From: an uncultured Saprospiraceae bacterium
GTDB taxonomy: Bacteria > Bacteroidota > Bacteroidia > Chitinophagales > Saprospiraceae
Direction of reading: 5' to 3'
DNA length: 64,000 nt
Assembly: GCA_937951615.1 (NCBI GenBank)
Contig: CALFBH010000075.1
Coordinates: 1-64,000, forward strand
Below, one piece after another: positions 1 through 64,000 of this stretch. Under the pieces are notes generated by a model. The model worked only from the letters and a program-made list of their open reading frames with translations. It did no database searches and was not told where the DNA came from. The position numbers and the translations under genes were made by a program. Numbering within the stretch: the first letter of the stretch is position 1; the number at the start of each line of letters is the position of its first letter.

Positions 1-2
1 CA

Positions 3-131
3 GAAAAACAAATAATTGAAGTTCAAAAACAATTAAATAACAGACCGAGAAAGAGGTTTGGGTACAAAACACCCAATGAAATATTCGCGCAAAAAATCGA
101 ACAGCAGTTCGATGTTGCATTTATTACTTGA
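3..131 (+). CDS. IS30-family transposase, C-terminal fragment (runs off left edge)
   Basis: The frame is open from the window edge to TGA at 129-131 and encodes 42 residues. It contains NNRPRKRFGYKTPNEIF, the hallmark end of IS30-type DDE transposases, where the last catalytic-core helix is followed by a short tail. IS30 transposases catalyse cut-and-paste or circle-mediated transposition of their element. Only the extreme C-terminus is visible, so I cannot tell whether the full element is intact. The right terminal inverted repeat should lie in the next roughly 100 bases, but I could not identify it without the left end. Family assignment is from motif recognition only. Confidence 0.75.
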   Translation, partial: EKQIIEVQKQLNNRPRKRFGYKTPNEIFAQKIEQQFDVAFIT

Positions 132-203
132 ATCCAAGAATGAAAAAAATGAACAGCAGCCAATTCAAAACCACCAAAAGATTAAAACCAGTCATTCTTC
201 TGA

Positions 204-320
204 AAAAAAGAACAAAAAGAATCATCCGAGGCTATATATATAGAAGACGAATTTGATTTCACGGAAGTAGAATTACAAAACCTGATTAAGTCAAAATTTG
301 AATACATACACGGAACGTAA
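204..320 (+). other. Possible 3' remnant of a gene cut by the IS element
   Basis: After the stop of the transposase tail, one frame is open from 204 to TAA at 318-320 and overlaps the start of the methyltransferase gene. It reads an acidic tail (IEDEFDFTEVELQNLIKSKF) without a plausible start codon of its own. It could be the end of a gene interrupted by the IS30 element, which would have been translationally coupled to the methyltransferase. No family is recognised; this may be chance. Confidence 0.25.
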
Positions 321-1857
321 ATCGCTCCCGAGCATTAAGCAATACGGACAATATTTCACTCCAGATATAGTCGCTGACTTCATGGTCGGACTAGCTGACC
401 TCCATGCCGATACAAAAATACTGGAACCCTCTTGCGGCGAAGGTGTTTTTTTAAAACTATTAACACAAAAAGGCTACAAAAATATCACAGCCTATGAAAT
501 AGATCACAATCTAGCAACAGCTTACCAAGGCGTCAAATATGAAAACTTCGTAGCTGCTGAAATCCATGAAAAATTCAATCTGATTATTGGCAATCCGCCT
601 TATATCCGATGGAAAAATCTGGACGCTGAACTGAAAAGAGACTTAGAGACCAATGTCTTATGGCAAAAACATTTCAACGGACTTTGCGATTACCTCTATA
701 TATTTATCCTCAAATCCATCGAACTACTGGAAGAAAATGGACAACTCATTTTCATTTGTCCCGAATACTGGATGAACACGACCCACTCCGCAGGACTCAG
801 AAATTATATGGTGGAAAATGGATACTTTGAAAGCATTTATCATTTCAACGAAACCCCCATTTTTAGCAATGCAGCCGTCTCGACCGTTATTTTTAAATAC
901 ATAAAATCGAAGTCAAAAAGCACAGACATAAAAGTGGTCAAATGCCAAAGCAGTAAAGCCATCAGCCAGGATTTATTCCAACAACTAAAAGGCAACTCAG
1001 ATACAGAAAAAGGCATAGAAAAATTCTCGATTCCAGCATTTCAAATTGACAAAAGATGGCTCTTAATCAGAAAAGCAGAAGCGGACACACTATTAAAATT
1101 TGAACAAGCTTGTTCTAGTCACACCATCGGCGATATTTGTGAAATTGGCAATGGCATGGTCAGTGGACTAGACAAAGCCTTTCAATTGGGCAATGAAAAA
1201 TTGAATCAGACAGAAAGAGCAAATACGATTCAAGTCATCAAAGCAAAAGACTTAAAACCTTATACCTATAAAAACATCACCCCATATTTATTTGCCAATC
1301 AAGTAGAGAGCGAAGAACAATTACAAACGGATTTTCCTACCTTTTATCAGCAACTAAAGCCACAGGAAGAAAGGCTCAATCAGCGATACCAATACAACAG
1401 AACCATCCATTACTGGGAATGGGTTTTCTTACGAAATTACAAATTATTCAAGTCCGACCAGCCGAGAATATTTGTCCCCTGCAAAGAGCGAATTTCCAAT
1501 AAAAACCATTTCAGATTTGCTTATGTAGAAGCTGGAATATTCCCCACACAAGACGTGACCGCTTTGTTTTTGAAACCTGATGTGCAGGAAAGCATTCAGT
1601 ACGTATTGGCTTTTTTGAACCATAAAAAAGTCTTCAACTGGCTAAAAACAAAAGGCATCGTAAAGGGCAATATCGTTGAATTTTCAGAAAAACCCATATC
1701 TGATATTCCATTCCGAAAAATCGACTGGCAGAATAAAAAAGAAGCTGCCATTCATCATAAAATAACTGAACTGACAGCAGCCTATTTGAAAAAAGAGAAT
1801 GACACTACACTGAAAGAAATCAATGTGCTATTCAGCAAAATATTAGAACCTGTTTAA
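298..1857 (+). CDS. N6-adenine DNA methyltransferase, TaqI/Eco57I class
   Basis: A 519-residue protein that should transfer a methyl group from S-adenosylmethionine to adenine N6 in a specific DNA sequence. Visible motifs are YGQYFTP near residues 16-22 (motif X), ILEPSCGEG at 41-49 (SAM-binding motif I) and NPPY at 99-102 (catalytic motif IV). The C-terminal half, from about residue 260, has the size and features of a TaqI-like target-recognition domain. Start: the TTG at 298 is the first start that keeps motif X; the first internal ATG is too late. No restriction endonuclease gene follows, so it is either an orphan methylase or its partner lies left of the window, possibly disrupted by the IS30 element. 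Confidence 0.85.
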   Translation: MNTYTERKSLPSIKQYGQYFTPDIVADFMVGLADLHADTKILEPSCGEGVFLKLLTQKGYKNITAYEIDHNLATAYQGVKYENFVAAEIHEKFNLIIGNPPYIRWKNLDAELKRDLETNVLWQKHFNGLCDYLYIFILKSIELLEENGQLIFICPEYWMNTTHSAGLRNYMVENGYFESIYHFNETPIFSNAAVSTVIFKYIKSKSKSTDIKVVKCQSSKAISQDLFQQLKGNSDTEKGIEKFSIPAFQIDKRWLLIRKAEADTLLKFEQACSSHTIGDICEIGNGMVSGLDKAFQLGNEKLNQTERANTIQVIKAKDLKPYTYKNITPYLFANQVESEEQLQTDFPTFYQQLKPQEERLNQRYQYNRTIHYWEWVFLRNYKLFKSDQPRIFVPCKERISNKNHFRFAYVEAGIFPTQDVTALFLKPDVQESIQYVLAFLNHKKVFNWLKTKGIVKGNIVEFSEKPISDIPFRKIDWQNKKEAAIHHKITELTAAYLKKENDTTLKEINVLFSKILEPV

Positions 1858-1903
1858 AATTCGTACTCTACGAAAACTGAAAAATTATTTAGACTATTCA
1901 ACA

Positions 1904-1942
1904 ACTATCGTCCATCGACCGCCGACTATCGACCAACTAAAA
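1904..1942 (+). repeat. ATCGACC/ACTATCG repeat leader before the 1943 start
   Basis: The 39 bases before the ATG contain two copies of ACTATCG and two of ATCGACC, followed by an A-rich gap. A similar string (ACTATCGACCA) occurs upstream of the minus-strand gene at 56122, in the orientation of that gene. It is one member of the start-codon leader repeats described in the findings. Confidence 0.6.
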
Positions 1943-3394
1943 ATGCCAACACAACACCTCCACAAAATATTCACTCAAAACCCAACACGCAACTTCCTCA
2001 CGGATAGTCGCGACGGCAAAACCTATACCTACGAAGCTTTCTTTAATTCAGGCAGCCAGGCAGCAGATTTTCTTCAAGAAAACAACATCACAAAAGTTGC
2101 CCTCATCATAGAAAACAGCGTAGACTTACTCGCGCTCTACCTCGGCGCATTACTCGAAGGCATCTGCGTCATCCCGATCGACCCGCTCAAAAGCCGGTCG
2201 GACATGGAAGAAATTTTGCGGGAAAGCGAATGCAAACAAGTCATTTGTAACGAAGCTATTTTTCAGCCCAAGGAAAACGGACTGACCGTCCATCACATAG
2301 AAAACATTCGCAAGTATTTTTATAATACAAAAAGAGAAAACGATTATACCCGACTACTCAATATTCAGCCGGAAAAACTATTCACGATTACCTTCACCTC
2401 CGGCACATCGGGCAAGCCAAAAGGCGTCATGCATTCCTTCCAAAACCTCTTTGGCGCAGCAAGAGCTTTTGGCGCAGCATTTGAATTTGGCGAAAGCCAC
2501 ACCTTCTACCACAACCTGCCGATGACCTATATGGCGGGCTTGCTCAATCTCTTTCTTGTACCGCTATGCGCAGGAAGTCGGCTGGTCTTGGGCAATCGCT
2601 TTAGCATCGGAGAAATACGAAAATTCTGGACGCCGATTGTCGAACATCAAGTCAATGCTTTTTTCCTCATTCCCACCATCGTCTCCTTGTTAATGAAACT
2701 GGATAAAGGTGAAACAGGAATCAATTATTGCAAGAACACAAACATCACCGCCTGCATCGGCACTGCACCGCTTGACCAAAATCTACGAATCCGTTTCAAA
2801 GAAAAATACGGACTGGAGGTGTACGAAAGTTATGGCTTATCTGAAACGCTATTCAATTTTACCAATGCCCCCAAATACGAAAAAATACAAGGCGTTGGAA
2901 AAGCACTGGAAGGACTGCAATACAACATAGCCGAAGACGGCGAAATAGAACTCAAAGCCCCCTGGAATTTCATAGGCTATTTCAATATGGACAAAGCCGA
3001 CTTCTTCAAAAACGACCGCTTCACCACAGGTGACCTCGGACAAGTCAGCGATGGTTTTCTGACCATCAACGGACGCAAAAAAGACCTCATCATCAAAGGC
3101 GGCGTAAACATCAGTCCAGCAAAAATAGAACGAACCATACAGGCTTCCGGCTTATTGAGTGAATTTGTCATCGCAGGTGCAAAAGACGAGATCACAGGCG
3201 AAAAAACCGTCTGTTTTTATATTCAAAATGAGCCTATCGAAAAATCAATTAAAAAGCAACTCAATCGAAAAATAGAAGCTGAATTGGGCAGAGATTATCT
3301 CATTGATGACTTTCGTCAAATAGAAGAATTTCCAAGAAATATTAATGGTAAGATTGATAAGAAAGAGTTGTACAGTCTTTATGAACAGAAATAA
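1943..3394 (+). CDS. AMP-dependent acyl ligase (ANL superfamily)
   Basis: A 483-residue adenylate-forming enzyme that should activate a carboxylic acid with ATP to acyl-AMP and pass it to CoA or a phosphopantetheine arm. Motifs: phosphate-binding loop TSGTSGKPKG at about 152-161, YGLSET at 297-302, TGD at 362-364 and the hinge GRKKDLIIKGG at 377-387; a C-terminal NGKIDKKEL carries the expected catalytic lysine. It lies five genes upstream of a protein with its own acyl-carrier domain (6169), a natural acceptor, so I infer that it loads that carrier rather than free CoA. The substrate cannot be read from sequence. It is slightly short for the superfamily, as is usual for stand-alone ligases in glycan clusters. 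Confidence 0.85.
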   Translation: MPTQHLHKIFTQNPTRNFLTDSRDGKTYTYEAFFNSGSQAADFLQENNITKVALIIENSVDLLALYLGALLEGICVIPIDPLKSRSDMEEILRESECKQVICNEAIFQPKENGLTVHHIENIRKYFYNTKRENDYTRLLNIQPEKLFTITFTSGTSGKPKGVMHSFQNLFGAARAFGAAFEFGESHTFYHNLPMTYMAGLLNLFLVPLCAGSRLVLGNRFSIGEIRKFWTPIVEHQVNAFFLIPTIVSLLMKLDKGETGINYCKNTNITACIGTAPLDQNLRIRFKEKYGLEVYESYGLSETLFNFTNAPKYEKIQGVGKALEGLQYNIAEDGEIELKAPWNFIGYFNMDKADFFKNDRFTTGDLGQVSDGFLTINGRKKDLIIKGGVNISPAKIERTIQASGLLSEFVIAGAKDEITGEKTVCFYIQNEPIEKSIKKQLNRKIEAELGRDYLIDDFRQIEEFPRNINGKIDKKELYSLYEQK

Positions 3395-3423
3395 TTCAAG
3401 CACTTTTTAATCAATTTAGATTA

Positions 3424-3467
3424 AGTGTGTTGAATTTGTATTTGACATTTGATTTTGAATTTAAAGC
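3424..3467 (+). repeat. TTTGAATTT-like repeat leader before the 3468 start
   Basis: Short T/A-rich repeats (TTGAATTTG, TTTGACATTTG, TTTTGAATTT) fill the gap up to the ATG. They resemble the cleaner GAATTTGAATTT repeat before the gene at 7252. This is low-complexity sequence, so repeat character alone is weak evidence. Confidence 0.4.
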
Positions 3468-4127
3468 ATGATATTCAACATAGATCACATCGGACTCAGT
3501 TCGACCAACTTCAAACAACACGATGCCCTGCTGACCAGCCTGGGTTACGAAAAAACCTTTGAAGAACACGACTTAGAAAATATGCCCATCAAAAAGCCCT
3601 ATTTGCAGGAATTTACCCCGACGCACAACCTGGCTTTATACCGAAAAGAAGGCACGTATGGTATCGAGTTGCTACAGCATGGAACGCTCAAAGGCGAACA
3701 GGGATTTATTTTTCCTTATAATAAAAATGAGGAAGAAGAACTAAGCGAAGCATCAATTTTGGATACTTTTGTAGTTCAGACCAACGACATTACAGCTTCT
3801 GCCAGATTTTGGTCAGCCTTCGGCTTCAAACAAAACGGCAAAGAAAATGACATGCTCCGAATGACCTTCAATACGATGATGACTGGAGAAACCTATCACC
3901 TCATTCTCCGTCACCAGCCAGGCGATTATCAATACTATCTCGATACGCCTGGCTTCAACAGCATCGCTTTTGTGTCCAGCTCGGCAGACAAAGAAAAACG
4001 CAAACTGGAAAAGAAAAATTACCCTACAAGCAGCATTGGACAAATCACCGTAAACGATCGTCCTTTAGATGTGTTTTTTGTCACCGGCCCTGCTGGTGAA
4101 CTCGTCGAAATTATCAGCTATGCTTGA
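3468..4127 (+). CDS. VOC-superfamily (glyoxalase/epimerase-like) protein
   Basis: A 219-residue protein opening with FNIDHIGLS, the typical first strand of a vicinal-oxygen-chelate module. A second module begins near residue 100 (SILDTFVVQTND) and ends with GPAGELVEIIS, the usual glutamate-bearing last strand. Such proteins are metal-dependent isomerases, epimerases, lyases or dioxygenases acting on small oxygenated acids; methylmalonyl-CoA epimerase is one relative. Its place between an acyl-AMP ligase and a methyltransferase suggests it modifies the acyl group made by this cassette (inference). Metal ligands could be His7 and the late Glu, but I cannot assign the reaction. Confidence 0.7.
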   Translation: MIFNIDHIGLSSTNFKQHDALLTSLGYEKTFEEHDLENMPIKKPYLQEFTPTHNLALYRKEGTYGIELLQHGTLKGEQGFIFPYNKNEEEELSEASILDTFVVQTNDITASARFWSAFGFKQNGKENDMLRMTFNTMMTGETYHLILRHQPGDYQYYLDTPGFNSIAFVSSSADKEKRKLEKKNYPTSSIGQITVNDRPLDVFFVTGPAGELVEIISYA

Positions 4128-4240
4128 TTAATTATAAATCTGAAAATTACGAATTACAAATCAATCTCAGCTATTGGTTTCGACTCCGCTCAAGTAACCA
4201 TAACTCAGTTGTCCGAGCAAAGCCGAGAACAACCAAAATT

Positions 4241-4288
4241 ACTAATCACCAGTTACCAATATCCCAGTTACCAATTACCAATATACCA
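4241..4288 (+). repeat. AGTTACCAAT repeat leader before the 4289 start
   Basis: The stretch before the ATG repeats CAGTTACCAAT and TTACCAAT several times and contains almost no G. It can be translated in frame with the downstream gene, which makes the open frame start misleadingly early at 4124. The low-complexity composition argues that it is an untranslated leader. Confidence 0.6.
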
Positions 4289-4975
4289 ATGTACAACGCA
4301 AAACAAATGTGGAACAAAGCCTATCGCGAAAAACGCGACATGGCATATCCCTCGGAATACGTCATCCGAATTTTAAAAGGAAAATATCCAAGGCTCAATC
4401 TCGACAAAGCCAATTTCAAAGGCAAAAAATTCTGCGACATGGGCTGCGGTGACGGGCGCAACGTCGCGCTAGCCAAAGAATGTGGCTTCCTGCCGCACGG
4501 CGTAGAAATTACAGATGACATCGTTGCCAAAATTCAGGAAAACCTGAAAAATATTGGTATTACAGATGCCGACATTCGAGCAGGAATGAACAACAACATT
4601 CCATTCGACGAAGCCTATTTCGACTACCTGATGTCCTGGAACGCCTGCTACTATATGGGCGAGGAAACAGACTTCAACAACTACGTCAAAGAATTTGCAA
4701 GAGTCTTGAAGTCGGAAGGTTATCTACTCTTGTCCATTCCCAAGAAAACCTGTTTCATCTTCGATAGCAGCGAGCAGGATCGCCCTGGTTATAATGTTAT
4801 TCGAGACGACTATTTTGGCTATCGCAACGGAGAAATTCTACGCATATTTGAAGACGAACAAGAAATCGAAGACACCTTTTCACCCTATTTCAAAAACTTC
4901 ATCCACGCCTCTATCCACGACGACTGCTTTGGCTTGGCCTACCACTGGCATCTAACTGTTTGCCAAAGAAAATAA
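4289..4975 (+). CDS. Class I SAM-dependent methyltransferase
   Basis: A 228-residue protein with motif I FCDMGCGDGRN, an acidic motif II at VEITD and the motif IV region YFDYLMSWNACYY, typical of small-molecule class I methyltransferases (methyltransferase types 11/25). I place the start at the ATG at 4289: the open frame extends to 4124, but those 55 codons translate a CCAAT-type repeat and do not look like protein. It probably methylates either the acyl precursor handled by the neighbouring ligase, VOC and cyclase genes, or a sugar; sequence does not decide. All genes from 1943 to 8688 are on the same strand, separated by repetitive leaders instead of the usual tight operon overlaps. Confidence 0.8.
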   Translation: MYNAKQMWNKAYREKRDMAYPSEYVIRILKGKYPRLNLDKANFKGKKFCDMGCGDGRNVALAKECGFLPHGVEITDDIVAKIQENLKNIGITDADIRAGMNNNIPFDEAYFDYLMSWNACYYMGEETDFNNYVKEFARVLKSEGYLLLSIPKKTCFIFDSSEQDRPGYNVIRDDYFGYRNGEILRIFEDEQEIEDTFSPYFKNFIHASIHDDCFGLAYHWHLTVCQRK

Positions 4976-4985
4976 TTTTGAAAAT

Positions 4986-5068
4986 GTGTTGGTGTGTTGA
5001 TGTGCGCATGTGTTGATGTGATTTTGTTGATGTAGCGATAATTCATGAATTATCGCTACATCAACAAA
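4986..5068 (+). repeat. G/T-rich 8-nt array plus perfect 46-bp palindrome
   Basis: Directly after the preceding stop codon, 4986-5020 reads as 8-nt units GTGTTGGT, GTGTTGAT, GTGCGCAT, GTGTTGAT. Then 5023-5068 is a perfect palindrome with 23-bp arms (left arm starts TTTGTTGATGTAGCG, centre TTCATGAA). The G/T units are nearly complementary to the C/A units that follow: GTGTTGGTGTGTTG matches the complement of two CGACAACA units at 12 of 14 positions. The RNA could therefore fold as a strong hairpin, as a longer G/T:C/A duplex, or both. Confidence 0.8.
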
Positions 5069-5070
5069 CA

Positions 5071-5174
5071 CGACAACACGACAACACGACAACACGACAA
5101 CACGACAACACGACAACACGACAACACGACAACACGACAACACGACAACACGACAACACGACAACACGACAACA
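5071..5174 (+). repeat. (CGACAACA)x13 tandem array before the 5182 start
   Basis: Thirteen perfect copies of the 8-nt unit CGACAACA, followed by CAATAAA and the ATG at 5182. There is no Shine-Dalgarno sequence. The same unit occurs 8 times before 8821, in a degenerate form before 18993, and on the minus strand before 62217. Perfect identity of the units suggests recent expansion by slippage. Confidence 0.95.
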
Positions 5175-5181
5175 CAATAAA

Positions 5182-5844
5182 ATGGAAATCATAGACATCA
5201 CCTACACCCTAGAAGAAGGCATGACCACTTTTGCTGCGCCCTGGCATTTCGGATTTGAAATACACCAATTGGGGAGACATGGACACGAAGGACGTGCCAG
5301 CCGAAAAATTGCCTTTGGCTCGCACACAGGCACACACATGGACGCGCCTTTGCACTTCATCGAAAACGGACAATCCATTGACGAAATTCCAATGGACATC
5401 ATGCTCGGACCAGTGACGATATACGACCTAAGCCATCTCAAAGACGGAGCAGCCGTAACACTCGACATGCTCGACAAACCCGTTACCGAGCGCATTATTT
5501 TCAAATATGGTTGGGGCAAACACTGGTACAGCAAAAAATTCTATACAGGCTATCCGTACCTGAGTGAAGAAGTGGCACATCACCTCGTCGAAAAAGGCGT
5601 AAAAATCATCGGCATGGACAGCCCCTCACCAGATGACAGCCTAATAAAACTGGATGCAGCAACAAGAGGCACAGCTGAAGACTCCCCCATCCACAAAATT
5701 TTGCTCGGCAATGGCGTCATCATGGTAGAATACATTGCCAACTTAGATCAACTAAAAGATACAGAAGGCTGGAACTGGACAGTCATGCCGATAAAAGTGA
5801 AAGGCTGTGACGGAGCGCCAGTAAGGTCTTGTTTGCACAGATAA
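5182..5844 (+). CDS. Cyclase-family (kynurenine formamidase-like) metal-dependent hydrolase
   Basis: A 220-residue protein with the signature GSHTGTHMDAPLHF at residues 46-59, in which His48, His52, Asp54 and His58 are the expected metal ligands. The later GMDSPSPDD is also typical. Members of the cyclase family (PF04199) hydrolyse or cyclise amides and esters, e.g. kynurenine formamidase, or form cyclic polyketides. Here it sits between a methyltransferase and an acyl-carrier/acyltransferase fusion, so a role in tailoring or trimming an acyl group is plausible, not shown. The start follows the CGACAACA array; no alternative in-frame start lies nearby. Length is normal for the family. Confidence 0.85.
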   Translation: MEIIDITYTLEEGMTTFAAPWHFGFEIHQLGRHGHEGRASRKIAFGSHTGTHMDAPLHFIENGQSIDEIPMDIMLGPVTIYDLSHLKDGAAVTLDMLDKPVTERIIFKYGWGKHWYSKKFYTGYPYLSEEVAHHLVEKGVKIIGMDSPSPDDSLIKLDAATRGTAEDSPIHKILLGNGVIMVEYIANLDQLKDTEGWNWTVMPIKVKGCDGAPVRSCLHR

Positions 5845-5902
5845 AACAAAAAACTTAGTGACCCTTCTCCACGATAGCTGTCGGGATTAGTGGCGTCAAA
5901 AA

Positions 5903-5977
5903 ACGCCTCGATGCGCAATCCAGTAAAACGCCTCGATGCGCAATCCAGTAAAACACCCCGATGCGCCACCCAGTAAA
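5903..5977 (+). repeat. Three tandem copies of a 25-bp unit
   Basis: Two identical 25-bp copies (5903-5927, 5928-5952; core CGCCTCGATGCGCAATCC) and a third variant (5953-5977; core CCCCGATGCGCCACCC). A 21-bp string spanning the third copy (5950-5970) recurs exactly at 14232-14252, so the third variant is also dispersed in the window. Confidence 0.9.
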
Positions 5978-5979
5978 AC

Positions 5980-6168
5980 AACCCGCAACCCGCAACCCGA
6001 AAACCCGCAACCCGCAACCCGCAACCCGAAAACCCGAAAACCCGAAAACCCGCAACCCGCAACCCGCAACCCGCAACCCGAAAACCCGAAAACCCGAAAA
6101 CCCGCAACCCGCAACCCGCAACCCGCAACCCGAAAACCCGCAACTCGCAACCCACAACTCAACAACAA
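5980..6168 (+). repeat. CCCGCAA / CCCGAAAA two-unit array before the 6169 start
   Basis: About 23 units separated by CCC, of two kinds: GCAA (A) and GAAAA (B). The order is AAB AAA BBB AAAA BBB AAAA B AA, so a higher-order block BBB-AAAA is repeated. The array ends in ACAACTCAACAACAA just before the ATG. G occurs only as one base per unit, and the array has no ATG. All reading frames on the minus strand stay open through it, which creates spurious long frames. Confidence 0.95.
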
Positions 6169-7209
6169 ATGAAAGAAAAAATAACAGCCTGGCTCATAGA
6201 ATGGTTTGAAGACAACACGCTCGAAGAACGCGCAGACATAGCAGCCAATCTATCTGCCAATTACTTCGATTTGGGGTGGTTGGATTCCCTCCGTCTAGTA
6301 CAATTAGTCGAAGATATTGAGGATGAATACGAAGTGGAAATTTCCAATGACCAATTTCAAGACAGAGCATTTTCAAGCATTGAAGGACTGGCAGGTATTA
6401 TCAGTAATCAGAATGTTGGACAAACAGAAGAACAGAAAAGCGAATATACAAAGACGGATATTATAGCGGCTTTGCGCCAATTGGGACTACAGGAAGGCAG
6501 CCATATCTTTATCCACAGCAATGTCGGCTTCTTTGGAAAACTGACTGGTGCAAACACGCCCGAAGAAGTCTATTCAAACTTCAAAAAAGCCATTCGGGAA
6601 GTCATCGGGAAAACTGGAACAGTCATCTATCCAACCTTCTCCTACAGCTTTTGCAAAGGACAGGATTTCGATCCGTCAATGACGGAAAGCACCTGCGGAA
6701 TCCTCTCCGAAGTCGCTCGGCAGGACGCCGATTCTATACGCTCCCACGATGCCAATTTCTCAATAGCTGCGCAGGGCGAACTGGCAGTCTATTTCACAGA
6801 AAATCCACCGAAAAATTCTTTTGGGGACAATTGTTTCTGGGAACGCTTCTTAGAAAAAGACGGTATTTTTGTCAATTTCAATTTTGATTCCGGCTCCACC
6901 TTTGTCCATTATGCCGAAAGGAAACTGAACGTTCCGTATCGTTGGGATAAGCCCTTTACGGGAAATTTATTGGTCAATGCACACGCACAAGAATCCACTT
7001 TTTACCATTATGTCCGCGATTTAGATAAACCTGAACATGCCCCGATTTTTACCAAACTCGATGCAGCTGCAAAAGCACAGGAACTAAACAAAACCGTCAA
7101 TCTCGGACGCGGACAAATCGTCTGCATTACTGCAAAAGACACTTTTGACCTCATTCAAAAAGAAATAAAAAATCAACCCGACTTTCTAATCGCTGGTAAA
7201 GCTCAATGA
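6169..7209 (+). CDS. Acyl carrier domain fused to AAC(3)-type N-acyltransferase
   Basis: A 346-residue two-domain protein. Residues 1-80 form an acyl carrier protein with GWLDSLRL, where Ser40 is the likely phosphopantetheine site. Residues 95-340 match the antibiotic N-acetyltransferase family (AAC(3), PF02522): GSHIFIHSNVGFFG near 110-123, TGTVIYPTFSYSF and RSHDANFSIAAQG at 191-203. In the stand-alone family an acyl-CoA donates to an amine. Here the tethered carrier could deliver a special acyl group, activated by the ligase at 1943, to an amino sugar (inference). Such acyltransferases are known in O-antigen clusters, but the fusion makes the donor unusually explicit. No amino-sugar aminotransferase is in the window. 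Confidence 0.85.
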   Translation: MKEKITAWLIEWFEDNTLEERADIAANLSANYFDLGWLDSLRLVQLVEDIEDEYEVEISNDQFQDRAFSSIEGLAGIISNQNVGQTEEQKSEYTKTDIIAALRQLGLQEGSHIFIHSNVGFFGKLTGANTPEEVYSNFKKAIREVIGKTGTVIYPTFSYSFCKGQDFDPSMTESTCGILSEVARQDADSIRSHDANFSIAAQGELAVYFTENPPKNSFGDNCFWERFLEKDGIFVNFNFDSGSTFVHYAERKLNVPYRWDKPFTGNLLVNAHAQESTFYHYVRDLDKPEHAPIFTKLDAAAKAQELNKTVNLGRGQIVCITAKDTFDLIQKEIKNQPDFLIAGKAQ

Positions 7210-7212
7210 TTT

Positions 7213-7251
7213 ATTGAATTTGAATTTGGCGTTTGAATTTGAATTTAAACC
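7213..7251 (+). repeat. GAATTTGAATTT direct repeats before the 7252 start
   Basis: Two copies of TGAATTTGAATTT-like sequence separated by GGCGTT, then AAACC and the ATG. This A/T-type leader contrasts with the C/A-type leaders of its neighbours, but has the same position and internal repetition. Confidence 0.55.
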
Positions 7252-8688
7252 ATGCTTTTCAATTCCATAGAATTTTTCCTGTTTCTGCCATTGGTGTTCT
7301 GCCTATATTGGTTTGTCACCAATCGGAATTTGCGCCTGCAAAACCTGCTGATTCTAGCATCAAGTTATGTCTTTTACGGTGCTTGGGACTGGCGATTTTT
7401 ATTGCTGATATTTTTTAGTTCAGCGGCTGATTTTACCATAGGCTGGTTGATGGGCAGCACGCCCGAACATCAAAAACGACGACGAAAATTATTACTCTGG
7501 CTGAGCTTGGCACTCAATCTCGGCATACTTGGCTTTTTTAAGTATTACAACTTCTTTACCGATGCGCTGATAGACCTGCTACAAGGCTTTGGGCTTCACG
7601 CCAATTATCGGACATTATACATCATTTTGCCAGTAGGCATCAGTTTTTATACCTTTCAAACCCTTAGTTATACCATAGATATATACCGAGGGAAACTCAA
7701 GCCCAGTAAAGATCCAATAGCCTTTTTTGCCTTTGTTAGTTTCTTTCCCCAACTCGTGGCAGGCCCTATTGAACGTGCCTCGAATCTATTGCCTCAATTT
7801 GAGAAAAAAAGAAGCTTTGACTTCGACCAAGCCAGAGATGGAGCAAGACAAATGCTCTGGGGCTTCTTCAAAAAAATTGTCATAGCCGATAATTGCGGTA
7901 TTTTGGTCGATACTGTATTCGCAGATATTGGAGGAAGTAGTGGGAGCATGATTTTGCTGGCATTATGCTATTTTTCGTTTCAAATTTATTGCGACTTCAG
8001 TGGTTATTCAGACATTGCAATTGGCTGCGCCAAGCTGTTTGGTATCGGGCTGATGGACAATTTCAAATATCCATATTTTGCGAGGAATATAGGAGAGTTT
8101 TGGCGACGCTGGCATATTTCCTTATCGACTTGGTTTCGGGATTATCTGTACATTCCATTAGGCGGAAGCCGAGTCAGTCAGAAACGAGCTATTTTTAATG
8201 TCATGGCAATATTTCTGGTCAGTGGTTTCTGGCATGGCGCGAATTGGACATTTATTTTATGGGGATTTTTGCACGGCTTATTTTTTATACCGCTATTGCT
8301 AATGGGACAAAATCGCAGCTACTTAGATGTTGCAGCAAACGACCGCATCTTACCCAGTATCAAAGAGTTATTTCTAATCGGACTGACATTTTTAATGACG
8401 ACGCTTGCCTGGATACCATTTCGGGCAGAAAGCCTGAGTCATGTCGGAGAAATCATAAATGGCTTGATGTCTTCATCCTTGCTGTCCATTCCACCCATGA
8501 TGAAAATGATTCCATACATTGCCGTTTTTGTGTTGATAGAATGGTGGGGACGCAGAAAACGCTATCCATTAGAAAACCTAGAATTTGCCAAGCCTGTTCG
8601 CTGGGGTATTTATCTGACTTTATTTGCAGCTATTTTCCTACTGGGCGATTTCTCGCAAAAAGGCGAATTTATTTATTTTCAGTTTTGA
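7252..8688 (+). CDS. MBOAT-family O-acyltransferase (AlgI/DltB-like), copy 1
   Basis: A 478-residue polytopic membrane protein of the membrane-bound O-acyltransferase family. Signature regions are SFYTFQTLSYTIDIYR at 131-146, EFWRRWHISLSTWFRDY at 282-298 with His288, and SGFWHGANWTF at 324-334, whose His328 is the expected catalytic residue. AlgI and PatA-like members move acetyl or other acyl groups across the membrane to extracellular polysaccharide. The next gene encodes an SGNH-like protein, the usual partner that finishes the transfer outside the cell. A second copy lies at 10961; both end in FIYFQF. The donor is unknown, but the upstream ligase and carrier domain make a non-acetyl acyl group possible. 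Confidence 0.92.
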   Translation: MLFNSIEFFLFLPLVFCLYWFVTNRNLRLQNLLILASSYVFYGAWDWRFLLLIFFSSAADFTIGWLMGSTPEHQKRRRKLLLWLSLALNLGILGFFKYYNFFTDALIDLLQGFGLHANYRTLYIILPVGISFYTFQTLSYTIDIYRGKLKPSKDPIAFFAFVSFFPQLVAGPIERASNLLPQFEKKRSFDFDQARDGARQMLWGFFKKIVIADNCGILVDTVFADIGGSSGSMILLALCYFSFQIYCDFSGYSDIAIGCAKLFGIGLMDNFKYPYFARNIGEFWRRWHISLSTWFRDYLYIPLGGSRVSQKRAIFNVMAIFLVSGFWHGANWTFILWGFLHGLFFIPLLLMGQNRSYLDVAANDRILPSIKELFLIGLTFLMTTLAWIPFRAESLSHVGEIINGLMSSSLLSIPPMMKMIPYIAVFVLIEWWGRRKRYPLENLEFAKPVRWGIYLTLFAAIFLLGDFSQKGEFIYFQF

Positions 8689-8690
8689 AT

Positions 8691-8811
8691 GTGTTGAAGT
8701 GTTGATGTGCGCATGTGTTGAAGTAGATTTTTTTGCGAAGCAAAACACGACAACACGACAACACGACAACACGACAACACGACAACACGACAACACGACA
8801 ACACGACAACA
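8691..8811 (+). repeat. Second composite leader: G/T 8-nt array plus (CGACAACA)x8
   Basis: Starting 2 bases after the preceding stop, 8691-8722 reads GTGTTGAA, GTGTTGAT, GTGCGCAT, GTGTTGAA, nearly the same four units as at 4986. A short hairpin TTTTGC-GAA-GCAAAA follows. Then come eight perfect CGACAACA units (8748-8811) and a 9-base spacer to the TTG at 8821. The conserved order with a replaced middle hairpin suggests one element type in two places. Confidence 0.92.
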
Positions 8812-8820
8812 CATTTTCAT

Positions 8821-9774
8821 TTGAAACAATTTCTAACAAATCTATCCAGCTTCCTCGCGCTTGCCTGTCTGCTGATGTACGGTCTTTATGCGTATAGCAA
8901 AACAGTCGTGCCGCAGGAAGACTACAGCAATCATTATCTGGCAGCTTTGATTGACAAACATGAACGCCTGGATACGTTGAAAAAAAACCGACTGGTGTTT
9001 ATGGGCAACTCCAATCTGGCATTCGGACTGGATAGCGAATACTTGCAGGAAACCCTGAAACGTCCGATTGCAAATTTGGGATTGCATGGCGCATTAGGAC
9101 TCGATTTTAATATTTTACAAACCCTTGATGTTATTGAAAAAGGCGATGTTGTCATTATTTGTATTCCCCACTTTTTACCGACGCAGGGAACGAAAAAATT
9201 ATTGTCCACGACGAATAAAATTTTCCCAAAAACAAAAGACTGGACAGTAGGACTCAGTGCTTACGATGAATTTGATTTTGCGATGGACGATGCGATAAAG
9301 AGTATACAAATTGCAAAGAAACAACGATTCAGAAAAGCAGCAAAACGAGCTAAAAAGGAATCCGTCTATCGCCGAAATGGGTTTAATGCATCTGGAGATA
9401 TGGTGGCACACACACAAGTTGCGACACCCAATGAAATCAAAAAATGGGAATCGGAATGGGATGTAGAAGGTTATGACAAGGAAATAGAAAGGCTAAAAGA
9501 GTTTTACATTGCGGCAGAAAAAAAGGATGTTCCGGTGTACCTGACTTATCCCTGTTTCGCGGAATATGGCTATAAGAAAACCCAAAAAGAATTGGATATT
9601 TTAGAAGATTATTATGCTGAATTACCTTTTCCTGTATTGGGCAAACCAGAAGATTTTGTATATCCCGACAGCCTGTTTTTTGATACTGTTTATCATTTGA
9701 ATAAAAAGGGGCGAGAGGTGTGGAATCGGGATTTAGAAGTATTATTGAAGGCGAATATTAAAGAATTGAATTAA
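8821..9774 (+). CDS. SGNH/AlgX-like membrane-anchored esterase or acyltransferase partner
   Basis: A 317-residue protein with one N-terminal membrane segment (residues about 5-25) and an extracytoplasmic domain. FMGNSN near 61-65 resembles the SGNH block I with Ser64 as candidate nucleophile; the C-terminal FDTVYH provides a candidate Asp/His pair. Proteins of this type follow MBOAT genes in alginate, cellulose and teichoic-acid acylation systems, which fits its place directly after the MBOAT at 7252. The start is TTG at 8821, because the membrane segment begins only a few residues later and the repeat array ends just before it. Motifs are degenerate, so catalysis is uncertain; it could be a non-enzymatic helper. 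Confidence 0.6.
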   Translation: MKQFLTNLSSFLALACLLMYGLYAYSKTVVPQEDYSNHYLAALIDKHERLDTLKKNRLVFMGNSNLAFGLDSEYLQETLKRPIANLGLHGALGLDFNILQTLDVIEKGDVVIICIPHFLPTQGTKKLLSTTNKIFPKTKDWTVGLSAYDEFDFAMDDAIKSIQIAKKQRFRKAAKRAKKESVYRRNGFNASGDMVAHTQVATPNEIKKWESEWDVEGYDKEIERLKEFYIAAEKKDVPVYLTYPCFAEYGYKKTQKELDILEDYYAELPFPVLGKPEDFVYPDSLFFDTVYHLNKKGREVWNRDLEVLLKANIKELN

Positions 9775-9788
9775 GACAGACTGAAAAT

Positions 9789-9862
9789 AAAGGTCATTAA
9801 CAATCAAAATAAGGGTCAGTTTTTGATAAAAATGCTCTTAATTTACATTAAATTTGACCTTT
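9789..9862. promoter_or_regulatory. Operator-like GGTCA half-sites upstream of the Fic gene
   Basis: AAAGGTCA at 9789-9796 is an exact inverted match to TGACCTTT at 9855-9862, and a variant AAGGGTCA lies at 9811-9818. The last arm ends 11 bases before the ATG at 9874. The downstream protein carries an N-terminal helix-turn-helix-like region, so self-binding is possible. Inference from symmetry only. Confidence 0.4.
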
Positions 9863-9873
9863 AAATATTGAAA

Positions 9874-10908
9874 ATGAATCTAAAAAACCAACTTCTTAAT
9901 ATAATAACAACTTCACCAGGACTTTCTTCCAGCGAAATTCATGAAAAGTCGGGAACAAAGAAAAGTTATTCTACCACCAAGAGAATATTGGGCAAATTGG
10001 TAGATAAAAAGCTCATTGATAAAATTGGAAAGAAGAAGGGAGCTAGATATCAAATAGGGAAATCTTATGACATACTTCATTCAATAGATTTAGAAGAATA
10101 TTTTGAAAAAGACATTGATGAACGCATAATAAAACCAACATTCAATTTCGATCTAATTCAAAAAGACCTCTATCAAGTTGATCTATTTACAGATCCAGAA
10201 TTGGAAGAATTGAATAGCCTGCAATCAAAATACCTGGAAAATATATCGAGTTTATCTGAAAATGAATACAATAAAGAAATCGAAAAATTAGCGATAGATC
10301 TAAGTTGGAAATCATCACAGATAGAAGGAAATACCTATACTTTACTGGAAACAGAAAGGCTTTTGAAGGAGAAAAGAACGGCTGGGGGAAAGTTGAAAGA
10401 CGAGGCAGTTATGTTATTGAACCACAAAGACGCGATAGATTTTGTGGTGGAAAATCCAGATTATCTGAAAACCTTATCAGTGAAAGCGATTGAGGATATT
10501 CATAGTATTCTGGCAAAAGAGTTGGGCATAAATAGAAACCTAAGAAGCAGAAGAGTAGGCATAACAGGTACGAATTACCTTCCCTTGGACAATGAGTTTC
10601 AAATAAAAAAAGCATTTGAGGGCATGTGTCAGTTGATTAATGAAAAGTCAGATGTTTTTGAAAAATCATTGCTTGCGCTAATTTTAATCTCTTACATTCA
10701 GGGATTTATGGATGGCAATAAACGGACAGCGAGGATCGTCAGTAATTCTATTTTGATAGCCAATAATCATTGCCCGATTTCCTTTAGAACAGTGGATTCG
10801 ATTGAGTATAAAAAAGCAATGCTTGTCTTTTATGAACAAAATAATGTTACCCCATTTAAAAGAATATTTATAGATCAATTTCGATTTGCCGTAAACACTT
10901 ATTTCTAA
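9874..10908 (+). CDS. Fic-family protein with N-terminal winged-helix region; motif His replaced by Gln
   Basis: A 344-residue protein. Residues 1-70 resemble a winged helix (MarR/LexA-like), followed by a Fic domain. The inhibitory motif SSQIEGN near residues 147-153 is the N-terminal (class II) type. The Fic core reads IQGFMDGNKRTAR near 275-287, whereas the consensus is HPFxDGNGRTAR; the catalytic His is Gln and the Pro is Gly. Canonical Fic enzymes transfer AMP to a target hydroxyl and need that His, so this copy may be inactive, use different chemistry, or act mainly as a regulator. It interrupts the acylation genes. ATG 9874 is preferred over the TTG 6 bases upstream. Confidence 0.82.
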   Translation: MNLKNQLLNIITTSPGLSSSEIHEKSGTKKSYSTTKRILGKLVDKKLIDKIGKKKGARYQIGKSYDILHSIDLEEYFEKDIDERIIKPTFNFDLIQKDLYQVDLFTDPELEELNSLQSKYLENISSLSENEYNKEIEKLAIDLSWKSSQIEGNTYTLLETERLLKEKRTAGGKLKDEAVMLLNHKDAIDFVVENPDYLKTLSVKAIEDIHSILAKELGINRNLRSRRVGITGTNYLPLDNEFQIKKAFEGMCQLINEKSDVFEKSLLALILISYIQGFMDGNKRTARIVSNSILIANNHCPISFRTVDSIEYKKAMLVFYEQNNVTPFKRIFIDQFRFAVNTYF

Positions 10909-10921
10909 GAAACAAGACCCA

Positions 10922-10960
10922 ACCAGTTACTAATCCTCCAATAACCAATCATTATAATAA
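10922..10960 (+). repeat. CCAGTTACTAAT/CCAATAACCAAT leader before the 10961 start
   Basis: G-poor repeats of the CCAAT type, similar in words to the leaders before 4289 and 20537, run up to ATTATAATAA and the TTG start. The second MBOAT thus has a different leader from the first, although the proteins are close paralogs. Confidence 0.5.
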
Positions 10961-12388
10961 TTGTTATTTAATTCCCTACAATTTGCCTGGTTTTTACCAG
11001 TTGTTTTTGCCTTATATTGGGCAATCGGACGGAAAAATTTCCGTTGGCAAAACCTGTTTTTACTGGTCGCCAGTTACTATTTCTACGGCTGTTGGAGTTG
11101 GAAGTTTTTGTTGCTGATTATTATCAGTTCGGTCGTCGATTATGTGATAGGGCTGGTCTTGCAGGATACCGAAAAACCGCTGCACCGAAAACTACTGCTG
11201 GCAGTAAGTCTGGCCACCAACCTCGGCATTCTCGGTTTTTTCAAATACTATAATTTTTTCATAGCATCTTTTATCGACCTATTTGCCAGAAATGGCATCG
11301 ACCTCGACCCGTTTACTTTGAAAATTGTTCTGCCAGTTGGTATCAGTTTCTATACCTTTCAGACCCTTAGTTATACCATCGACATTTATCGCCGACAATT
11401 AGAACCGACCCGCGATCCAGTCAGCTTTTTTGCTTTTGTCAGCTTCTTTCCGCAGCTCGTCGCTGGTCCTATTGAACGGGCGAAAAGCCTGCTCCCACAG
11501 TTTGAGCGAGAACGAACTTTCGACTATGATACTGCTCGGAGCGGCATGCGACAAATCCTGTGGGGACTGTTCAAAAAAATGGTCATCGCAGATAACCTCG
11601 CGCCAGCCGTTGATCAGATTTTTACGAATTATACTGACTTAAGCGGTAGCGTCTTGGTCTTGGGCATTCTGTATTTTGCCATACAGATATATTGTGATTT
11701 TTCTGGCTATTCAGATATCGCCATTGGCACAGCAAAATTATTTGGCTTCAAGCTGATGACCAACTTCTCCTTCCCTTATTTTTCAAGGGACATTGGTGAG
11801 TTTTGGCGACGGTGGCACATTTCATTATCGACCTGGTTTCGCGATTATGTGTATATCCCATTAGGCGGAAGCCGTGCAAGTAAAGGGCGGCAATTTTTCA
11901 ATATTTTTGTCACCTTCACGGTCAGTGGTTTCTGGCACGGCGCCAACTGGACTTTTATTGCCTGGGGCGCATTGCATGGTTTGTTTTACCTGCCCTTCAT
12001 TTTTCTAGGTAGAAAAAAATACAAGGACGTAGCCGCACAAGGTCGCTGGTTGCCTTCTATTCGAGAAGCGAGTTCTATAGCTGTCACCTTCGCACTAGTC
12101 TTATTAGCCTGGACATTTTTCCGCGCACCGACTGTGACCGATGCCCTCCAGTATATTGCCGGAATTTTTGACCCCAGTTTATTTTCCATGCCTTCTGCAT
12201 ATCGCTTGCCTCTAGTGTATGTTATTGGAATATTGGGTTTTGAATGGCTGCAAAGAAGCAAAGTCTTCGCACTGGATATTGAATCCTGGCCGGTCGTACT
12301 GCGCTGGTCATTTTATATGTTGCTAGTCTATTTGATTCTATTTTTGGGAACGGGCGCACCGCAATCTTTTATTTATTTTCAGTTTTGA
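10961..12388 (+). CDS. MBOAT-family O-acyltransferase, copy 2
   Basis: A 475-residue paralog of the protein at 7252, alignable end to end from LFNS at the N-terminus to FIYFQF at the C-terminus. It keeps SFYTFQTLSYTIDIYR, FWRRWHISLSTWFRDY and SGFWHGANWTF, with candidate catalytic His326. The start is TTG at 10961, because it aligns with the ATG of copy 1. The presence of two MBOATs suggests two acylation positions or two acyl donors on the same polymer. Its SGNH-like partner may be the protein at 13274, two small genes downstream. The short hypothetical genes in between are not known MBOAT partners. Confidence 0.92.
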   Translation: MLFNSLQFAWFLPVVFALYWAIGRKNFRWQNLFLLVASYYFYGCWSWKFLLLIIISSVVDYVIGLVLQDTEKPLHRKLLLAVSLATNLGILGFFKYYNFFIASFIDLFARNGIDLDPFTLKIVLPVGISFYTFQTLSYTIDIYRRQLEPTRDPVSFFAFVSFFPQLVAGPIERAKSLLPQFERERTFDYDTARSGMRQILWGLFKKMVIADNLAPAVDQIFTNYTDLSGSVLVLGILYFAIQIYCDFSGYSDIAIGTAKLFGFKLMTNFSFPYFSRDIGEFWRRWHISLSTWFRDYVYIPLGGSRASKGRQFFNIFVTFTVSGFWHGANWTFIAWGALHGLFYLPFIFLGRKKYKDVAAQGRWLPSIREASSIAVTFALVLLAWTFFRAPTVTDALQYIAGIFDPSLFSMPSAYRLPLVYVIGILGFEWLQRSKVFALDIESWPVVLRWSFYMLLVYLILFLGTGAPQSFIYFQF

Positions 12389-12423
12389 CGATTACAATCG
12401 GTATGAAATTTGGCAAAAAATCC

Positions 12424-12475
12424 CTCGCAAAGACGCTAAGAAAAAACAAACTTTGCGACTTAGCGTCTTTGCGAG
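12424..12475. terminator. Inverted repeat with 17-bp arms after copy-2 MBOAT
   Basis: CTCGCAAAGACGCTAAG at 12424-12440 pairs perfectly with its complement at 12459-12475. It follows the MBOAT stop by 36 bases and is followed by AAAATA, not a T run. A related string (CTTAGCGTCTTTGCG) occurs at 37176-37196. It may terminate transcription or be a dispersed palindromic repeat; both are possible. Confidence 0.6.
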
Positions 12476-12511
12476 AAAATAGCCGTTTATAAATTGTCTT
12501 GAATAATCAAT

Positions 12512-12973
12512 GTGAAACCAATTAACAAAATAAAACACCAACTCCACCAAGCCTGCCAGCAAAATATCCAAAGCAGAATCGCAGTCATACAACAAAAGCT
12601 GGAAGCCATTCAGGAATCCAAAAACAACGAAACAAAAAGCAGCGCAGGAGACAAATACGAAACTGGCAGAGCCATGATGCACATAGAAGCTGATAACGGT
12701 CGGAGACAACTCGCAGAAGCCAAAAACGTCAGGAACAAACTGAGACAAATCAAACCAGAAAAAGTATACACACAAGTCGAGCCAGGCAGCTTGGTGCTGA
12801 CCGATAAAGGAAAATATTATATTTCCATCGGCATTGGTAAGGTAAAATTAAAAGACACTTTGTATTATTGTATTTCCGAAGATGCCCCAATAGGAAAAGT
12901 ATTAAACAGAAAAAAAGCAGGTGATGAAGCAATTTTCAATGGAAATAAAATTCTAATAAAGGAAATCCAGTAA
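12512..12973 (+). CDS. GreA/GreB-like small protein
   Basis: A 153-residue protein with an N-terminal charged coiled-coil-like helical region (residues about 10-90, including GDKYETGRAMMHIE) and a C-terminal beta-rich domain ending in GDEAIFNGNKILIKEI. This layout, and the GDEAxxNG ending, is that of short GreA/GreB-type proteins common in Bacteroidota and often mislabelled 3-oxoacyl-ACP synthase. True Gre factors stimulate RNA cleavage by backtracked RNA polymerase through two acidic residues at the coiled-coil tip; I cannot confirm those here. The start is GTG at 12512; the ATG two bases upstream runs into an immediate stop. It shows no obvious link to the acylation genes around it. Confidence 0.55.
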   Translation: MKPINKIKHQLHQACQQNIQSRIAVIQQKLEAIQESKNNETKSSAGDKYETGRAMMHIEADNGRRQLAEAKNVRNKLRQIKPEKVYTQVEPGSLVLTDKGKYYISIGIGKVKLKDTLYYCISEDAPIGKVLNRKKAGDEAIFNGNKILIKEIQ

Positions 12974-12975
12974 AA

Positions 12976-13019
12976 ATTCATCGTTCATCATTTATAGTTC
13001 ATCATTCAATAAAAATAAC
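12976..13019 (+). repeat. TTCATC repeat leader before the 13020 start
   Basis: The words TTCATCGTTCATCATTTATAG and TTCATCATTC form an imperfect tandem repeat of GTTCATCATT that ends in AATAAAAATAAC before the ATG. The first part recurs in inverted orientation just after the lspA stop near 54962-54985. Confidence 0.55.
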
Positions 13020-13277
13020 ATGCAATTACGATTCAAAAACATCACTCCAGAAATCTATTCAAAAATCAAACACGTCATGGGTAAAATGGGCGTAATAATG
13101 GGAGACGAAAATGGCGATTTTTCTACCAAGGGCGTCAAAGGAACATACAATATCAATGCAGAAGAAGAAACGCTAGAAATTTCAATTAACAAAACACCGA
13201 TCCTTTTACCGAAGAAAATGATTGCCGGACAAATTAAAGATGCCGTCGAAAAAATGGGTGGAGAAGTCATCGCGTGA
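13020..13277 (+). CDS. Small hypothetical protein
   Basis: An 85-residue soluble protein, predicted mixed alpha/beta, with no signal peptide or membrane segment. I do not recognise a family. Its composition looks like real coding sequence, it has an ATG start after a repeat leader, and its stop overlaps the GTG start of the next gene (GTGA). The overlap implies translational coupling with the SGNH-like protein. The strand pattern is ILLPKKMIAGQIKDAVEKMGG near the C-terminus, which suggests a small globular fold, not a peptide. Confidence 0.6.
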   Translation: MQLRFKNITPEIYSKIKHVMGKMGVIMGDENGDFSTKGVKGTYNINAEEETLEISINKTPILLPKKMIAGQIKDAVEKMGGEVIA

Positions 13278-14170
13278 TAAAATTTCTCACAAGGCTGTTA
13301 CTGTTCTTTTTTATCTGTTTTCTGATACCAGAAATTGGGCTGCGCTTTGTCGTACCCAAAATCAGTCATCACCAAAACATAGAAAAAGCTGTCCGTTTAT
13401 TGCCGCAAGTTGATGAAAATACCATTCTATTTGTAGGCGATAGCCGTGTAGAATGGGGAATCAAACCTTCCACCATAGAGCAAGAAACAGGACAGCCCAC
13501 CCTCAATCTCGCCATGCCTGGCAGCAATGGACTGGATGTGATGACTTATTTGAAAAAGAACAAAGTCTATCCGAAAAAAATCATTGTAGGAGTAAATTAT
13601 TTTAGCCCGACCTGGCGAAATTTTAAAAAAACTGAAAAGCTGAACACAAGCTGGTGGAATAGACTATCGCTTAGCGCGAATTATTTGCTCAAGCAGCATT
13701 CTTATTTGTATGAAAAAAAATCGCTAGAGCAATACGCCGAAGGCGAGCAGCCCTTTTTTCTGCACCACAACTATGATAAAAAAGGTAGTGTTACAGTAAA
13801 AGAAAGAGGCAATTACGAAGAAAGAAAAGCCTTCCAACTCACTTGGTTCAAAAGCCGGGCTGAGAAAATGAACATAGACTCAATAGCCAATATTTATAGT
13901 AATAAAATGGCTAAAGAGGTCAGCCATTTTCAACAAAAAGGAACAGACGTAATTGGCTTAGTGATGCCTATATGCAATGACTTACACAAAATAGAAGGCT
14001 TTGAAAAAGTAGATTCACTAGCACATACAATTCCATTCAATCGGATAGACAATTATATGGATACGCACCGAATGAAGTTAAATGAAACAGCATTTCAAGA
14101 TTGCTCGCACCTGACCCCCGCAGCAGCAGAAATTTTTTCAAAAACAATAGCCAATGAGTTGGTCAAATAA
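13274..14170 (+). CDS. SGNH-like membrane-anchored protein, second copy
   Basis: A 298-residue protein with an N-terminal membrane anchor (residues 5-25) and an extracytoplasmic SGNH-type domain. Block I is LFVGDSRVEWG at about 52-62, where Ser57 is the candidate nucleophile, and the C-terminal DCSHLTPAAAE carries the Asp-x-x-His pair. These motifs are more canonical than in the protein at 8821. It likely acts with the MBOAT at 10961 in O-acylating an exported glycan (inference from gene order and family). The start is GTG at 13274, overlapping the previous stop by 4 bases; this fits the anchor position. Confidence 0.72.
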   Translation: MIKFLTRLLLFFFICFLIPEIGLRFVVPKISHHQNIEKAVRLLPQVDENTILFVGDSRVEWGIKPSTIEQETGQPTLNLAMPGSNGLDVMTYLKKNKVYPKKIIVGVNYFSPTWRNFKKTEKLNTSWWNRLSLSANYLLKQHSYLYEKKSLEQYAEGEQPFFLHHNYDKKGSVTVKERGNYEERKAFQLTWFKSRAEKMNIDSIANIYSNKMAKEVSHFQQKGTDVIGLVMPICNDLHKIEGFEKVDSLAHTIPFNRIDNYMDTHRMKLNETAFQDCSHLTPAAAEIFSKTIANELVK

Positions 14171-14231
14171 AACCCTTAGGAGGTAAAAAACACCCCAACC
14201 TCCGTGACCCTCCGTACCTTAGTGGTTTAAA

Positions 14232-14297
14232 AAAACACCCCGATGCGCCACCTAACTTTCATCCCAAAAAACGACAACACCTCAGCACAACAACACA
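14232..14297. repeat. Dispersed 21-bp string and CAACAC words between convergent genes
   Basis: 14232-14252 is an exact 21-bp copy of 5950-5970 (core CCCCGATGCGCCACC). It is followed by ACGACAACACC and ACAACAACACATCAAAG, words of the CGACAACA array family, ending at the stop codon of the minus-strand gene. Here the C/A words lie on the plus strand at the 3' end of a minus-strand gene, so they do not serve as a leader for it. Just before, GGAGGT...ACCTCC forms a 6-bp stem near 14178-14203. Confidence 0.65.
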
Positions 14298-15575
14298 TCA
14301 AAGTTCTTTCAGCAAGCCATGCTCCAAAAGAACCTTCACCGACTCCAAAATCTCCCCAGAAGGCTGCCCGCTACGCCGGACAATATCTATCAAGTCATGT
14401 TTGCCATCAGCCAGATTGAGTGTCCACATCATAGCCGCCACGCGCAGCCGAGTCGAAGTATCTGAACCCAGATTAGGATACAAACCCCGCTTCCCCAACT
14501 GAGGTTCACAATGCGGCATCTGATTCACATAATAAGCATTGGCTTCTATCAGGCGTACAATATCGACCAGTCGGGCAACAGCGGTTTCCATCGCCTCAAA
14601 AGAAATAAAATCCTTATTATCTGCAGAAGTATGATACTCTGGATAAATAAAATAACGAGTCCGCATAACAGACCCCACAGGCAAATCAAAACCAGGCGAA
14701 CAATACTGTCGCTCATCGCTCCCCAATGGGAAAAAATCTTCAGCGCGACAACCAATTTCCGTTTGATGAAGGACAGTCTCAGCAGCTCGGTCAGCCAGCG
14801 AATTACTTTGCCGACTTCGCTTATACGTAAACTGACCCGCATCACCAATACAGTTCAATACATAACCCGCTTTAAGGTGTTTTTTCAAATGTTCGCCCTG
14901 TTGAGAAAGATAATAAATCGGACCAATCGTCTCCGGCGCAAACAAAAAACGGTAAGTATAACGGGTTTGCCCCAATGCTTTGATCGCACGATACAAAAAA
15001 GCCTGCACCAGTGGCCCACTCAACTCATTATTCGCCATAGAAGGATGACAGATATAAGTAGAAAAGAAAATTTCATCCGTTGTTTCACCAGGAATAATAG
15101 CATCTGCCAGCGTCATCGAACCAGCAGTATCCAAAGTCGAATCAATACAAACCTCATATTCGCCCGGTTGTAAACTTTCCAACTGCCGATGCGTCAGACA
15201 AAAGCCCCAGCGTTCCTTATAATAGGAAGTTCGATAAGGAATCCAGTCGGGCTGGTCGGGCAAAGAATAGAGATGCTTTTTCAAATCCTCCAAAGACATT
15301 GTTTCCCTTACGGGAATAGAATAGCCAAGCAAGTGAAGGTTATTATGTTTAAAATCAATAATTTTTTCTCCGGTCGGCGATTTGATCCAGGCTTCACGCA
15401 CATTCCACTCTGGCGGTACAGTCCAGTCGAAGCAGGTCGTCCCACTTGGAATTTCATGAATTTTTAAACCCACCAATTCCGATAAAATCTGAAGCGACTC
15501 CCGATTTCCATCGCCTGTCAGACTGCGTGTAATTGGCCAGAGGCGGTCGAAATATTGTTCGAGTTCTTTTTGCAT
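14298..15575 (-). CDS. DUF4910/DUF2172 aminopeptidase-like protein
   Basis: A 425-residue protein of the family with an M28-peptidase-like core, an inserted DUF2172 beta domain and a C-terminal winged helix. The opening DRLWPITRSLTGDGNRESL is characteristic, as are ICHPSMANNELSGP (likely metal ligands His and Glu) in the middle and EYHTSADNKDF near the C-terminus. Members are frequent in surface-glycan gene clusters across bacteria, but their substrate is not established; some annotations treat them as peptidases. The C-terminal 60 residues (RRSGQPSGEILESVKVLLE) fit the winged helix. It is the only minus-strand gene in the first 46 kb, which suggests separate acquisition or regulation. Confidence 0.8.
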   Translation of the reverse strand: MQKELEQYFDRLWPITRSLTGDGNRESLQILSELVGLKIHEIPSGTTCFDWTVPPEWNVREAWIKSPTGEKIIDFKHNNLHLLGYSIPVRETMSLEDLKKHLYSLPDQPDWIPYRTSYYKERWGFCLTHRQLESLQPGEYEVCIDSTLDTAGSMTLADAIIPGETTDEIFFSTYICHPSMANNELSGPLVQAFLYRAIKALGQTRYTYRFLFAPETIGPIYYLSQQGEHLKKHLKAGYVLNCIGDAGQFTYKRSRQSNSLADRAAETVLHQTEIGCRAEDFFPLGSDERQYCSPGFDLPVGSVMRTRYFIYPEYHTSADNKDFISFEAMETAVARLVDIVRLIEANAYYVNQMPHCEPQLGKRGLYPNLGSDTSTRLRVAAMMWTLNLADGKHDLIDIVRRSGQPSGEILESVKVLLEHGLLKEL

Positions 15576-15648
15576 GGGGTAAAGTTATTCAATTAATTTT
15601 TAGATTGGAATTTGGTGCTTGGTTTTTGGAACTTTCATTTGTTCAAAA

Positions 15649-15710
15649 CATGATAATAAGTGAACGTAATCACTAAAAAACATGATAATAAGTGATTATA
15701 ATCACCAAAA
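15649..15710. promoter_or_regulatory. Two tandem 32-bp operator-like repeats before the DUF4143 ATPase
   Basis: ACATGATAATAAGTGA starts two direct copies, offset by 32 bp. The second contains a perfect 14-bp palindrome GTGATTATAATCAC (15692-15705); the first has GTGAACGTAATCAC with only the outer bases symmetric. The copies end about 20 bases before the ATG at 15730. Position and symmetry suggest a repressor or activator site. Confidence 0.55.
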
Positions 15711-15729
15711 ACCCTATTTTTGTATAAAA

Positions 15730-16848
15730 ATGTATCCAAGAACACTAACAAATACGGTCAGGAAAAAAATAGGAAGAGGAAAAGCGATTATGATAATCGG
15801 GCCTCGACAGGTTGGGAAAACCACGATGATATTAAAAGAACTGGAAGGGATGAAGTACCAGTTTTTTGATGGTGATGACCCAACGGTGCGAACCTTATTA
15901 AAATCACCGAACACCGAACAAATCAGGCAGCTGATAGGTGGTCACAAAGTGGTGTTTGTGGATGAAGCGCAAAGAATTGAAGGTATTGGACTAACCCTGA
16001 AAATTATTACCGATCAATTCAAAGACGTGCAATTGTGGATAAGTGGCTCATCATCTTTTACGCTTTCGCATGAATTAAATGAACCGCTGACCGGACGAAA
16101 ATGGCAGTATGAAATGTTGCCTATCAGTTGGGAAGAATTTGAGGGGCATGTTGGAACATTACAAGCCGAGCAACAACTTGAGACCCGCCTCTTATATGGT
16201 TTCTATCCCGATGTGCTTAACAATCCAGGGGAAGAAAAAGAGATACTCAAAAACTTGGTAGAAAGTTATCTGTACAGAGATATCCTTGCTTACGCAGAAG
16301 TTAGAAAACCAGAAGTGCTGGAAAAACTGGTGCAGGCTTTGGCTCTACAAATTGGTAGCGAAGCGAATTATAATGAACTGGCACAAACTGTAGGCGCAGA
16401 CAAGAATACCGTCCAACGTTATATTGACATATTGGAGAAAGGCTATGTGATATTTAAACTGGGAAGTTATAGTCGAAATTTGAGGCGTGAGATTAAGAAA
16501 AATAAAAAAATCTACTTCTATGATATTGGTATCAGAAACATGATTTTGGGTAATTTTACCGACGTCAATTTGAGGCAGGACAAAGGAGGACTCTGGGAAA
16601 ATTTTCTGATTGCCGAAAGGCTCAAACAAAATCAGTACAAAATGACACTGGCAAAATCCCATTTCTGGCGAACCACACAGCAGCAGGAAATTGATTATGT
16701 AGAGGAAGTAGAGCAGCGGGTTTACGGTTACGAATTTAAATGGAATCCCAAAAGAAAAGCCAAAATTCCAAAAACATTCCTGCAAAAATATCAAGCAGAA
16801 GGCAAAGTCATTCACCGCGACAATTTCAGGGAGTTTGTTTATATCTAG
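15730..16848 (+). CDS. AAA ATPase with DUF4143 domain
   Basis: A 372-residue protein with Walker A GPRQVGKTT near residues 24-32, Walker B VVFVDEAQRI near 75, and the sensor-like WISGSSSF. A C-terminal DUF4143 domain follows, including LRREIKKNKKIYFYDIGIRN and the restriction-nuclease-like EIDYVEEVEQRVYGYEFKW. Such proteins are widespread in Bacteroidota and archaea as mobile, often multicopy ATPases whose function is not established. The start is the ATG at 15730; an earlier in-frame ATG at 15682 lies inside the operator-like repeats and adds 16 residues of low-complexity sequence. It is flanked by intergenic spaces and not by glycan genes, which supports an accessory status. Confidence 0.85.
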   Translation: MYPRTLTNTVRKKIGRGKAIMIIGPRQVGKTTMILKELEGMKYQFFDGDDPTVRTLLKSPNTEQIRQLIGGHKVVFVDEAQRIEGIGLTLKIITDQFKDVQLWISGSSSFTLSHELNEPLTGRKWQYEMLPISWEEFEGHVGTLQAEQQLETRLLYGFYPDVLNNPGEEKEILKNLVESYLYRDILAYAEVRKPEVLEKLVQALALQIGSEANYNELAQTVGADKNTVQRYIDILEKGYVIFKLGSYSRNLRREIKKNKKIYFYDIGIRNMILGNFTDVNLRQDKGGLWENFLIAERLKQNQYKMTLAKSHFWRTTQQQEIDYVEEVEQRVYGYEFKWNPKRKAKIPKTFLQKYQAEGKVIHRDNFREFVYI

Positions 16849-16868
16849 ACATATAATGCTTTGACAAA

Positions 16869-17360
16869 ATGAATTTAGCATTTGATATTCGTGGAAATTT
16901 AGTGCCACAAAAGCGAACAGAGGTAACACTTGAAGAATTCAAGACTACTTTCATTGATGCTTTTGAACCTGATTCTACCAGAAGTGAAATTTTTAAAAAC
17001 TACTTACTGTATGTTGAGGATTTTAAAGAAGAAATTTCGACTGTTTTCATGCACTGGGTTAATGGTAGTTTTGTAAGCAATAAACAGAACCCCAATGATA
17101 TAGATTTTGTGACTATTTTAGATCATAAAATTTATGAAAGTAAACGGGAGATAATTGACACTAAATATAGATTAAAAGGAGCAAAAGAACGGTATGGTGT
17201 TGATGCTTATACTGTCGAACTTTTTCCCGAAGGTCATCCTAAATATTTGAATTGTCAATCAGATTTAGTATATTGGGATAATTGGTTTAGCAAAACCAAA
17301 TTAGATTGGAGAAAAAGAAAATTTTCTAAAGGCTATATTGAAATAAAATTTAGTACCTGA
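16869..17360 (+). CDS. Nucleotidyltransferase-like protein (DUF6932-type)
   Basis: A 163-residue protein with HWVNGSFVSNKQNPNDIDFV, which matches the GS...DxD core of the polymerase-beta nucleotidyltransferase fold (candidate metal ligands Asp-Ile-Asp). It resembles the DUF6932 group, often found beside a very small gene, as here (17384). In characterised relatives (MNT), such proteins modify a partner toxin or its target by adding nucleotides; no such activity is shown here. It begins 20 bases after the ATPase stop and may be co-transcribed with it. Assignment rests on one motif and general length. Confidence 0.6.
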   Translation: MNLAFDIRGNLVPQKRTEVTLEEFKTTFIDAFEPDSTRSEIFKNYLLYVEDFKEEISTVFMHWVNGSFVSNKQNPNDIDFVTILDHKIYESKREIIDTKYRLKGAKERYGVDAYTVELFPEGHPKYLNCQSDLVYWDNWFSKTKLDWRKRKFSKGYIEIKFST

Positions 17361-17383
17361 TTTGTTTATTCATTAATTCTGCA

Positions 17384-17593
17384 ATGGAAAATATTCAAAT
17401 ACAAGATAAAAAAATTATCCGAATAACGGATTTACTCGAACAAATAAAAGAACTCAACAAAATGATTGTATTGCATAAAGGTGATGCAGGAAATACTTCT
17501 ATGCTTAGTCAGTACGAATACATGAAGAGTGAATTCGTAGAAGAGTTGAATACGCTTCTAAAAGATTTTCAAATTACCATTCAAGCTGCCTGA
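17384..17593 (+). CDS. Small helical protein paired with the nucleotidyltransferase-like gene
   Basis: A 69-residue, predicted coiled-coil protein (TDLLEQIKELNKMI, QYEYMKSEFVEELNTLL). It lies 23 bases downstream of the nucleotidyltransferase-like gene on the same strand. Pairs of this layout often behave as two-gene accessory or toxin-antitoxin modules, but I cannot assign either role. I do not recognise a named family. Confidence 0.5.
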   Translation: MENIQIQDKKIIRITDLLEQIKELNKMIVLHKGDAGNTSMLSQYEYMKSEFVEELNTLLKDFQITIQAA

Positions 17594-17599
17594 GGCTTC

Positions 17600-17821
17600 A
17601 TGCATAAAAGAACAAATAAATTTTGTGTTTTTTGTGGAGAAGTACCGAAAGACAAAAACAAAGAACATATACTTCCTCAATGGCTTTTAAAATTAACAGG
17701 TAACCCTAAAAGGGTAGTAAAATTCGGCTTTGATTATTTTAATGATAGATCACTTGAATTTGATTGGAAAAGTTTAGCTGTTCCATCTTGCAGTGCATGC
17801 AACAGTGAATTTTTTTTATGA
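17600..17821 (+). pseudogene. HNH-type endonuclease, truncated
   Basis: A 73-residue fragment with CVFCGEVPKDKNKEHILPQW (first CxxC plus the EH of the HNH core) and CSACNSEF (second CxxC). Relatives continue well beyond this point; here the frame hits TGA immediately after a run of eight T, a classic slippage site. Removing one T would only open about 20 further codons before another stop, so the gene is truncated as well as possibly frameshifted. It closes an accessory patch that starts with the DUF4143 ATPase. Confidence 0.6.
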
Positions 17822-17921
17822 GAAATCAAAATACATAAACATAACCTCTGCTAAAACTACAAACCTGTAGGTTTTATAAAAGAATACTAAAAAAACCTAA
17901 TCTATCTTAAACAGAAACTCA

Positions 17922-18896
17922 ATGCTACTCAAGCTACCAAAACCATCGGGTCATAAACAAGGCTGGCCCTGGACAGAAACAACTCCAGCAGAAGCCATTC
18001 AGCAAGGACAGGTCTATCCCAAAATTTCCATCATAGTCCCCACCTATAACCACGGCGCATTCATAGAAGAAACACTTCGTTCCATTATACTACAAAATTA
18101 TCCGAACCTCGAACTCATCGTCATGGATGGTGGGAGTACAGACAATACAGTAGACATATTGAAAAAATATGACGAATGGATTAGTATCTGGAAAAGTGAA
18201 AAAGACAAAGGACAAAGCGATGCCATGAACAAAGGTTGGCAACAGGCAACCGGAGAGGTCATTGGATTCATCAATTCGGACGATTATTACGAGCCGGGGG
18301 TTTTTGCCAGAGTAGGCAGGTATTTTAGCAGTGCATCTGACCTAGAAATGCTGCTCGGCAAAACCCGTATCATTGATAAAGACGGAGCAGAAATCAAAGT
18401 GAAAACGCCTTGTAGACGATATTCACAACTCGCAGTATTGGGCGGCAGACATAATATGCCCAATAATCCTGTCGGCTATTTTTATAGTAAAAAAATACAG
18501 GAAGAAGTAGGTGATTTTGACGTGAATGACCACTATTCAATGGATTATCGCTTTTTGCTCAAAGCATTCAAAGCAGCAAGGCACATCACCTATATAGATG
18601 CTGTGTTTGGTAATTATCGCTACGACGACCACACCAAAACATTCAATAATAACCAATCGGCAAAGGGGGGAGAAATCAGAGAAAAACTACAAAGAATGGC
18701 AGTAGAAGAATCTGAGCCTTTCGGCGAACGATATGTAGAATACCTCAAAAAAAGCCACGAACTCACCAATAAAAAAACTCGCTTGCCCCGACGCTTAGGC
18801 ATCAAAAAAATATTCGCGCCAGGCATTGACCGCCAATTGGATAAAATAGATGAACGACTATTAGCCATTGAAGACAGTAATCGAGTGACGAGTTGA
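17922..18896 (+). CDS. Glycosyltransferase family 2
   Basis: A 324-residue GT-A enzyme with ISIIVPTYNHGAFIEETLRS near 35-54, LELIVMDGGSTDNT, and the metal-binding INSDDYYEPG near 120. It should transfer a sugar from a nucleotide-sugar donor to a growing lipid-linked oligosaccharide on the inner face of the membrane. It is the first gene of the long plus-strand polysaccharide locus. The first about 30 residues (LKLPKPSGHKQGWPW) precede the domain and are common in this subfamily. Donor and acceptor cannot be read from sequence. The 3' end overlaps the start of a repeat leader for the next gene. Confidence 0.9.
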   Translation: MLLKLPKPSGHKQGWPWTETTPAEAIQQGQVYPKISIIVPTYNHGAFIEETLRSIILQNYPNLELIVMDGGSTDNTVDILKKYDEWISIWKSEKDKGQSDAMNKGWQQATGEVIGFINSDDYYEPGVFARVGRYFSSASDLEMLLGKTRIIDKDGAEIKVKTPCRRYSQLAVLGGRHNMPNNPVGYFYSKKIQEEVGDFDVNDHYSMDYRFLLKAFKAARHITYIDAVFGNYRYDDHTKTFNNNQSAKGGEIREKLQRMAVEESEPFGERYVEYLKKSHELTNKKTRLPRRLGIKKIFAPGIDRQLDKIDERLLAIEDSNRVTS

Positions 18897-18992
18897 ATGA
18901 GTTGCGAGTTGACGAGTTGCGAGTTATTGTATTTTCCGACAACACCAACACGACAACACGACAACACATCAACAGGACAACACATCAACAAC
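18897..18992 (+). repeat. GAGTTG array followed by degenerate CGACAACA array before 18993
   Basis: Immediately after the stop codon: GAGTTGC, GAGTTGAC, GAGTTGC, GAGTTATT (G/T-rich, 7-8 nt spacing). Then from 18938: CGACAACA, CCAACA, CGACAACA, CGACAACA, CATCAACA, GGACAACA, CATCAACA and ACATG. The order (G/T array after stop, C/A array before start) is the same as at 4986-5182. The C/A units vary at two positions, consistent with an older array. Confidence 0.85.
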
Positions 18993-20459
18993 ATGAATAA
19001 AATAGACATTGCCTACATTGTTTCGCATGGCTTCGCAGCACGCATGGTCTTACAAACAGGCTTATTAAAAAAGCTGGTAGAGCAGGGAAAAAAAGTTGCC
19101 CTAATCACCCCGGATGCCAATGATCCCAACATCAAAGCCGTTTGCGAGGAAGCGAATATTGCTTTGTACGAATACGAAGGAAGCGGTAAACGTTGGTCAA
19201 ATCAGTATTTGAGAATGCGCAAATATTTTCTGGAAGATGTAGAACAAAATGTTGCCCTACTGGAAAAACACAAGCGGAGCAAAGCAGAAAATAAAGGAAA
19301 TTTGAAAAGACAATCGCTTGTTGCTTTTTGTTATGCGATGTACAAGTTCAACAAAGTCTTTCCATGGATTAGGAAGCTTTTTATTCGATACGAACAAAAA
19401 TACATCAACACACCAGCAGCCGAGACTTTTTTGAAGGAAGTGCAACCACGATTATTGGTCTCTACTTATCCGGTCAGCCTTACAGAAGGCATTTTACTGA
19501 ATGCTGCGCAGCAATTGAATATACAGACGACCATCCACTTATTGAGTTGGGATAATATCAGTTGCAAAGGACGTTTTCCTGCCTTAGCAGATAAATATAT
19601 TGCCTGGGGAACGGTGATGTCCGATGAATTTCAATCTTATTATGGCATTGAAGAAAAAGACATTTACCATTGTGGCGTTCCGCATTTCGATGCGCATATA
19701 GACGTGCTAAAGCAGCCGAATATTCGCCCTTTTATAGAAAGACTGGGTTTGAATCCCGATAAGCCTTATCTCTTTTTTGCCATGAGTTCTCCTCACTTCG
19801 CACCACGTGAAATTGACATAGTAGAATGGCTTAGTGAAAAAATTGAAGCCAATCTTTTTGGCGATGAGATGCAATTCATTATACGCCCGCATCCACAAAA
19901 CGTAACGGGTTCGATGGCAGACAAAACCTGGCTAGGGCGTTTGGATAGCCTAATCAGCCATCGGGTGAAGGTAGATTATCCGCAACTGGTAGAAAGCAAT
20001 TTGCAGTGGAGTATGAAGCAGAGCGACATGCTTCGCTTGTCCAATATGCTGGCAGGCGCGTCGGTTTGTATGAATTCAGGATCTACAGTTTCGATAGATG
20101 CTTTTATGGTGGATACACCAGTGGTGCTTACTGTTTTTGATGCAGATGAAGAACGAGATTATTGGTTTTCAGCCAGACGAATTGCCGATTTTCCACACAT
20201 GAAAAAATTCCTATCTTTCAATGGCGCATCAGTTGCCCGAAATTTTGACGACCTTACGAAGCATTTAAAAAATTATATCGAAAACCCGAAAGCCAATTGG
20301 GAAGCCCGACAACATACCCGATACATGGAATGTGGCGAGAATGACGGAGAGGCAACCAACCGGGTTTGTGCTGCAATTCTGGATATTCTGGGGGATACAA
20401 ATCAACAGGTAAGTGTACAAATAGAAAAAAATAGTACTTTGACTAATCCTGTAGAATAG
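18993..20459 (+). CDS. GT-B-like glycosyl or glycerophosphate transferase, putative
   Basis: A 488-residue protein with an N-terminal Rossmann-like opening (KIDIAYIVSHGFAARMV) and a C-terminal half with FFAMSSPHF, FIIRPHPQN near 300 and CMNSGSTVSIDAFMVDTPVV near 370. This ending resembles the donor-binding half of UDP-GlcNAc 2-epimerase and CDP-glycerol transferase-like GT-B proteins. It probably transfers a sugar or sugar-phosphate in repeat-unit assembly. The ATG at 18993 is chosen; the open frame extends upstream to 18897, but those 32 codons are a translated repeat array. Family membership is loose, so an epimerase-like activity is not excluded. Confidence 0.6.
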   Translation: MNKIDIAYIVSHGFAARMVLQTGLLKKLVEQGKKVALITPDANDPNIKAVCEEANIALYEYEGSGKRWSNQYLRMRKYFLEDVEQNVALLEKHKRSKAENKGNLKRQSLVAFCYAMYKFNKVFPWIRKLFIRYEQKYINTPAAETFLKEVQPRLLVSTYPVSLTEGILLNAAQQLNIQTTIHLLSWDNISCKGRFPALADKYIAWGTVMSDEFQSYYGIEEKDIYHCGVPHFDAHIDVLKQPNIRPFIERLGLNPDKPYLFFAMSSPHFAPREIDIVEWLSEKIEANLFGDEMQFIIRPHPQNVTGSMADKTWLGRLDSLISHRVKVDYPQLVESNLQWSMKQSDMLRLSNMLAGASVCMNSGSTVSIDAFMVDTPVVLTVFDADEERDYWFSARRIADFPHMKKFLSFNGASVARNFDDLTKHLKNYIENPKANWEARQHTRYMECGENDGEATNRVCAAILDILGDTNQQVSVQIEKNSTLTNPVE

Positions 20460-20500
20460 AAGGTTAGGAACGTATAGGGAATAGTAATTGAATTCATTAG

Positions 20501-20536
20501 GTTACCCAATAACCCAATAACCAATCAACTCAAACA
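20501..20536 (+). repeat. CCCAATAAC repeat leader before the 20537 start
   Basis: GGTTACCCAATAACC (a short self-complementary stretch) runs into CCAATAACCAATCAACTCAAACA and the ATG. It uses words shared with the leaders at 10922 and 28822. Confidence 0.55.
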
Positions 20537-21328
20537 ATGAAAGCAAAATTATACAAATTAATAACTGGTCTTCCTATAATCGGAACCAAGATAGCCGCAT
20601 CGCGTGAGCAACGGCAAGTTGAATTATACAGAAAAAAACTGCACGATATACCGCCTGTGTTTATCTATCAGCCGGGAAAAGTAGGTTCGTCTACTTTGCG
20701 TAGGTCGATCAGAAAGTATTATGATGGAGCGGTTCTGGCTGCACACAATATAGAAAATGGCTTCGATTGGACTGTGGATATACTGAATGAAGAAGTCAAA
20801 AAACAGCCAATTCCAATAAAACTTATTACGCCAATCAGAGAACCTATTTCCAGGAATTTATCCGCCTTTTTCCAAAATTTTGAACGCTTTGCCGGTGTGA
20901 AATTTGAAGATAGCCAACATTCTGTCCCGGAATTGATGGAGATTTTCTTTGAAAAAGTAGGACATGATTTTCCGATTAATTTTTTAGACCTTCACATTCT
21001 TAAACACTTTGGGATTGATGCTTATCAAACACCTTTTCCTGATGAGGATTATGTGCTTCTAAAAAAAGGGGAGGTAGAGTTATTAATCATGAAATACGAT
21101 ATTGACGCAACGATAAAAAATAAAATAATCGGAAATTTAATCCATAACAAATCTTTCAAAATTGATGAAAACCGGAACGTTTCATCGAGTAAAAAATATG
21201 CTTCTGTGTATAAGGAAATGCAAAACATCTCCTTCCCAAAATGGTACATAGACAAAATGCTGAACAACAAGTATATGAAACATTTTTACAATAAAGAGAT
21301 TAAAGGTATAGCCGATAAATGGTCTTGA
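20537..21328 (+). CDS. NKWYS-type putative capsular polysaccharide protein (sulfotransferase-like)
   Basis: A 263-residue protein with IYQPGKVGSSTLRRS near 43-57, equivalent to a PAPS 5'-phosphosulfate loop, and PIREPISRNLSAFFQNF near 96-112, equivalent to the 3'-phosphate loop. The ending FPKWYIDKML fits the PF10364 NKWYS family described from capsule loci. Family members are presumed sulfotransferases acting on surface glycans; activity is not firmly established. It is one of four proteins with PAPS-type loops in this locus. It starts with ATG after a CCAATAAC leader and has a short N-terminal helix. Confidence 0.78.
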   Translation: MKAKLYKLITGLPIIGTKIAASREQRQVELYRKKLHDIPPVFIYQPGKVGSSTLRRSIRKYYDGAVLAAHNIENGFDWTVDILNEEVKKQPIPIKLITPIREPISRNLSAFFQNFERFAGVKFEDSQHSVPELMEIFFEKVGHDFPINFLDLHILKHFGIDAYQTPFPDEDYVLLKKGEVELLIMKYDIDATIKNKIIGNLIHNKSFKIDENRNVSSSKKYASVYKEMQNISFPKWYIDKMLNNKYMKHFYNKEIKGIADKWS

Positions 21329-21380
21329 GGGAGTTGGCATGTTACGATAATTTTGCTTATTTTTATAAAAATAATTGTCC

Positions 21381-21785
21381 ATGAATATCGAAACAACTAA
21401 ATCGGAATTGATAGAAATGATTGAAACGATACAAAATGAAGAAGTTTTGGATCGGATGAAATCGCAGGCGCAGAGACTGACAGAGATTGATAAAAATATC
21501 TCCGAATCTAACTATTCAATAGAAGAAGCCGAATTAATTGATAAGATTAAGGAGGTCGTATCTAAAGACGATTTGATACGGCATGATGATTTATATTTAA
21601 AGTTGCTTAAAGAAGAAATTACGTCTGAAGAGCATGAAGAGTTGGGTGAGTTGATTGATGTATTAGAGAATGCCAGTGCGGAAAGACTGAAATATATGAT
21701 TCACCTTTCGAGGTTATGGAACACAACTGTTCAAAAAGTGATGAAACGTTTAAATATCAAAGCTCCGAAAGACCTTCATGCCTAG
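21381..21785 (+). CDS. Small acidic helical protein coupled to an HNH gene
   Basis: A 134-residue, strongly helical, charged protein (HEELGELIDVLENASAERL, LIRHDDLYLKLLKEEI). I recognise no named domain. Its stop overlaps the start of the HNH gene, so the two are translationally coupled; similar two-gene units, small helical protein then HNH, occur in other bacteria. It may be an antitoxin or regulator of the nuclease (inference). ATG 21381 is preferred over the TTG 6 bases upstream. It interrupts the glycan locus between a sulfotransferase-like gene and a glycosyltransferase. Confidence 0.6.
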   Translation: MNIETTKSELIEMIETIQNEEVLDRMKSQAQRLTEIDKNISESNYSIEEAELIDKIKEVVSKDDLIRHDDLYLKLLKEEITSEEHEELGELIDVLENASAERLKYMIHLSRLWNTTVQKVMKRLNIKAPKDLHA

Positions 21786-22206
21786 AGCCTATATTCCGAA
21801 AAAGGATAGAAAAGCAGTTCGAAAAAGAGCAAACTTTTGCTGTGAATATTGCAAGGCTCTAAGAGCATTTTCGCCTACTACTTTTCATGTTGAACATATT
21901 ATACCAATTGTTTCTGGTGGAGATAATTCATTGGAAAACCTCGCTCATGCCTGTGGTGGCTGCAATTTTAATAAAAACACAAAGACGTTTGCGCGAAATC
22001 CAGAAACAGGGGAAACCGTCCCACTTTTTCACCCAAGAAAAGATAAATGGTCAGACCACTTCAAGTGGAATGATGAAGCCTTAAAAATTATTGGTATTAC
22101 ATTGACAGGGCAGCTAACTATTCGTGTTTTGGATATGAATAGAGAGGGGCTAGTCAATCTGAGAAAAGCTACAAAAGCTATTGGTGCGCATCCGCCAAGG
22201 GCTTAA
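21778..22206 (+). CDS. HNH endonuclease
   Basis: A 142-residue protein with FCCEYCKAL (CxxC), FHVEHIIPIVSGGDNSLENL (catalytic His plus EH of the HNH core) and LAHACGGCNFNK (second CxxC). This is the beta-beta-alpha metal finger that hydrolyses DNA or RNA phosphodiester bonds. The core is complete, unlike the fragment at 17600. The start ATG overlaps the stop of the helical protein by 8 bases. Targets and biological role, such as defence, mobile element or toxin, cannot be told from sequence. Confidence 0.85.
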   Translation: MPRAYIPKKDRKAVRKRANFCCEYCKALRAFSPTTFHVEHIIPIVSGGDNSLENLAHACGGCNFNKNTKTFARNPETGETVPLFHPRKDKWSDHFKWNDEALKIIGITLTGQLTIRVLDMNREGLVNLRKATKAIGAHPPRA

Positions 22207-22248
22207 TACCTCACAAAAGGCGTCTAAAAATTAGTTTCTATTTTCATA

Positions 22249-23232
22249 ATGAACCAACCAACTGTCACTATAGTCCTGCCTGCCCATAATGCAGAAGATA
22301 CGCTGGCTGATGCCATACGCTCCTGCCTCGACCAAACCTATGAGCATTACGAATTGTGGGTGCTGGAAAACGGTAGCACAGATAAAACGCTGGACATTGC
22401 CCAGTCATTTAAAGATGAAAAAATAAAAGTATTCAGTCTGGGAAAAGTAGGCTTCCAGGGCGCATTAACTTATGGACTGGAAAATGCCAAGTCTAAATAC
22501 ATTGCTCGCATGGATGCTGATGACATTTCCATGCGCCACCGCATACAATGGCAAGTTGAGTTTCTGGAAAAAAGCGAAGATGCGATTATGGTGGGAACAC
22601 ATTATGTCTTTCTGACCCCCTTTGGACATATTATCGAACGCCAGCCAGGGAAATCTACCCGACAACTTAAAGTCGAACACTTTAATACCAATAACCAGCC
22701 AGTTCGGAAATACTTTGCCGACCCGACGGTGATGTTTGATCGGGAAGCAGCCATTGAAGCTGGCGGATACGACGACGAATTTACAATCGGAGATATTCCG
22801 CTTTGGATTCGAATGTTAAAGACGGGGAAATGCTTTGAAGCCACAGAAATTCCGTTTATTTACCGGCTCAAAGCAGCATCCATGTCGCAAGGCTACAAGC
22901 CATATCTGGATAGTATTGCTATTCGGAAAAAATACGCCCCTGAGCAGTTGAAGGATTGGCCAGAAGTACCACCTTCTAATTATGGAAGCAAAGACACTTT
23001 TGGGTTTTGGAAAAGAATGGCTGATTTTGAATTAATGGCAGGCAATAGAAGGGCAGTACATAAAGCATTAGCCCAGATGATGAAAGAACCCGTTCCCATC
23101 AAACAAAAAATCAAAGCAGTAATTGCTTATGGGCTGATGCCCGGCTTTAAAAAAAGAGTACAACGCAAGCATAAAAATCTTGAATTTGTCCGTCGTCATG
23201 ACATAGAAGAAGCCTACAAGGATTATTTATAA
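22249..23232 (+). CDS. Glycosyltransferase family 2
   Basis: A 327-residue GT-A enzyme with TIVLPAHNAEDTLADAIRS near 5-23, LWVLENGSTDKT and the donor/metal motif ARMDADDISM near 87-96. It lies directly upstream of, and overlaps by one base, the ABC-2 permease gene (TAATG), which implies co-translation. The long C-terminal region (residues about 230-327) contains no second domain that I recognise. It should add one sugar of the repeat unit on the cytoplasmic side; specificity unknown. Confidence 0.9.
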   Translation: MNQPTVTIVLPAHNAEDTLADAIRSCLDQTYEHYELWVLENGSTDKTLDIAQSFKDEKIKVFSLGKVGFQGALTYGLENAKSKYIARMDADDISMRHRIQWQVEFLEKSEDAIMVGTHYVFLTPFGHIIERQPGKSTRQLKVEHFNTNNQPVRKYFADPTVMFDREAAIEAGGYDDEFTIGDIPLWIRMLKTGKCFEATEIPFIYRLKAASMSQGYKPYLDSIAIRKKYAPEQLKDWPEVPPSNYGSKDTFGFWKRMADFELMAGNRRAVHKALAQMMKEPVPIKQKIKAVIAYGLMPGFKKRVQRKHKNLEFVRRHDIEEAYKDYL

Positions 23233-24056
23233 TGGAAGAAAGTCGAAAAACAATTATAGAAAAACAAAGGTCGCCGTTTAAAGTCAACTTTAGCGAACTT
23301 TACCAATACAGAGAATTGCTCTGGACGCTGACCTATCGCGACCTACGGGTCAAATATGCGCAGACGGTCATCGGTTTTTTATGGGTATTTCTCAATCCGA
23401 TCTTTACGCTAATTATTTTGAATTTTGTATTCGGACAAGTTGCTAAAGTAGATACCGGAGAAATTCCACACGTCATTTATACCATTGCAGGCATGTGCGG
23501 CTGGACTTATTTTCAAACCGTCCTCAGTTCGGCCGGAAATTCACTCATCAGTTCGCAGAATATGATTAAAAAAATCTATTTCCCACGACTGGTGATTCCA
23601 CTTTCCAAAGCCATTACAGCACTCATCAATTTTGGCGTCGTCATGCTTTGCCTCGCTATCATCATGGCTGCTCTGCGTTTTGCACCAAGTGCCAACATTA
23701 TCTACAGCCCGTTTTTTGTTCTGATGGCTTTGATTTCGGGACTAGCTGCAGGTATTTGGATGAGTGCATTGACGATTCGTTTTCGCGATTTCCAACACAT
23801 CACACCTATGCTGCTGCGACTGGGCATGTTTATCACGCCGATTGCCTACCCTGCGAGCGCAGTACCCGAAAAATATCAACTCCTTTTCCACCTCAATCCA
23901 ATGGCAGGTGTAGTAGAAGGCATGAGATGGAGTTTGGTCGGTGGCGATCCGCCAAGCCAGTATGCTTACATTTCTTTTGTTTTGATTACAATATTGCTCA
24001 TCACAGGTGTTTTTTATTTTAATAAAGTAGAGCGCGTGATGGCGGATATTCTATAA
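23232..24056 (+). CDS. Polysaccharide ABC-2 exporter permease (Wzm/TagG-like)
   Basis: A 274-residue protein with six predicted membrane segments and the family motifs LTYRDLRVKYAQTVIGFLW near 37-55 and NMIKKIYFPRLVIPLSK near 113-129. Wzm-type permeases pair with the ATPase Wzt to export a finished polysaccharide or a lipid-linked glycan. The wzt gene normally follows directly, but here a sulfotransferase follows and no ABC ATPase is found anywhere in the window. Either the ATPase is encoded elsewhere or this is a relic. The locus also contains Wzx- and Wzy-type genes, a second export route. Confidence 0.88.
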   Translation: MEESRKTIIEKQRSPFKVNFSELYQYRELLWTLTYRDLRVKYAQTVIGFLWVFLNPIFTLIILNFVFGQVAKVDTGEIPHVIYTIAGMCGWTYFQTVLSSAGNSLISSQNMIKKIYFPRLVIPLSKAITALINFGVVMLCLAIIMAALRFAPSANIIYSPFFVLMALISGLAAGIWMSALTIRFRDFQHITPMLLRLGMFITPIAYPASAVPEKYQLLFHLNPMAGVVEGMRWSLVGGDPPSQYAYISFVLITILLITGVFYFNKVERVMADIL

Positions 24057-24210
24057 AATTTTAAGCGTAAATTATGATAAAGAAATACGTTTGATTATTA
24101 TTCTGTTTTTGAAAAACAGAGATAAGAATATGTTGGGAATTATACAATGTTACAAAACCTCATGAATAGCGTCTAACTCACGAATAAAACACAAATACAT
24201 TACCTTTTAT

Positions 24211-25305
24211 ATGATAAGCCGGAACGACATGAGCGTATTAAGCCTAAGTCCTGAAAAACGACAAAAGTGGCTATCTAATCCCTTGTTTGTGCTAGGCTAC
24301 CCCAAGTCAGGCACATCACTTCTTATGGGCATATTTGACAACCATCCTCAATTGATTGTTATTCCAGAGGAAACAGATTTTTTCAATGTTGCTTATAGAC
24401 GAGCTAAAATACTGGCAGCAGATTCCCGAATATCAAAGGGAGAAAAAATTAAAACTATTTGCAAAGTTATTTGCAACGAGACCCATTTGCGGAACTTCAG
24501 TAGAGGAGAAGTCAAACAGGATATTAGTGGTAATTTTGATTATAAAGATTTTGACAGCAAAGGATTCAGTCTCGCAATTAGACAATATCTATCAGATAGA
24601 GAATTTACACCCAAACAGGTGCTAAAAGCGATTCCCTATGCCTTTCAGCGTATGTCTGACATGTATTATTCGGACATCAAATACTGGGTAGAGAAAACAC
24701 CTTATAATCGGGCATTAGTATCTGGGCGAGTTGATTTGATTCAGGAGATGTTTGAGCATAATAAGCTGATTCACATCATTCGAGACCCAAGAGATAATTA
24801 TCTGGCCTATAAAAAGAAATGGGCAAACCTCAAGGTGACTGACTTTTGCTACGAATGGAAAAGAGTATATACACTAATTAAGGAATTGGAAAACAAACCC
24901 AATAATCTGACCATTCGATATGAAGACTTGGTGACTTATCCTGATAAAACGCTGGAATTAATTACTGATTTTCTGCGAGTACAATATTCGGAAAACCTAG
25001 AACAGCCTTCCAAGTATGGAAATCCCTGGTTTGGAAATTCTATGTTTGATGAAAAACATCAGGGCATCAGCAATAAAAATCTGGGGCGTTTTCGCAATCT
25101 GGAAGATCAGTCAAAAATTGTTGCGATTGAGGCGATGCTTGAAAAACCGATGGAAGATATGGGCTACACACTTGAATGTGAGCCAAGCGGAAAGTTCTCT
25201 GATATGAAACACCATCTGGCTTATAAAATGAACATCATCCCAAGAGTATATACCAATTTTCGACTTGCATTTGATTCGAAATTGAAGGCGTTTTTATGGA
25301 AGTAA
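24211..25305 (+). CDS. Sulfotransferase-like protein
   Basis: A 364-residue protein with LFVLGYPKSGTSLLMGIFDN near 27-46, the PAPS 5'-phosphosulfate loop, and IHIIRDPRDNYLAYKKKW near 187-204, the 3'-phosphate loop. These are the two hallmarks of the sulfotransferase_3-type fold. The enzyme should transfer sulfate from PAPS to a hydroxyl or amine of a glycan intermediate. It has no signal peptide and would act in the cytoplasm before export. It is followed after 18 bases by a second sulfotransferase. PAPS-making genes are not in this window. Confidence 0.88.
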   Translation: MISRNDMSVLSLSPEKRQKWLSNPLFVLGYPKSGTSLLMGIFDNHPQLIVIPEETDFFNVAYRRAKILAADSRISKGEKIKTICKVICNETHLRNFSRGEVKQDISGNFDYKDFDSKGFSLAIRQYLSDREFTPKQVLKAIPYAFQRMSDMYYSDIKYWVEKTPYNRALVSGRVDLIQEMFEHNKLIHIIRDPRDNYLAYKKKWANLKVTDFCYEWKRVYTLIKELENKPNNLTIRYEDLVTYPDKTLELITDFLRVQYSENLEQPSKYGNPWFGNSMFDEKHQGISNKNLGRFRNLEDQSKIVAIEAMLEKPMEDMGYTLECEPSGKFSDMKHHLAYKMNIIPRVYTNFRLAFDSKLKAFLWK

Positions 25306-25323
25306 AAAGATAGCCCAATAGTC

Positions 25324-26376
25324 ATGAAATTATCAAATTATCCTGATCCATTTGTTGTTTTTGGACCTTCAAAATCCGGGACGACCTGGCTTCAAAAATT
25401 ATTGGACAGCCATCCTGACGTGCGTTGTCATTTCCAGTTGCCTATGTTCGGGCTGGATAAAAACAAGTCGCTTTTTGCAAAAGGGAATGGGGTACTCAAT
25501 TTAAATAAGAGTCCATTCAAGGGCGTTTTCAAAACAGAGTTAGAAGGGCAGGAATATTTTGCCCGACTCACATACTTTTCTCAAATTCAAAAAGATTTAC
25601 AAGGTCTTAGTGCGAAATTAAAGGCAGAAAAAGCAACAGATGTCGACACGATTGATTTCTGGCACCATAATGGACTGAAAGCGATTTTTGAAACCTTATT
25701 ATATGATAACGACCAGAAAAAAATATTTGGAAATAAAGCCTATACAAATTTAGAAACCTTCTTTAGGTTATATCCTGCCGGAAAAATTATCAATATCATC
25801 AGGGATGGGCGGGATGTTTGTGTGTCGAGGCGTTTTCATACGCTGCGGATGGGGGCTTATTATCATGGAGATGAAAAAAATAAGTGGTTGTATCACCTGA
25901 ATAGCCTTTCCTTAGGAAGGCGAGTAACAAAAAAACTGAACAGAGATTTGGGTTGGTTTGGAGAAAAAAACTACCGGAATAGAGATGATGTCCCATTATT
26001 TTCAGCGGCTGCCCTCGCCAAATTTGCTAAAGACTGGGCATTGATTACTGAATATATTTTGGAATGGCAGACAAAGCGACCTGAACAGGTGTTTTGTATC
26101 AGATATGAAGGTCTCAAATCGAATCCAAATTCAGAACTTGCAAAAGTACTCCAGTTTATCGGTGCAGATGCCTCTCCAGAATGTATCCATGCAATGATTG
26201 AACAAAACTCATTTTCAAAATTAAAAAGCAATAAAGCGTCGGGCAGTTTTTTTCGTAAAGGCATTATAGGCGACTGGAAAAATCATTTTACAGAAAAAGA
26301 CACACAATTATTCAAACAACTTACAGGTGATTTACTGGTCAGGCTGGAATACGAGGCTAATCTGGAATGGGAATGA
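25324..26376 (+). CDS. Sulfotransferase-like protein
   Basis: A 350-residue protein with VVFGPSKSGTTWLQKLLDSH near 12-31 and IINIIRDGRDVCVSRRFH near 156-173. Both PAPS loops are well conserved; the Lys-Ser-Gly-Thr-Thr loop is the most canonical of the four copies here. Middle-region divergence from the protein at 24211 suggests a different acceptor instead of a recent duplicate. Its 3' end overlaps the flippase gene by 10 bases, so it is translated as part of the same operon. Confidence 0.88.
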   Translation: MKLSNYPDPFVVFGPSKSGTTWLQKLLDSHPDVRCHFQLPMFGLDKNKSLFAKGNGVLNLNKSPFKGVFKTELEGQEYFARLTYFSQIQKDLQGLSAKLKAEKATDVDTIDFWHHNGLKAIFETLLYDNDQKKIFGNKAYTNLETFFRLYPAGKIINIIRDGRDVCVSRRFHTLRMGAYYHGDEKNKWLYHLNSLSLGRRVTKKLNRDLGWFGEKNYRNRDDVPLFSAAALAKFAKDWALITEYILEWQTKRPEQVFCIRYEGLKSNPNSELAKVLQFIGADASPECIHAMIEQNSFSKLKSNKASGSFFRKGIIGDWKNHFTEKDTQLFKQLTGDLLVRLEYEANLEWE

Positions 26377-27713
26377 GCGATAAACGTGGAAAACTCAAGG
26401 CGGAATCTCCAATAAAATCTGTTTTCAGTACGCTGGGTACCGAGTTGTTTCTCTTTCCAGTGCTGATTGTCGCAGGGGCATTGATTACCCGTTATCTTGG
26501 ACCTGCCAACAAAGGTATTTACAGCTTCATCATGCTGATATTTGGTATTTTTGTGCCGCTGATGATGTTTGGAAATTCTGGAAGTACCCGCTATTATTTA
26601 AGTAATAAAGAATATGAAGTAAAAGAAATTTTCGGAAGCTTACTGGTAATGGTCATCCGTTTTAGCCTACTGGCCAATATGCTTATTTATCTGCTTTGGT
26701 ATATGGGATGGTTGGGCAAAACAGGTGCAGCCATCACGACTCCCCAAATAAGCATTATACTGGTTGCTATTCCGCTGACAATTGCCAATCTGCTCCTGAT
26801 GCGAATATTGGTAGGCACCTCACAATTTGTATTAAAAAACACAACAACAATTGTATTCAGGCTGGTACAGGCAGGACTGGTTTTGTTTTTTGCCTATGCG
26901 ATTCATGCTGGACTGACGGGCGTGGTTGCAGGAATCATGCTGGCAAAATTTACTTACCTGCTCATTCAGTTGAAAATTATTCTGGGACATTATCACATCG
27001 AATTTACTTATAATAAAGAGTTTGTAAAAAAAGCTCGTATTTATGGTATGAAGGTTTGGTTGAATGAAATTGTCCGAATATCCAATAACCGGCTCGATCA
27101 ACTCATTATTGGCCTTCTGCTGGCACCTGAATTGCTGGGTTTCTTTTCGGTGAGTGTTGTTGTTGCAGAACTGGTCCAAAAACTACCTAATTCCGTTGTG
27201 CAAGTATTCTTTAATGAGATTGCAAAAGCTGATGAAATTAGAAAAAAAGAACTGCTGTCGCGTATTCATAAACTAACTTTATGGGTAACCATACTGGGTG
27301 GTGTTTTTTTGGTATTGACAGGGTACTGGTTAATCATACTTATGTATGGTGAAGTATTTAAATTTTCTTATGAAATATTATTATACTACCTGCCAGGCGT
27401 GATTGTTTATATGTCAACGCGTATATTTTTACAATATTTTGGAGCAACCGGGCAGCCTATGAAAAATACCTGGATACAGCTCGCAGGTATTATCGTTAGC
27501 ATTCCAGCTTATTTTTTACTCATTGACAAAATGGGCGTTATTGGAGCAGCCATTGCTAGCACAATAGGATATTTGGCGACCAATCTTACTGCCTTATATA
27601 TATATCATGGACAAACGGGTAATGTATCATTGGCGATGTATGTTATGAACAAAGAAGACTGGAAATGGGCAGGAGAAAAATATCAGGAAATCAGAAAGAA
27701 ATTACTAAAATAA
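26367..27713 (+). CDS. Wzx-like polysaccharide flippase
   Basis: A 448-residue integral membrane protein with about 12 to 14 predicted segments and an N-terminal pattern ELFLFPVLIVAGALITRYLG that is typical of the MATE/PST oligosaccharide flippases. It should move an undecaprenyl-linked repeat unit across the inner membrane. Two starts are possible: ATG 26367 or ATG 26373, the latter sharing ATGA with the upstream stop; the difference is two residues. With the Wzy-like protein at 43122 it defines a Wzx/Wzy-type pathway. Confidence 0.85.
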   Translation: MGMSDKRGKLKAESPIKSVFSTLGTELFLFPVLIVAGALITRYLGPANKGIYSFIMLIFGIFVPLMMFGNSGSTRYYLSNKEYEVKEIFGSLLVMVIRFSLLANMLIYLLWYMGWLGKTGAAITTPQISIILVAIPLTIANLLLMRILVGTSQFVLKNTTTIVFRLVQAGLVLFFAYAIHAGLTGVVAGIMLAKFTYLLIQLKIILGHYHIEFTYNKEFVKKARIYGMKVWLNEIVRISNNRLDQLIIGLLLAPELLGFFSVSVVVAELVQKLPNSVVQVFFNEIAKADEIRKKELLSRIHKLTLWVTILGGVFLVLTGYWLIILMYGEVFKFSYEILLYYLPGVIVYMSTRIFLQYFGATGQPMKNTWIQLAGIIVSIPAYFLLIDKMGVIGAAIASTIGYLATNLTALYIYHGQTGNVSLAMYVMNKEDWKWAGEKYQEIRKKLLK

Positions 27714-27719
27714 AGAAAC

Positions 27720-28784
27720 ATGAATATAGCCATTATTACAGGCTCTGCTGGACTCATCGGCAGTCAGGCAGTCCGCTTTTTATCGGATAAATTTGATCAG
27801 GTCGTAGGGATTGATAATAATATGCGGGCCTACTTTTTTGGAGAGAATGCTTCAGTTGATTGGAATCGTCGCAGATTGGAAGACGAAGTAAATAATTATC
27901 GCCATTTGGAAGCAGACATTCGTCATTATGATGTGATTGAAAAAATATTTCGCGATTATGGCAATGACATCAAATTGATTGTACATACCGCAGCACAGCC
28001 TAGTCATGACTGGGCAGCAAAAGAACCGATTACAGACTTTTCAGTCAATGCTACAGGCACAGTGAATTTATTGGAAATAACGCGCTTGGTCTGTCCCAAA
28101 GCTGTATTTATTTTCACTTCTACCAATAAGGTTTATGGCGACACGCCCAATAGACTGCCACTGGTCGAATTGGACACACGTTGGGAAATAGCCGAGGATC
28201 ACAAATATTACGAGCATGGTATTGATGAGGAAATGAGTATCGATCATTGCAAACACTCCCTCTTTGGTGCATCAAAAGTAGCCGCAGATGTTATGGCACA
28301 GGAGTATGGAAAATATTTCGACATGAATGTCGGTGTATTTCGCGGAGGTTGTCTCACAGGACCCAATCATTCAGGAACACAACTGCACGGCTTTCTTTCT
28401 TACCTGATGAAATGTGCGATAACAGGCGATCATTACACGATTTTTGGGTATAAAGGCAAGCAGGTTCGCGATAATATTCACAGCTATGATTTGGTGAATA
28501 TGTTCTGGCATTTTTATCAAAACCCAAAACAAGGTGAAGCCTATAATGCAGGTGGCGGGCGACACTCCAACTGCTCCATGCAGGAAGCCATTTCGCTTTG
28601 TGAAATGATTACAGGCAACAAAATGAATTACAGCTATTCCGAAGACAACCGCGTCGGCGATCATATTTGGTGGATCAGTGATGTCTCCAAGTTTAAAAAC
28701 GACTATCCAGAATGGGACTGGAAATACGACTTGAAAGACATTCTGGAACAAATACACGAAGAAATGGCGGGACGAAAACTTTAG
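27720..28784 (+). CDS. CDP-paratose 2-epimerase-like SDR; active-site Tyr replaced by Phe
   Basis: A 354-residue extended SDR protein with NAD-binding [11 protein letters not shown] near 8-18, [12 protein letters not shown] near 136, and [17 protein letters not shown], features shared with CDP-paratose 2-epimerases. The usual Tyr-x-x-x-Lys reads HSLFGASK near 180: the Tyr is Phe while Lys is kept. From memory this substitution occurs in a whole subgroup of these proteins, so it is probably not a sequencing error, but the mechanism must differ or another acid/base is used. Likely role: modification of a nucleotide-sugar for the polysaccharide. It follows the flippase by 6 bases. Confidence 0.75.
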
Positions 28785-28785
28785 A

Positions 28786-28866
28786 ATTGAGTTATTGAGC
28801 TGATGAAGTAAAATCAACTCAATCAACCCAATAACTCAATCACCCAATACACTCAATCAACCAACA
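28786..28866 (+). repeat. Hairpin plus CAATCAACC/CAATAACTC leader before 28867
   Basis: One base after the preceding stop, ATTGAGTTATTG (28786-28797) pairs perfectly with CAATAACTCAAT (28829-28840). The second arm is embedded in a G-free tandem of CAACTCAAT, CAACCCAAT, AACTCAATCACCCAATACACTCAAT, written here in pieces, that runs to the TTG at 28867. The layout (G/T arm after stop, C/A array before start) is that of 4986-5182, with different words. Confidence 0.75.
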
Positions 28867-30006
28867 TTGAAAGATAAAGTAATGATCGTCACAGCCTGGG
28901 TATTTCCTGGCACTGGTGGCACAATAGCGATACTGAACAATCTCCTTGAATATTTTTCGCAGGAAGAAGTGATATTGGTCGGCCGTCCACATCTCTTGAA
29001 TGATGAACAAAAATGGGGAGAACACCTGCCTCGTTTATACCCGATACAACCTATTTTGCCACCCAAAGGGCGAACCAATAAATACAGACGTTTATTGGCA
29101 TTGCCTCGGATTATACCCAGATTAAAACAAATAGCTCGGGAAGAGAATTGTACAAAAATACTTTCTGTTTTCCCTGACGAATTTATGATGTATGCATCAT
29201 ACCAGGTGAGTAAAGAACTTGATTTGCCGTTTTATACCTGGTTTCATAATACTTATTTGGACAATCGTCATGGATTGTGGAGAAGGATAGCAAAACGCTG
29301 GCAGCCAAAATTTTTCAATCACGCTGAAACCAACTTTGTGATGAGTGAAGGGATGCGGGATTATTATGCCGATGTGTATCCCGATATTACCTTTGAACCT
29401 TTAGAACATGGCTTTGTAATTCCTGAAGTATCTTATAAACCTCCATCCCAAGCACAAGGAAAAATAAAATTTATGTTTTCTGGCAGCTTGAATGAGTCCT
29501 GCCTCGATGCTTCTATCCGCATCTTCAAACACATTATTGCGAATCCTAATTATGAGTTGCATATATTCACAGGAGATACCAATTTTCTGGATATACACGA
29601 TATAAAAGGCGATAATGTAATCGTACATGGATTCCGACCACTGAGCGAATTTGTTGCGATGTTGAATCAGTTTGACATTATGCTGCTACCGCATGGCTTT
29701 GTGGGGGGGCAGACAGAAGCAGAGTATAAAACTATTTTTCCAACACGGACAATTCCTTTATTATATTCAAATAGACCGATACTGGCGCACAGCCCGCCAC
29801 ATGCCTTTCTGACCACTTTTCTGAAGCAAAGAGATTGTGCAGAAGTAGTAGAAATAGCGGATACCAATGCGATACAAATAGCTATTGATAGATTAATCAA
29901 TGATGAACAACGTAGAAATCAGCTGATTAAAAATGCATTGGAAACATCAGACTTTTTTAATGTAAAAAGGATTGGTGGAAAACTGAAACAAGCCCTTTTT
30001 TCCTAA
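28867..30006 (+). CDS. Glycosyltransferase (GT-B, group 1-like)
   Basis: A 379-residue protein opening with VMIVTAWVFPGTGGTIAIL, a GT-B acceptor-domain start, and with a C-terminal half containing KFMFSGSLNESC, a typical strand of the donor domain. The glutamate-rich EX7E motif of GT4 enzymes is not clear, so it may belong to a divergent GT-B family. The start is TTG at 28867; an ATG lies 15 bases inside (MIVTAW) and would shorten it by five residues. Likely adds a sugar to the repeat unit. Stop and next start (30009) are 2 bases apart. Confidence 0.72.
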   Translation: MKDKVMIVTAWVFPGTGGTIAILNNLLEYFSQEEVILVGRPHLLNDEQKWGEHLPRLYPIQPILPPKGRTNKYRRLLALPRIIPRLKQIAREENCTKILSVFPDEFMMYASYQVSKELDLPFYTWFHNTYLDNRHGLWRRIAKRWQPKFFNHAETNFVMSEGMRDYYADVYPDITFEPLEHGFVIPEVSYKPPSQAQGKIKFMFSGSLNESCLDASIRIFKHIIANPNYELHIFTGDTNFLDIHDIKGDNVIVHGFRPLSEFVAMLNQFDIMLLPHGFVGGQTEAEYKTIFPTRTIPLLYSNRPILAHSPPHAFLTTFLKQRDCAEVVEIADTNAIQIAIDRLINDEQRRNQLIKNALETSDFFNVKRIGGKLKQALFS

Positions 30007-30008
30007 TA

Positions 30009-30977
30009 ATGAATCAAACTATTACACCTGTTTTTGTCATTGGACTCAATCGGAATGGAACGACTTGGCTAGGGAATATTCTGTCTCAATGTTTTGATAT
30101 TTCCTCTCCGTATCACGAACTGCACTATGGCGTCTGCGAAGTCAATCTTTATGATAATGCTAAATATTGGGGAGATTTCAGTCAGCTGAACAATTATATC
30201 AATTTTCTGGAAAGCTACTGTAATGCCGATGTCTTCAAATTGCTAGAGGGCAAGCTGTCTTGGTTTCAGGAACATCCCGCAGAAAATTTTTATCAGTTTT
30301 TCTTTGAAACGATAGATCAGTTTACACAAAAGCAGGGCAATCAGTATTGGGTCGTCAAACTGGATCCGGGCTTTTTTCATGATGCCGCAGAATTTGACCG
30401 ATTTAAAAAAGAAGTTCAAAAAAGATACTCGACGGCCAGGTATATCGTTATACAGAGAGCCTTTGAGGGGTATATTGATTCTTATATCAATATGATAGGA
30501 GAAGCCAAAATCAGTCGAAATACAAGCCTAAAAAGAAAAATATCAGGAATCACTGGAGCGATGTTTTATCATTATTTTTATCCCCGAATGCATAAAATGC
30601 CAGACAAAGGAGACACGCTGGCTTTATCCTACGAAAATCTGAAAAATGATTTTACAGATAGCCTGGAAAACATCAGACAATTTATCGGCTATACAAAAAA
30701 GCCTAAGCCTGATGCCCTAAAGCGAAATGTACAAAATACCAGTTTTACGACAGGAGAACGAGAAAAAAAAGGTGCTTTGATTGCTTTGTCCGCTTTTGTA
30801 TTCAAATACTTTTCGCCTTTGACAGCTTTGGCGGTTCGGATACGATACAAATTTCAGAAACCTAACAAACTTCCCCCTTTATGGTGGCGGCTGACCAAGG
30901 CAGAACACTTCAAAGAACAACTCAAACAGGAACTAAAAGATACCGACCAGTTGAGGTTATTAGAATTGCTTAAATGA
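30009..30977 (+). CDS. Sulfotransferase-like protein
   Basis: A 322-residue protein with VFVIGLNRNGTTWLGNILSQ near 8-27 and ARYIVIQRAFEGYIDSYINM near 138-157, corresponding to the 5'- and 3'-phosphate loops of PAPS sulfotransferases. In the first loop the usual Lys is Asn (NRNGTTW), and the second loop lacks the usual Arg-Asp. Binding or catalysis may be weakened, or this is a divergent subfamily. Overlaps the next gene by 4 bases (ATGA), so it is tightly co-expressed with a glycosyltransferase. Confidence 0.72.
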   Translation: MNQTITPVFVIGLNRNGTTWLGNILSQCFDISSPYHELHYGVCEVNLYDNAKYWGDFSQLNNYINFLESYCNADVFKLLEGKLSWFQEHPAENFYQFFFETIDQFTQKQGNQYWVVKLDPGFFHDAAEFDRFKKEVQKRYSTARYIVIQRAFEGYIDSYINMIGEAKISRNTSLKRKISGITGAMFYHYFYPRMHKMPDKGDTLALSYENLKNDFTDSLENIRQFIGYTKKPKPDALKRNVQNTSFTTGEREKKGALIALSAFVFKYFSPLTALAVRIRYKFQKPNKLPPLWWRLTKAEHFKEQLKQELKDTDQLRLLELLK

Positions 30978-32200
30978 AAAATTTATTAATTATTATTCCT
31001 CATTTGAGTTCAGGAGGAGCCGAAAAATGTGCTGCAAATCTTTCTGATTTACTCAAGGAAAAGTACAAGGTATATATTGTTACTTTTTTTTCCGAGAAGC
31101 AATTCAAAACTTCTTATGCGTATCACGGAGAACTCCATTCCATCGGACAGAAATCAAGTACATCGAAATTTCAAAAAATAAGCAATACCATACAGCGGAT
31201 TACCTTTTTAAGGAAATTTAAAAAACAATACAACATTGATTATACAATCAGCTATCTATTCAATGCACATATCGCAAACGTTATCAGCAAAAGAAAAGAC
31301 AAAGTGATACTGGCTTTGAGTACCTACCTTTCGGCAAATGAAATTTTAATCAAAAGAAAAAAATGGATAACAAAATACTACAGAAAAGCAGATAAATTGG
31401 TCGCACTGAATAAGCGTGGTATGAATGACGTTGTAGATAATTTCGGTGTTTATCCACAATTACTTACTGTGATTCCCAATTTTTATGACGCTAAAGATAT
31501 TCAGAAAAATGCCAAAGAGCCTGTGCCAGAATGGGAAAACACAGCAGCTTATACCAAATTTCTACAGGTCGGCAGATTTACTTATGCTAAAGGGCAGTGG
31601 CATTTACTTCGCATATTCAAGGAAACGCTGAAACACACCCCAAATGCCAGGCTTTTCATCATAGGAGCAGGCGAAATGCAGGAATTTTTGACCGATTATG
31701 CGGCAGAATTGGGTTTGAAGTTACAAGACTTAACAAAGACAGAAGATAAAACACCAGACTTGAAAAACCATAACCTCATTTTTATGGGTTTTCTTTCCAA
31801 TCCATTTAAATACCTGCGTCAGTCAGATTTGTTTTTATTTACCAGCCTTTATGAAGGTTTTCCCAATGCCTTATCGGAAGCCATGATTTGTGGATGCAAG
31901 GTATTTAGTACAGACTGTACAACTGGACCCAGAGAATTAATAGCCCCCGAACAGAAAGCAATCCAAAATTATCCTTTTCATACGGATTATGGCGTTCTTT
32001 TTCCTGCTTTTAATGGCGAAAAAATTAATGTAAATCACCCCATTTTGCCAGAAGAACAATGTTGGATAGACACTTTAAAGAGATATGCCGATAAGCCTGA
32101 AATATATGACCAAATGGGCGAAAACGCTGAAAAAAGAATGAGGAAGTACGATAAAAACGAAGTCAAGCGTATGTGGATAGAGCTCATTGATAAGGTGTAA
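30974..32200 (+). CDS. Glycosyltransferase family 4
   Basis: A 408-residue GT-B enzyme with HLSSGGAEKCAANLS near 9-23 (GT4 acceptor-domain loop), LQVGRFTYAKGQWHLL near 197-212 and the donor-site LFTSLYEGFPNALSEAMICG near 290-309, holding the EX7E motif. It retains the configuration of the donor sugar in known relatives. It should act on a lipid-linked intermediate at the cytoplasmic face. An insertion near 250 (TKTEDKTPDLKNHN) is charged and unstructured. Confidence 0.9.
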   Translation: MKNLLIIIPHLSSGGAEKCAANLSDLLKEKYKVYIVTFFSEKQFKTSYAYHGELHSIGQKSSTSKFQKISNTIQRITFLRKFKKQYNIDYTISYLFNAHIANVISKRKDKVILALSTYLSANEILIKRKKWITKYYRKADKLVALNKRGMNDVVDNFGVYPQLLTVIPNFYDAKDIQKNAKEPVPEWENTAAYTKFLQVGRFTYAKGQWHLLRIFKETLKHTPNARLFIIGAGEMQEFLTDYAAELGLKLQDLTKTEDKTPDLKNHNLIFMGFLSNPFKYLRQSDLFLFTSLYEGFPNALSEAMICGCKVFSTDCTTGPRELIAPEQKAIQNYPFHTDYGVLFPAFNGEKINVNHPILPEEQCWIDTLKRYADKPEIYDQMGENAEKRMRKYDKNEVKRMWIELIDKV

Positions 32201-32245
32201 TCCACTTTGTTTTTTTGGAATTTAATACTTTGTAAATTTTACATT

Positions 32246-34153
32246 ATGTGTGGTATTTGTGGAATGGTAGATATAGCTGCCCCTCAAGAGGAATTTAGAG
32301 CAGCGTATATACAGAAGGCCAATGATAATATGCATCATCGTGGCCCCGATGAAGCAGGTGTATATGCCAATAACTGGGGAAGCATTGCTATGCGTCGATT
32401 ATCTATTATTGACCTAAGCAGTGGCTCACAACCCATTTACAACGAAGACAAAAGCATTGTCATCGTTATGAATGGCGAGATATACAATTATCGCGAACTC
32501 AGGGAGATGCTGATTGCCAAAGGACATCAATTCTCGACCAACTCTGATACAGAAACACTGGTACACCTGTATGAAGAATACGGAACTGAAATGCCGAAAT
32601 ACCTCAAAGGTATGTTTGCATTTTCCTTAATGGATAAAAAAAATAAACGACTCTTTTTGGGAAGAGATCGCTTTGGCGAAAAGCCACTTTTTTACTACCA
32701 TGATAAAAAAATGTTTGCTTTTGCGAGCGAACTAAAATCACTCCTTCAACATCCTGATATTCCCCGAAAAATCAATAAAACGGCCTTACTGTATTACCTC
32801 AATATATCTTTTGTACCCGACCCAATGACACTGCTAGAAGACATTAGCAGCCTGCCGCCGGGATATTGTATGTTGCTGGAAGCAGGAGAAATAAAAACAT
32901 GGGCCTACTTTGAAGTAGATTATAAACCAGACCATACACTTAAAACCGAACAAGATGTAACGGATATGTTGCGTCCCCTTCTGGAACAAGCCGTTATTCG
33001 CCAAAAAGTAAGTGATGTCCCACTAGGAGCTTTTTTGTCAGGCGGTATTGATTCGAGTACAGTCGTTGCGCTGTTACAAAAAAACAGCTCGGAGCGAGTC
33101 AAGACCTTCACGGTTAAATTTGAAGAAGCCACTTATGATGAAAGTCATATCGCCCGTGAAGTTGCTGAAAAACTGGGTACAGACCACCATGAGATTACCA
33201 TTCCGAATCAGAATTTTACAGAAGATATTTTTTGGAAAATTATAGATCATGTCGGCACGCCTTTCCCTGACTCCTCCGCGATTCCTACCTATTTTATCAG
33301 CAAAGAAATTCGTTCTTATGTAAAAGTTGCGCTGTCGGGCGACGGCGGCGACGAGCTTTTTGGAGGCTATCCGATATTCGACTGGTATCAAAAAGTACTG
33401 AAGCTGCGACAAGTACCTAAATTTGCACGGACAAGCATGCACGGTCTCCTTAATGCCTCCACAAACTTACCAGGCTTTCGAGATAGTTCAAAAGTCCGAC
33501 AAATCAGAAAAGCATTAGAGGCTGCGGCTGGTACACCGGAAGGGCTTGCAATGGTACTCAACCAAATGTTTAACAAAAAAGAAATTGCGGAACTGCTCCC
33601 TGATGCGTCCCAAAATCTGGAAGGTTTAGCGATTAAGCAGCCTAAAAATTGGAAAAACTGGACACCTTTGCGGCAAATTATGCACCACCACATCAAGTAT
33701 AATCTGCCCCTCGATATGCTTATTAAAGTGGATCGGATGAGTATGGCAAATTCGCTCGAAGTCCGTGCGCCTTTTCTCGATCCTGATTTGTTTGAGGCTT
33801 CCGCCAAATTACCAGACAAATTTTTGATGCAAAAAGGAGTTGGAAAATTGGCCATCCGCAAGTTAATGGAAAATGATTTGCCAGAGAGTGTGTTCAATCA
33901 CCCTAAAAGTGGATTTAGTATTCCCCTACACAAATATCAAAATGAAGTTTTTGTCAAACTTGCACAATCGTTTTTTGAAAGTGACAATCCCGTTGTTCAG
34001 CTTTTTGATAAAACAGCATTGCAGAATATCCTGAGAAGAGGACTGGACGCACAAACCGATAACGCCCAGCACTCCGTTTATAAAGCCAGTCACCAACTCT
34101 GGACACTGATGCAGCTTTTTGGCTGGGCAGAACGATTTAAAGTTACAACATGA
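32246..34153 (+). CDS. asnB: Glutamine-dependent asparagine synthetase-like amidotransferase
   Basis: A 635-residue two-domain protein. The start is fixed at ATG 32246 because Cys2 (MCGICGMVD) is the N-terminal nucleophile of the glutaminase domain; the 13 codons upstream in frame are not part of the protein. The synthetase domain has SGGIDSSTVVALL, the ATP pyrophosphatase loop. In surface-glycan clusters such proteins are thought to form amides on uronic acids or amino acids (WbpS/AsnB-like), not free asparagine. A second copy lies at 35270, separated by a glycosyltransferase, so both likely serve the same polymer. Overlaps the next gene by 4 bases. Confidence 0.88.
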   Translation: MCGICGMVDIAAPQEEFRAAYIQKANDNMHHRGPDEAGVYANNWGSIAMRRLSIIDLSSGSQPIYNEDKSIVIVMNGEIYNYRELREMLIAKGHQFSTNSDTETLVHLYEEYGTEMPKYLKGMFAFSLMDKKNKRLFLGRDRFGEKPLFYYHDKKMFAFASELKSLLQHPDIPRKINKTALLYYLNISFVPDPMTLLEDISSLPPGYCMLLEAGEIKTWAYFEVDYKPDHTLKTEQDVTDMLRPLLEQAVIRQKVSDVPLGAFLSGGIDSSTVVALLQKNSSERVKTFTVKFEEATYDESHIAREVAEKLGTDHHEITIPNQNFTEDIFWKIIDHVGTPFPDSSAIPTYFISKEIRSYVKVALSGDGGDELFGGYPIFDWYQKVLKLRQVPKFARTSMHGLLNASTNLPGFRDSSKVRQIRKALEAAAGTPEGLAMVLNQMFNKKEIAELLPDASQNLEGLAIKQPKNWKNWTPLRQIMHHHIKYNLPLDMLIKVDRMSMANSLEVRAPFLDPDLFEASAKLPDKFLMQKGVGKLAIRKLMENDLPESVFNHPKSGFSIPLHKYQNEVFVKLAQSFFESDNPVVQLFDKTALQNILRRGLDAQTDNAQHSVYKASHQLWTLMQLFGWAERFKVTT

Positions 34154-35256
34154 AAAGACGACGGATACTTTTTGTCGGCTCTTTTAAAAAAGCCGCTAAA
34201 GATGGCAGTGTAGGTGGGCAAATGTTTGCCTGTAAAACTTTGCTGGAAAGCCCTATTAGCGATGATGTAGACTGGTTGCTCATAGATTCCACCGCAGATT
34301 CTAACAAAAACCCATCCCTGCTAAAAAGATTAAGAAAAGCATTCAGGCGTTTACTGCGTTTTTATTATTTTTTATTATTCAAACGTTTTAAGACAGCATT
34401 GATTTTTACAGTTGGCGGTGGAAGTTTTATTGAAAAGGGGAGTATGGCTCTGATGAGTAAGTTGTTTGGTAAAACAGTTGTCATTGCACCACGTTCTGGC
34501 CTTATACCAGAGGATTACAAGCGTTCAGGCTTTATGCGAAAATTTATTCCTTATGTTATTCGTAAAGTTGACTACGTGATATGTCAGGGAGAAAACTGGA
34601 AAGAATTTTATCAGGGAATTTCTAATTCAAAAGATGAAAAATTCATTGTCATTCAAAATTGGTTGAATGCCGAACCTTATTTTAATATCCATAGAAATGG
34701 ACAGCTTAATCATCAGATTAACATCTTATTTTTGTCCTGGTTAAATGAGCAAAAAGGCATTTTTGATCTAATTGATGCAGCTAAAAATATTTTAGAAAAA
34801 CATAAAAATGTCCGGTTCTGGATATGTGGAGAAGGCGTCGATTCAGAATCGGCAAGAGCCAAAGTTACTGAATACGGACTAGATGATTTTTTTGATTTTA
34901 AAGGCTGGACCGTTGGCGATGATAAAATGAAAGTATTGGCAGAGGCGGACATGTATGTATTGCCTTCCTATTTTGAAGGTTTTCCAAATTCTTTGATGGA
35001 AGCAATGGCTGCTGGTTTGCCAGTTGTTGCAACGACTGTCGGGTCTATTCCTGAATTAGTATCTTCTACAAAAAATGGTTTGCTTTATGAAGCTGGTGAT
35101 GTCAAAGCACTTCAGACTGCTCTTGAAACACTCATTGTGCAGCCTGATATGAGAAAGACTGTAGCAAAGAAGGCACAGGAAACGATCAAAACGAATAATA
35201 CCATAGACGTGGCTTTACAGAAATATGACGAGCTGTTTGCCCGACTCAATTCATAA
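34150..35256 (+). CDS. Glycosyltransferase family 4
   Basis: A 368-residue GT-B enzyme. The N-terminal domain has LFVGSFKKAAKDGSVGGQM and TVGGGSFIEKG; the C-terminal domain has LFLSWLNEQKGIFDLIDAAK near 195-214 and LPSYFEGFPNSLMEAMAAG near 275-293, with the EX7E motif. It lies between the two AsnB genes and overlaps the first by 4 bases, so it is co-translated with it. A sugar linked to the amidated residue is a reasonable but untested target. Confidence 0.9.
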   Translation: MKRRRILFVGSFKKAAKDGSVGGQMFACKTLLESPISDDVDWLLIDSTADSNKNPSLLKRLRKAFRRLLRFYYFLLFKRFKTALIFTVGGGSFIEKGSMALMSKLFGKTVVIAPRSGLIPEDYKRSGFMRKFIPYVIRKVDYVICQGENWKEFYQGISNSKDEKFIVIQNWLNAEPYFNIHRNGQLNHQINILFLSWLNEQKGIFDLIDAAKNILEKHKNVRFWICGEGVDSESARAKVTEYGLDDFFDFKGWTVGDDKMKVLAEADMYVLPSYFEGFPNSLMEAMAAGLPVVATTVGSIPELVSSTKNGLLYEAGDVKALQTALETLIVQPDMRKTVAKKAQETIKTNNTIDVALQKYDELFARLNS

Positions 35257-35269
35257 CAGAAATAATCTA

Positions 35270-37165
35270 ATGTGTGGAATAATAGGACTTTGTACTCATA
35301 ATGCTGGCGAACTCATTGAAGTTGCCAATCGCTCTATTGCCCATCGTGGGCCAGACGATCAAGGTGTATATACGCATGAAGGCATCGCGCTCGGACATCA
35401 GCGACTATCTATTCTCGACTTATCTCCAACAGGAAATCAGCCAATGTTTTCTGCTGATGGAGATTACGTGATGATTTTTAATGGTGAAATATACAACCAC
35501 GAAGATATACGCCAGAAAATTGCCCACAAATATCCCTTTCGCTCTTCCGGTGATTCAGAGACTTTGTTGTATGGCTATATAGAATATGGAGCAGATATAC
35601 TGAATCAACTCAATGGTATTTTTGCTTTTGCGATTTATCAAAAATCATCGCAAAAACTATTTATTGCCCGTGACCAGTTGGGGATAAAACCGCTGTATTA
35701 TTATCATAAAAACAAGCAATTCTTCTTTGGCTCGGAAATCAAATCATTTATCCAGATTCCAGGATTTGATAAAACCATAGACCATACTGCACTTGTCAAT
35801 TATCTACATTATTTATGGTCGCCAGGTACGCAAACGCCTTTCCAATATGTAAAAAAACTATCCGCAGGGCATTACGTAGAGTTAGATGTCAAACAGCCCG
35901 AAAAATTTCAAATTCATAAATATTATGAAATTCCCTTTACAGGAAAAACAGTGGAGAAAAGTGAGCAGGAGTGGTTTGAAGAGTTAGACGAACGACTGAC
36001 GACTGCGGTTCAACGACAGATGTTGTCTGATGTTCCTGTAGGGTTTTTTCTCTCTGGCGGCTTGGATTCCAGTGGGCTGGTCGCAATGGCTAGAAAACTG
36101 AATCCTGACCGAAAAATCCAGTGTTACACGATTGATACAGGTTCGCAGAATATGAACAGCGATGGTTCGGAAAACGATTTGCAGTACGCAAAAAAAGTAG
36201 CCAAACACCTTAATGTCGATCTGGACATTATAAAAACCGACCTCAATATTCTTGATAACTTTGACAAAATGGTCTGGCACTTGGATGAACCACAAGGCGA
36301 CCCCGCGCCACTCAATGTATATAACATCAGCAAAAAAGCCAGAGCAGAAGGACATGTTGTATTGATTGGTGGAACTGGTGGCGATGATATGTTTTCTGGT
36401 TATCGTAGGCATCAGGCACTTAGGCTGGAGAAATATTTTCGTCGTGTTCCCACATTTGCGGGTGGTTTGATGAAGTCAGTAGGGCAACGACTGAATACCC
36501 ATAATACCACAGGACGTCGACTACAAAAACTGACTAAGCACCTGGATAAAAGTCCAATGGATCGCCTAGCAGGATACTATGAATGGATAGCACTGGAACG
36601 AAATATCGGACTGTTTCACACGGACATTCAGGAACAGATTGCCGACCACGATCCAGCAAATTACCTCAAAGACGGACTGAAAAATATTCCCAATGAAAAA
36701 GAACCGCTCAACCATCTGTTGTATTGGGACATGAAATATTTTCTTACCGATCATAATCTTAATTATACCGATAAACTCAGCATGGCTGCGGGAGTAGAAG
36801 TGCGCGTGCCTTTTCTTGATTTGGAATTGATAGAGTTTAGCACTCGCTTGCCTGTAAATATTAAAATGAAAGGCAACGAAACGAAATATATTCTGCGAAA
36901 AACAATGGAAAAATACCTACCCCACGATGTAATTTACCGTCCAAAGACAGGATTTGGCGCACCAGTACGCAAGTGGATAAATAGTGATCTGGAAGATATG
37001 ATACAAGATTACCTTTCAGAAGAAAATATCATTCGACGAGGCATTTTCAATCACAAAAATATTCGTCAATTAATTGAAGACAACAAAAAAGGAAAAATAG
37101 ACGTAGCTTATACTATATTTACTTTACTCGCTATCGAAAGCTGGTTCAGGCAATTTGTGGATTGA
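35270..37165 (+). CDS. asnB: Glutamine-dependent asparagine synthetase-like amidotransferase, second copy
   Basis: A 631-residue protein starting with MCGIIGLCTHN, where Cys2 is the glutaminase nucleophile; this fixes the start at 35270, and 15 upstream in-frame codons overlap the previous gene's end. The synthetase loop is SGGLDSSGLVAM. It differs from the copy at 32246 throughout (for example YTIDTGSQNMNSDGSEND replaces the shorter region there), so it is an old paralog, not a recent duplication. Likely amidates a second position or a different acid in the same polymer (inference). Confidence 0.88.
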   Translation: MCGIIGLCTHNAGELIEVANRSIAHRGPDDQGVYTHEGIALGHQRLSILDLSPTGNQPMFSADGDYVMIFNGEIYNHEDIRQKIAHKYPFRSSGDSETLLYGYIEYGADILNQLNGIFAFAIYQKSSQKLFIARDQLGIKPLYYYHKNKQFFFGSEIKSFIQIPGFDKTIDHTALVNYLHYLWSPGTQTPFQYVKKLSAGHYVELDVKQPEKFQIHKYYEIPFTGKTVEKSEQEWFEELDERLTTAVQRQMLSDVPVGFFLSGGLDSSGLVAMARKLNPDRKIQCYTIDTGSQNMNSDGSENDLQYAKKVAKHLNVDLDIIKTDLNILDNFDKMVWHLDEPQGDPAPLNVYNISKKARAEGHVVLIGGTGGDDMFSGYRRHQALRLEKYFRRVPTFAGGLMKSVGQRLNTHNTTGRRLQKLTKHLDKSPMDRLAGYYEWIALERNIGLFHTDIQEQIADHDPANYLKDGLKNIPNEKEPLNHLLYWDMKYFLTDHNLNYTDKLSMAAGVEVRVPFLDLELIEFSTRLPVNIKMKGNETKYILRKTMEKYLPHDVIYRPKTGFGAPVRKWINSDLEDMIQDYLSEENIIRRGIFNHKNIRQLIEDNKKGKIDVAYTIFTLLAIESWFRQFVD

Positions 37166-37175
37166 AACGAAGGAA

Positions 37176-37205
37176 AAAACTTAGCGTCTTTGCGCCTTTG
37201 CGAGA
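37176..37205. repeat. CTTAGCGTCTTTGCG repeat before a methyltransferase gene
   Basis: AACTTAGCGTCTTTGCG followed by CCTTTGCGAG. The first part matches one arm of the inverted repeat at 12424-12475. It is a single arm here, so it does not form the same hairpin. Confidence 0.55.
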
Positions 37206-37243
37206 GAAAAGCAATAATAAAGTCTAATACTAAAGGAGAAAAT

Positions 37244-38053
37244 ATGAATACAGAGAAACAACTGGTCAAAGATTTCTGGAATGAAGCTTCCTGTGGAGAA
37301 GAGTTGTATATGAAAGGAGACGAGCTGAGGAAACAATACGAAAACCAGCTCAAAATAAGATATGAATTAGAACCGTTTATTCCGCCATTTGCCCAATTCG
37401 ACGAGCAAAAAGGTAAAAAGGTGCTGGAAATTGGCGTTGGCCTAGGGGCAGATCATCAGCGATTTGCAGAGGCGGGAGCTATATTGTCTGGCTGCGACCT
37501 CACAGAAAGAGCCATTGAGAATACAGGAAAAAGATTTGAACTGTTTGGTTTGAAGTCCGACTTGAGGGTGGCTGATGCAGAAAATCTGCCTTATGCAGAT
37601 GGAGAATTTGACACAGTTTATTCCTGGGGGGTTATTCATCATAGTCCGAATACACCAAAGGCAGTAGCAGAAATTCATCGTATTCTAAAGCCTGGTGGCA
37701 CTTCAAAAATTATGATTTATCACAAAAACGCGATGGTTGGATATATGCTTTGGGCGCGTTATGGTTTAATGAAATTCAAGCCATTTACAAGTTTAGAAAC
37801 AATCTACTCAAAGTATCTGGAAAGTCCAGGAACGAAGGCCTATACGGTAGAAGAAGCCGAAAAAATGTTCAGCCAATTCAGTAAAGTCAATGTTGATACA
37901 GTGCTCACCCATGGAGATTTGCTGAGTTCGCAAGCTGGGCAAAGACATGAAGGAAAACTGCTTGATATCGCTCGGAAAATTTATCCAAGGGGTATTATCC
38001 GACGCTTTTTTCCTAAAAGCGGCTTGTTTATGTTGATTAGTGTGACCAAGTGA
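37244..38053 (+). CDS. SAM-dependent methyltransferase (copy 1 of a flanking pair)
   Basis: A 269-residue class I methyltransferase with LEIGVGLGADHQRFAEAGA near 73-91 (motif I), AENLPYADGEFDTVYSWGV (motifs II to IV) and WGVIHHSPNTPKAVAEIHRI, the canonical methyltransferase-11 stretch. The start is ATG 37244, preceded by AAAGGAGAAAAT, one of few convincing Shine-Dalgarno sequences in the window; codons upstream in frame are probably untranslated. A paralog lies at 40009, on the other side of a secreted glycosidase-like gene. It may methylate a sugar of the polymer or a lipid intermediate. Confidence 0.85.
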   Translation: MNTEKQLVKDFWNEASCGEELYMKGDELRKQYENQLKIRYELEPFIPPFAQFDEQKGKKVLEIGVGLGADHQRFAEAGAILSGCDLTERAIENTGKRFELFGLKSDLRVADAENLPYADGEFDTVYSWGVIHHSPNTPKAVAEIHRILKPGGTSKIMIYHKNAMVGYMLWARYGLMKFKPFTSLETIYSKYLESPGTKAYTVEEAEKMFSQFSKVNVDTVLTHGDLLSSQAGQRHEGKLLDIARKIYPRGIIRRFFPKSGLFMLISVTK

Positions 38054-38107
38054 TATGGAACTTGGAATGGCATTTGTCTTAAAACATTCAAAGTAATTTT
38101 TGAAATC

Positions 38108-39889
38108 ATGAAGAATAATGCATACTTATTGAAGCTATTAGCTGTCGCGCTCATAATAATGACAGGAACGACTGGTTTTGCACAGGTAGATTTGTCGGGT
38201 AAACATATTTCAAGAACCAATTCAAATCTGTTGACTTACGAAGACAGCAAACTCCCCCGTCCGAGCAATACTGCAAAGTGGAAACACATTTTTAAAGGCC
38301 AGGCTGCATGGAAGAAGAAAGATATAGACAAGCATGTTCTTTGGAGCAATCAGTATTCTTACGATACAGGAACAGGAAGTTTTAAATTATCCACGCCTGG
38401 TTCAAAAGACAAGGTCATCATGGATAATCTTGTGCTTGAAGGTGGCAAGACTTATACGATCTCCATGAGATGTCTGGCACCTTTTGCTGCTCCTTCTCCT
38501 GTTTTACTTGTGCAGGTATCTCGCAAACACAAGGGCAAATACATCAATGACTTCAATCAAATGTTTGGACCTGGTGAGGCAAATAAATGGGAGGCATTTA
38601 CCTTCTTTTTTGATCTGGCTCCTGATGATGACAGTATTCGTATTCAAATCATGAATTATCAACAGCCAACTAAGGGAAGGGTGGGAATGACCACAGCTTA
38701 TGTTGATGATATATATTTGGGAAAGGGCAAAGGATTTGCAGAACCACCTTCGGCTAAAATGCCTTTTACGGGAACCAATACGCGGATAGATGAATTGGGG
38801 AATATTGAAGTCAAGGAAAACGGCTTGTGGAAACCGTTTTTCCCTTTTATTATTTATCCTGACGGACGCAGGGATTTGTTGAAAAACGAATCTACGCCAC
38901 TTGATGACGGTTGGAAACTATATGCCCACCAGGGCTTCAATGCTGTCGTCACGGGAGCTGATAACACAACAGTTAAAAGTGCCATAAAATCGGGCTTGCG
39001 CCCACTTTTTAGCCTTGGATTTTATTACGGCAAAGCGAAAAGCAAACAATATCAAAATTTTGCACATCTGGAAAAAAGACTGACCGAATTAAAAAATAAA
39101 GGTTTATACGACCAAATCCTCTTTTATTATATTGACAATGAAGTTCATGGGACATGGAAACCTATGAAAGCCGTAACGGATTATGTTATTAATTGGGAAA
39201 AAGCAAATTATGGTAAGTCCAGAACACCCATTTATATGCTCAATGGCACAACGGGTTTGGCACCTAAATATAAAAATGCCCATTCTCGGGTAGCCGATTT
39301 TACAGGCACTTATATTCGTTCTAAGCAATTTGCTACAGATCGCTTTATCGCTTTGGATAATCCAGCCAATCAGAAAATGCCAGTCGTCATTGCTCAGTTG
39401 AATGGCAACAAAATGCCATTGCGCACCCGGCTTTACGGAGCGATAGCACATGGCGCAAGAGGCATGGGATACTGGAGAGATTTTGCGCCCACCAATAAGC
39501 CAGGAAAAAAGGTCTATCTGGCTTCACGAGATATTACAAAAACGCCCTGGTGGAAGGATTTTCCGGATATTGTACAGGAAGTGAAAGACATGATGCCTCT
39601 TATCCGACAGCCCCACTGGACAACCTGGAAAGTAAGCTGTAATAACGAATATGTTGATATCGGAACCCGTGTCTATGAGAATAAAGGCTACCTCATTGTT
39701 GCCAATTATAATCAGGAAGCAGTAGAAGTGACTTTCGAGGTGGACGGACTGCCTTTTTCATCTTGTCCAGTCGAAGATTATTTCTCCCCTCACAAACAGG
39801 TAGCCTATATGACTAATTCATCTTTTACGATAAGTATTCCCGCACATGGTGTTGGGGTGTATTGTTTGAATAAAAAAATAAAAAAATAG
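38108..39889 (+). CDS. Secreted glycoside-hydrolase-like protein with carbohydrate-binding-type domain
   Basis: A 593-residue protein with a signal peptide (residues 1-25, ending TGFAQ). Residues about 60-205 form a beta-sandwich of carbohydrate-binding type (KVIMDNLVLEGGKTYTISM, TTAYVDDIYLG). Residues about 225-520 look like a TIM-barrel hydrolase, with FYYIDNEVHGTW near 340, where the Asn-Glu pair resembles a GH-A clan acid/base motif, and YGAIAHGARGMGYW, typical of barrel strand 8. A small C-terminal beta domain follows. It may trim or remodel the polysaccharide outside the cytoplasm, as such hydrolases do in other capsule loci. I cannot assign a GH family. Confidence 0.65.
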   Translation: MKNNAYLLKLLAVALIIMTGTTGFAQVDLSGKHISRTNSNLLTYEDSKLPRPSNTAKWKHIFKGQAAWKKKDIDKHVLWSNQYSYDTGTGSFKLSTPGSKDKVIMDNLVLEGGKTYTISMRCLAPFAAPSPVLLVQVSRKHKGKYINDFNQMFGPGEANKWEAFTFFFDLAPDDDSIRIQIMNYQQPTKGRVGMTTAYVDDIYLGKGKGFAEPPSAKMPFTGTNTRIDELGNIEVKENGLWKPFFPFIIYPDGRRDLLKNESTPLDDGWKLYAHQGFNAVVTGADNTTVKSAIKSGLRPLFSLGFYYGKAKSKQYQNFAHLEKRLTELKNKGLYDQILFYYIDNEVHGTWKPMKAVTDYVINWEKANYGKSRTPIYMLNGTTGLAPKYKNAHSRVADFTGTYIRSKQFATDRFIALDNPANQKMPVVIAQLNGNKMPLRTRLYGAIAHGARGMGYWRDFAPTNKPGKKVYLASRDITKTPWWKDFPDIVQEVKDMMPLIRQPHWTTWKVSCNNEYVDIGTRVYENKGYLIVANYNQEAVEVTFEVDGLPFSSCPVEDYFSPHKQVAYMTNSSFTISIPAHGVGVYCLNKKIKK

Positions 39890-39906
39890 TTTAGTGAAAT
39901 GAATTA

Positions 39907-39939
39907 AATAGGCTACCGAAAATGGCGTAGCTATTTTTT
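39907..39939 (+). terminator. Rho-independent terminator
   Basis: AATA-G-GCTAC at 39907-39916 pairs with GTAGCTATT at 39927-39935 (one bulged G) around a GAAAA-containing loop, and the stem runs into six T (39934-39939). It follows the glycosidase-like gene by 17 bases and precedes a promoter at 39963. It would separate the second methyltransferase transcript from the upstream operon. Confidence 0.75.
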
Positions 39940-39962
39940 CTTATTCCCTTACTTAAATTCCT

Positions 39963-39970
39963 TACCTTTG
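39963..39970 (+). promoter_or_regulatory. Bacteroidota -7 box (TACCTTTG) for the second methyltransferase
   Basis: TACCTTTG fits TAnnTTTG and lies 39 bases before the ATG at 40009, right after the terminator. The upstream TTG element is not clear. Good positional support, moderate sequence support. Confidence 0.6.
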
Positions 39971-40008
39971 CACTCACAAAGTTGAAAATTGCATTAAAAA
40001 ATAACGTT

Positions 40009-40824
40009 ATGAATTTAGAAGCTGACAAACAACTTGTTCACGACTTTTGGAATGAAGCGTCATGCGGAGAAAACCTCTATATGAAGGGGGAAGATAGAAA
40101 AGAGCAATTCAAGAATCAGATGAAGGAGCGGTATAGAATAGAGCCTGAGATACTTGAATTTGCAGACTTCCCTTCTTTTAAAGGAAAAAAGACACTGGAA
40201 GTTGGTGTAGGACTTGGTGCAGACCATCAAATGCTCGCTGAAGGTGGTGCGGATTTGCATGGTATTGACCTGACACCAAGAGCGATTAAAAATACAAAAG
40301 AAAGATTGGAATTGTTTGGTTTGACCTCCAAACTACAGGTGGCTGATGCAGAAAATCTACCTTTCAAAGATGGAGAGTTTGAAGCGGTATATTCATGGGG
40401 CGTCATACTTGCCAGCCCTTCTCCCGAAAAAGCAGCAGATGAAATATATCGTATCCTAGAACCAGGAGGTATTGCCAAAGTAATGATTTACAAAAGAAAA
40501 TCTATGGTTGGTTATATGCTCTGGACAAGATATGCTTTGATGCGTCTCCGTCCTTTTACGAGTTTGGATGAAATATATGCCAAATACCTGGAAAGCCCAG
40601 GGACTAATGTATACTCTGTGAAAGAAGCACGCGAAATGTTTGGAAAATTCAGCTCGGTCGAAATAACCAGTACCCTCACACACGGAGATTTACTGACGTC
40701 AAAAGCCGGACAAAGACATGAAGGTTTCTGGCTGAATCTGGCTAGAAAAATATATCCAAGAGCAATCGTTAAAAAACTCCTGCCTAGTCATGGTTTGTTT
40801 ATGATGATTAAGGCAATAAAGTAA
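40009..40824 (+). CDS. SAM-dependent methyltransferase (copy 2 of a flanking pair)
   Basis: A 271-residue paralog of the protein at 37244, colinear along its length (LEVGVGLGADHQMLAEGGA motif I; identical KAGQRHEG-like C-terminal motif). One difference is notable: the canonical WGVIHHSPNT stretch reads WGVILASPSP here, so both histidines are lost. Substrate or position specificity has probably changed. Start ATG 40009 is chosen because the 9 upstream in-frame codons are A-rich leader. It has its own promoter. Confidence 0.85.
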   Translation: MNLEADKQLVHDFWNEASCGENLYMKGEDRKEQFKNQMKERYRIEPEILEFADFPSFKGKKTLEVGVGLGADHQMLAEGGADLHGIDLTPRAIKNTKERLELFGLTSKLQVADAENLPFKDGEFEAVYSWGVILASPSPEKAADEIYRILEPGGIAKVMIYKRKSMVGYMLWTRYALMRLRPFTSLDEIYAKYLESPGTNVYSVKEAREMFGKFSSVEITSTLTHGDLLTSKAGQRHEGFWLNLARKIYPRAIVKKLLPSHGLFMMIKAIK

Positions 40825-40926
40825 TTGCGATAACTATGCAGCCATTTATTTGCTTTATTTACTTCCCTTCGCAAGCCGATAAAAAGACACCTGTCATTGG
40901 TTAAAGTGATACAGCCCTTAGTGCTA

Positions 40927-40956
40927 AGGAATTTATAAGTTTTTTTACAAATTCCT
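40927..40956. promoter_or_regulatory. 8-bp inverted repeat upstream of the two-domain oxidoreductase
   Basis: AGGAATTT (40927-40934) pairs with AAATTCCT (40949-40956) around a 14-base loop containing seven T. It ends 17 bases before the ATG at 40974. It could be a terminator for the methyltransferase gene or a leader hairpin; no T run follows the stem on the plus strand. Confidence 0.4.
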
Positions 40957-40973
40957 AAAGTGAGCAAATTGAA

Positions 40974-43094
40974 ATGAAACAAATAATACAAGACCTAAAA
41001 TCGGGAGGAACGATACTCGAAGAAGTCCCCGTACCACAGGTACGGACAGGGCATATACTCATACGCACACACCGCAGTTTAGTTTCCTTGGGAACAGAAA
41101 GGATGTTGGTTAATTTTGGCAAAGCCAGCTACATCAACAAAGCCCGCCAACAACCAGAAAAAGTAAAACAGGTACTCCAAAAAGTAAAATCTGACGGACT
41201 AAAACCAACCGTTGAAGCTGTGATGCGTAAACTAGATGATCCACTGCCGCTCGGCTATTGCAATGCAGGAGAAGTGATTGCGGTCGGAAAAGGTGTCTCC
41301 GAATTTAAAGTCGGGGATCGAGTCATTTCCAACGGACATCATGCAGAAGTGGTTTGTGTGCCCAAAAACCTGGCTGCAAAAATACCGGATGGCGTAAGCT
41401 ATGAAGAAGCCAGTTTTACCGTTATTGGAGCCATTGCCTTGCAGGGCGTGCGTCTGATTAATCCGACTTTTGGCGAAACGATTGTCGTGACAGGCTTGGG
41501 ATTGATTGGACTGATCGCTGCACAATTATTGATGGCGAATGGCTGTGAAGTCATTGGTTTAGATTTTGATCCGGAAAAAGTAGCACTGGCAAAAAGCTGG
41601 GGCGTGAATGCCATTGCCGTTTCTGATGCCACCAATCCAGCTAAACTTGTCGAAGACCTCACCAACGGAACTGGCGCTGATGGCGTATTGATTACAGCCT
41701 CTACAAAAAGCGATGAAGTCATTTCGCAGGCAGCGCAGATGAGCCGCAAACGCGGACGTATTGTATTGGTCGGCGTCATAGGACTGAATATTCAACGGTC
41801 TGATTTTTTTGCAAAAGAATTGTCCTTTCAGGTGTCCTGCTCTTATGGGCCAGGACGATATGATGAAGAATATGAAACCAAAGGCAATGACTATCCAATG
41901 CCTTATGTCAGGTGGACAGAAAAGCGGAATTTTGAAGCAGTACTGAATGCAATTTCAAAAGGAAGACTCCACATTAAAAATTTGATCAGCGAAGAAATTG
42001 AGCTGGAGGATTATGGGAAAATTTATAATGATATTGGACAGGCAAAAGGAATTGCCTATGTGCTGAAATATCCGGCAACTGCCAAACTAGAGCAAACTAC
42101 TGTAGCCATTACAGGAAAGCAATTTGAAGGTAAAAAAGGCGTTTTGGGCGTCATTGGTGCAGGGAATTTCACGAAAGCCATGATTCTGCCCACCCTGAAA
42201 AAACTCAACGCAAATATTAAATATATTGCTAGTGGAAGGGGATTGTCAGGTACAACAACAGCAAAGAAATACGGCATTGCCAATTCGACCACTGATTATA
42301 CAAATATCCTTTCGGATAATGAAGTGGACGCTGTGCTGATCACCACTCGCCACAACCAACATGCAAGTCAGGTCATGGAAGCATTGCAGGCAGGAAAACA
42401 TGTGTTTGTAGAAAAACCACTTGCTATCAATCGCAAAGAATTAACGGAGATTATCAGTGCTTATCAGCAAAATAATAGTATGTTGACAGTAGGTTTTAAT
42501 CGCCGTTTTTCGCCATTTATACAAGACGCCAAAAAACAACTGGGCAATGACAATACGCCCATCAACGTTATTGCTACCATGAATGCAGGTTTCATTCCTG
42601 CTGACCATTGGGTACAGGATATGGAAACTGGCGGTGGCAGAATCATTGGAGAAGCCTGCCACCTGATAGATTTGATGACTTTTCTGACGGGCAGCCTGGT
42701 GGATAGTGTGGTAGCGAATGCCTTCGGAACAAATTTTGAAGAAAATACAGATAATGTTTCTATACTTTTGCGGTATCGAAATGGTTCGCAGGGCGTGATT
42801 CATTATTTTTCTAATGGCAGCAAAGCCTATTCCAAAGAAAGGGTAGAAATATATTCCCAAAACCGAACCATGGTGATTGATAATTTCAGGCAATCAAAGT
42901 ATTATGGTTTTAAGGGAAGCGGCATGAAAAAATCGCAGGACAAAGGACACTATGAACAGTTCAAACGTTTTGTAGAAAGTGTAAAATCTGGCAATGAAGC
43001 GATAATTCCTTTTGAAGAAATTGTGAATACTACAGAGGCAAGTATAGCTGCGGTGGAATCGCTGGTGTCTGGAGGGTGGATTAAAATTGTGTAA
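40974..43094 (+). CDS. Two-domain dehydrogenase: zinc-type MDR fused to Gfo/Idh/MocA oxidoreductase
   Basis: A 706-residue fusion. Residues 1-370 are an alcohol-dehydrogenase-like MDR domain (PLGYCNAGEVIAVGKGVSEF, and the nucleotide site TGLGLIGLIAAQLLMANG near 170). Residues about 385-700 are a Gfo/Idh/MocA oxidoreductase (LGVIGAGNFTKAMILPTLKK near 386-405, and HVFVEKPLAI near 475 with the catalytic Lys). Such bi-domain oxidoreductases are common in Bacteroidota exopolysaccharide loci next to AsnB and heparinase-like genes. They probably oxidise or epimerise a sugar; reaction not established. Confidence 0.85.
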   Translation: MKQIIQDLKSGGTILEEVPVPQVRTGHILIRTHRSLVSLGTERMLVNFGKASYINKARQQPEKVKQVLQKVKSDGLKPTVEAVMRKLDDPLPLGYCNAGEVIAVGKGVSEFKVGDRVISNGHHAEVVCVPKNLAAKIPDGVSYEEASFTVIGAIALQGVRLINPTFGETIVVTGLGLIGLIAAQLLMANGCEVIGLDFDPEKVALAKSWGVNAIAVSDATNPAKLVEDLTNGTGADGVLITASTKSDEVISQAAQMSRKRGRIVLVGVIGLNIQRSDFFAKELSFQVSCSYGPGRYDEEYETKGNDYPMPYVRWTEKRNFEAVLNAISKGRLHIKNLISEEIELEDYGKIYNDIGQAKGIAYVLKYPATAKLEQTTVAITGKQFEGKKGVLGVIGAGNFTKAMILPTLKKLNANIKYIASGRGLSGTTTAKKYGIANSTTDYTNILSDNEVDAVLITTRHNQHASQVMEALQAGKHVFVEKPLAINRKELTEIISAYQQNNSMLTVGFNRRFSPFIQDAKKQLGNDNTPINVIATMNAGFIPADHWVQDMETGGGRIIGEACHLIDLMTFLTGSLVDSVVANAFGTNFEENTDNVSILLRYRNGSQGVIHYFSNGSKAYSKERVEIYSQNRTMVIDNFRQSKYYGFKGSGMKKSQDKGHYEQFKRFVESVKSGNEAIIPFEEIVNTTEASIAAVESLVSGGWIKIV

Positions 43095-43121
43095 CAACTT
43101 TAAAAAAACAGAGCCAGTAAA

Positions 43122-44435
43122 ATGATTAGAATTGTCAGGTTAATCGATTTATGCTTTATAGGAACAGCATTGATTATTTTTTTCAATCTGAACGGGATTG
43201 TGTTTCTGCTCACTGGCATTGAAGCTGCTTTTTCGTCGCTTATTCTTGGCTTCTGTATTCTTATCAGCTATTTTTTATTTTCTTATAAGAAGCTGACATT
43301 TCCTCATAAGACTTTTAATGTTGCTATCATTTCCTTTCTTGTCATTGGTAGTTGTACCTGGTTCTTGTTCAATCACAACTACCACGAGGTTGCCAATTAT
43401 TATAAAGTATTTAGAAAACATTTACCCGCAATGGTTTTGCTTTTCGCGATGTATAAATATTTTATCTACGTGGCAGATAGGGGAAAATTTAAAAAGGTCT
43501 TATTTTTCATCACGATATTGTTATTGTCTGTCACTGTCCTTGTCCCACTTGGAGCATTCATACCTGCTGTTGATGAGTTGTTAAAACCACTGGGAAAGGG
43601 AGGACTTCGTGCATCTGGTCTTTTTGCCAGTCCCAACCTTGCAGGTGTGCATTCCAATTTTACCCTTGCTTTTGTATTGTTTTTTATACTTCAGAGTAAA
43701 CGATTTTCACTGCTGTTTGTGGCTACTGTACCTATTGTATTATACGCAGGTGTTTTGACCTTTTCAAAAGCAACGATGCTCGTTTCAGGTACACTCGTGT
43801 CGCTTTTTGTTATATACAATCTGATGTTTTTTTTTAAAATCGGAAACAAGAGTAAAAAAAGATTTATTGTATTCCTGGTGGTGGTCTGTGGAGGTTTAGT
43901 GGTTTCTGCACCGCAGATTAAGCAGGCTGCCGGCACCCTGAATTATTTACAGTTTAAGCGATTGACAGAGGTAGCGGCAATCGCACAGGGAGAAGTGAAT
44001 GAGGAAACAACAACAGACCGTTCAGTTGCGTGGAAGGAAGCTATTACTATGATTAGTAAAAATCCCATACTGGGATATGGACTGTCTTCTTTTCATAATT
44101 TGCCTAAATTTAGACTTGGAACTCATAATACTTATCTCATGATATGGGGAGAAGGGGGGATTGTTCCTTTTATGACTTTATTGGTATTCGTACTCACTGT
44201 TTTTTATAGGAGTTTTTTCTGGATTCGAGATCCCTCTTATCGCTTTCTTGCACTATCTCTGAGTATGATTATTTTTATTCAAATGTATGGGGCTGCTCAT
44301 ACAGGACTCAATAATAGTGAAGTCTTAAGTATGGTGGCCATATTATTGACAATTATAGAAACCCAACGTGGCAAGATGCCTGAAAGGCTATCTGAAATAG
44401 CCTCCAAACATGCTCTAAGCCCTGAAAAAGACTAA
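43122..44435 (+). CDS. O-antigen polymerase/ligase-like membrane protein (Wzy/WaaL family)
   Basis: A 437-residue protein with about 12 predicted membrane segments and a large periplasmic loop near 270-330 containing KNPILGYGLSSFHN and LGTHNTYLMIWGEGGIVPF, the signature of the O-antigen ligase family (PF04932). As polymerase it joins flipped repeat units; as ligase it would attach the polymer to a lipid. A separate ligase gene is not seen in the window, so I favour Wzy. A run of Thr/Ser/Glu near 285-295 (AQGEVNEETTTDRS) precedes the loop. Confidence 0.82.
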   Translation: MIRIVRLIDLCFIGTALIIFFNLNGIVFLLTGIEAAFSSLILGFCILISYFLFSYKKLTFPHKTFNVAIISFLVIGSCTWFLFNHNYHEVANYYKVFRKHLPAMVLLFAMYKYFIYVADRGKFKKVLFFITILLLSVTVLVPLGAFIPAVDELLKPLGKGGLRASGLFASPNLAGVHSNFTLAFVLFFILQSKRFSLLFVATVPIVLYAGVLTFSKATMLVSGTLVSLFVIYNLMFFFKIGNKSKKRFIVFLVVVCGGLVVSAPQIKQAAGTLNYLQFKRLTEVAAIAQGEVNEETTTDRSVAWKEAITMISKNPILGYGLSSFHNLPKFRLGTHNTYLMIWGEGGIVPFMTLLVFVLTVFYRSFFWIRDPSYRFLALSLSMIIFIQMYGAAHTGLNNSEVLSMVAILLTIIETQRGKMPERLSEIASKHALSPEKD

Positions 44436-44495
44436 TATGGATAATCAGAAATGGAATTGTACTGAATAAGACACCCTAAAATTACAATTATCCCT

Positions 44496-44503
44496 TAACT
44501 TTG
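44496..44503 (+). promoter_or_regulatory. Bacteroidota -7 box (TAACTTTG) for the epimerase at 44524
   Basis: TAACTTTG matches TAnnTTTG, and lies 20 bases before the ATG; transcription would start around 44509-44512, leaving a leader of about a dozen bases. The very short leader contrasts with the long repeat leaders elsewhere. Confidence 0.6.
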
Positions 44504-44523
44504 CCATTTACCCTACTCACTAA

Positions 44524-45486
44524 ATGAATCGAACTATACTCATTACTGGAGGTGCGGGCTTTATCGGAAGTCACCTCGCTGAACGCATGCTCAACGAAGG
44601 TTGGCAGGTGACGGTAGTGGACAACCTCGATCCATTCTACGACATTAGCATCAAGCATCAAAACCTCAACCTTTGCCGACAATACGGCGATAGCTTTAGG
44701 TTTGTGCAATTGGATATTACCGATTATGCAGCATTGGCTAGTGAGCTAACAGATACTTATGATGCTATTGTACACCTTGCGGCAAAAACAGGTGTTCGTC
44801 CATCCGTGACCAATCCACGTGTCTATTCTTTTGTGAATACACAAGGAACTCAAAATATGTTGGAACTAGCTCGCGAGCTGGGTGTTAAGCAATTTATTTA
44901 TACCTCTTCCAGTAGTGTCTATGGCTTGAATACCAACTTGCCCTGGTCGGAAGACGATCAAAGCCTTCGACCTGTGAGTCCTTATGCCTGCTCAAAACTG
45001 GCTTCCGAATTACTCGGACACTCTTACAGTCAGTTGTATGGTATTCGGTTTGTTGGTTTACGCTTCTTTACCGTATATGGTCCTCGACAACGACCTGATC
45101 TCGCCATTCATAAATTTGCAGCGAAAATGATTAGTGGCACGCCCATTCCCGTTTTCGGCGATTTCAATTCTGGCAGAGATTATACCTACATTGAAGACAT
45201 TATCAATGGTGTCAGAAAAGCTATCGACTACGATAAAACGCCCTTTGAAGTCATTAACCTCGGCAATAACAAAAATATCAGCATGACTGAAATGATTCAG
45301 ACACTGGAAGATGTATTTGAAGTCAAAGCCCAAATCAACCGCTTACCTGCCCACGCAGGCGACCTACTCCTCACTTGCGCCAATATCGAAAAAGCGCAGC
45401 GACTTTTAGATTATCAGCCGAAAGTATCTTTTCAGGAAGGCATCGAATTGTTCAAAAACTGGCTCATGGTGGAGAGTAAATTATAG
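44524..45486 (+). CDS. UDP-glucuronate 4-epimerase-like extended SDR
   Basis: A 320-residue NAD-dependent sugar epimerase with TGGAGFIGSHLAERML near 8-23, TSSSSVYG near 124-131 and PYACSKLASE near 148-157 (catalytic Tyr-x-x-x-Lys intact). The loop DPFYDISIKHQNL and the ending VRPSVTNPRVY are shared with UDP-glucuronate 4-epimerases that make UDP-galacturonate. UDP-galacturonate, which AsnB-type enzymes may amidate once incorporated, would fit the neighbouring genes (inference). UDP-glucose dehydrogenase is not in the window. Confidence 0.82.
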   Translation: MNRTILITGGAGFIGSHLAERMLNEGWQVTVVDNLDPFYDISIKHQNLNLCRQYGDSFRFVQLDITDYAALASELTDTYDAIVHLAAKTGVRPSVTNPRVYSFVNTQGTQNMLELARELGVKQFIYTSSSSVYGLNTNLPWSEDDQSLRPVSPYACSKLASELLGHSYSQLYGIRFVGLRFFTVYGPRQRPDLAIHKFAAKMISGTPIPVFGDFNSGRDYTYIEDIINGVRKAIDYDKTPFEVINLGNNKNISMTEMIQTLEDVFEVKAQINRLPAHAGDLLLTCANIEKAQRLLDYQPKVSFQEGIELFKNWLMVESKL

Positions 45487-45524
45487 GGCACTTATTTTTT
45501 TACCAGCCTTAAATCAATTCGAAA

Positions 45525-46490
45525 ATGAAAAGAAAAATAATCAAACTGTTAATGCTTGTATCAGTTCCTCTGTTCATGTCAACAGGCATACTATTGTATT
45601 TGGCTGTAAGCCCTGTAAAAAGTAAAGACGTGGGGACATTTGGGTATAAAGCGAAAATGTTTTCCAAATCTACGCTTATGTCATTCTATGACAGCTATAA
45701 AAACTTTTCAGTTGAAGATTACGGTTCTAATCCCTTAGATGAAGATTATGTGCTGGAAAACCTCAATCACCCTTACTATGAAGATATTCGTAATGATGAA
45801 AGGCTAAAAGTTTTTTATGAGAAAGACATCTTTAAGCTTGAAGATTATATTTTGATGAGAGAGTATCTAAGGGATTTGTTTCCTCACGGTACTTCGTCTA
45901 AAAATTATCTGAATACGAATTTGATAGAGATGCTGAATGCTGCCGAAAAAGGAGAAAAATTTTTATGCGGGCAGATCAGCAAAATGCTTTGTCAGATGAT
46001 TATGGCATCCGGTACACATGCAAGAGTAGTGGGAATCTCGAATGCCAAAGGAAGCGGACATGTCGTAGTAGAATATTGGAGTAAAGACTTAGATAAGTGG
46101 GTCTTACTTGATCCAGATTATAATGTTCATTACACCTCTTCAGACAGCATTCCGCTCAATGGATTGGAATTGTTTCAACTGTCAAAAAGTGAAAATAAGT
46201 CGGTTTTAAAACATAAAGGAGCGTCTTCTAATACGCTATTTAGTGCTAAAACCAAGTTGTACGAAAATTTTTACCGCAATGGTGTCGCAGTTGATTTTTA
46301 CAATCAGTGGGCATCCAAAAATTATAAAAGAAAAAATCCTGTCAGATCGCCTATAAATTCCTGCATATATGTCGGCAGCCTCCCTAATAGCCAAAGGTAT
46401 TACAAATACGATTATCCGATAGATGACAACTCAATTATTGATATGCTCTATGCTAATCCATTTGATTATGAGCTTGGTGGTGGAGAGTAA
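45525..46490 (+). CDS. Transglutaminase-like membrane-anchored protein
   Basis: A 321-residue protein with an N-terminal hydrophobic anchor (residues 8-27) and a transglutaminase-type core: Cys in FLCGQISKMLCQMIM near 145-159, His in GSGHVVVEYW near 183-192 and Asp in VLLDPDYNVHY near 201-211. This Cys-His-Asp order is the papain-like triad. Related proteins are found in exopolysaccharide loci, where their substrate is unknown; they may act on peptides or be structural. The long C-terminal region (residues 230-321) is unlike known domains I recall. Confidence 0.6.
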   Translation: MKRKIIKLLMLVSVPLFMSTGILLYLAVSPVKSKDVGTFGYKAKMFSKSTLMSFYDSYKNFSVEDYGSNPLDEDYVLENLNHPYYEDIRNDERLKVFYEKDIFKLEDYILMREYLRDLFPHGTSSKNYLNTNLIEMLNAAEKGEKFLCGQISKMLCQMIMASGTHARVVGISNAKGSGHVVVEYWSKDLDKWVLLDPDYNVHYTSSDSIPLNGLELFQLSKSENKSVLKHKGASSNTLFSAKTKLYENFYRNGVAVDFYNQWASKNYKRKNPVRSPINSCIYVGSLPNSQRYYKYDYPIDDNSIIDMLYANPFDYELGGGE

Positions 46491-46743
46491 CTCCAAAAGA
46501 TTAAAAATTTTAATTCGCAATATTTCTACAAACATTTTGTCCCGAATGGGGCTGTATTTTCAAAAAAAGTGTTGAACTAGCTTCGTAGATGCTAAACGTT
46601 TGTAGAAAATAGTCGACCAACAGCATTTTAGCTGCGTAGCTGCGACATGTTTTTCGCCATATTCGCCTGTTTTAGAATAGATAATTTTGATGCGTTTGCC
46701 CTAGCTCTATTTGGAAATTAACAATACTTCAATATCCCAAAAA
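46491..46743. other. Intergenic gap between convergent genes
   Basis: About 250 bases between the transglutaminase-like gene and the minus-strand fucose gene. It contains a short repeated word, TAGCTGCGTAGCTGCGACATG split as TAGCTGCG and TAGCTGCGACATG near 46629-46650, and AGCTTCGTAGATGC upstream of it. I see no open frame with coding character, no RNA gene and no strong terminator stem. Confidence 0.5.
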
Positions 46744-47673
46744 TCACCCAAACACCTCAGCAACCTCCCCATACACCCGCCGAATACCAGTCTCCAAATC
46801 AATCTGAGCTGTCCAGCCCTGTGCAGTCAGCTTACTCACATCCAGCAGCTTACGAGGCGTGCCGTCGGGCTTAGAAGTATCGTGTTGCAACTCACCTTCA
46901 AAACCCACAATCTTTTTAATCAGCAAAGCCAAATCCCGAATAGAAATATCCTCGCCCGTGCCGATGTTCACGAGTCCTTGTTCATTATAATTGAGCATGA
47001 GGTGGTAACAGGCATCCGCCAGATCATCTACATGCAGAAATTCCCGTTTTGGTGTACCTGTACCCCAGATTTCCACAGAAGGCGCAGCACTGACTTTTGC
47101 TTCATGAAACTTGCGCAGCAAAGCCGGCAAAACATGAGAATTTTTTAGGTCGTAATTGTCATTGGGTCCATAAAGATTGGTCGGCATCACCGAAATGAAA
47201 TTGCAGCCATACTGCGCCCGATACGCATCACATAACTTAATACCCGCAATTTTGGCAATCGCATAAGGCTCATTGGTCGGTTCTAGTTCGCCAGTGAGCA
47301 GATAGTCTTCGCGTAAAGGCTGGTCAGCCATTTTCGGATAAATACAAGAAGAACCCAAAAACATCAACTTCTTCACACCTTGGAGGTGGGCAGCATGGAT
47401 GACATTATTCTGAATCATCAAATTATCATACAAAAATTCGCCTCGATACGTATTATTGGCATGAATACCACCAACTTTGGCAGCAGCCAGAAAAACATAG
47501 TCCGGTTTTTCTGCTTCAAAAAACGAATGAACAGCCTGCTGATTGCGCAAATCAACCTCACTCGATCTACGAAATAGGAAGTTGTCATAGCCTTCGTTTT
47601 TTAGCTTACGCAAAATAGCAGAACCCACCATTCCTCGGTGTCCGGCAATATATATTTTAGCAGATTTATCCAT
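46744..47673 (-). CDS. fcl: GDP-L-fucose synthase
   Basis: A 309-residue SDR epimerase/reductase that converts GDP-4-keto-6-deoxymannose to GDP-L-fucose. Motifs: [15 protein letters not shown] near 10-24, [18 protein letters not shown] near 105-122 and [11 protein letters not shown] near 132-142 with the Tyr-x-x-x-Lys. [14 protein letters not shown] is the family hallmark. The partner GDP-mannose dehydratase (gmd), usually adjacent, is not in the window. The gene is convergent with the polysaccharide operon, and expresses from its own promoter. It implies fucose, or a related 6-deoxyhexose, in the glycan. Confidence 0.93.
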
Positions 47674-47691
47674 GATTTAATGTATTTGCAA

Positions 47692-47699
47692 CAAAAGTA
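47692..47699 (-). promoter_or_regulatory. Promoter -7 box (TACTTTTG, minus strand) for fcl, inside a terminator stem
   Basis: On the minus strand TACTTTTG fits TAnnTTTG and lies 18 bases upstream of the fcl ATG at 47673. Seven of its eight bases are inside the perfect palindrome at 47693-47738, so the terminator of the upstream gene and the promoter of fcl share sequence. Confidence 0.6.
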
Positions 47700-47738
47700 A
47701 AAAAGACCGTCGAAATTTCGACGGTCTTTTTTACTTTT
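47693..47738. terminator. Perfect 46-bp bidirectional terminator palindrome
   Basis: A perfect inverted repeat with 23-bp arms, centre GTCGAAATTTCGAC, stem AAAGACCGTCG, flanked by A and T runs on both sides. It can end transcription in either direction. It sits between two minus-strand genes, after 47795-48613 and before fcl. Confidence 0.9.
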
Positions 47739-47794
47739 AAAGACATTTTATTTAAAACAACTCGAAGCGAAGCGATCTCACTTCTCACTTCTCC

Positions 47795-48613
47795 TTAAGT
47801 AAAATCATCAATTAAATGGTCACTGATGTCCTGTTCAGTACCTTCATTCAGTCCGACAATTTGCTCAAAAGCTATAAAGTTGGCAATGCTAATTACGGGA
47901 ATGGCTATAATAAGACCTACAACAAAGCATAACAAACCACCCATAGCCAGCAACATTAAAACCAAGCCGAAGCCAAAAATTGAAAACCATTTTTTACCAA
48001 TGATTTTACGACTTGCTTCCATGGCTGGCCAAAAGTCCATTTTTTTGAACACAATGAAAAAATTTGTCCAACTCCAGGCAACACTCAGATAAATAAGTGG
48101 AAGCATGGTGAGGAAAGCCGTCACCCAATAGATAGGGCTTTCAAAGATGCTATAATCAAAGTCAAGCCCAGGGATATTACCCTGCTCCAAACCCGCAATA
48201 TCGCTATACATTTCCATGAGTAATGGAAAACTCATAATCAAAATCGGAACACAACAGACCAGCGTAATCAGCGACATCACCAAAGCAGCGAGAACAAGCT
48301 GTATCGGCTTATTATGTTGCCTGAAGCCGTCAAAAAAATGATTAAAATCAACAGGTTCATTACGAATGGATTTATTGACGACGATAGCCGTTCCTACAAC
48401 GAGCATTGGACTTATGATAGCCGAAAGAACCCAACCGATATACGGAATACTTTGTGCGGTTCCTCCGACGATGGCAGAGAGAAACATAAATCCGATATAC
48501 ATGCCAGGGTTTTTCTTAAAATGCTCCCAGGCTAAACCAATATATTTACTGATTTCGACCTTATAGCCTTTGTGGATGAGGTCATTCATTTTATAATTGA
48601 AATTGGAATCCAT
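47795..48613 (-). CDS. Multi-span membrane protein (beta-barrel-insertion unrelated; DUF975/GDPD-membrane-like)
   Basis: A 272-residue protein with a soluble N-terminal 30 residues and about six predicted membrane segments, including NPGMYIGFMFLSAIVGGTAQ, LVLAALVMSLITLVCCVPIL and FGFGLVLMLLAMGGLLCFVV. It resembles the uncharacterised DUF975-type or glycerophosphodiesterase-membrane-domain proteins common in Bacteroidota and Firmicutes. No catalytic residue is evident, and its function is unknown. Ends in an acidic tail (GTEQDISDHLIDD). Gene order gives no clear pathway. Confidence 0.55.
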   Translation of the reverse strand: MDSNFNYKMNDLIHKGYKVEISKYIGLAWEHFKKNPGMYIGFMFLSAIVGGTAQSIPYIGWVLSAIISPMLVVGTAIVVNKSIRNEPVDFNHFFDGFRQHNKPIQLVLAALVMSLITLVCCVPILIMSFPLLMEMYSDIAGLEQGNIPGLDFDYSIFESPIYWVTAFLTMLPLIYLSVAWSWTNFFIVFKKMDFWPAMEASRKIIGKKWFSIFGFGLVLMLLAMGGLLCFVVGLIIAIPVISIANFIAFEQIVGLNEGTEQDISDHLIDDFT

Positions 48614-48655
48614 TGAATGATTAGTTTTATAATGTTTATGAAATAAGATTTAAGT

Positions 48656-50386
48656 TTAAAATGACCGAGGGCTGAGAGAATAAACGCTCAAATTTACTAA
48701 AGTATCTCTAAAAACCAGCTCATGATCCTGAAATAATGTTGATTCAAAATCGGGTTTGTCCCAGCAGAAAAAATAATCAATATCATGCTGTTCAAGTTTT
48801 TGCAAACCTTCAGTTTTCAGGCGTTCATTCGATAATTGTCCCCAATACTTGAAACGATGTTCGTATAATAAGTAAATATCAGCATCCAGGCTGATCAGAT
48901 TGCCAGAAGGGTGATTGGCGGCAACACTTTTGCCCTTTAGGGGAATTTGTTTCAATTGCTCATTAATCACACTGACCTGCTGGAAAAAATGTCGATCACT
49001 TGTCATGCGACCCAGTCGATCACAGGTATTAATCAACATGATTAAACTTGCTAAAACCAGCCATATTTTTACTGTAGCCCAGCCAGTCCTTCGACCGACT
49101 ATTTGCATAATAGCCCAAAAAATCAGCCAGAGCAAAATATAATCGACCAACAGATAACGCGGTCGGATAAAAATAAGCAGGTAGCCGCCTGTATAAATCA
49201 AAACAGCCAGTAAGAATACGCCTATCCAGTAAGCAGTTGCCCATTTTTCTATGAAAACGGATGGAGACAAAGAGGGAATAATTTTAGGCGAAAGCCGATA
49301 AGCCACGAAAAGTCCACACAAAGCAATGAACAATAAAAGCAGCACATCCCGAATGAAAACGGTATAAAACAGGCTGGATATGTTTTTACGAATATTTTGA
49401 ATAAAATGCGCGCTGTTTTCAGGCGAAGCAAATGGATGCCAATCCTCCACAAACAAACCCGCTTCCTGGTAAGCCCAGTATTTGGTATAAGGTGTTTCTG
49501 GATTCAGCAATTCGTCTTTGGTCAGGTGAACGCCTTTCATCACATTCCCCGTAAGGGCAAGATTATACTTTCCTGATGTGCCGACGGTCAGTTGCCCCGT
49601 CTTATAACTCATCGCGCCTATCCACACACTGCTCATCAATCCAAAAACCAACATCGTCTGCGCATATTTTTTTATTACTTGTCGCGGAGCGCAAAATGGA
49701 AGCTGAGGTTTAAGCCATTTCAACACAAAAATAATCAAACAAAGCAAACTGAAATGAGCAACAAAAAAAGGCAGCCCATAACCTTTGCTCCAATACATCA
49801 GTCCGCCAGCCAGCCCGACTTTCCACGGCAATGTACGGTGGGTTGAAACCCACCGCTTTTGCGAAAATAACGTTTGTTTCACAAAAGCGCAGGACTTCAG
49901 TCCTGCGTGCATCATGAAAAACCGACTATCCGAAACCAATAACAAATACCAAAGCCCAGCAGTCAACAACAACAAATCAGGCGTCAGAATCAAAGCCGCC
50001 AACAGCAAAACCGGAAAAATAGGAACAATCGCCAAAATTTCCTGCATAGCCGATAAGCCAAGCCGCCGCAACATCCGCAAAAACAGCCACAAAGCCAGCC
50101 CACCAATCAGTATTTGCAGCAACTTAAAAGCCACCAGCCCATCCAGTCCCATTGCCAAAAAAGGCAGCATCAAAATAGAAATCAACATGCCCCAATATGA
50201 ATTGATGCCTTCTGAAAATCGTCCCTGCAAAAAATCTTCGCTCATCAGCAAATAACAAAAGGTGTCCGGCTGTGTGATGACATGGAAGTATTCTACATAG
50301 CCCCACAAACTCATCAGCGCATAGACAAGTAGCCATGCCCAGCGATGCCGCTGAAAAAAAATAGCGATATGGTGCAGAATATTCAC
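48656..50386 (-). CDS. GT39-like integral membrane glycosyltransferase carrying an in-frame palindromic insert
   Basis: A 576-residue protein with about 10 to 12 membrane segments and an N-terminal loop HVITQPDTFCYLLMSEDFLQG whose Asp resembles the catalytic acid of polyprenyl-phosphate-dependent enzymes (GT39/PMT-like). It should transfer a lipid-phosphate-linked sugar on the outer face of the membrane. Residues near 156-186 (AGLKSCAFVKQTLF and nearby) are encoded by an 80-bp palindromic element read in frame (see 49836-49907). The start is GTG at 50386; TATCTTTA about 10 bases upstream could be a -7 box, which would give an almost leaderless mRNA. Confidence 0.72.
   Translation of the reverse strand: MNILHHIAIFFQRHRWAWLLVYALMSLWGYVEYFHVITQPDTFCYLLMSEDFLQGRFSEGINSYWGMLISILMLPFLAMGLDGLVAFKLLQILIGGLALWLFLRMLRRLGLSAMQEILAIVPIFPVLLLAALILTPDLLLLTAGLWYLLLVSDSRFFMMHAGLKSCAFVKQTLFSQKRWVSTHRTLPWKVGLAGGLMYWSKGYGLPFFVAHFSLLCLIIFVLKWLKPQLPFCAPRQVIKKYAQTMLVFGLMSSVWIGAMSYKTGQLTVGTSGKYNLALTGNVMKGVHLTKDELLNPETPYTKYWAYQEAGLFVEDWHPFASPENSAHFIQNIRKNISSLFYTVFIRDVLLLLFIALCGLFVAYRLSPKIIPSLSPSVFIEKWATAYWIGVFLLAVLIYTGGYLLIFIRPRYLLVDYILLWLIFWAIMQIVGRRTGWATVKIWLVLASLIMLINTCDRLGRMTSDRHFFQQVSVINEQLKQIPLKGKSVAANHPSGNLISLDADIYLLYEHRFKYWGQLSNERLKTEGLQKLEQHDIDYFFCWDKPDFESTLFQDHELVFRDTLVNLSVYSLSPRSF
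49836..49907. repeat. Palindromic (REP/MITE-like) element inside the GT39-like coding region
   Basis: Two terminal hairpins bracket the element: CGGTGGGTT-GA-AACCCACCG (49836-49855) and CGCAGGACT-TC-AGTCCTGCG (49888-49907), each with perfect 9-bp arms. Between them GCTTTTG and CAAAAGC form an inner inverted pair. This two-hairpin layout is that of mobile palindromic repeats, usually found between genes. Here it lies within a coding frame without disrupting it. Confidence 0.85.
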
Positions 50387-50799
50387 GGGCTAAAGATAGG
50401 AAGAGATTGGGTTATTTTATCCGACGGTTTCGTAATTGTGTATGGCCTGTGTAAAGCGAGTTTGCTAAACCTTTGCCTCATTCACGCTGCCCCAACCACT
50501 CCTCAATCGTCAAATGTCGATATGGTTCCATCTTCTCCATTTCAGTCGAATCCAGTCTTTTGACCCACACATTCTCTGTAGAAAGCATAGGTTCTTCTCT
50601 TAGTACCCATAAATAAATTTATAGGCTACCAAATAATTCGTCGCCATGCGACTTTGTCAGCCTTTCAACTGGATAGCTTTACAGAGTGTCATCGACACGG
50701 TCTATCTGGTAGCCAATGGTTTTAACCATGGGCGAATGGGGCGATTTTGTGCAATTTGTGATACACACAGAACATTTTTTCACGTATAATTATTGTGGT
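50387..50799. other. 413-bp intergenic region with a possible gene remnant
   Basis: Between two minus-strand genes. A minus-strand frame at 50588-50478 encodes 36 residues (VWVKRLDSTEMEKMEPYRHL within it) with protein-like composition, possibly the end of a decayed gene or a small protein; I recognise no family. The region from 50600 to 50730 includes GGCTACC/GGTAGCC words in inverse orientation (50632 and 50711 area) and CCATGG around AACCATGGG, suggestive of another dispersed palindromic element. No RNA gene is seen. Confidence 0.35.
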
Positions 50800-52092
50800 T
50801 TATTCTGAAATAAGGACTTCCTGTTCACCTTCCGGATTCACCAACTTCCCATAATACAACATCATCACCACAGCCGAGACCACCAGAAAAACACTAAGAA
50901 TACCAAAAGCGTACACCACATTGCTGCCCTGATGGAAAAAAGCCAAGCTGAAAATACCAATAAACAAGACACGTAAAATGATATTGCTGATAAAAAAGAT
51001 GCTGCCCGCTCGTCCATACACTTGGTTTGGAATGTGCTGGAACAGATAATTGACCCGCATGATGCGCGTACCAGCATTGGTCAGCCCCAGCAGCAGGAAC
51101 ATGATGTAGAGGATAGCCAGACTATGACTAATCGCCAACGTCACCATCAAGCCCGCCGTCAGCCAGGTCATGATGATGACGGACATGACTGGCGTGGTAA
51201 ATTTGAAAAGCTGCCTGATGGCCAGTCCTGCCAAAACTGCGCCTCCTGCATAACACATTTCTGCGGAAGCAAAAACATCTCCTGCTTCATGCAGGTGTTT
51301 ATTTACATAAATGGCAATCAGATAAAAAGTAGTCACCAGCACCGTTGCAAAAATAGAATAAGACGCTACACCAAACAAGAGCAAATAAGGATGGGTCTTG
51401 AGGTATTGCCAGCCCGTCTGAAATCGCTGAAATACAGAACCACCTTCGGCTGTTCGTTTTTTAAGGGGCTGAAACTGGATGAATGCAATAAAGAAAAAAC
51501 CGATAATATAGGTTATAGCGTCGAGCGCGAATATTTCATACAAGGTCCACGCTTCAATAGAAAAAGGAAGTTGCATGGTCAGCCCGACAAGGGTCAGTTC
51601 ACCATTGGGTACACCTTCCAGCAAAATAGCTGCGCCTGCGCCTGCCAGCACGCTGGCCAATTGTCCTTGTATTTCAATGTAAGAGGCAATTTTTCCATAA
51701 TATTTCGGCTCTGTAATTTCCTGTACAAAAGCATACAAATTGGGATAATGGATGTTATAATTGAAAAAAGTCATCGCAAATACTGCGGCAACCAGATACC
51801 AGGGCAGGTAGCCCAAAGAGTAGCCTGCACCCGCCACCATCGACAAAAACAGACAGCTGATCACACCAATCGCCATGAAAATATGTTTCCGATTATAACG
51901 ATCAACCAAAGTCCCGCTCAGCGGTCCCCAAAACAAAGACACCAGCGTAACGGCAAGGTAAATACCGGCATATTGCTGCTCTGAATCCTGCTGGGTAAAA
52001 TACCAGGGAATCGCAATCATACTGATGCCCTGGGAAATCCCAGAAATGGAGTTGGCAATGAAAAGAAGAATAATGGCAGATAGGTTTTTCAA
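50800..52092 (-). CDS. Major facilitator superfamily transporter
   Basis: A 430-residue protein with 12 predicted membrane segments and the loop 2-3 motif GPLSGTLVDRYNRKH near 56-70, which is diagnostic of the MFS. It resembles the MFS_3-type (enterobactin exporter-like) efflux proteins. The start is TTG 52092, because the first segment begins within a few residues. Substrate unknown. Divergent from the polyprenyl synthase gene, with a 121-base gap that holds that gene's promoter. Confidence 0.85.
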   Translation of the reverse strand: MKNLSAIILLFIANSISGISQGISMIAIPWYFTQQDSEQQYAGIYLAVTLVSLFWGPLSGTLVDRYNRKHIFMAIGVISCLFLSMVAGAGYSLGYLPWYLVAAVFAMTFFNYNIHYPNLYAFVQEITEPKYYGKIASYIEIQGQLASVLAGAGAAILLEGVPNGELTLVGLTMQLPFSIEAWTLYEIFALDAITYIIGFFFIAFIQFQPLKKRTAEGGSVFQRFQTGWQYLKTHPYLLLFGVASYSIFATVLVTTFYLIAIYVNKHLHEAGDVFASAEMCYAGGAVLAGLAIRQLFKFTTPVMSVIIMTWLTAGLMVTLAISHSLAILYIMFLLLGLTNAGTRIMRVNYLFQHIPNQVYGRAGSIFFISNIILRVLFIGIFSLAFFHQGSNVVYAFGILSVFLVVSAVVMMLYYGKLVNPEGEQEVLISE

Positions 52093-52174
52093 ATTGTTTT
52101 GTTATTTATCAATAACCGATAGTCAGTTATACGGATATTACAACCGATTCCCGTAAAAAACGTTTAAGTATTAG

Positions 52175-52182
52175 TACTTTTG
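52175..52182 (+). promoter_or_regulatory. Promoter -7 box (TACTTTTG) for polyprenyl synthase
   Basis: TACTTTTG matches TAnnTTTG and lies 32 bases before the ATG at 52214. The upstream TTG element at the usual distance is not obvious. Confidence 0.55.
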
Positions 52183-52213
52183 TTTTACAGACGGAATCAC
52201 TAACGACTACAAC

Positions 52214-53212
52214 ATGGATACATCTCTGGGGATAAAAAAATCAAAGCAGCTCAATATTATCAAAGCACCGATTGAGGAAGAGCTACGGGCCTTTGAGGTC
52301 AAGTTCAGGGAATCTATGCAAAGTAAGGTAGCGTTGCTGGACAAAATCACTCGTTATATTGTAAAACGAAAAGGAAAGCAGGTGCGCCCGATGTTTGTTT
52401 TTTTAAGTGCTAAATTATGCAATGAAACGACTGAAGCTACCTATGATGCTGCTTCCCTCGTAGAACTCTTGCACACTGCCACACTTGTGCATGATGATGT
52501 GGTCGATGACTCCCTCGAAAGGCGTGGTTTTTTCTCTATTAATGCTTTATGGAAAAATAAAATTGCTGTATTGGTCGGCGATTATCTATTGTCGCAGGGT
52601 TTATTAACGGCGCTGAATAATGACCGATTCCGCATTTTGAAAATTGTGTCCAATGCCGTCCGGGAAATGAGTGAAGGCGAATTATTGCAAATAGAAAAAG
52701 CTCGCCGACTGGATATTACAGAAGATATTTATTATGAAATTATTCGTCAGAAAACGGCTTCCCTGATTGCGGCGGCTTGTTGTGCAGGTGCAGCTTCTTC
52801 GACGGATAATGAAACTTACATAGAAGGTATGCGCGATTTTGGAGAAAAAATCGGAATTGCCTTCCAGATTCGGGACGATTTATTTGATTTTGGAGAAGAC
52901 GAAATTGGCAAGCCAAAAGGAATTGACATCAAAGAAAAAAAGATGACCCTCCCGCTGATATACGCACTCAATAATACCGACCGAAAAACCCGCCGGCATA
53001 TTATTAATATTATCAAAAATAAAAGTACTGAACCAGAAAGTGTTGCAAAAGTCATTGACTTTGTGCGGAACAGTGGCGGCATTCCTTACGCAAGAGAAGC
53101 CATGTATCGCTATCGTGAAGCAGCTTTTGAAATTTTGCATACTTTTCCTGATTGCCCCGCAAGAGACTCATTGGAACAGTTGGTCACTTTTGTGACAGAA
53201 CGGAAAAAATAA
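52214..53212 (+). CDS. Polyprenyl (octaprenyl-type) diphosphate synthase
   Basis: A 332-residue trans-prenyltransferase that condenses isopentenyl diphosphate with allylic diphosphate to make the chain of menaquinone or similar. Motifs: GKQVRP at 54-59, first aspartate-rich motif DDVVD at 94-98 and second DDLFD near 220. The residue before the first Asp motif is part of LVHDDVVDD, which suits long-chain products. It is complete and of normal length. Not linked to the polysaccharide locus other than by proximity; it has its own promoter. Confidence 0.92.
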   Translation: MDTSLGIKKSKQLNIIKAPIEEELRAFEVKFRESMQSKVALLDKITRYIVKRKGKQVRPMFVFLSAKLCNETTEATYDAASLVELLHTATLVHDDVVDDSLERRGFFSINALWKNKIAVLVGDYLLSQGLLTALNNDRFRILKIVSNAVREMSEGELLQIEKARRLDITEDIYYEIIRQKTASLIAAACCAGAASSTDNETYIEGMRDFGEKIGIAFQIRDDLFDFGEDEIGKPKGIDIKEKKMTLPLIYALNNTDRKTRRHIINIIKNKSTEPESVAKVIDFVRNSGGIPYAREAMYRYREAAFEILHTFPDCPARDSLEQLVTFVTERKK

Positions 53213-53394
53213 AGATACAGACAACCTTTTAACCTTAAAAATCTACCTTAAAAGTGACCCTGAAATAAAATTTTGCGTCTCAACTCAAATTGTGGGCATT
53301 ATTGTTGCGCATAAAACATTATAACATTAAAAATTTTGGCAGATAGCTATTTCTGTGTGTTAAATTTTGAATTTGTTTTTTTTGTTAAAATGTA

Positions 53395-53402
53395 TATCTT
53401 TG
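53395..53402 (+). promoter_or_regulatory. Promoter -7 box (TATCTTTG) with long leader before the DksA-like gene
   Basis: TATCTTTG fits TAnnTTTG, with TTTG at 53371-53374 about 20 bases upstream as a candidate -33 element, the best promoter match in the window. The predicted start near 53409 leaves a leader of about 275 bases before 53687, longer than any other non-repetitive leader seen here. Confidence 0.7.
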
Positions 53403-53418
53403 CGGCAAAATTATAGCA

Positions 53419-53460
53419 ATGATAAAAAACTACATTTATTTGTCGCTTGTTCCTAAATGA
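53419..53460 (+). other. Possible 13-aa upstream peptide in the DksA-like leader
   Basis: ATG to TGA frame encoding MIKNYIYLSLVPK, starting about 10 bases after the predicted transcription start. It could be a leader peptide, though short ATG frames occur by chance in such A/T-rich sequence. Confidence 0.3.
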
Positions 53461-53614
53461 TTCGCTAAGAATGGATCATAAATAACAAGTCGGAATGTAA
53501 ATTTATTTTTGCGTCATTTCTAAATATCCTGAAACAACATTAAAGGCTATTCGTAAGAGTAAGTTGTAAAGTTTATTTTCCCCTACGAAATAAACTTTTG
53601 AACTGCTCTAAACA

Positions 53615-53656
53615 ATGATTAAAAAACAGATAAAAAGCTGTAAAAAGGGCGAGTAG
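53615..53656 (+). other. Second possible 13-aa upstream peptide in the DksA-like leader
   Basis: ATG to TAG frame encoding MIKKQIKSCKKGE. It has the same length and the same first three residues as the one at 53419, and ends 30 bases before the main start. Probably chance, but the similarity is curious. Confidence 0.25.
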
Positions 53657-53686
53657 TTCTTATGGAACAACATTCGTTAACCTAAA

Positions 53687-54067
53687 ATGCGTAAAATCAT
53701 GACAGAAGAAAGAACAAGGTATGGTGATGCCGAGTTGGCAGAATTCAAACAACTCATCACAGAAAAACTTAAAAAAGCAGAAGATGAACTGGTGTTTTAC
53801 AAAACACAATTGTCCGATCGGGCAGATACTTCTGATGCAAAACTAAAAGGGCTGGATGATGGCAATGTATCGGCAGAAGTCGAACGCCTCACTGGAATGG
53901 CAAGCCGTCAGGCAAAGCTCATTAAACACCTGAGTAATGCTTTAATTCGCATTGAAAACAAAGTGTATGGTATTTGCCGGGAAACAGGCAAATTGATATC
54001 TAAAGAACGCTTGCGCGCCGTGCCACACGCTACACTTAGTATCGCTGCGAAAATGAAGCGAAAGTAA
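53687..54067 (+). CDS. TraR/DksA-family protein without canonical zinc finger
   Basis: A 126-residue protein with an N-terminal coiled coil (residues 10-90, ELAEFKQLITEKLKKAEDEL) and a C-terminal globular end YGICRETGKLISKERLRAVP. In classical DksA the last part is a four-Cys zinc finger; here only one Cys remains, as is usual in the Bacteroidota variant. Members bind the secondary channel of RNA polymerase and change promoter output with ppGpp. The coiled-coil tip DTSDAKLKGLDDG carries acidic residues as in DksA. Start could be 53687 or the in-frame ATG at 53699. Confidence 0.82.
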   Translation: MRKIMTEERTRYGDAELAEFKQLITEKLKKAEDELVFYKTQLSDRADTSDAKLKGLDDGNVSAEVERLTGMASRQAKLIKHLSNALIRIENKVYGICRETGKLISKERLRAVPHATLSIAAKMKRK

Positions 54068-54121
54068 AATACAGAAAAATCAAGGGCTTGCACAACAAGT
54101 AAGTCAATGGTTTTGTTAGAA

Positions 54122-54158
54122 AATCCGACTGTTAGTTGAAACTGGCAGTCGGGTTTTT
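54122..54158 (+). terminator. Rho-independent terminator of the DksA-like gene
   Basis: AATCCGACTG (54122-54131) pairs with CAGTCGGGTT (54146-54155) with one G-T pair; the stem ends in five T. It follows the gene by 54 bases. Confidence 0.85.
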
Positions 54159-54292
54159 GTTATATTGCGAACTTGCTTTAAATACAAATAGAAATTCAAA
54201 CGTCAAATTCAACTGCCATTAACATAAAATTTGGTCAGTTTGAAAGTGACGATTAGCCGGTTTCCTGGACTTAATTCTAAATCAATCATACA

Positions 54293-54961
54293 TTGAAACG
54301 ATCGACACTCGCTATACTGGTTATCCTGGCTGTTCTCACCTTAGATCAGTCATTCAAAGTCTGGGTGAAACTAAACATGCACCTCGGACAAAATTTTGAC
54401 TTGCTGGGGGACTGGTGCAAGATATATTTTACAGAAAACAAAGGTATGGCTTTCGGGCTGACGCTAAGCGGGGCTTATGGCAAACTGATCCTGAGCATCT
54501 TCCGCATTTTTGCCGTTTGTTTATTGGGCTGGTATGTGACCCGATTGATTAAAGAAAAAGCATCGAAAGGGCTTATCGTTAGTTTGTCACTCATTATTGC
54601 AGGGGCATTGGGGAATATCATCGACAGTGCTTTTTATGGTTTATTGTTTTCGAGCAGTTATCATGGCGTAGCTACTTTTTTACCTGAGACGGGCGGTTAT
54701 GCTAGTTTTTTACACGGAAGTGTGGTGGATATGCTGTATTTTCCGGTCTATAGTGGCTATTTGCCAGCTTGGATGGGGGGTAGGTATGTTGAGCTATTTC
54801 GCCCTATTTTTAACCTTGCTGATGTAGCCATTACCTTTGGCGTCTTATCTATTATTGTTTTCCAACGCTCCTTTTTTACAGATGAACAGCCTGTTCCGGT
54901 TTTGCAGAATCAGGAAGTGACGAGTGAAGGGCTGGATTCTTGGCAGGAAGGGAAATATTGA
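54293..54961 (+). CDS. lspA: Lipoprotein signal peptidase (signal peptidase II)
   Basis: A 222-residue inner-membrane aspartic protease that cuts signal peptides from diacylated prolipoproteins. Motifs: DQSFKVWV near 19-26, NKGMAFGL near 52-59, GALGNIIDS near 107-115 (first catalytic Asp) and FNLADVAITFGV near 182-193 (second catalytic Asp). Residues 120-160 contain a longer periplasmic loop than in E. coli, as in other Bacteroidota LspA. The start is TTG 54293. It follows the DksA-like gene after a terminator, the conserved neighbourhood in many Bacteroidota. Confidence 0.92.
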   Translation: MKRSTLAILVILAVLTLDQSFKVWVKLNMHLGQNFDLLGDWCKIYFTENKGMAFGLTLSGAYGKLILSIFRIFAVCLLGWYVTRLIKEKASKGLIVSLSLIIAGALGNIIDSAFYGLLFSSSYHGVATFLPETGGYASFLHGSVVDMLYFPVYSGYLPAWMGGRYVELFRPIFNLADVAITFGVLSIIVFQRSFFTDEQPVPVLQNQEVTSEGLDSWQEGKY

Positions 54962-55042
54962 ACGATAAATGATGAACGATGAATTCAGAATATCATTATC
55001 CTTGATTTAAACTTATTCTTCGACTTAAACTTAAACTTACCC

Positions 55043-55222
55043 ATGACCATTGGAAAGAAATTTTTGAAAGAATTATCATTGGAGTCAGAAGTGACGAGGA
55101 GGTATTTGGAAAGTGTTCCCTTTGATAAAAAAGCATTTAAACCTGCTGAAAAATCTGAAACTTTAGGACGACTAGCTATTCATGTTGCTGAAATTACGGC
55201 ACTCACACGTAGGACGGATTGA
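55043..55222 (+). pseudogene. DinB-family protein, truncated after 59 residues
   Basis: ATG 55043 opens a frame (MTIGKKFLKELSLESEVTRR at the start) continuing with YLESVPFDKKAFKP and LGRLAIHVAEI, the first two helices of the DinB/YfiT metal-binding four-helix bundle, including the first His ligand. Normal members are about 150-170 residues; here the frame stops at 59 residues at the edge of a 24-bp perfect palindrome (55216-55239). An insertion or deletion most likely removed the rest. The leader ACTTAAACTTAAACTTACCC before the ATG is also repetitive. Confidence 0.65.
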
Positions 55223-55239
55223 TTTTTAAAAATCAATCC
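55216..55239. repeat. 24-bp perfect palindrome at the break of the DinB fragment
   Basis: GGATTGATTTTT followed by its exact complement AAAAATCAATCC, no loop. The DinB stop codon TGA lies within the left arm. It can be a terminator, or the scar or end of a small inserted element. Confidence 0.7.
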
Positions 55240-55273
55240 ACCTGCCGTATAGCCCTTCGACATTCGATGTTCC

Positions 55274-56122
55274 CTAAAGCCCCCAACCCAACACCTTCAA
55301 CTTCCCAGTATTCTTAAAATTACTAAACCCCTTCAGCATGTGCTTGCCTAATAAAAAGCCTTCTCGGTTCTGACCTTCTATGCCATATAAAATCTGACTA
55401 TCGCCTGCACGCAAGGCACAACGGTAAGGATAGCCGTGAATATCAAAAAACAGCATCGTGTACATCAGGTCATTATTGCCGTCTAGCATGGCTTGGTCGG
55501 CTTCTCGTTGTGGCGCCATGCGGAAAGGCTGATCGTAATACTTGCCGACATTCTTTTTATATTTATCCAAGACATCCTGTTTGGCGATCAACAAAGTTTT
55601 GCCGGCCATTTTGGGGTGATTTTTATTATAGGCAGAGATGGTTTCACTGTAATTACTGGGGGGCAGGCGTTTTTTCAAGCCCATTTCCAGATAATTTTGC
55701 ATCAATTGTACTGCCCGAACACATTCGATATAATAATAAGTCGAATCGCCGACGATCATATTGGCGTAAGCCACCATGTCCTGCGGGCCATAGCCACAGC
55801 GTCCGCCCAGCACAATGCCCACATCGTCGTATTTTTCATCCTTGAATTGATGATCGCGTATGGTTTGCACCACAACAAAGGAGTATTTTTTGTTCTTACA
55901 ATATTTTTTGTATTGCGAACCCGAAATAAAGCGGTATTTCGTGAAAGTCCAGTGTTTTTGGAAGGCCTGTTTGATGGCTTCATTATACGAATCGTGGTAG
56001 CCGAGGACGACCAAGGTTTCCGTTTCTTTTAGTTTTTTAATGTCTTTAGTGCCGCCTTCGCCAAATTGGGCGTATGCCATTAAGACCAGCATGGAGCAGA
56101 GTATGGTAAAAATTGTTTTCAT
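55274..56122 (-). CDS. Secreted protein of unknown function
   Basis: A 282-residue protein with a signal peptide (residues 1-18, ending MAYAQ) and thus periplasmic or extracellular. Segments ETLVVLGYHDSYNEAIKQAF and GIVLGGRCGYGPQDMVAYAN look like an alpha/beta fold with a conserved Gly loop. I do not recognise a family, but it resembles uncharacterised Bacteroidota proteins. A leader of ACTATCGAC repeats lies upstream (see 56156-56209). Neighbours give no pathway. Confidence 0.55.
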   Translation of the reverse strand: MKTIFTILCSMLVLMAYAQFGEGGTKDIKKLKETETLVVLGYHDSYNEAIKQAFQKHWTFTKYRFISGSQYKKYCKNKKYSFVVVQTIRDHQFKDEKYDDVGIVLGGRCGYGPQDMVAYANMIVGDSTYYYIECVRAVQLMQNYLEMGLKKRLPPSNYSETISAYNKNHPKMAGKTLLIAKQDVLDKYKKNVGKYYDQPFRMAPQREADQAMLDGNNDLMYTMLFFDIHGYPYRCALRAGDSQILYGIEGQNREGFLLGKHMLKGFSNFKNTGKLKVLGWGL

Positions 56123-56155
56123 GAGAAAAAATTAATTATTTTAGGTTGAAAAGAG

Positions 56156-56209
56156 TGGTCGATAGTCCATAGTCGATAGTCCATGGTTGTTTTTTCAGCC
56201 ATCGACTAT
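56156..56209 (-). repeat. ACTATCGAC repeats and inverted arm upstream of 56122
   Basis: On the minus strand ATAGTCGAT (56201-56209) is followed by GGACTATCGACTATGGACT and ATCGACCA (56156-56185), so the first arm can pair with ATCGACTAT units in the array. The array ends about 34 bases before the ATG, not directly at it. Words match the leader at 1904-1942 on the plus strand, in gene orientation. Confidence 0.55.
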
Positions 56210-56326
56210 TGACAATTATATATAATACGGCTTTGAGTGGAATTTGTTTTCAGCGTTTCAAGAGCTAAATAACAATTTTTTTGCCAAACTCTTATCACAT
56301 ATACGTCATTTTTGTATTTTGCAAAT

Positions 56327-57028
56327 ATGAAATACACTTACCTGATTCTACTGTACCTCGCGCTTTCGCTAATATTGCTTTTCGCTGAACTCACCCATCA
56401 ACAGACACTTATTTATGCGACTAAACCCTTATTGTTGACGGTCTTGTCGCTTTGGTTTTACCTGAATACCAAAGACTGGCGCACTGCTTTTACGACCTTT
56501 GTTTTGCTGGGGCTGATTTTTTCGATTGGTGGTGATACCTTTATGATGTTTGAGGAAAGTGGCGATGAAAGTACGGCGATTTGGTTTCTGCTCGGCTTGG
56601 GTTGCTTTTTGCTGACGCATATTTTTTATCTATTGGGTTTTCTAAAATATCCTGATCGTAGCAAAGGTTTTATATCGAAAAAGCTTTGGCTAGTACTTCC
56701 ATTTTTGCTGTTTTATATCGGCTTCAATTATTATCTGCGCAATGATTTGGGCGATTTGCAAATTCCGGTTTTGGTCTATAGCAGCGTGATTACTTTGATG
56801 GCTTTAGCAGCACTTAATTTGTACTCAAAAAAAATCGCACCAAAGCATTTTGGGTGGATCTTGGGTGGTGTTTTGCTTTTTATGGTTTCTGATATTTGTA
56901 TTGCACTAGCAAAATTTAAAAGCCATGAACTTGTTATTCCATATCCGAGAGTCGTCATTATGACTTTGTATTTATTGGGGCAGTATTGGATTGCTAAAGG
57001 CTCGATTGCAGCGAATGCTCGGCATTGA
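56327..57028 (+). CDS. YhhN-family membrane protein (lysoplasmalogenase-like)
   Basis: A 233-residue protein with about eight predicted membrane segments, of the YhhN/TMEM86 family; human TMEM86B hydrolyses lysoplasmalogen. Key stretches are FSIGGDTFMMFE near 64-75 (conserved acidic residues), LGCFLLTHIFYLLGF and LFMVSDICIALAKF near 185-198 (SD motif). In bacteria its substrate is not established. ATG 56327 is preferred over TTG 56312, which would add five residues. Confidence 0.8.
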   Translation: MKYTYLILLYLALSLILLFAELTHQQTLIYATKPLLLTVLSLWFYLNTKDWRTAFTTFVLLGLIFSIGGDTFMMFEESGDESTAIWFLLGLGCFLLTHIFYLLGFLKYPDRSKGFISKKLWLVLPFLLFYIGFNYYLRNDLGDLQIPVLVYSSVITLMALAALNLYSKKIAPKHFGWILGGVLLFMVSDICIALAKFKSHELVIPYPRVVIMTLYLLGQYWIAKGSIAANARH

Positions 57029-57089
57029 ATAGGTAGGGCTTCCTTCTCATGAGTAGGGAAAAATACCTGCATTATACCGAAAAAAGCAG

Positions 57090-57097
57090 TATCTTTG
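57090..57097 (+). promoter_or_regulatory. Promoter -7 box (TATCTTTG) for the small antitoxin-like gene
   Basis: TATCTTTG fits TAnnTTTG, 22 bases before the ATG at 57119. Confidence 0.6.
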
Positions 57098-57118
57098 GAG
57101 AAGTAAAACATCAATGAT

Positions 57119-57340
57119 ATGACTAAAGGACATCATCTTACAAATTTGCAATTAGAATTGCTCAAAATGTTCAAATACGAACTTTCTGATAGCCAGTTGG
57201 AAGAAATCAAAGCTATGTTGGTTAGGTATTTTGCAGGCAAAGCCTCTGATGAAATGGACAGACTATGGGAAAAGAATAACTGGAGCAATGAAACGATGAA
57301 ATCTTGGGGAAATGAACACATGAGAACGAAATATGAATAG
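57119..57340 (+). CDS. Antitoxin-like small protein of a PIN module
   Basis: A 73-residue helical protein (LELLKMFKYELSDSQLEEIK) of a type usually found just upstream of PIN-domain toxin genes in Bacteroidota. Its 3' end overlaps the PIN start by 8 bases, which supports one module. The antitoxin appears intact, while the toxin is broken (57333-57657). DNA-binding type not clear. Confidence 0.65.
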   Translation: MTKGHHLTNLQLELLKMFKYELSDSQLEEIKAMLVRYFAGKASDEMDRLWEKNNWSNETMKSWGNEHMRTKYE

Positions 57341-57657
57341 TCTCCGTGTAATTCTCGACACCAATGTTCTGTTAATGTCAATAGCCCGAAAATCAGAATA
57401 TCGCCCCATTTTTGTATAACATAGCTGAAATACTAATCAAACTTAAAAATGTAGAAAAAATAGAGATCAGTTTTAAATGGAATTTGATAACGACTGACCC
57501 AGATGACAATAAATTTGTTGACTGTGCTATTGCTGGGCGGGTAAAATATGTAGTTACAAATGATAAACATTTTTCAATATTGAAAAACGTATCTTTCCCT
57601 AAAGTTGATGTGATTAGTATAGATGATTTTATGGAAGAATTAAAAAACCTTCTTTGA
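57333..57657 (+). pseudogene. PIN-domain toxin, internally deleted and frameshifted
   Basis: The first part (57333-57419) encodes LRVILDTNVLLMSIARKS, with the first catalytic Asp of PIN RNases, and runs into TAA. The second part (57412-57657, another frame) encodes FKWNLITTDPDDNKFVDCAI and YVVTNDKHFSIL, the C-terminal acidic residues. Together they lack about 30 residues of the middle compared with complete relatives (around 137 residues). Hence an out-of-frame deletion, leaving a solitary antitoxin. PIN toxins cut RNA. Confidence 0.75.
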
Positions 57658-57667
57658 TTCTACAAAA

Positions 57668-57725
57668 AAATACAATTCCACAATTTCACCATCCCACAAT
57701 CCCACCAATTCCCTATCTTTACCCC
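57668..57725 (+). repeat. CCACAATTTCACC/CCCACAATCCCACC leader before 57726
   Basis: G-free tandem words CCACAATTTCACCATCC, CACAATCCCACCAATTCCC run up to TATCTTTACCCC and the ATG. Also TATCTTTA at 57712-57719 resembles a weak -7 box, but the distance to the start is too short for a repeat leader to be transcribed from it. Confidence 0.5.
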
Positions 57726-59516
57726 ATGAATCTAAGCAATCTATACGAGCAGCGAATCGAGGAATTTGGCGCACAATCCACCCAACTCAAAGCAAAATAT
57801 GACCGACTGGCTTTTGTCCGGCTCTTGGTTTTTGTGGCTGGAGTGGCGGTGTTTTTTCTGCTCTTTTCGCTGAGTGGCTGGTATGCCTGGGGTTTTGCTT
57901 TACTGTTTATCATAGCCTTTGCCCGATTTGTGATGTGGCATTTTAGTATTTCGCGGGAAGCGGAGTATTATCAGCGATTAAAAACCATCAATGAACATGA
58001 ATTAGGGTATTTGTCAGGCGATATTTCGGTCTTTGAAGCGGGCGAATCCTTTATAGATGCCGACCATCCTTACACCGTAGATTTGGATATTTTTGGGGAA
58101 CATTCCATTTTTCAATCCATCAACAGAACGACGACGTCTATCGGCAGAGCAGAGTTGGCGGAGTATCTGAGTGGGGCAGTCACGCGGGAAGAAATTCTTG
58201 CCCGACAGGAAGCCGTCAAAGAACTGGCGACCAAGCTGGACTGGCGGCAGCATTTTCAGGCAAAGGGAGCGGAAGGAAAGGAAGAGCCCGCTTATGTCCA
58301 TCGCCTGCTGGACTGGATGAAGGATGAGCCGATTGTGTTGGGCAATAAAATGCTGGTCGCGGCTTTGTACATTGTGCCGATTATTATGATCGGAGCTTGT
58401 TTCATTCCAATAGACTTGATGCCTTGGAAATATCGCTGGGTTTTCCTGTTTATTCCTGGATATTTCCTGAAAAAGACGATGGAACGGGTGAGTATGATGC
58501 ACGAAAAAACAGCCAAGGCAGAAGACCTGTTAGCGAATTATGCCAAGCTGATTGAACATATTGAACAAGAAGATTTCCAGTCACCCAAACTTGCCGGACT
58601 GAAGCAATTATTATTTGTCGAAGACAAAAGTGTTTCTTTTCGACTAAAAAAATTATCCAACATTATCAGCCAGTTGAATGTACGGTATAATGCCTTCGCG
58701 CTGGTCTTGGAGATTCTTGGTTTGTGGAGCTTACAGTACATGTATAAACTGGAAAAATGGAAAGCTGCTCAACAGGATAATCTGGAAAAATGGTTTGTCG
58801 CTTTACGCGAATTTGATGCCTTGTCGAGCATGGGTACGCTTTGTCATAATCAGCCCGACTGGGCTTTTCCAGAAATTGTGAGCGATAGCGAAACTGTATT
58901 TGACGGAGCAGCTATCGGGCATCCACTGATTCTTGCCGATACGCGGGTGAATAATGAGCTGGACATCCCACATCGCGGACATATCAAACTGATTACCGGC
59001 TCGAATATGGGCGGCAAAAGTACTTTTTTACGCAGCACGGGACTGGCGATTGTGCTGGCGATGACGGGTGCGCCGGTTTGCGCGCGTCGCTTCCGTGTAC
59101 CGCTTACGCAGGTCTATACGAGTATGCGCACGAAAGATGCTTTACACGAAAGCACCTCTTCTTTTTATGCCGAATTGAAACGTTTGCAGTTTATTATAAA
59201 AGCCGTCGAAAACGGTGATAATATCTTCTTTTTATTGGATGAAATCCTAAAAGGCACCAACTCGCACGACCGCCACACCGGCTCAAAAGCCTTGATTTTG
59301 CAACTGGTCAGACACAAAGGCTCCGGTCTCATCGCCACCCACGATCTGGAACTCGGCCCACTCGCCGAGCAGTACCCAAATGACCTGGAAAATCTTTGTT
59401 TTGAAGTAGAAGTGAATGGCGACGAACTGACTTTTGATTATAAAATAAAGAAGGGCGTGAGTCAAAGTCTGAATGCTACGATTTTGATGAAGCGGATGGG
59501 GATTGAGGTGGAGTGA
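57726..59516 (+). CDS. MutS-like ATPase with N-terminal membrane segments
   Basis: A 596-residue protein. Residues about 30-75 form two membrane segments (VFFLLFSLSGWYAWGFALLF), followed by a MutS core/clamp-like region and a C-terminal ABC-type ATPase: Walker A GSNMGGKST near 422-430, FFLLDEILKGTN near 501-512 (Walker B) and IATHDLEL. This Bacteroidota membrane-tethered MutS group lacks the mismatch-recognition domain, so classical mismatch repair is unlikely; function unknown. ATG 57726 is preferred, because the 24 upstream in-frame codons translate the repeat leader. Confidence 0.8.
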   Translation: MNLSNLYEQRIEEFGAQSTQLKAKYDRLAFVRLLVFVAGVAVFFLLFSLSGWYAWGFALLFIIAFARFVMWHFSISREAEYYQRLKTINEHELGYLSGDISVFEAGESFIDADHPYTVDLDIFGEHSIFQSINRTTTSIGRAELAEYLSGAVTREEILARQEAVKELATKLDWRQHFQAKGAEGKEEPAYVHRLLDWMKDEPIVLGNKMLVAALYIVPIIMIGACFIPIDLMPWKYRWVFLFIPGYFLKKTMERVSMMHEKTAKAEDLLANYAKLIEHIEQEDFQSPKLAGLKQLLFVEDKSVSFRLKKLSNIISQLNVRYNAFALVLEILGLWSLQYMYKLEKWKAAQQDNLEKWFVALREFDALSSMGTLCHNQPDWAFPEIVSDSETVFDGAAIGHPLILADTRVNNELDIPHRGHIKLITGSNMGGKSTFLRSTGLAIVLAMTGAPVCARRFRVPLTQVYTSMRTKDALHESTSSFYAELKRLQFIIKAVENGDNIFFLLDEILKGTNSHDRHTGSKALILQLVRHKGSGLIATHDLELGPLAEQYPNDLENLCFEVEVNGDELTFDYKIKKGVSQSLNATILMKRMGIEVE

Positions 59517-59519
59517 GGC

Positions 59520-60008
59520 TTATCCTGCTTTTGCCAGCAAATCCTCAATATTGTAATTGAGATACTTATCCATGCTAGCTGTACCAAATTTTTTCAATTC
59601 GTTTTTGTTTTGAACATTCAACAACAAAGAAGGATTTATTTTAAATGTTTTCCCCAGTTTAATCGCTAAATCTAAATTGAGTTTTCTTTTTCCGTTTAGA
59701 AAAGCACTCATATTAGAGGCCTCGTATTCCATATATTGGGCTAAATCCTGGTTTTTTATATTTAGTAGGTTAATGAGGTCTTTTATAAATTTTCCGACAT
59801 CTTTTATTTCATTATTATTTGAATACAGATAAGATTCCATCTGAAACCTGATTGACAATAAAATATTGTCTCTTTTCTCTTCTGGCGAAAGTTGTTTACT
59901 TCGAGCTATAATCTGTGCTTGTAAATCTTTAAAATCTTTAGCATTGGTATCAACATATCCTGTACCCGTACCATTTATCCCGCCCGCATTTATTATTTTA
60001 TCTTTCAT
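59520..60008 (-). CDS. HTH (XRE/HigA-like) antitoxin-type regulator
   Basis: A 162-residue protein whose C-terminal part is a helix-turn-helix: LNIKNQDLAQYMEYEASNMS near 88-107, with AFLNGKRKLNLDLAIKLGKT as recognition and following helix. The N-terminal 80 residues are helical and unlike plain XRE regulators, perhaps a partner-binding part. It follows the gene at 60010 by one base on the same strand, in toxin-first order as in HigBA. It probably represses the pair via the hairpin at 60538-60554. Confidence 0.72.
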   Translation of the reverse strand: MKDKIINAGGINGTGTGYVDTNAKDFKDLQAQIIARSKQLSPEEKRDNILLSIRFQMESYLYSNNNEIKDVGKFIKDLINLLNIKNQDLAQYMEYEASNMSAFLNGKRKLNLDLAIKLGKTFKINPSLLLNVQNKNELKKFGTASMDKYLNYNIEDLLAKAG

Positions 60009-60009
60009 T

Positions 60010-60510
60010 TTAATTTGTGATTTCTAGCTGTAGGTAGTGTTTTATCAATTCTTTTCCCGCTTTATCATCAATAAACATCTTTTGCCCCATTGCTCTGGAT
60101 GCTTTATATTTTCTCTCGTATAATTGAATTAGCGTTGTTTTGCTTTCAAAGGATAAAAAACCTCTGTAATTTCCACCACCTTTTTCAAAACTCAGCCAAC
60201 AAGCATAAGCTATTAAACAGCCTGCTGTATTGTTATACTTTCCTTCTTTTCCATAATTGTGTGGTGCTACTTCTAGGTTATTCATGTACACCATTTCTCC
60301 AGATATTAGTGTAATCATCAGTAGTCCTTCAATGATTTTCGGACTATTATTTAAGGCTACTTTATATAATATTGCACCCTCTGTTTTTTGTAAACTTCTC
60401 CAATTAAATTTCCAACCCTCTTTTTTAAAAGGAATTTCTTTTTGGATAACAAGAGCAATAAATGCTTTTTTACGAATGTTTGTTTTGGAATCAATTAGTT
60501 CTATTTCCAT
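60010..60510 (-). CDS. Possible toxin (GNAT-like fold), partner of the HTH protein
   Basis: A 166-residue protein with YMNNLEVAPHNYGKEGKYNN and GCLIAYACWLSFEKGGGNYR, followed by GFLSFESKTTLIQLYERKYKA. This order resembles the acetyl-CoA site and last strands of GNAT acetyltransferases, though the pyrophosphate loop is not clear. As first gene of a two-gene unit with an HTH protein it is a toxin candidate. An enzyme unrelated to a toxin is also possible. Confidence 0.5.
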   Translation of the reverse strand: MEIELIDSKTNIRKKAFIALVIQKEIPFKKEGWKFNWRSLQKTEGAILYKVALNNSPKIIEGLLMITLISGEMVYMNNLEVAPHNYGKEGKYNNTAGCLIAYACWLSFEKGGGNYRGFLSFESKTTLIQLYERKYKASRAMGQKMFIDDKAGKELIKHYLQLEITN

Positions 60511-60537
60511 AACGAGTTTTGGATTATTTCCATAAAG

Positions 60538-60554
60538 TTATCGTTTTTCGATAA
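60538..60554. promoter_or_regulatory. Hairpin/operator TTATCG-TTTTT-CGATAA in the TA promoter region
   Basis: Perfect 6-bp inverted repeat 28 bases upstream of the minus-strand start at 60510. Suitable position for an autoregulatory operator of the toxin-antitoxin-like pair. Confidence 0.45.
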
Positions 60555-60666
60555 GTTTGTCAACTTTTATGAGTGTTAATTTTTGTCAAAATCGGTTTAT
60601 AAAAGGGTAACAAATGCTTTGTTTGCGTGATATACCTATTGAAAGTTAAACTAGAAAAATATTATA

Positions 60667-61149
60667 ATGGAAATAATTTTCAGGCATTTTTGGATCATGT
60701 TTATTGCTGTTACTGTTGCAAATGCATTTATCCTGAAAAACTACTCGCAAAAATATATTGCTGAGGATCCGACCTTAAAAAAAGGGTATGATGACTATTT
60801 CAAAGGGATATTATTTTATGGAAATATTCCCTGGATAATTATGGGAATTGGTTGTCTGACAGGTCTGACGAATGGGATTCCTGAATATTCTTCTCCAAGG
60901 GAGATGAACCCTGTCGTTTTGGCACTTGACTTTTCAATTATTATCTTATGGGTATTAAGCTTTCGATGGATTTACTTCAGAAACGGAGCCGAATTTCTTG
61001 AAAGACATCCGGGAATATTTTTTCGACCAACGATCTTGAATAAAAATGGTAAGGTGACGGCTAGAGATATAAAGCGACGTTACTCATTCATACTCCTTTG
61101 CTGGATAATCATGATGTGGATAATGGATTTTCCAGCTTCAAATTTTTGA
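60667..61149 (+). CDS. Small membrane protein of unknown function
   Basis: A 160-residue protein with about four hydrophobic segments (FWIMFIAVTVANAFIL, ILFYGNIPWIIMGIGCLTGL, VLALDFSIIILWVLSFRWIY, FILLCWIIMMWIMDF). I recognise no family. It lacks a signal peptide and any obvious catalytic motif. Flanked by divergent and convergent genes, so transcribed alone. Confidence 0.6.
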   Translation: MEIIFRHFWIMFIAVTVANAFILKNYSQKYIAEDPTLKKGYDDYFKGILFYGNIPWIIMGIGCLTGLTNGIPEYSSPREMNPVVLALDFSIIILWVLSFRWIYFRNGAEFLERHPGIFFRPTILNKNGKVTARDIKRRYSFILLCWIIMMWIMDFPASNF

Positions 61150-61191
61150 GATGAACACTTCAACTAACCTTTCTCCCATCACCGAGATTAG

Positions 61192-61224
61192 AACGGTGAA
61201 AAAGCGACTCATCCGCAGTCGCTT
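61192..61224. terminator. Two stems in the convergent gap, AAGCGACT...AGTCGCTT
   Basis: AAGCGACT (61202-61209) pairs perfectly with AGTCGCTT (61217-61224); a smaller CACCG/CGGTG stem lies just upstream. No clean T run follows, so termination is suggestive only. Confidence 0.4.
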
Positions 61225-61290
61225 AACTGGATTTACATGGTATTGGAATAGAATTGTACTTCATCATCCGACTAAAATGGATATAGATAT

Positions 61291-62217
61291 TCAGGCTTCA
61301 AAACCTGCCAGTCTTGCCTCCTTGTGAAGTGCCAACTCTCGTGCTTCCTTTACAGTCACTTGTCGAAATCGAATGATTCCACCGGTCGGCATTTGCGCCA
61401 GCGTATCCAAGTCGGCATCAATCACTTTGGCTATGCGCGGGTAGCCGCCTGTCGTTTGTCCATCTTGCATCAGGATAATAGGTTGTCCATTGGCAGGAAC
61501 CTGTATGCTGCCAGGCAAGGTAGCAGAGGAAGGCATCGGAGCTTTTGATGTGTAGAGTAGCGTTTCACCTTGTAGCCGAATCCCCATTCTATCGCTATCG
61601 GCTTGTATCGTGTAAGTCGAGATTTCTAATTTTTTATGGTCAATTGGTGAAAATTGTCCCCATTCTGGGCCGAGCAGGATGCGGAGAATTTGTTTTTTGT
61701 GAAAATGATGAATCAAGTGTTCGGGAATACTTCGATTTGGATTTTTAGGTTTTTCATTTTTCCAATGGAGCGAATCGCCGACCCGTAAAGTACGTCCTTC
61801 TAAGCCGCCAAATTCACTTAAAGTATAAGTTGAAGTGCTGCCGAAAACTAAGGGAATATCGGGCTTTCCTTGTATGGCAATATAGGTACATTTTCCTGAT
61901 TTTGCATAGCTGAATTTCAGGACATCGCCTGCCTGTACAGTCAGACTTTTGTTCATAGGACAATCCTTGTTGTTTAGGTTTGCGCCCATGTCTGCACCAG
62001 TGATTGCTATGATAGCTGTTTGTGTAAACTCATATACTCCACCTTTCAATAAACACTCTAAGCATGAAGTATTTTTGTCATTGTTTACCAGCCAGTTAGC
62101 GAGTTTGAACGAATGTAAATCCATCGCTCCTGATTTTGGAATACCGAATTTCCGAAATCCAATTCTGCCGCCATCTTGAATGGTGCTGTGTATGCCGTTT
62201 TTGAGAACTTTTAGCAT
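61291..62217 (-). CDS. pxpC: 5-oxoprolinase subunit C / biotin-dependent carboxyltransferase-like (KipA/AHS2)
   Basis: A 308-residue protein with STIQDGGRIGFRKFGIPKSG near 12-31, the hallmark of the AHS2/KipA family, plus GPEWGQFSP and SDRMGIRLQGE further on. In the PxpABC complex it helps hydrolyse 5-oxoproline to glutamate using ATP; alone it resembles the carboxyltransferase part of urea amidolyase. PxpA and PxpB would be expected next to it but are not in this window. The leader is a hairpin plus CAACAC array (62226-62289). Confidence 0.88.
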   Translation of the reverse strand: MLKVLKNGIHSTIQDGGRIGFRKFGIPKSGAMDLHSFKLANWLVNNDKNTSCLECLLKGGVYEFTQTAIIAITGADMGANLNNKDCPMNKSLTVQAGDVLKFSYAKSGKCTYIAIQGKPDIPLVFGSTSTYTLSEFGGLEGRTLRVGDSLHWKNEKPKNPNRSIPEHLIHHFHKKQILRILLGPEWGQFSPIDHKKLEISTYTIQADSDRMGIRLQGETLLYTSKAPMPSSATLPGSIQVPANGQPIILMQDGQTTGGYPRIAKVIDADLDTLAQMPTGGIIRFRQVTVKEARELALHKEARLAGFEA

Positions 62218-62225
62218 CTGTTTTT

Positions 62226-62289
62226 GTGTTGTCGTGTTGTGGTGTTGATGTGTTGTTGTACTTTGCTGAATAAGACATCAACACCACAA
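62226..62289 (-). repeat. Minus-strand hairpin plus degenerate CGACAACA array before 62217
   Basis: In gene orientation, a 15-bp perfect inverted repeat (arms 62275-62289 and 62237-62251; stem TTGTGGTGTTGATGT) is followed by 8-nt units CAACAACA, CATCAACA, CCACAACA, CGACAACA and then AAAAACAG and the ATG. The last hairpin arm is itself part of the C/A array. It shows that the leader element is oriented with its gene and not with the chromosome. Confidence 0.85.
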
Positions 62290-62503
62290 GCTGACTGTAT
62301 ATGTTTTTTCTTCTTTTTAGGTGGAAACGAAAATACGGTAGTGTTCGACTAAAGTATGATTGAGTAAACTCCGTTGTCGTCAGACGAATTCGCTTAGAAA
62401 TACGGCATATCTAAAGGGATAAATTACCAATTTTCATAAAATCCTTCGTCTGCCGACTATTCCATACTTTAATCGAACACCCTTGAAAATACCCTCCCGT
62501 ACA

Positions 62504-64000
62504 TTAATTATTTCCACAAGCTTCAATTTCTGCTGAAAACTCGGCATTGGGCTCGACCGAAAACCCTGAGTCCAATATAATGATTTGTCCAGCTTTAAAA
62601 CTGGTCGTATTGCTGGAAGGTACTGTTCCGTCTGAATTAATGCTAATGCCAGCCTGATAATTTCCAGTAAGTATATTTGCAGCATCGAGTGTCGTAGGGC
62701 AAACAGAGCCACTGCAATCTACTAAGTTACCATTTTGATCGTAAACGGGAAGGTATTGCCCTTCTATTTCAAAAGGGATAATAATTGCGGTGTTCATAGC
62801 ATCGCTGACTGTTACGGAATATAAACCAGCGCTAAGGTCGCTTATACTCTGTGTTGTTTCGCCAGTACTCCACGTGTAGGAATAAGGAGGAGTTCCATTA
62901 GCAACATCAAGAAGCCCACTGCCGAGTGTTCCGCAGCCTTCATTTGCAACAGATACTGTTGCAGAAAGTGCATTTCCAAATATCCCCTGATCTGTCCAAA
63001 GTCCATAAATGGATGTACCATTTGCTTGTTCGCTCACTTCATCGGCAGTCATTCTTGTACCATTGCTTAAACTAACCGTGAAGGGATCTCCATTGGGTAA
63101 ATCATTAGCAATCACAATAGTTTCGAAGGCTACAACAGGCCCAATACATAACCTATTGGTTCGATCTGTACGGGTAAGTCCAAACTCCAGCGTATTGTTT
63201 TCCTGGTCATATACATCAATATATTGCTGCGGTTGGAGAGAAGAACCTGATATATTTACACTGGCACTCTGAATCGGTAAATCTCCAAAATTGATAGAAC
63301 AAGATATGCCGTGGGCTGTTGCGGGGGCACCGTCAGACTCTAGGTACACATTATAGCTGAGTAGTGTTGTGGTGTCAGTCAGATTGGTTTGTCCTGTAAA
63401 TTCCATTTTCAATTCAGTTGTCCCAAGAATGGCATTGGGGAGACCGAGGGTATGGGTATTATTATAATTGTCGATTAAGACTTGCAAATCCTGTACTTCT
63501 ACGATTCCATTGCCATCGCCATCTTGATATTTACCATTTATACCCGCCAGAGATTGCGACCAGTTTGGGCAATCTTGTCCTTGCCAATTGGTTGTGGCAT
63601 TAGGGCGGCTTGCTCCTGTATTATTTTCGGCTAAACCCCAATATAAAACATCGTGATAATTGGCAATTCCATCATTATTGAAGTCGCCAGGCCAGACGAG
63701 GTCGGTGCAGGAGCCTGAACCTGCATTACAAAAACTTTCCCATGCAGCTTCGAAATTATTTCCATCACTAATCGAAGCATTATTATTAGAGACGGTCTCC
63801 AACTGGAAACAGAGGCTTATTAAATTGGCGTCATAACAACCAGAGAGTTGATTATTATGTAAATAAAGGGTTTCGAGTGTTGTTAGATTTCCTAGTTCAG
63901 GCGGAATATTGCTGGAAAGCTGATTGTTTTGTAATTGTAAATCAAGAATGCTTGTCAAATTTCCCAGTTCAGGTGGGATGTTACCTGTCAATAGATTACC
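62504..64000 (-). CDS. LRR surface protein with dockerin-like and SprB-like segments (5' end outside window)
   Basis: The frame is open to the right edge and the visible 499 residues begin inside leucine-rich repeats of the plant-like type (GNIPPELGNLT, twice). Next come EF-hand/dockerin-like loops DFNNDGIANYHD and DGDGNGIVEVQD, a beta-rich segment, a SprB-like repeat (STGETTQSISDLSAGLYSVT) and a C-terminal domain with FKAGQIIILDSGFSVEPNAE. That last segment recurs in cell-surface proteins of Saprospiria-like bacteria. It is probably exported to or anchored at the outer membrane. The TTG at 63991 is not the start, since the repeat continues upstream. Confidence 0.82.
   Translation of the reverse strand, partial: GNLLTGNIPPELGNLTSILDLQLQNNQLSSNIPPELGNLTTLETLYLHNNQLSGCYDANLISLCFQLETVSNNNASISDGNNFEAAWESFCNAGSGSCTDLVWPGDFNNDGIANYHDVLYWGLAENNTGASRPNATTNWQGQDCPNWSQSLAGINGKYQDGDGNGIVEVQDLQVLIDNYNNTHTLGLPNAILGTTELKMEFTGQTNLTDTTTLLSYNVYLESDGAPATAHGISCSINFGDLPIQSASVNISGSSLQPQQYIDVYDQENNTLEFGLTRTDRTNRLCIGPVVAFETIVIANDLPNGDPFTVSLSNGTRMTADEVSEQANGTSIYGLWTDQGIFGNALSATVSVANEGCGTLGSGLLDVANGTPPYSYTWSTGETTQSISDLSAGLYSVTVSDAMNTAIIIPFEIEGQYLPVYDQNGNLVDCSGSVCPTTLDAANILTGNYQAGISINSDGTVPSSNTTSFKAGQIIILDSGFSVEPNAEFSAEIEACGNN

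Follow-up and report, generated by a model that had tools for sequence, protein, structure and literature searches.

Short tandemly repeated repetitive (STRR) sequences of Cyanobacteria are tandem heptamers located in spacers, as are the arrays described here; STRR heptamers are not known to form the two arms of a hairpin anchored at a stop codon. A second heptamer system, direct repeats of TAACTGA, has been described in Beggiatoaceae, Cyanobacteria, and Bacteroidetes (MacGregor 2015, PMC4679880). That report places the arrays in intergenic DNA, mostly within several nucleotides upstream of starts, describes canonical ribosome binding sites as rare, and ascribes to the repeats no particular RNA structure except with surrounding sequence; of the 14 sets in F. 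litoralis, 12 are directed toward a start, and one follows a stop codon immediately, in reverse orientation. REP elements are reported to lie for the most part between unidirectional or convergent ORFs, in many cases <20 bp from the 3' end of an ORF, and sometimes to supply the stop codon (PMC3733652), while compensatory changes in the hairpin have been reported for REPINs (PMC3116915). Bacteroidetes leaders are summarized as lacking a Shine-Dalgarno (SD) sequence and having little structure before starts, with strong structure 20 bp upstream not inhibiting translation in P. bryantii (PMC3155529).

The window (the whole 64,000-nt stretch analyzed here) was examined together with an 857-kb sample of its own genome, a Saprospiraceae-like member of the Bacteroidota, and with five congeners (G001-G005). 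Its arrays resemble REP elements in placement and heptamer arrays in make-up, whereas they lack the REP tags and a fixed word, and in most cases also a T-tract. As with REPs and REPINs, these are dispersed extragenic palindromes in many copies, found mainly in co-directional and convergent spacers near ORF 3' ends, although divergent spacers of the congeners also carry them; unlike REPs, they have no fixed consensus, their arms consist of varied tandem 7-8 nt words, and one site can bear different words in different species. Within 6 nt of the outer hairpin ends, the tags GTAG and CGTC, which mark the RAYT-associated REP palindromes, were present in only 7/154 and 3/154 cases. The ~7-nt tandem words in spacers adjoining starts are shared with the TAACTGA arrays, and the reported orientation of the F. 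litoralis sets corresponds to the polarity seen here; one fixed word is used there, in contrast to the many words here, often paired into hairpins, and 0 TAACTGA doublets occurred in the sequence sampled from six members of the genus. The tolerance of structure described for P. bryantii fits the own-genome co-directional hairpins, whose stems end 28 nt (median) before the called start. The abstract of PMC3155529 makes no mention of repeats.

Placement and architecture of spacer hairpins

Short pre-start repeats are often one arm of a hairpin that starts just past the stop codon of the preceding gene. Our survey of the own genome (TRF score ≥44) revealed 119 arrays in 73.6 kb of co-directional spacers, compared with 1 in one dinucleotide-shuffled set, and 0.05 arrays per kb of coding DNA. 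The earlier note had interpreted the arrays as leaders at start codons, a reading that repeats equally common at 3' ends would contradict. Many starts indeed have G-poor arrays, but this contrary pattern largely holds, because arrays at 3' ends are as common as at starts (51/178 convergent stops versus 75/335 starts behind a co-directional gene, p 0.13), and divergent starts seldom carry them (9/198).

Many arrays supply the 3' arm, rich in C/A, of a hairpin in the spacer, and the G/T-rich 5' arm of that hairpin starts near the previous stop. In co-directional spacers, the median distance from stop to 5' arm is 6 nt in the own genome and 5-13.5 nt in five genomes, with a value of 53 in G001, which contributed one hairpin only. 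As a raw count, the nearer stop was ≤10 nt away for 28/38 hairpins in convergent spacers, and hairpins in long spacers were closer to the stop than to the start. Complementarity between spacer ends (score ≥12) was found in 37/272 co-directional, 9/70 convergent, and 0/77 divergent spacers of the own genome, compared with 1.1%, 2.3%, and 0.8% for permuted partners and 0.1%, 0%, and 0.4% for shuffled spacers, respectively. Complementarity is a property of the spacer (12.5-25.0%) and not of the two ends of one gene (2.3-8.2%, versus 2.4-4.8% at random).

Word hairpins, defined as inverted repeats scoring ≥14 in which at least one arm holds an array, occupied 33/272 co-directional, 10/70 convergent, and 2/77 divergent spacers of the own genome, and 77/305, 25/88, and 10/74, respectively, in the five congeners, where missed genes could mislabel spacers counted as divergent. 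Periods 7 and 8 accounted for 157/296 arrays within word hairpins. Across the six genomes, G/T-to-C/A polarity was 96:9 in co-directional, 30:4 in convergent, and 8:3 in divergent spacers; convergent polarity was weak (36:24) when all inverted repeats, not word hairpins alone, were counted, and partnerless arrays at own-genome convergent stops showed none (14:14).

Arrays and leaders at fourteen starts of the window

Tandem arrays had been claimed before 14 starts in the window, and TRF (score ≥30) placed one in the spacer at 13 of them, finding none in the spacer at site 10961. The G-poor composition was likewise borne out at 13/14 sites (G 0.00-0.12 in the 60 nt preceding the start, or in the entire spacer where shorter, at 7252, 10961, and 13020), with the opposite composition (G 0.17, C 0.07) at 7252; ATG was absent from this pre-start stretch at 13/14 sites, and that of 56122 contains one. 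The choice of start is uncertain at seven sites, where our gene caller, which tends to shorten N-termini and whose alternatives may be wrong, favors 7330, 8875, 11111, 13077, 28882, 62049, and 56092 over 7252, 8821, 10961, 13020, 28867, 62217, and 56122, respectively.

Complementary-word arrays at or just past stop codons (4984-5020, 8681-8724, and 18889-18925) had been overlooked. On the plus strand, the first consists of ATGTGTTG words beginning 8 nt past the stop at 4975, and is followed by a perfect palindromic core, GTTGATGTAGCGATAATT-CATG-AATTATCGCTACATCAAC (5026-5065), recognized from sequence and fold, and by a 3' arm with surplus unpaired copies, AACACGAC x13.6 with 100% matches (5067-5175), that reaches to the start at 5182; the spacer 4976-5181 folds with z -7.0. 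The second 5' arm (AGTGTTGA words, 8681-8724, plus strand) overlaps the stop at 8688 in a spacer with an inverted repeat of 11.0 and fold z -2.25, and is followed by a core mini-hairpin, TTTTGC-GAA-GCAAAA (8731-8745), supported by sequence and motif counts, and by the 3' arm AACACGAC x8.6 (8744-8812) preceding the start at 8821. The third (plus strand) has GAGTTGAC-type words that take in the stop codon of the preceding gene (end at 18896), with a weak fold (z -1.75), and a 3' arm of CGACAACA words (18937-18990; inverted repeat 10.0) preceding the start at 18993. Further along the plus strand, an outer 5' stem, ATTGAGTTATTG (28786-28797; z -6.25), lies directly past the stop at 28784 and pairs with the outer 3' stem (28829-28840; inverted repeat 14.0) inside a 3' arm and remainder of CAATCAACTC-type words (28816-28864) before the start at 28867 or 28882. 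On the minus strand, an ACATCAACACCAC-type 3' arm (62237-62257) precedes the start at 62217 and has its 5' arm at 62269-62289 (score 16.0), within a region, 62218-62500, that folds with z -6.2 and also includes an unrelated dispersed repeat; a hairpin of GTCAATAGTCGATGG-type words (56172-56213, minus strand; z -3.9, inverted repeat 11.0) occupies the divergent spacer before the start at 56122.

A partner arm was absent at 8/14 sites. On the plus strand, partnerless arrays comprise a weak one of ATCGACC words (1907-1935; TRF 30, inverted repeat 5.0) before the start at 1943, AATTACC words (4237-4290; TRF 55, inverted repeat 7.0) before the start at 4289, a long CAACCCG x24.6 array (5979-6158; z -0.5) before 6169, ATTCATC words (12976-13008; TRF 38) before 13020, and ACAATTCC words (57672-57712; TRF 45) before 57726. 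The same strand carries a C-poor TTGAAT array of opposite composition (7214-7246; z -2.4) before 7252 and a short array, ACCCAATA x2.4 (20504-20522; TRF 38, inverted repeat 8.0), before 20537.

In the own-genome sample, co-directional start arrays were G-poor by 57:8, and 30/51 of the G-poor start arrays had no partner arm; the polarity of partnerless start arrays was 30:3. Arrays near divergent starts were G-poor by 28:8 in four congeners, compared with 4 G-poor versus 4 C-poor arrays in the own genome. Predicted openness of the 40-nt leader was 0.594 with word hairpins, 0.643 with other start arrays, and 0.522 with no array, and in a 200-nt context starts with word hairpins scored 0.523 versus 0.456. 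The near-absence of SD sequences was confirmed, SD-like 4-mers preceding 32/605 called starts, above the mononucleotide-shuffled 2.8% yet rare; rarity of SD and a start region predicted to be more open with arrays agree with Bacteroidetes-type SD-less leaders. The idea of an unstructured leader is partly supported, by G-poverty and predicted openness, but the same polarity (30:4) appears in convergent word hairpins with no start near. A leader effect probably remains, because 8/14 sites lack a partner arm and arrays at divergent starts of sister species are G-poor.

Candidate origins and roles

We consider the arrays, with a probability of about 0.55, to belong to a class of repeats in this genus that form hairpins, are dispersed and change quickly, and are anchored at gene 3' ends, mainly in co-directional and convergent spacers, with a 3' arm that doubles as an open SD-less leader. 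This reading draws on the computed position, complementarity, polarity, genome-specific words, and differing words at some orthologous sites. Its unit would comprise, right past the stop, a tandem of G/T-rich words, mostly of 7-8 nt, then a small core or loop, and then a complementary C/A-rich tandem that can extend to the next start between co-directional genes, other start arrays having no partner arm. In mRNA, the stem may sit at the upstream message's 3' end, serving in its protection, processing, or insulation; the C/A stretch by the next start, poor in G and lacking an SD, would stay open for the ribosome. Words may spread in the genome by locus-to-locus copying and lengthen by slippage, with both arms replaced or corrected jointly, whether a new hairpin inserts or template switching occurs from one arm to the other.

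Selfish or neutral REP-like hairpins without function, spread where least harmful in transcribed promoterless spacers and kept from divergent ones by purifying selection on promoters, are a possible though not a probable alternative. REPs are reported to be placed alike, between unidirectional and convergent ORFs near their 3' ends (PMC3733652), the genome-specific words turn over at orthologous sites, a hairpin was present in one species alone for 36/107 co-directional ortholog pairs, and Y1 transposases (PF01797) gave 4 matches in the own genome. PF01797 matches numbered 0, 2, 9, 0, and 2 in G001 to G005, of which G004 is hairpin-rich and 69% complete. However, the REP tag is lacking, no mobilizer is linked to the arrays, hairpin presence is associated between orthologous sites (OR 4.3), and the G-poor polarity and higher predicted openness suggest selection, at least at starts. 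The model of the earlier note, in which selection for an unstructured 5' region accessible to ribosomes repeatedly drove the expansion of start leaders and 3'-end arrays are secondary, is rather unlikely: it would account for the G-poor bias at co-directional, partnerless, and congener divergent start arrays, for the predicted openness, and for a leader word common to G004 and G005 with a hairpin unlike that of G003, but own-genome divergent starts, which need leaders too, rarely carry arrays and show no polarity, convergent stops are as array-rich as starts and keep an identical polarity without them, hairpins in long spacers sit nearer the stop, and words are common to several loci.

Unconventional terminators, in which the spacer hairpin ends the upstream transcript, are less plausible still. 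A C/A-rich, G-poor stretch is a candidate Rho-loading site, and such an arm could load Rho; the hairpins occur where 3' ends exist, are scarce in own-genome divergent spacers, lie a few nucleotides from the stop, and arrays are found in 5/27 co-directional spacers with an ordinary terminator versus 103/276. Yet at least 5 T in the next 8 nt followed just 7/65 word hairpins (loop ≤30 nt), compared with 14% of 101 plain inverted repeats followed by a T-tract; arrays and ordinary terminators coexist in convergent spacers (9/20 versus 28/57), and the arm often ends beside the downstream start, an odd site for stopping transcription. For co-directional spacers 60-120 nt long (n=28), the median distance of the stem base is 3 nt from the preceding stop and 13 nt from the following start, as expected if post-stop bases pair with pre-start bases such that the second gene opens only when ribosomes finish the first, or is shut in read-through RNA. 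We regard such a coupler or insulator as improbable, given that convergent spacers bear hairpins equally and that word-hairpin starts are predicted to be more open, not closed. A slippage-tunable, phase-variable expression switch is a very improbable candidate, for although some long and perfect arrays, such as AACACGAC x13.6, look like recent expansions, arrays also lie between convergent genes, leading into no gene.

Turnover of repeat words between species

Words recur at unlinked loci: AACACGACAACACGAC gave 306 matches genome-wide, with long arrays counted several times, and 0, 3, 0, 1, and 1 matches in the five congeners. The proposed independent expansion at each site is not supported, as words form genome-specific families present at several loci. 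Among orthologous spacer pairs, which exclude G001, require both spacers to be ≥40 nt, and are not independent, a hairpin was present in both members of 24 co-directional pairs, in one of 36, and in neither of 47 (OR 4.3, p 9e-4); the convergent counts were 5, 3, and 9 (p 0.03). Permissive spacers, rather than a kept function, may account for this shared presence.

Some orthologous congener spacers retain the hairpin with the word altered on both arms. In 15/29 both-hairpin pairs, 5'-arm similarity was <0.42, the 90th percentile for unrelated hairpins, and the arms of these pairs matched better within than across species in 15/15 cases (20.0 versus 9.1), a comparison that is partly circular because members were picked as hairpins and the less similar pairs by unlike 5' arms. 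The 14 more similar pairs showed no such difference (6:6), and composite spacers can mask shared words. In one ortholog group, G004 and G005 share a CATTCACTCATTCAAAATT leader beside the start, and G003 has that word in a hairpin.

REP-type palindromes are known by conserved sequence, whereas the recurring feature here is a layout of stop, G/T words, loop, C/A words, and start, the letters of which vary from locus to locus and, at some sites, from one sister species to another. We tentatively suggest that structure is inherited while sequence is swapped: hairpins would be kept at given gene 3' ends as a copying process rewrites both arms at once from a shared vocabulary, giving an element defined by architecture alone, without conserved sequence, that serves as a 3' hairpin for one gene and an open leader for the next. 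If real and frequent, such a swap would require both arms to be written jointly by one process, and the same genes with naturally varied 3' ends and leaders could then be used to study SD-less translation initiation. Published pre-start heptamer arrays could also be reread in a testable manner, with a complementary partner possibly lying past the previous stop codon. At one locus, a word pair was nested symmetrically within another word pair.

Tandem arrays at gene starts and stops

The tandem repeats that the earlier note had reported before 14 start codons of the window were recovered by TRF in the spacer at 13 of these sites, site 10961 being without an array, and the G-poor composition ascribed to the leaders stood in part, site 7252 having the opposite composition. 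The arrays ranged from a marginal one at 1943 (TRF 30, the weakest of the 13) to very strong ones before 5182 (AACACGAC x13.6, score 218) and 6169 (CAACCCG x24.6), with copy numbers that rest on draft assemblies and may be wrong. A separate 25-nt x3.2 tandem repeat (AAAACGCCTCGATGCGCAATCCAGT) lies at 5900-5979, immediately 5' of the CAACCCG array, and a 32-nt unit containing ATG occurs twice at 15645-15711, around the gene start at 15682.

The genome holding the window comprises 6.96 Mb in 142 contigs, with the window on C75. A gene taken from a different contig matched Saprospiraceae records, one of them an uncultured MAG at 83% identity and eight more at 59-64% that include Lewinella and Flavilitoribacter, so the source is most likely an uncultured species of this family (Bacteroidota). 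Our sample of the genome (857,571 bases, about 12%) joined the window to stretches of seven further contigs and contained 609 genes from a home-made caller, whose start positions are approximate. At TRF >=44 (this and the inverted-repeat cut-offs were set by us), the sample held 119 arrays in 73.6 kb of co-directional spacer (1 in one dinucleotide shuffle), 33 in 22.7 kb of convergent spacer and 26 in 37.4 kb of divergent spacer (0 when shuffled in both), and coding DNA had 0.05 per kb. The abundance of the arrays is far above chance.

Arrays with complementary words, overlooked by the earlier note, also occurred at or immediately past stop codons. An array lay within 60 nt of 75 of 335 co-directional starts, 51 of 178 convergent stops (p 0.13 versus co-directional starts) and only 9 of 198 divergent starts (p 7e-9 in the same comparison). 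Because divergent starts are poor and convergent stops rich in arrays in this genome, the proposal that the arrays are leaders is insufficient, and we reject it as the whole story. The ratio of G-poor to C-poor arrays was 57:8 at co-directional starts and 4:4, without G-poor bias, within 60 nt of divergent starts; a count that included four congeners gave 28:8 near their divergent starts and 5:7 in the own genome. Single arrays at convergent stops had a polarity of 26:18 in the own genome and 43:6 in four congeners.

Hairpins built from repeat words

The two ends of a spacer were complementary (score >=12) in 37 of 272 co-directional cases, compared with 1.1% for permuted partners and 0.1% for shuffled sequence, and in 9 of 70 convergent and 0 of 77 divergent ones. 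Inverted repeats scoring >=12 anywhere in the spacer were found in 94/272 co-directional, 37/70 convergent and 14/77 divergent spacers, and after shuffling in 7/272, 0/70 and 5/77, respectively. Word hairpins, defined as an inverted repeat >=14 plus a tandem array in an arm, numbered 33/272, 10/70 and 2/77 in the same order, and 77/305, 25/88 and 10/74 in five congeners, whose contigs were picked by similarity to query stretches and are not random samples.

These hairpins have a G-rich 5' arm, with G>C versus G<C in 96:9 co-directional, 30:4 convergent and 8:3 divergent cases. Since a palindrome is identical on either strand, this polarity requires no start codon, and the convergent ratio rules out start-codon selection as its only source. 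Convergent polarity was weaker when all inverted repeats >=14 were counted (own genome 14:9; congeners G001 to G005 1:5, 4:1, 7:4, 5:2 and 5:3). The hairpins are anchored at stops: the nearer stop of convergent spacers was <=10 nt away for 28 of 38, and where a co-directional spacer measured 200-600 nt, the hairpins (54 in number) lay at a median of 18 nt from the stop and 92 nt from the start.

A reading as gene cassettes bounded by inverted repeats was rejected: in three of the four genomes compared, complementarity between a gene's leader and its own 3' end did not exceed the random level (2.3% vs 2.4%, 4.4 vs 3.8, 5.0 vs 4.8), and G005 had a mild excess (8.2 vs 4.1). Two-end complementarity reached 12.5-25.0% for spacers >=120 nt and 2.3-8.2% for single genes (random 2.4-4.8%) across the four genomes, so it is a property of the spacer, not of one gene's two ends. 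A multi-frame stop trap was likewise rejected, the effect being too small (5'-arm stop codons 0.104 vs 0.093 in dinucleotide shuffles, sd 0.002). Arrays occurred in 5/27 co-directional spacers with an ordinary terminator vs 103/276 without, and in 9/20 vs 28/57 convergent ones, counts from which mutual exclusion is not clear. The mini-hairpin TTTTGC-n3-5-GCAAAA (e.g., 8731-8745) is concentrated in own-genome spacers, with 32 copies in co-directional (74 kb), 7 in convergent (23 kb) and 4 in divergent spacers (37 kb) and 1 in 721 kb coding DNA. Some word hairpins carry it at their tip, and they may have grown from it as a nucleus.

Within the window, inverted-repeat scores were 26.5 at site 5182, 16.0 at 62217, 14.0 at 28867, 11.0 at 8821 and 56122, 10.0 at 18993 and 4.0-8.0 at the remaining eight. 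Folding z-scores were lowest at 4976-5181 (-7.0), 28785-28866 (-6.25) and 62218-62500 on the minus strand (-6.2, a stretch that also includes a dispersed repeat, itself bounded by inverted ends), followed by the divergent spacer 56123-56311 (-3.9) and by 7210-7251 (-2.4), 8689-8820 (-2.25) and 18897-18992 (-1.75); the other seven fell between -0.8 and +0.5. By both scores, a partner arm is missing at about half of the 14 sites, which are thus arrays or plain G-poor leaders.

Words at orthologous spacers and in related genomes

The words are genome-specific. AACACGACAACACGAC had 306 matches in its own genome and 0, 3, 0, 1 and 1 in the five congeners, and GAATGAGTGAATGAGTGAATG had none in the own genome or G001 and 7, 4, 53 and 11 in G002-G005, long arrays each contributing several matches. 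Discrete word families could not be defined by single linkage, which chained 445 of 475 arrays into one cluster. A 367-aa gene is separated from its 190-aa neighbour, presumably nadD-like, by a spacer that carries AATGAGTGAATG / CATTCACTCATT hairpins in G003 and G004 (scores 23 and 27), a AATGCGATAATG / CATTATCGCATT hairpin in G005 (24), unlike words at its ends and no hairpin in the own genome (8.0), and measures 30 nt in G001. Downstream of the 190-aa gene in G003, one word pair is nested within another.

Among 210 orthologous spacer pairs, the co-directional subset left once G001 was excluded and >=40 nt required of each spacer had hairpins in both members in 24, in one in 36 and in neither in 47 (OR 4.3, p 9e-4), and convergent pairs gave 5, 3 and 9 (p 0.03), the pairs being non-independent in both comparisons. 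The 5' arms were similar (>=0.42, the 90th percentile for unrelated hairpins) in 14 of the 29 both-hairpin pairs and below that value in 15, which include three G003/G004 pairs with flanking proteins 93-95% identical. Arms matched better within than across species in 15/15 of the less similar pairs (20.0 vs 9.1), and the more similar 14 split 6:6, a comparison that is partly circular because both members were chosen as hairpins. The group 8 spacers warn that spacers are composites: next to the start, G004 and G005 have kept a leader word that differs from the word of their hairpin. In G004, a convergent spacer (L107:4333-4998) consists of two word families in alternating blocks, with repetition at a higher order. 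The group 6 spacers (loci L118, L119, L120 and L121) share a conserved stretch, AAAAACGGGAAGACCTTAC ... AATAAGGACTCCCTAACCC, in four congeners, which is perhaps a structured RNA or leader.

Word hairpins were frequent in the own genome and G002-G005 and sparse in G001 (1/59 co-directional, 0/14 convergent). In four other genera of Saprospiraceae hairpins were rare, inverted repeats >=14 being found in 1/28, 0/1, 0/18 and 3/26 co-directional and 1/4, 0/0, 0/4 and 0/4 convergent spacers of G006, G007, G009 and G018, respectively; tandem arrays there reached 0.80 per kb of co-directional spacer (G006) and 0.94 per kb of convergent spacer (G018). Inspection by eye of 260 nt past the gene 48 stop at 7 of 9 loci revealed a short G/T-type repeat only at L138.

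Possible roles and known repeats

Our computations establish the layout, pairing, polarity, anchoring, genome-specific words and word differences at orthologous sites. We infer that the RNA hairpin would cap the upstream message, while the C/A remainder would serve as a permissive leader for the next gene; the recurrence of words suggests that they may be copied between loci. A leader role for the arrays stays plausible given the G-poor start arrays without a partner arm (30/51 in the own genome), the divergent starts of the congeners and predicted openness, i.e., unpaired probability from -15 to +12 around the start (spacers of 60-300 nt, four genomes). With 200 nt upstream, predicted openness was 0.523 for word-hairpin genes vs 0.456 for array-less genes (p 0.04); with 40 nt it was 0.594 vs 0.522 (p 0.006). 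Both groups comprised 70 genes, and the 42 genes with other start arrays exceeded them (0.582 and 0.643, respectively). Shine-Dalgarno (SD)-like 4-mers were rare, preceding 32 of 605 called starts; Bacteroidota are described as generally without SD motifs, and translation in P. bryantii is reported not to be inhibited by strong structure 20 bp upstream (PMC3155529). The 3' arm of own-genome co-directional word hairpins ended at a median of 28 nt upstream of the called start.

We place word hairpins, as a variant, with bacterial extragenic palindromic and tandem repeats. Their placement is closely like that of REPs, which often lie less than 20 bp from the 3' end of an ORF and at times provide the stop codon (PMC3733652), but they have neither the tag nor the consensus of a REP. 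The TAACTGA heptamers share word length and start adjacency with our arrays, and in F. litoralis one set is reversed directly 3' of a stop (PMC4679880). Paired word arrays at stop codons were not described in the titles and abstracts of the literature matches listed, a scope outside which subscription journals and preprints fell, and Rfam gave no match in the window at gathering thresholds. As candidate mobilisers, Y1 transposases are present, in numbers that do not track array abundance. An interspersed, MITE-like repeat of ~160 bp with inverted ends lies at 62330-62491 (90% identical to the query copy) and recurs at many places in the own genome and, more diverged, in the congeners; other dispersed repeats of ~110-250 bp occur in contigs C41, C7 and C12.

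What the first reader, a model, noticed from the sequence alone, without database searches (positions are those of the whole stretch)
4986..5181. Complementary 8-nt arrays: GTGTTGNN after the stop, CGACAACA before the next start
Four 8-nt G/T units follow the stop of the methyltransferase gene, then a perfect 46-bp palindrome, then 13 C/A units abutting the cyclase gene. Both arrays have the same period and are nearly complementary (12 of 14 bases over two units). In RNA the G/T array can invade any register of the C/A array, so copy-number change would shift the fold continuously. This resembles a switchable or tunable leader hairpin.
Basis: seen in the sequence. Interest (0 to 1): 0.7.

Follow-up and report, generated by a model that had tools for sequence, protein, structure and literature searches.

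The report
Dispersed stop-to-start hairpin with repeat arms
The two complementary 8-letter repeat arrays are one copy of a DNA element found at dozens of places in this Saprospiraceae genome, filling the gap between one gene's stop and the next gene's start; it probably gives the mRNA a hairpin and then an unfolded landing strip for ribosomes, and is unlikely to be a switch tuned by repeat number.

Summary
In detail: G/T array 4984-5020, perfect 46-bp palindrome 5023-5068, (AACACGAC)x13.6 at 5067-5175, cyclase ATG 5182.

It is not a single leader but one of 45 copies in its genome of one design: stop codon, [GTGTTGNN]3-5, central GTTTTGC-GAA-GCAAAAC hairpin (enlarged to the palindrome in about seven copies), (CAACACGA)n, start codon. 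The broader CAACACNN repeat occurs in all six genomes of the genus and almost nowhere else in the family. The C/A array ends a median 5 nt before an ATG; the right flank codes on the array strand in 40 of 40 scorable cases. Recognisable downstream genes are housekeeping (murG, fur).

In congeners the same slot may be short or hold an unrelated hairpin; at one locus both arms changed together (GTGTTG/CAACAC versus GTGTTA/TAACAC).

Folding does not support the tunable-hairpin idea: the G/T arm uses the first 4-5 C/A units, MFE is constant for n>=5, start accessibility saturates at n>=7, and natural copies show no correlation with unit number.

Best reading: a rapidly turning-over intercistronic stem-loop plus unstructured SD-less leader, REP-like in placement, not a switch. 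Function is inferred; a selfish or tolerated repeat remains a serious rival.

The parts
4289..4975 (+). upstream cistron: class I SAM methyltransferase; TAA stop at 4973-4975
   Evidence: Pfam Methyltransf_25/_11 above cut-off; orthologous pair with the cyclase in G001, G003 and G005
4984..5020 (+). 5' G/T arm, GTGTTGNN units with the family motif GTGCGCATGTGTTGATGT
   Evidence: TRF and repeat finder; same motif in many of the 45 copies
5023..5068 (.). central palindrome (46 bp); core ATGTAGCGATAATTCATGAATTATCGCTACAT shared with about six other copies, most copies having GTTTTGC-NNN-GCAAAAC instead
5067..5175 (+). 3' C/A array (AACACGAC)13.6: the first 4-5 units are predicted to pair with the G/T arm, the rest form an unstructured leader
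5176..5181 (+). AATAAA immediately before the start codon (A at -3, no Shine-Dalgarno sequence seen)
   Evidence: sequence; A at -3 is a positive determinant in Bacteroidetes (PMC6847099)
5182..5844 (+). downstream cistron: putative cyclase, arylformamidase-like below the equivalog cut-off
   Evidence: Pfam PF04199; TIGR03035 76.7 bits against a cut-off of 223
8681..8820 (+). second copy of the same element in the window (G/T arm, TTTTTTGCGAAGCAAAA hairpin, (AACACGAC)8.6), between the MBOAT gene and the next gene

Best explanation
The feature is one copy of a genus-restricted, dispersed intercistronic element. In a read-through transcript the G/U-rich 5' arm, which starts at the stop codon of the upstream gene, zips onto the first four or five C/A units around a central hairpin. 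This gives a long interrupted stem (6-bp helices separated by 2x2 internal loops). The remaining C/A units and the A-rich spacer stay single-stranded and deliver an SD-less ribosome to the downstream start. The stem separates or stabilises the upstream 3' end and the C/A array acts as an unstructured leader. Extra units arise by slippage and act as spacer, not as a tuner. Shown: the dispersed family, the exact stop-to-start fit, the sense orientation, the hexamer-plus-spacer pattern and unit turnover at orthologous slots. Predicted only: the fold. Inferred: transcription across it, slippage as the source of extra units, mRNA insulation or stabilisation, and the leader role.
For: 45 copies, nearly all of one design. 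C/A array ends a median 5 nt before ATG, 38 of 44 within 30 nt; G/T arm a median 4 nt after a co-directional stop, 27 of 33 within 20 nt. Right flank codes on the array strand 40:0, left flank 32:1. Within arrays the spacer position 7 differs in 69% of imperfect units against 5-17% for hexamer positions 2-6. Fold z -6.7. Hairpins (z<-3) in 31% of co-directional and 51% of convergent gaps, but 11% of divergent gaps and 1% of coding controls. The orthologous methyltransferase-cyclase gap is a hairpin in four species with three unrelated sequences, z -5.9 (own), -4.1 (G001), -8.1 (G003), -7.2 (G005). Arm-matched unit switch at the C42A slot. Post-stop and pre-start segments complement their own partner more than expected (6% of loci in the best 1%). 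In Bacteroidetes initiation relies on an unstructured, A-rich start region (PMC6847099).
Against: No transcript or protein data. The element is absent at the orthologous hemB-fur gap (22 bp in G001, z +0.9) and other slots, so it is dispensable there. Arms can expand independently: in G002 C318 the arms carry GTTGAATT and CAACACGA, complementary only over GTTG/CAAC. Predicted start accessibility is lower with the stem (0.61) than with the array alone (0.80). Spacer dinucleotides do not match between arms, as read from the sequences. The G/T-left polarity also holds in convergent gaps (20:2), so it is not explained by a nearby start codon.
Confidence: 0.5

Rival explanations
1. Selfish or neutral repeat: a REP- or MITE-like hairpin that spreads by DNA-level copying and then grows by replication slippage. 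It survives only in intercistronic gaps because insertion in genes is harmful, and has no benefit of its own.
For: Copies share long near-identical cores. Lineage-specific presence and absence and rapid replacement by unrelated hairpins. Perfect arrays of up to 16 units suggest recent slippage. An IS200-like transposase sits inside a gap with GTGTTG/CAACAC outer flanks in G005.
Against: The 40:0 sense orientation of the expanded arm and the conservation of the hexamer over the spacer are not expected of neutral slippage. No target duplication was recognised at hemB-fur. No Y1 transposase of the own genome was found beside an array within about 1.5 kb.
Confidence: 0.3
2. Copy-number-tuned or phase-variable leader: slippage of the C/A array shifts the fold and sets expression of the cyclase.
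For: A perfect 13.6-copy array is a plausible slippage hotspot. The arms do pair in alternative registers in silico. 5'-UTR repeat number is known to set expression in Moraxella uspA2, as cited in PMC4679880.
Against: Fold and start accessibility are flat from 5-7 units upward. No correlation over 40 natural copies. The same element precedes housekeeping genes. Only copy numbers below about five would change the fold.
Confidence: 0.07
3. Transcription terminator or attenuator between cistrons.
For: Hairpins abut stop codons and are most frequent in convergent gaps.
Against: No U-tract follows the central hairpin on either strand, and no terminator-like site is found in the gap 4976-5181. The AACACGAC unit lacks YC dinucleotides, unlike a classical Rho site (my own knowledge of rut sites). 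Most copies sit between co-directional genes with no recognisable promoter after the stem.
Confidence: 0.08
4. Binding array for a protein that reads CAACAC (or GTGTTG) every 8 nt with a free 2-nt spacer, in the manner of TRAP or another multimeric RNA-binding protein, or a DNA-binding protein.
For: Hexamer conserved, spacer free. Constant 8-nt period over many loci.
Against: Congeners use other units in the same slots (TAACAC, GGACTAT, ACTATCA), which a sequence-specific reader would not allow. No candidate protein was looked for or identified.
Confidence: 0.05

Closest known systems
TAACTGA heptamer direct repeats of Beggiatoaceae, Cyanobacteria and Bacteroidetes (MacGregor 2015, PMC4679880)
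   Same: Short-unit intergenic tandem arrays, in the best-studied genome mostly sense-oriented within several nt of a start codon, no functional bias of downstream genes, longer arrays in some Bacteroidetes
   Different: 8-nt unit with a free dinucleotide instead of a fixed 7-nt unit. Here a complementary array and a central hairpin form a stop-to-start stem; TAACTGA repeats in up to six copies are not predicted to fold. Much narrower distribution
REP / GTAG- and CGTC-tagged palindromes (PMC3733652) and REPIN/RAYT systems (PMC3116915)
   Same: Dispersed intergenic palindromes, mostly between unidirectional or convergent genes, abutting 3' ends of genes; proposed mRNA-level roles
   Different: Arms here are tandem arrays, the element abuts the downstream start as well, the GTAG of the palindrome is paired, and no RAYT is linked in the own genome
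SD-less translation initiation regions of Bacteroidetes (PMC6847099)
   Same: Low-structure, A-rich region with A at -3 before the start codon
   Different: The passages read describe no tandem arrays or stop-to-start stems; the C/A array as leader is inferred here

Membership tests
REP (GTAG/CGTC-tagged) elements | Unpaired GTAG or CGTC tag at one end of a short stem-loop | tested here: not met
   The GTAG occurs only inside the perfect palindrome of a minority of copies and is base-paired
REP (GTAG/CGTC-tagged) elements | High-copy, intergenic, adjacent to 3' ends of genes | tested here: met
   45 copies of the GA class; G/T arm a median 4 nt after a stop
REPIN/RAYT system | Y1 (RAYT) transposase gene flanked by the same element | tested here: not met
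   Four Y1_Tnp matches in the own genome, none with arrays within about 1.5 kb. One IS200-like gene in G005 does lie inside a GTGTTG/CAACAC gap
TAACTGA-type start-codon-proximal repeats | TAACTGA heptamer unit | tested here: not met
   Unit is CAACACNN with period 8
TAACTGA-type start-codon-proximal repeats | Sense-oriented array within a few nt of a start codon | tested here: met
   Median 5 nt, 40:0 orientation
Intrinsic terminator | GC-rich hairpin followed by a U-tract | tested here: not met
   No hit in 4976-5181; the central hairpins are followed by ACACGAC
Known structured RNA or riboswitch | Rfam match at gathering score | tested here: not met
   No match anywhere in the window
Phase-variable (contingency) locus | Copy number varies within a population and changes expression | not testable with these tools
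   One assembly only; indirect evidence from folding and natural copies is against a tuning effect

The most novel reading that the evidence does not exclude
A sequence-independent, architecture-selected intercistronic module: this genus maintains stop-to-start stems plus C/A leaders in its operons whose sequence is freely replaceable (different 7-8-nt units per species and locus, the two arms co-evolving by concerted unit change), as a general means of separating cistrons in bacteria that lack Shine-Dalgarno sequences.
Probability: 0.2. Interest if true: 0.75.

Novelty: new variant of a known kind. Interest (0 to 1): 0.45.

Why it matters
Bacteria of this phylum do not use Shine-Dalgarno sequences, so how each gene inside an operon gets its own ribosomes is unclear. 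A high-copy element that fits exactly between stop and start codons, always has its C/A arm on the sense strand, and is replaced by unrelated hairpins in sister species is a natural experiment on what an intercistronic region needs. It is also a warning that a striking local 'switch' can be one copy of a genome-wide repeat.

Tried and rejected
Rfam search: nothing. RAYT mobilisation in the own genome: transposase genes exist but not beside the arrays. Target-site duplication at the one clean presence/absence site (hemB-fur): none recognised. Terminator and promoter scans: no terminator in the gap, and only 2 of 44 elements carry a Bacteroidota -7-like TAnnTTTG. Rho site: considered and set aside because the unit lacks YC dinucleotides. 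Tuning by copy number: not supported. Integron attC was considered from memory because of the GTTG/CAAC arms and dropped, since the copies are dispersed and not in a cassette array. Literature search for intergenic repeats in Saprospiraceae: no paper.

Full report
OBSERVATION. The described layout is exact: methyltransferase stop at 4975, G/T array 4984-5020, perfect 46-bp palindrome 5023-5068, (AACACGAC)13.6 at 5067-5175 without a mismatch, AATAAA, cyclase ATG at 5182. The gap folds at -61.4 kcal/mol against -39.1 +/- 3.3 for dinucleotide shuffles (z -6.7).

IT IS A FAMILY. The 16-mer CAACACGACAACACGA occurs 267 times in the 6.96-Mb own genome and the reversed control never. A pattern that gives one row per array (DAACACGACAACACGAC) finds 45 arrays. 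Read side by side, nearly all have the same parts in the same order: upstream stop; a G/T arm of GTGTTGNN units, often with GTGCGCATGTGTTGATGT; a central hairpin GTTTTGC-GAA/GGA/TTC-GCAAAAC; (CAACACGA)n with n from 2 to 16; a few nt; start codon. About seven copies, this one included, have the larger palindrome ATGTAGCGATAATTCATGAATTATCGCTACAT in or in place of the loop. A second copy stands in the window at 8681-8812.

TAXON. The looser pattern CAACACNNCAACACNNCAACAC has 746 hits in the own genome, occurs in all five congeners (6 to 256 hits) and in almost no other genome of the family. Two congeners match public records by contig number together with contig length or array position (G005 = CALIZI01, contig 58, 56,100 bp; G002 = CALCMV01, contig 313). 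Both are titled uncultured Saprospiraceae bacterium, so the window is placed in that family (Bacteroidota). The own record itself is unnamed.

PLACEMENT. With a simple codon-model gene caller on 851 kb of own sequence and on the 45 loci, the end of the C/A array lies a median 5 nt before the first in-frame ATG (38 of 44 within 30 nt), and the G/T arm starts a median 4 nt after a co-directional stop (27 of 33 within 20 nt). In an orientation test that uses only coding potential of the flanks, the right flank codes on the array strand in 40 cases and on the other strand in none; the left flank is 32 to 1. Downstream genes are diverse and often housekeeping: murG and fur (murG from its first 30 residues) and, from N-terminal sequences read by eye only, likely lpxB, hemB, rlmN, kbl and mqnA. 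The genome as a whole is rich in hairpins after stop codons: 31% of co-directional and 51% of convergent gaps have z < -3, against 11% of divergent gaps and 1% of coding controls.

INSIDE THE ARRAYS. In units flanking perfect GA runs, position 7 differs from the seed in 69% of imperfect units, positions 2-6 in 5-17%. So the unit is a conserved hexamer CAACAC with a free dinucleotide. In the stem this gives 6-bp helices separated by 2x2 internal loops. The dinucleotides do not match between arms (read from the sequences).

CONGENERS. At the orthologous methyltransferase-cyclase gap, G003 and G005 hold a different hairpin (AACCACGAAG...CTTAGTGGTT) and G001 a third one (GGGCGTAT...ACGCCC); all four fold significantly (own z -5.9, G001 -4.1, G003 -8.1, G005 -7.2). 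At hemB-fur the own element is 143 bp, while G001 has 22 bp and G003 55 bp without a hairpin. At the C42A gap G001 has the same design with another unit, GTGTTA on the left and TAACAC on the right, where the own genome has GTGTTG and CAACAC: both arms changed together. At C42B several congeners have arrays of other units (ACTATCA, GGACTAT), again with complementary arms. More widely, the 55 nt after a stop complement their own pre-start 55 nt better than those of other loci (6% of loci in the best 1%; the same without the CAACAC family). A counter-example is G002 C318, whose arms carry different units, complementary over 4 of 8 bases.

In silico, with n = 0 to 20 units, the MFE stops changing at n = 5 (-67.4), the expected number of G/T-C/A pairs stops at 27.5, and start-region accessibility is constant from n = 7 (0.56). 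Most pairing is with units 1-5, with a minority register at the distal end. Across 40 natural copies with 3-16 units, unit number and start accessibility are unrelated (rho 0.06). So copy number is predicted to change leader length, not the fold.

MECHANISM (inferred). In a read-through mRNA the stem separates the cistrons and may protect or process the upstream 3' end. The free C/A units plus AATAAA form an unstructured SD-less initiation region, in line with the determinants found in Flavobacterium johnsoniae (PMC6847099). The strongest support is orientation, stop-to-start fit, hexamer conservation and arm-matched unit change. The strongest objection is that the element is absent from orthologous gaps, so a tolerated selfish repeat cannot be excluded. 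No expression data exist here.

COMPARISON. MacGregor 2015 (PMC4679880) described start-codon-proximal TAACTGA heptamer arrays, without a complementary partner array or predicted structure. REP elements (PMC3733652) share dispersal and 3'-end placement but carry an unpaired GTAG/CGTC tag and lie at varying distances from the downstream gene. The present element fails the defining features of both and combines the placement of one with the stem of the other. No paper on intergenic repeats in Saprospiraceae was found.

CAVEATS. Gene starts are from a simple caller. Array lengths in a draft assembly are minimal, and several arrays lie at contig ends (e.g. C126, C134). Congener comparisons cover about 20 gaps, not the genome. 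The hairpin statistics are from samples of up to 120 gaps per class.

Noticed in passing
window 5979-6158: Second kind of array, CAACCCG heptamers (24.6 copies) before the ACP/AAC3-like gene, preceded by three 25-nt repeats (5900-5979). BLAST finds relatives of it at many own-genome loci (C3, C10, C19, C41, C91). The same gap is 5 bp in G001 and a nested hairpin in G005.
   Followed up: partly
window 3430-3462 and 7214-7246: Recurrent, roughly 33-nt, 6-nt-period elements of the TTGAAT / TTAAAC / TTTGAA type in intergenic regions over the whole sampled genome (51 intergenic period-6 arrays in 851 kb); nature unknown.
   Followed up: no
window 18899-18990, 28812-28864, 62226-62290, 12976-13008: Further intergenic arrays of 7-9-nt units, several with a G/T left arm and C/A right arm. 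Across the sampled genome the G/T-left polarity of gap hairpins holds in co-directional (62:5), convergent (20:2) and divergent (10:0) gaps and has no explanation yet.
   Followed up: partly
L264 (G005:C28:1-20000) about 13700-14620: In congener G005 the MBOAT-SGNH gap carries an IS200-like Y1 transposase gene inside a long inverted repeat whose outer flanks are GTGTTG/CAACAC arrays.
   Followed up: partly
window 4973-4980: TAATTTTG overlapping the methyltransferase stop fits the Bacteroidota -7 consensus TAnnTTTG. If used, transcription would start near the beginning of the G/T array and still include most of both arrays. Background is 0.13 per 200 nt.
   Followed up: partly
L124 (G000:C7:166000-176000), arrays at C7:171768 and C7:171938: A tandem duplication of about 170 bp contains the element and the first codons of a gene (MKKIS...), leaving two near-identical element copies in a row.
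   Followed up: no
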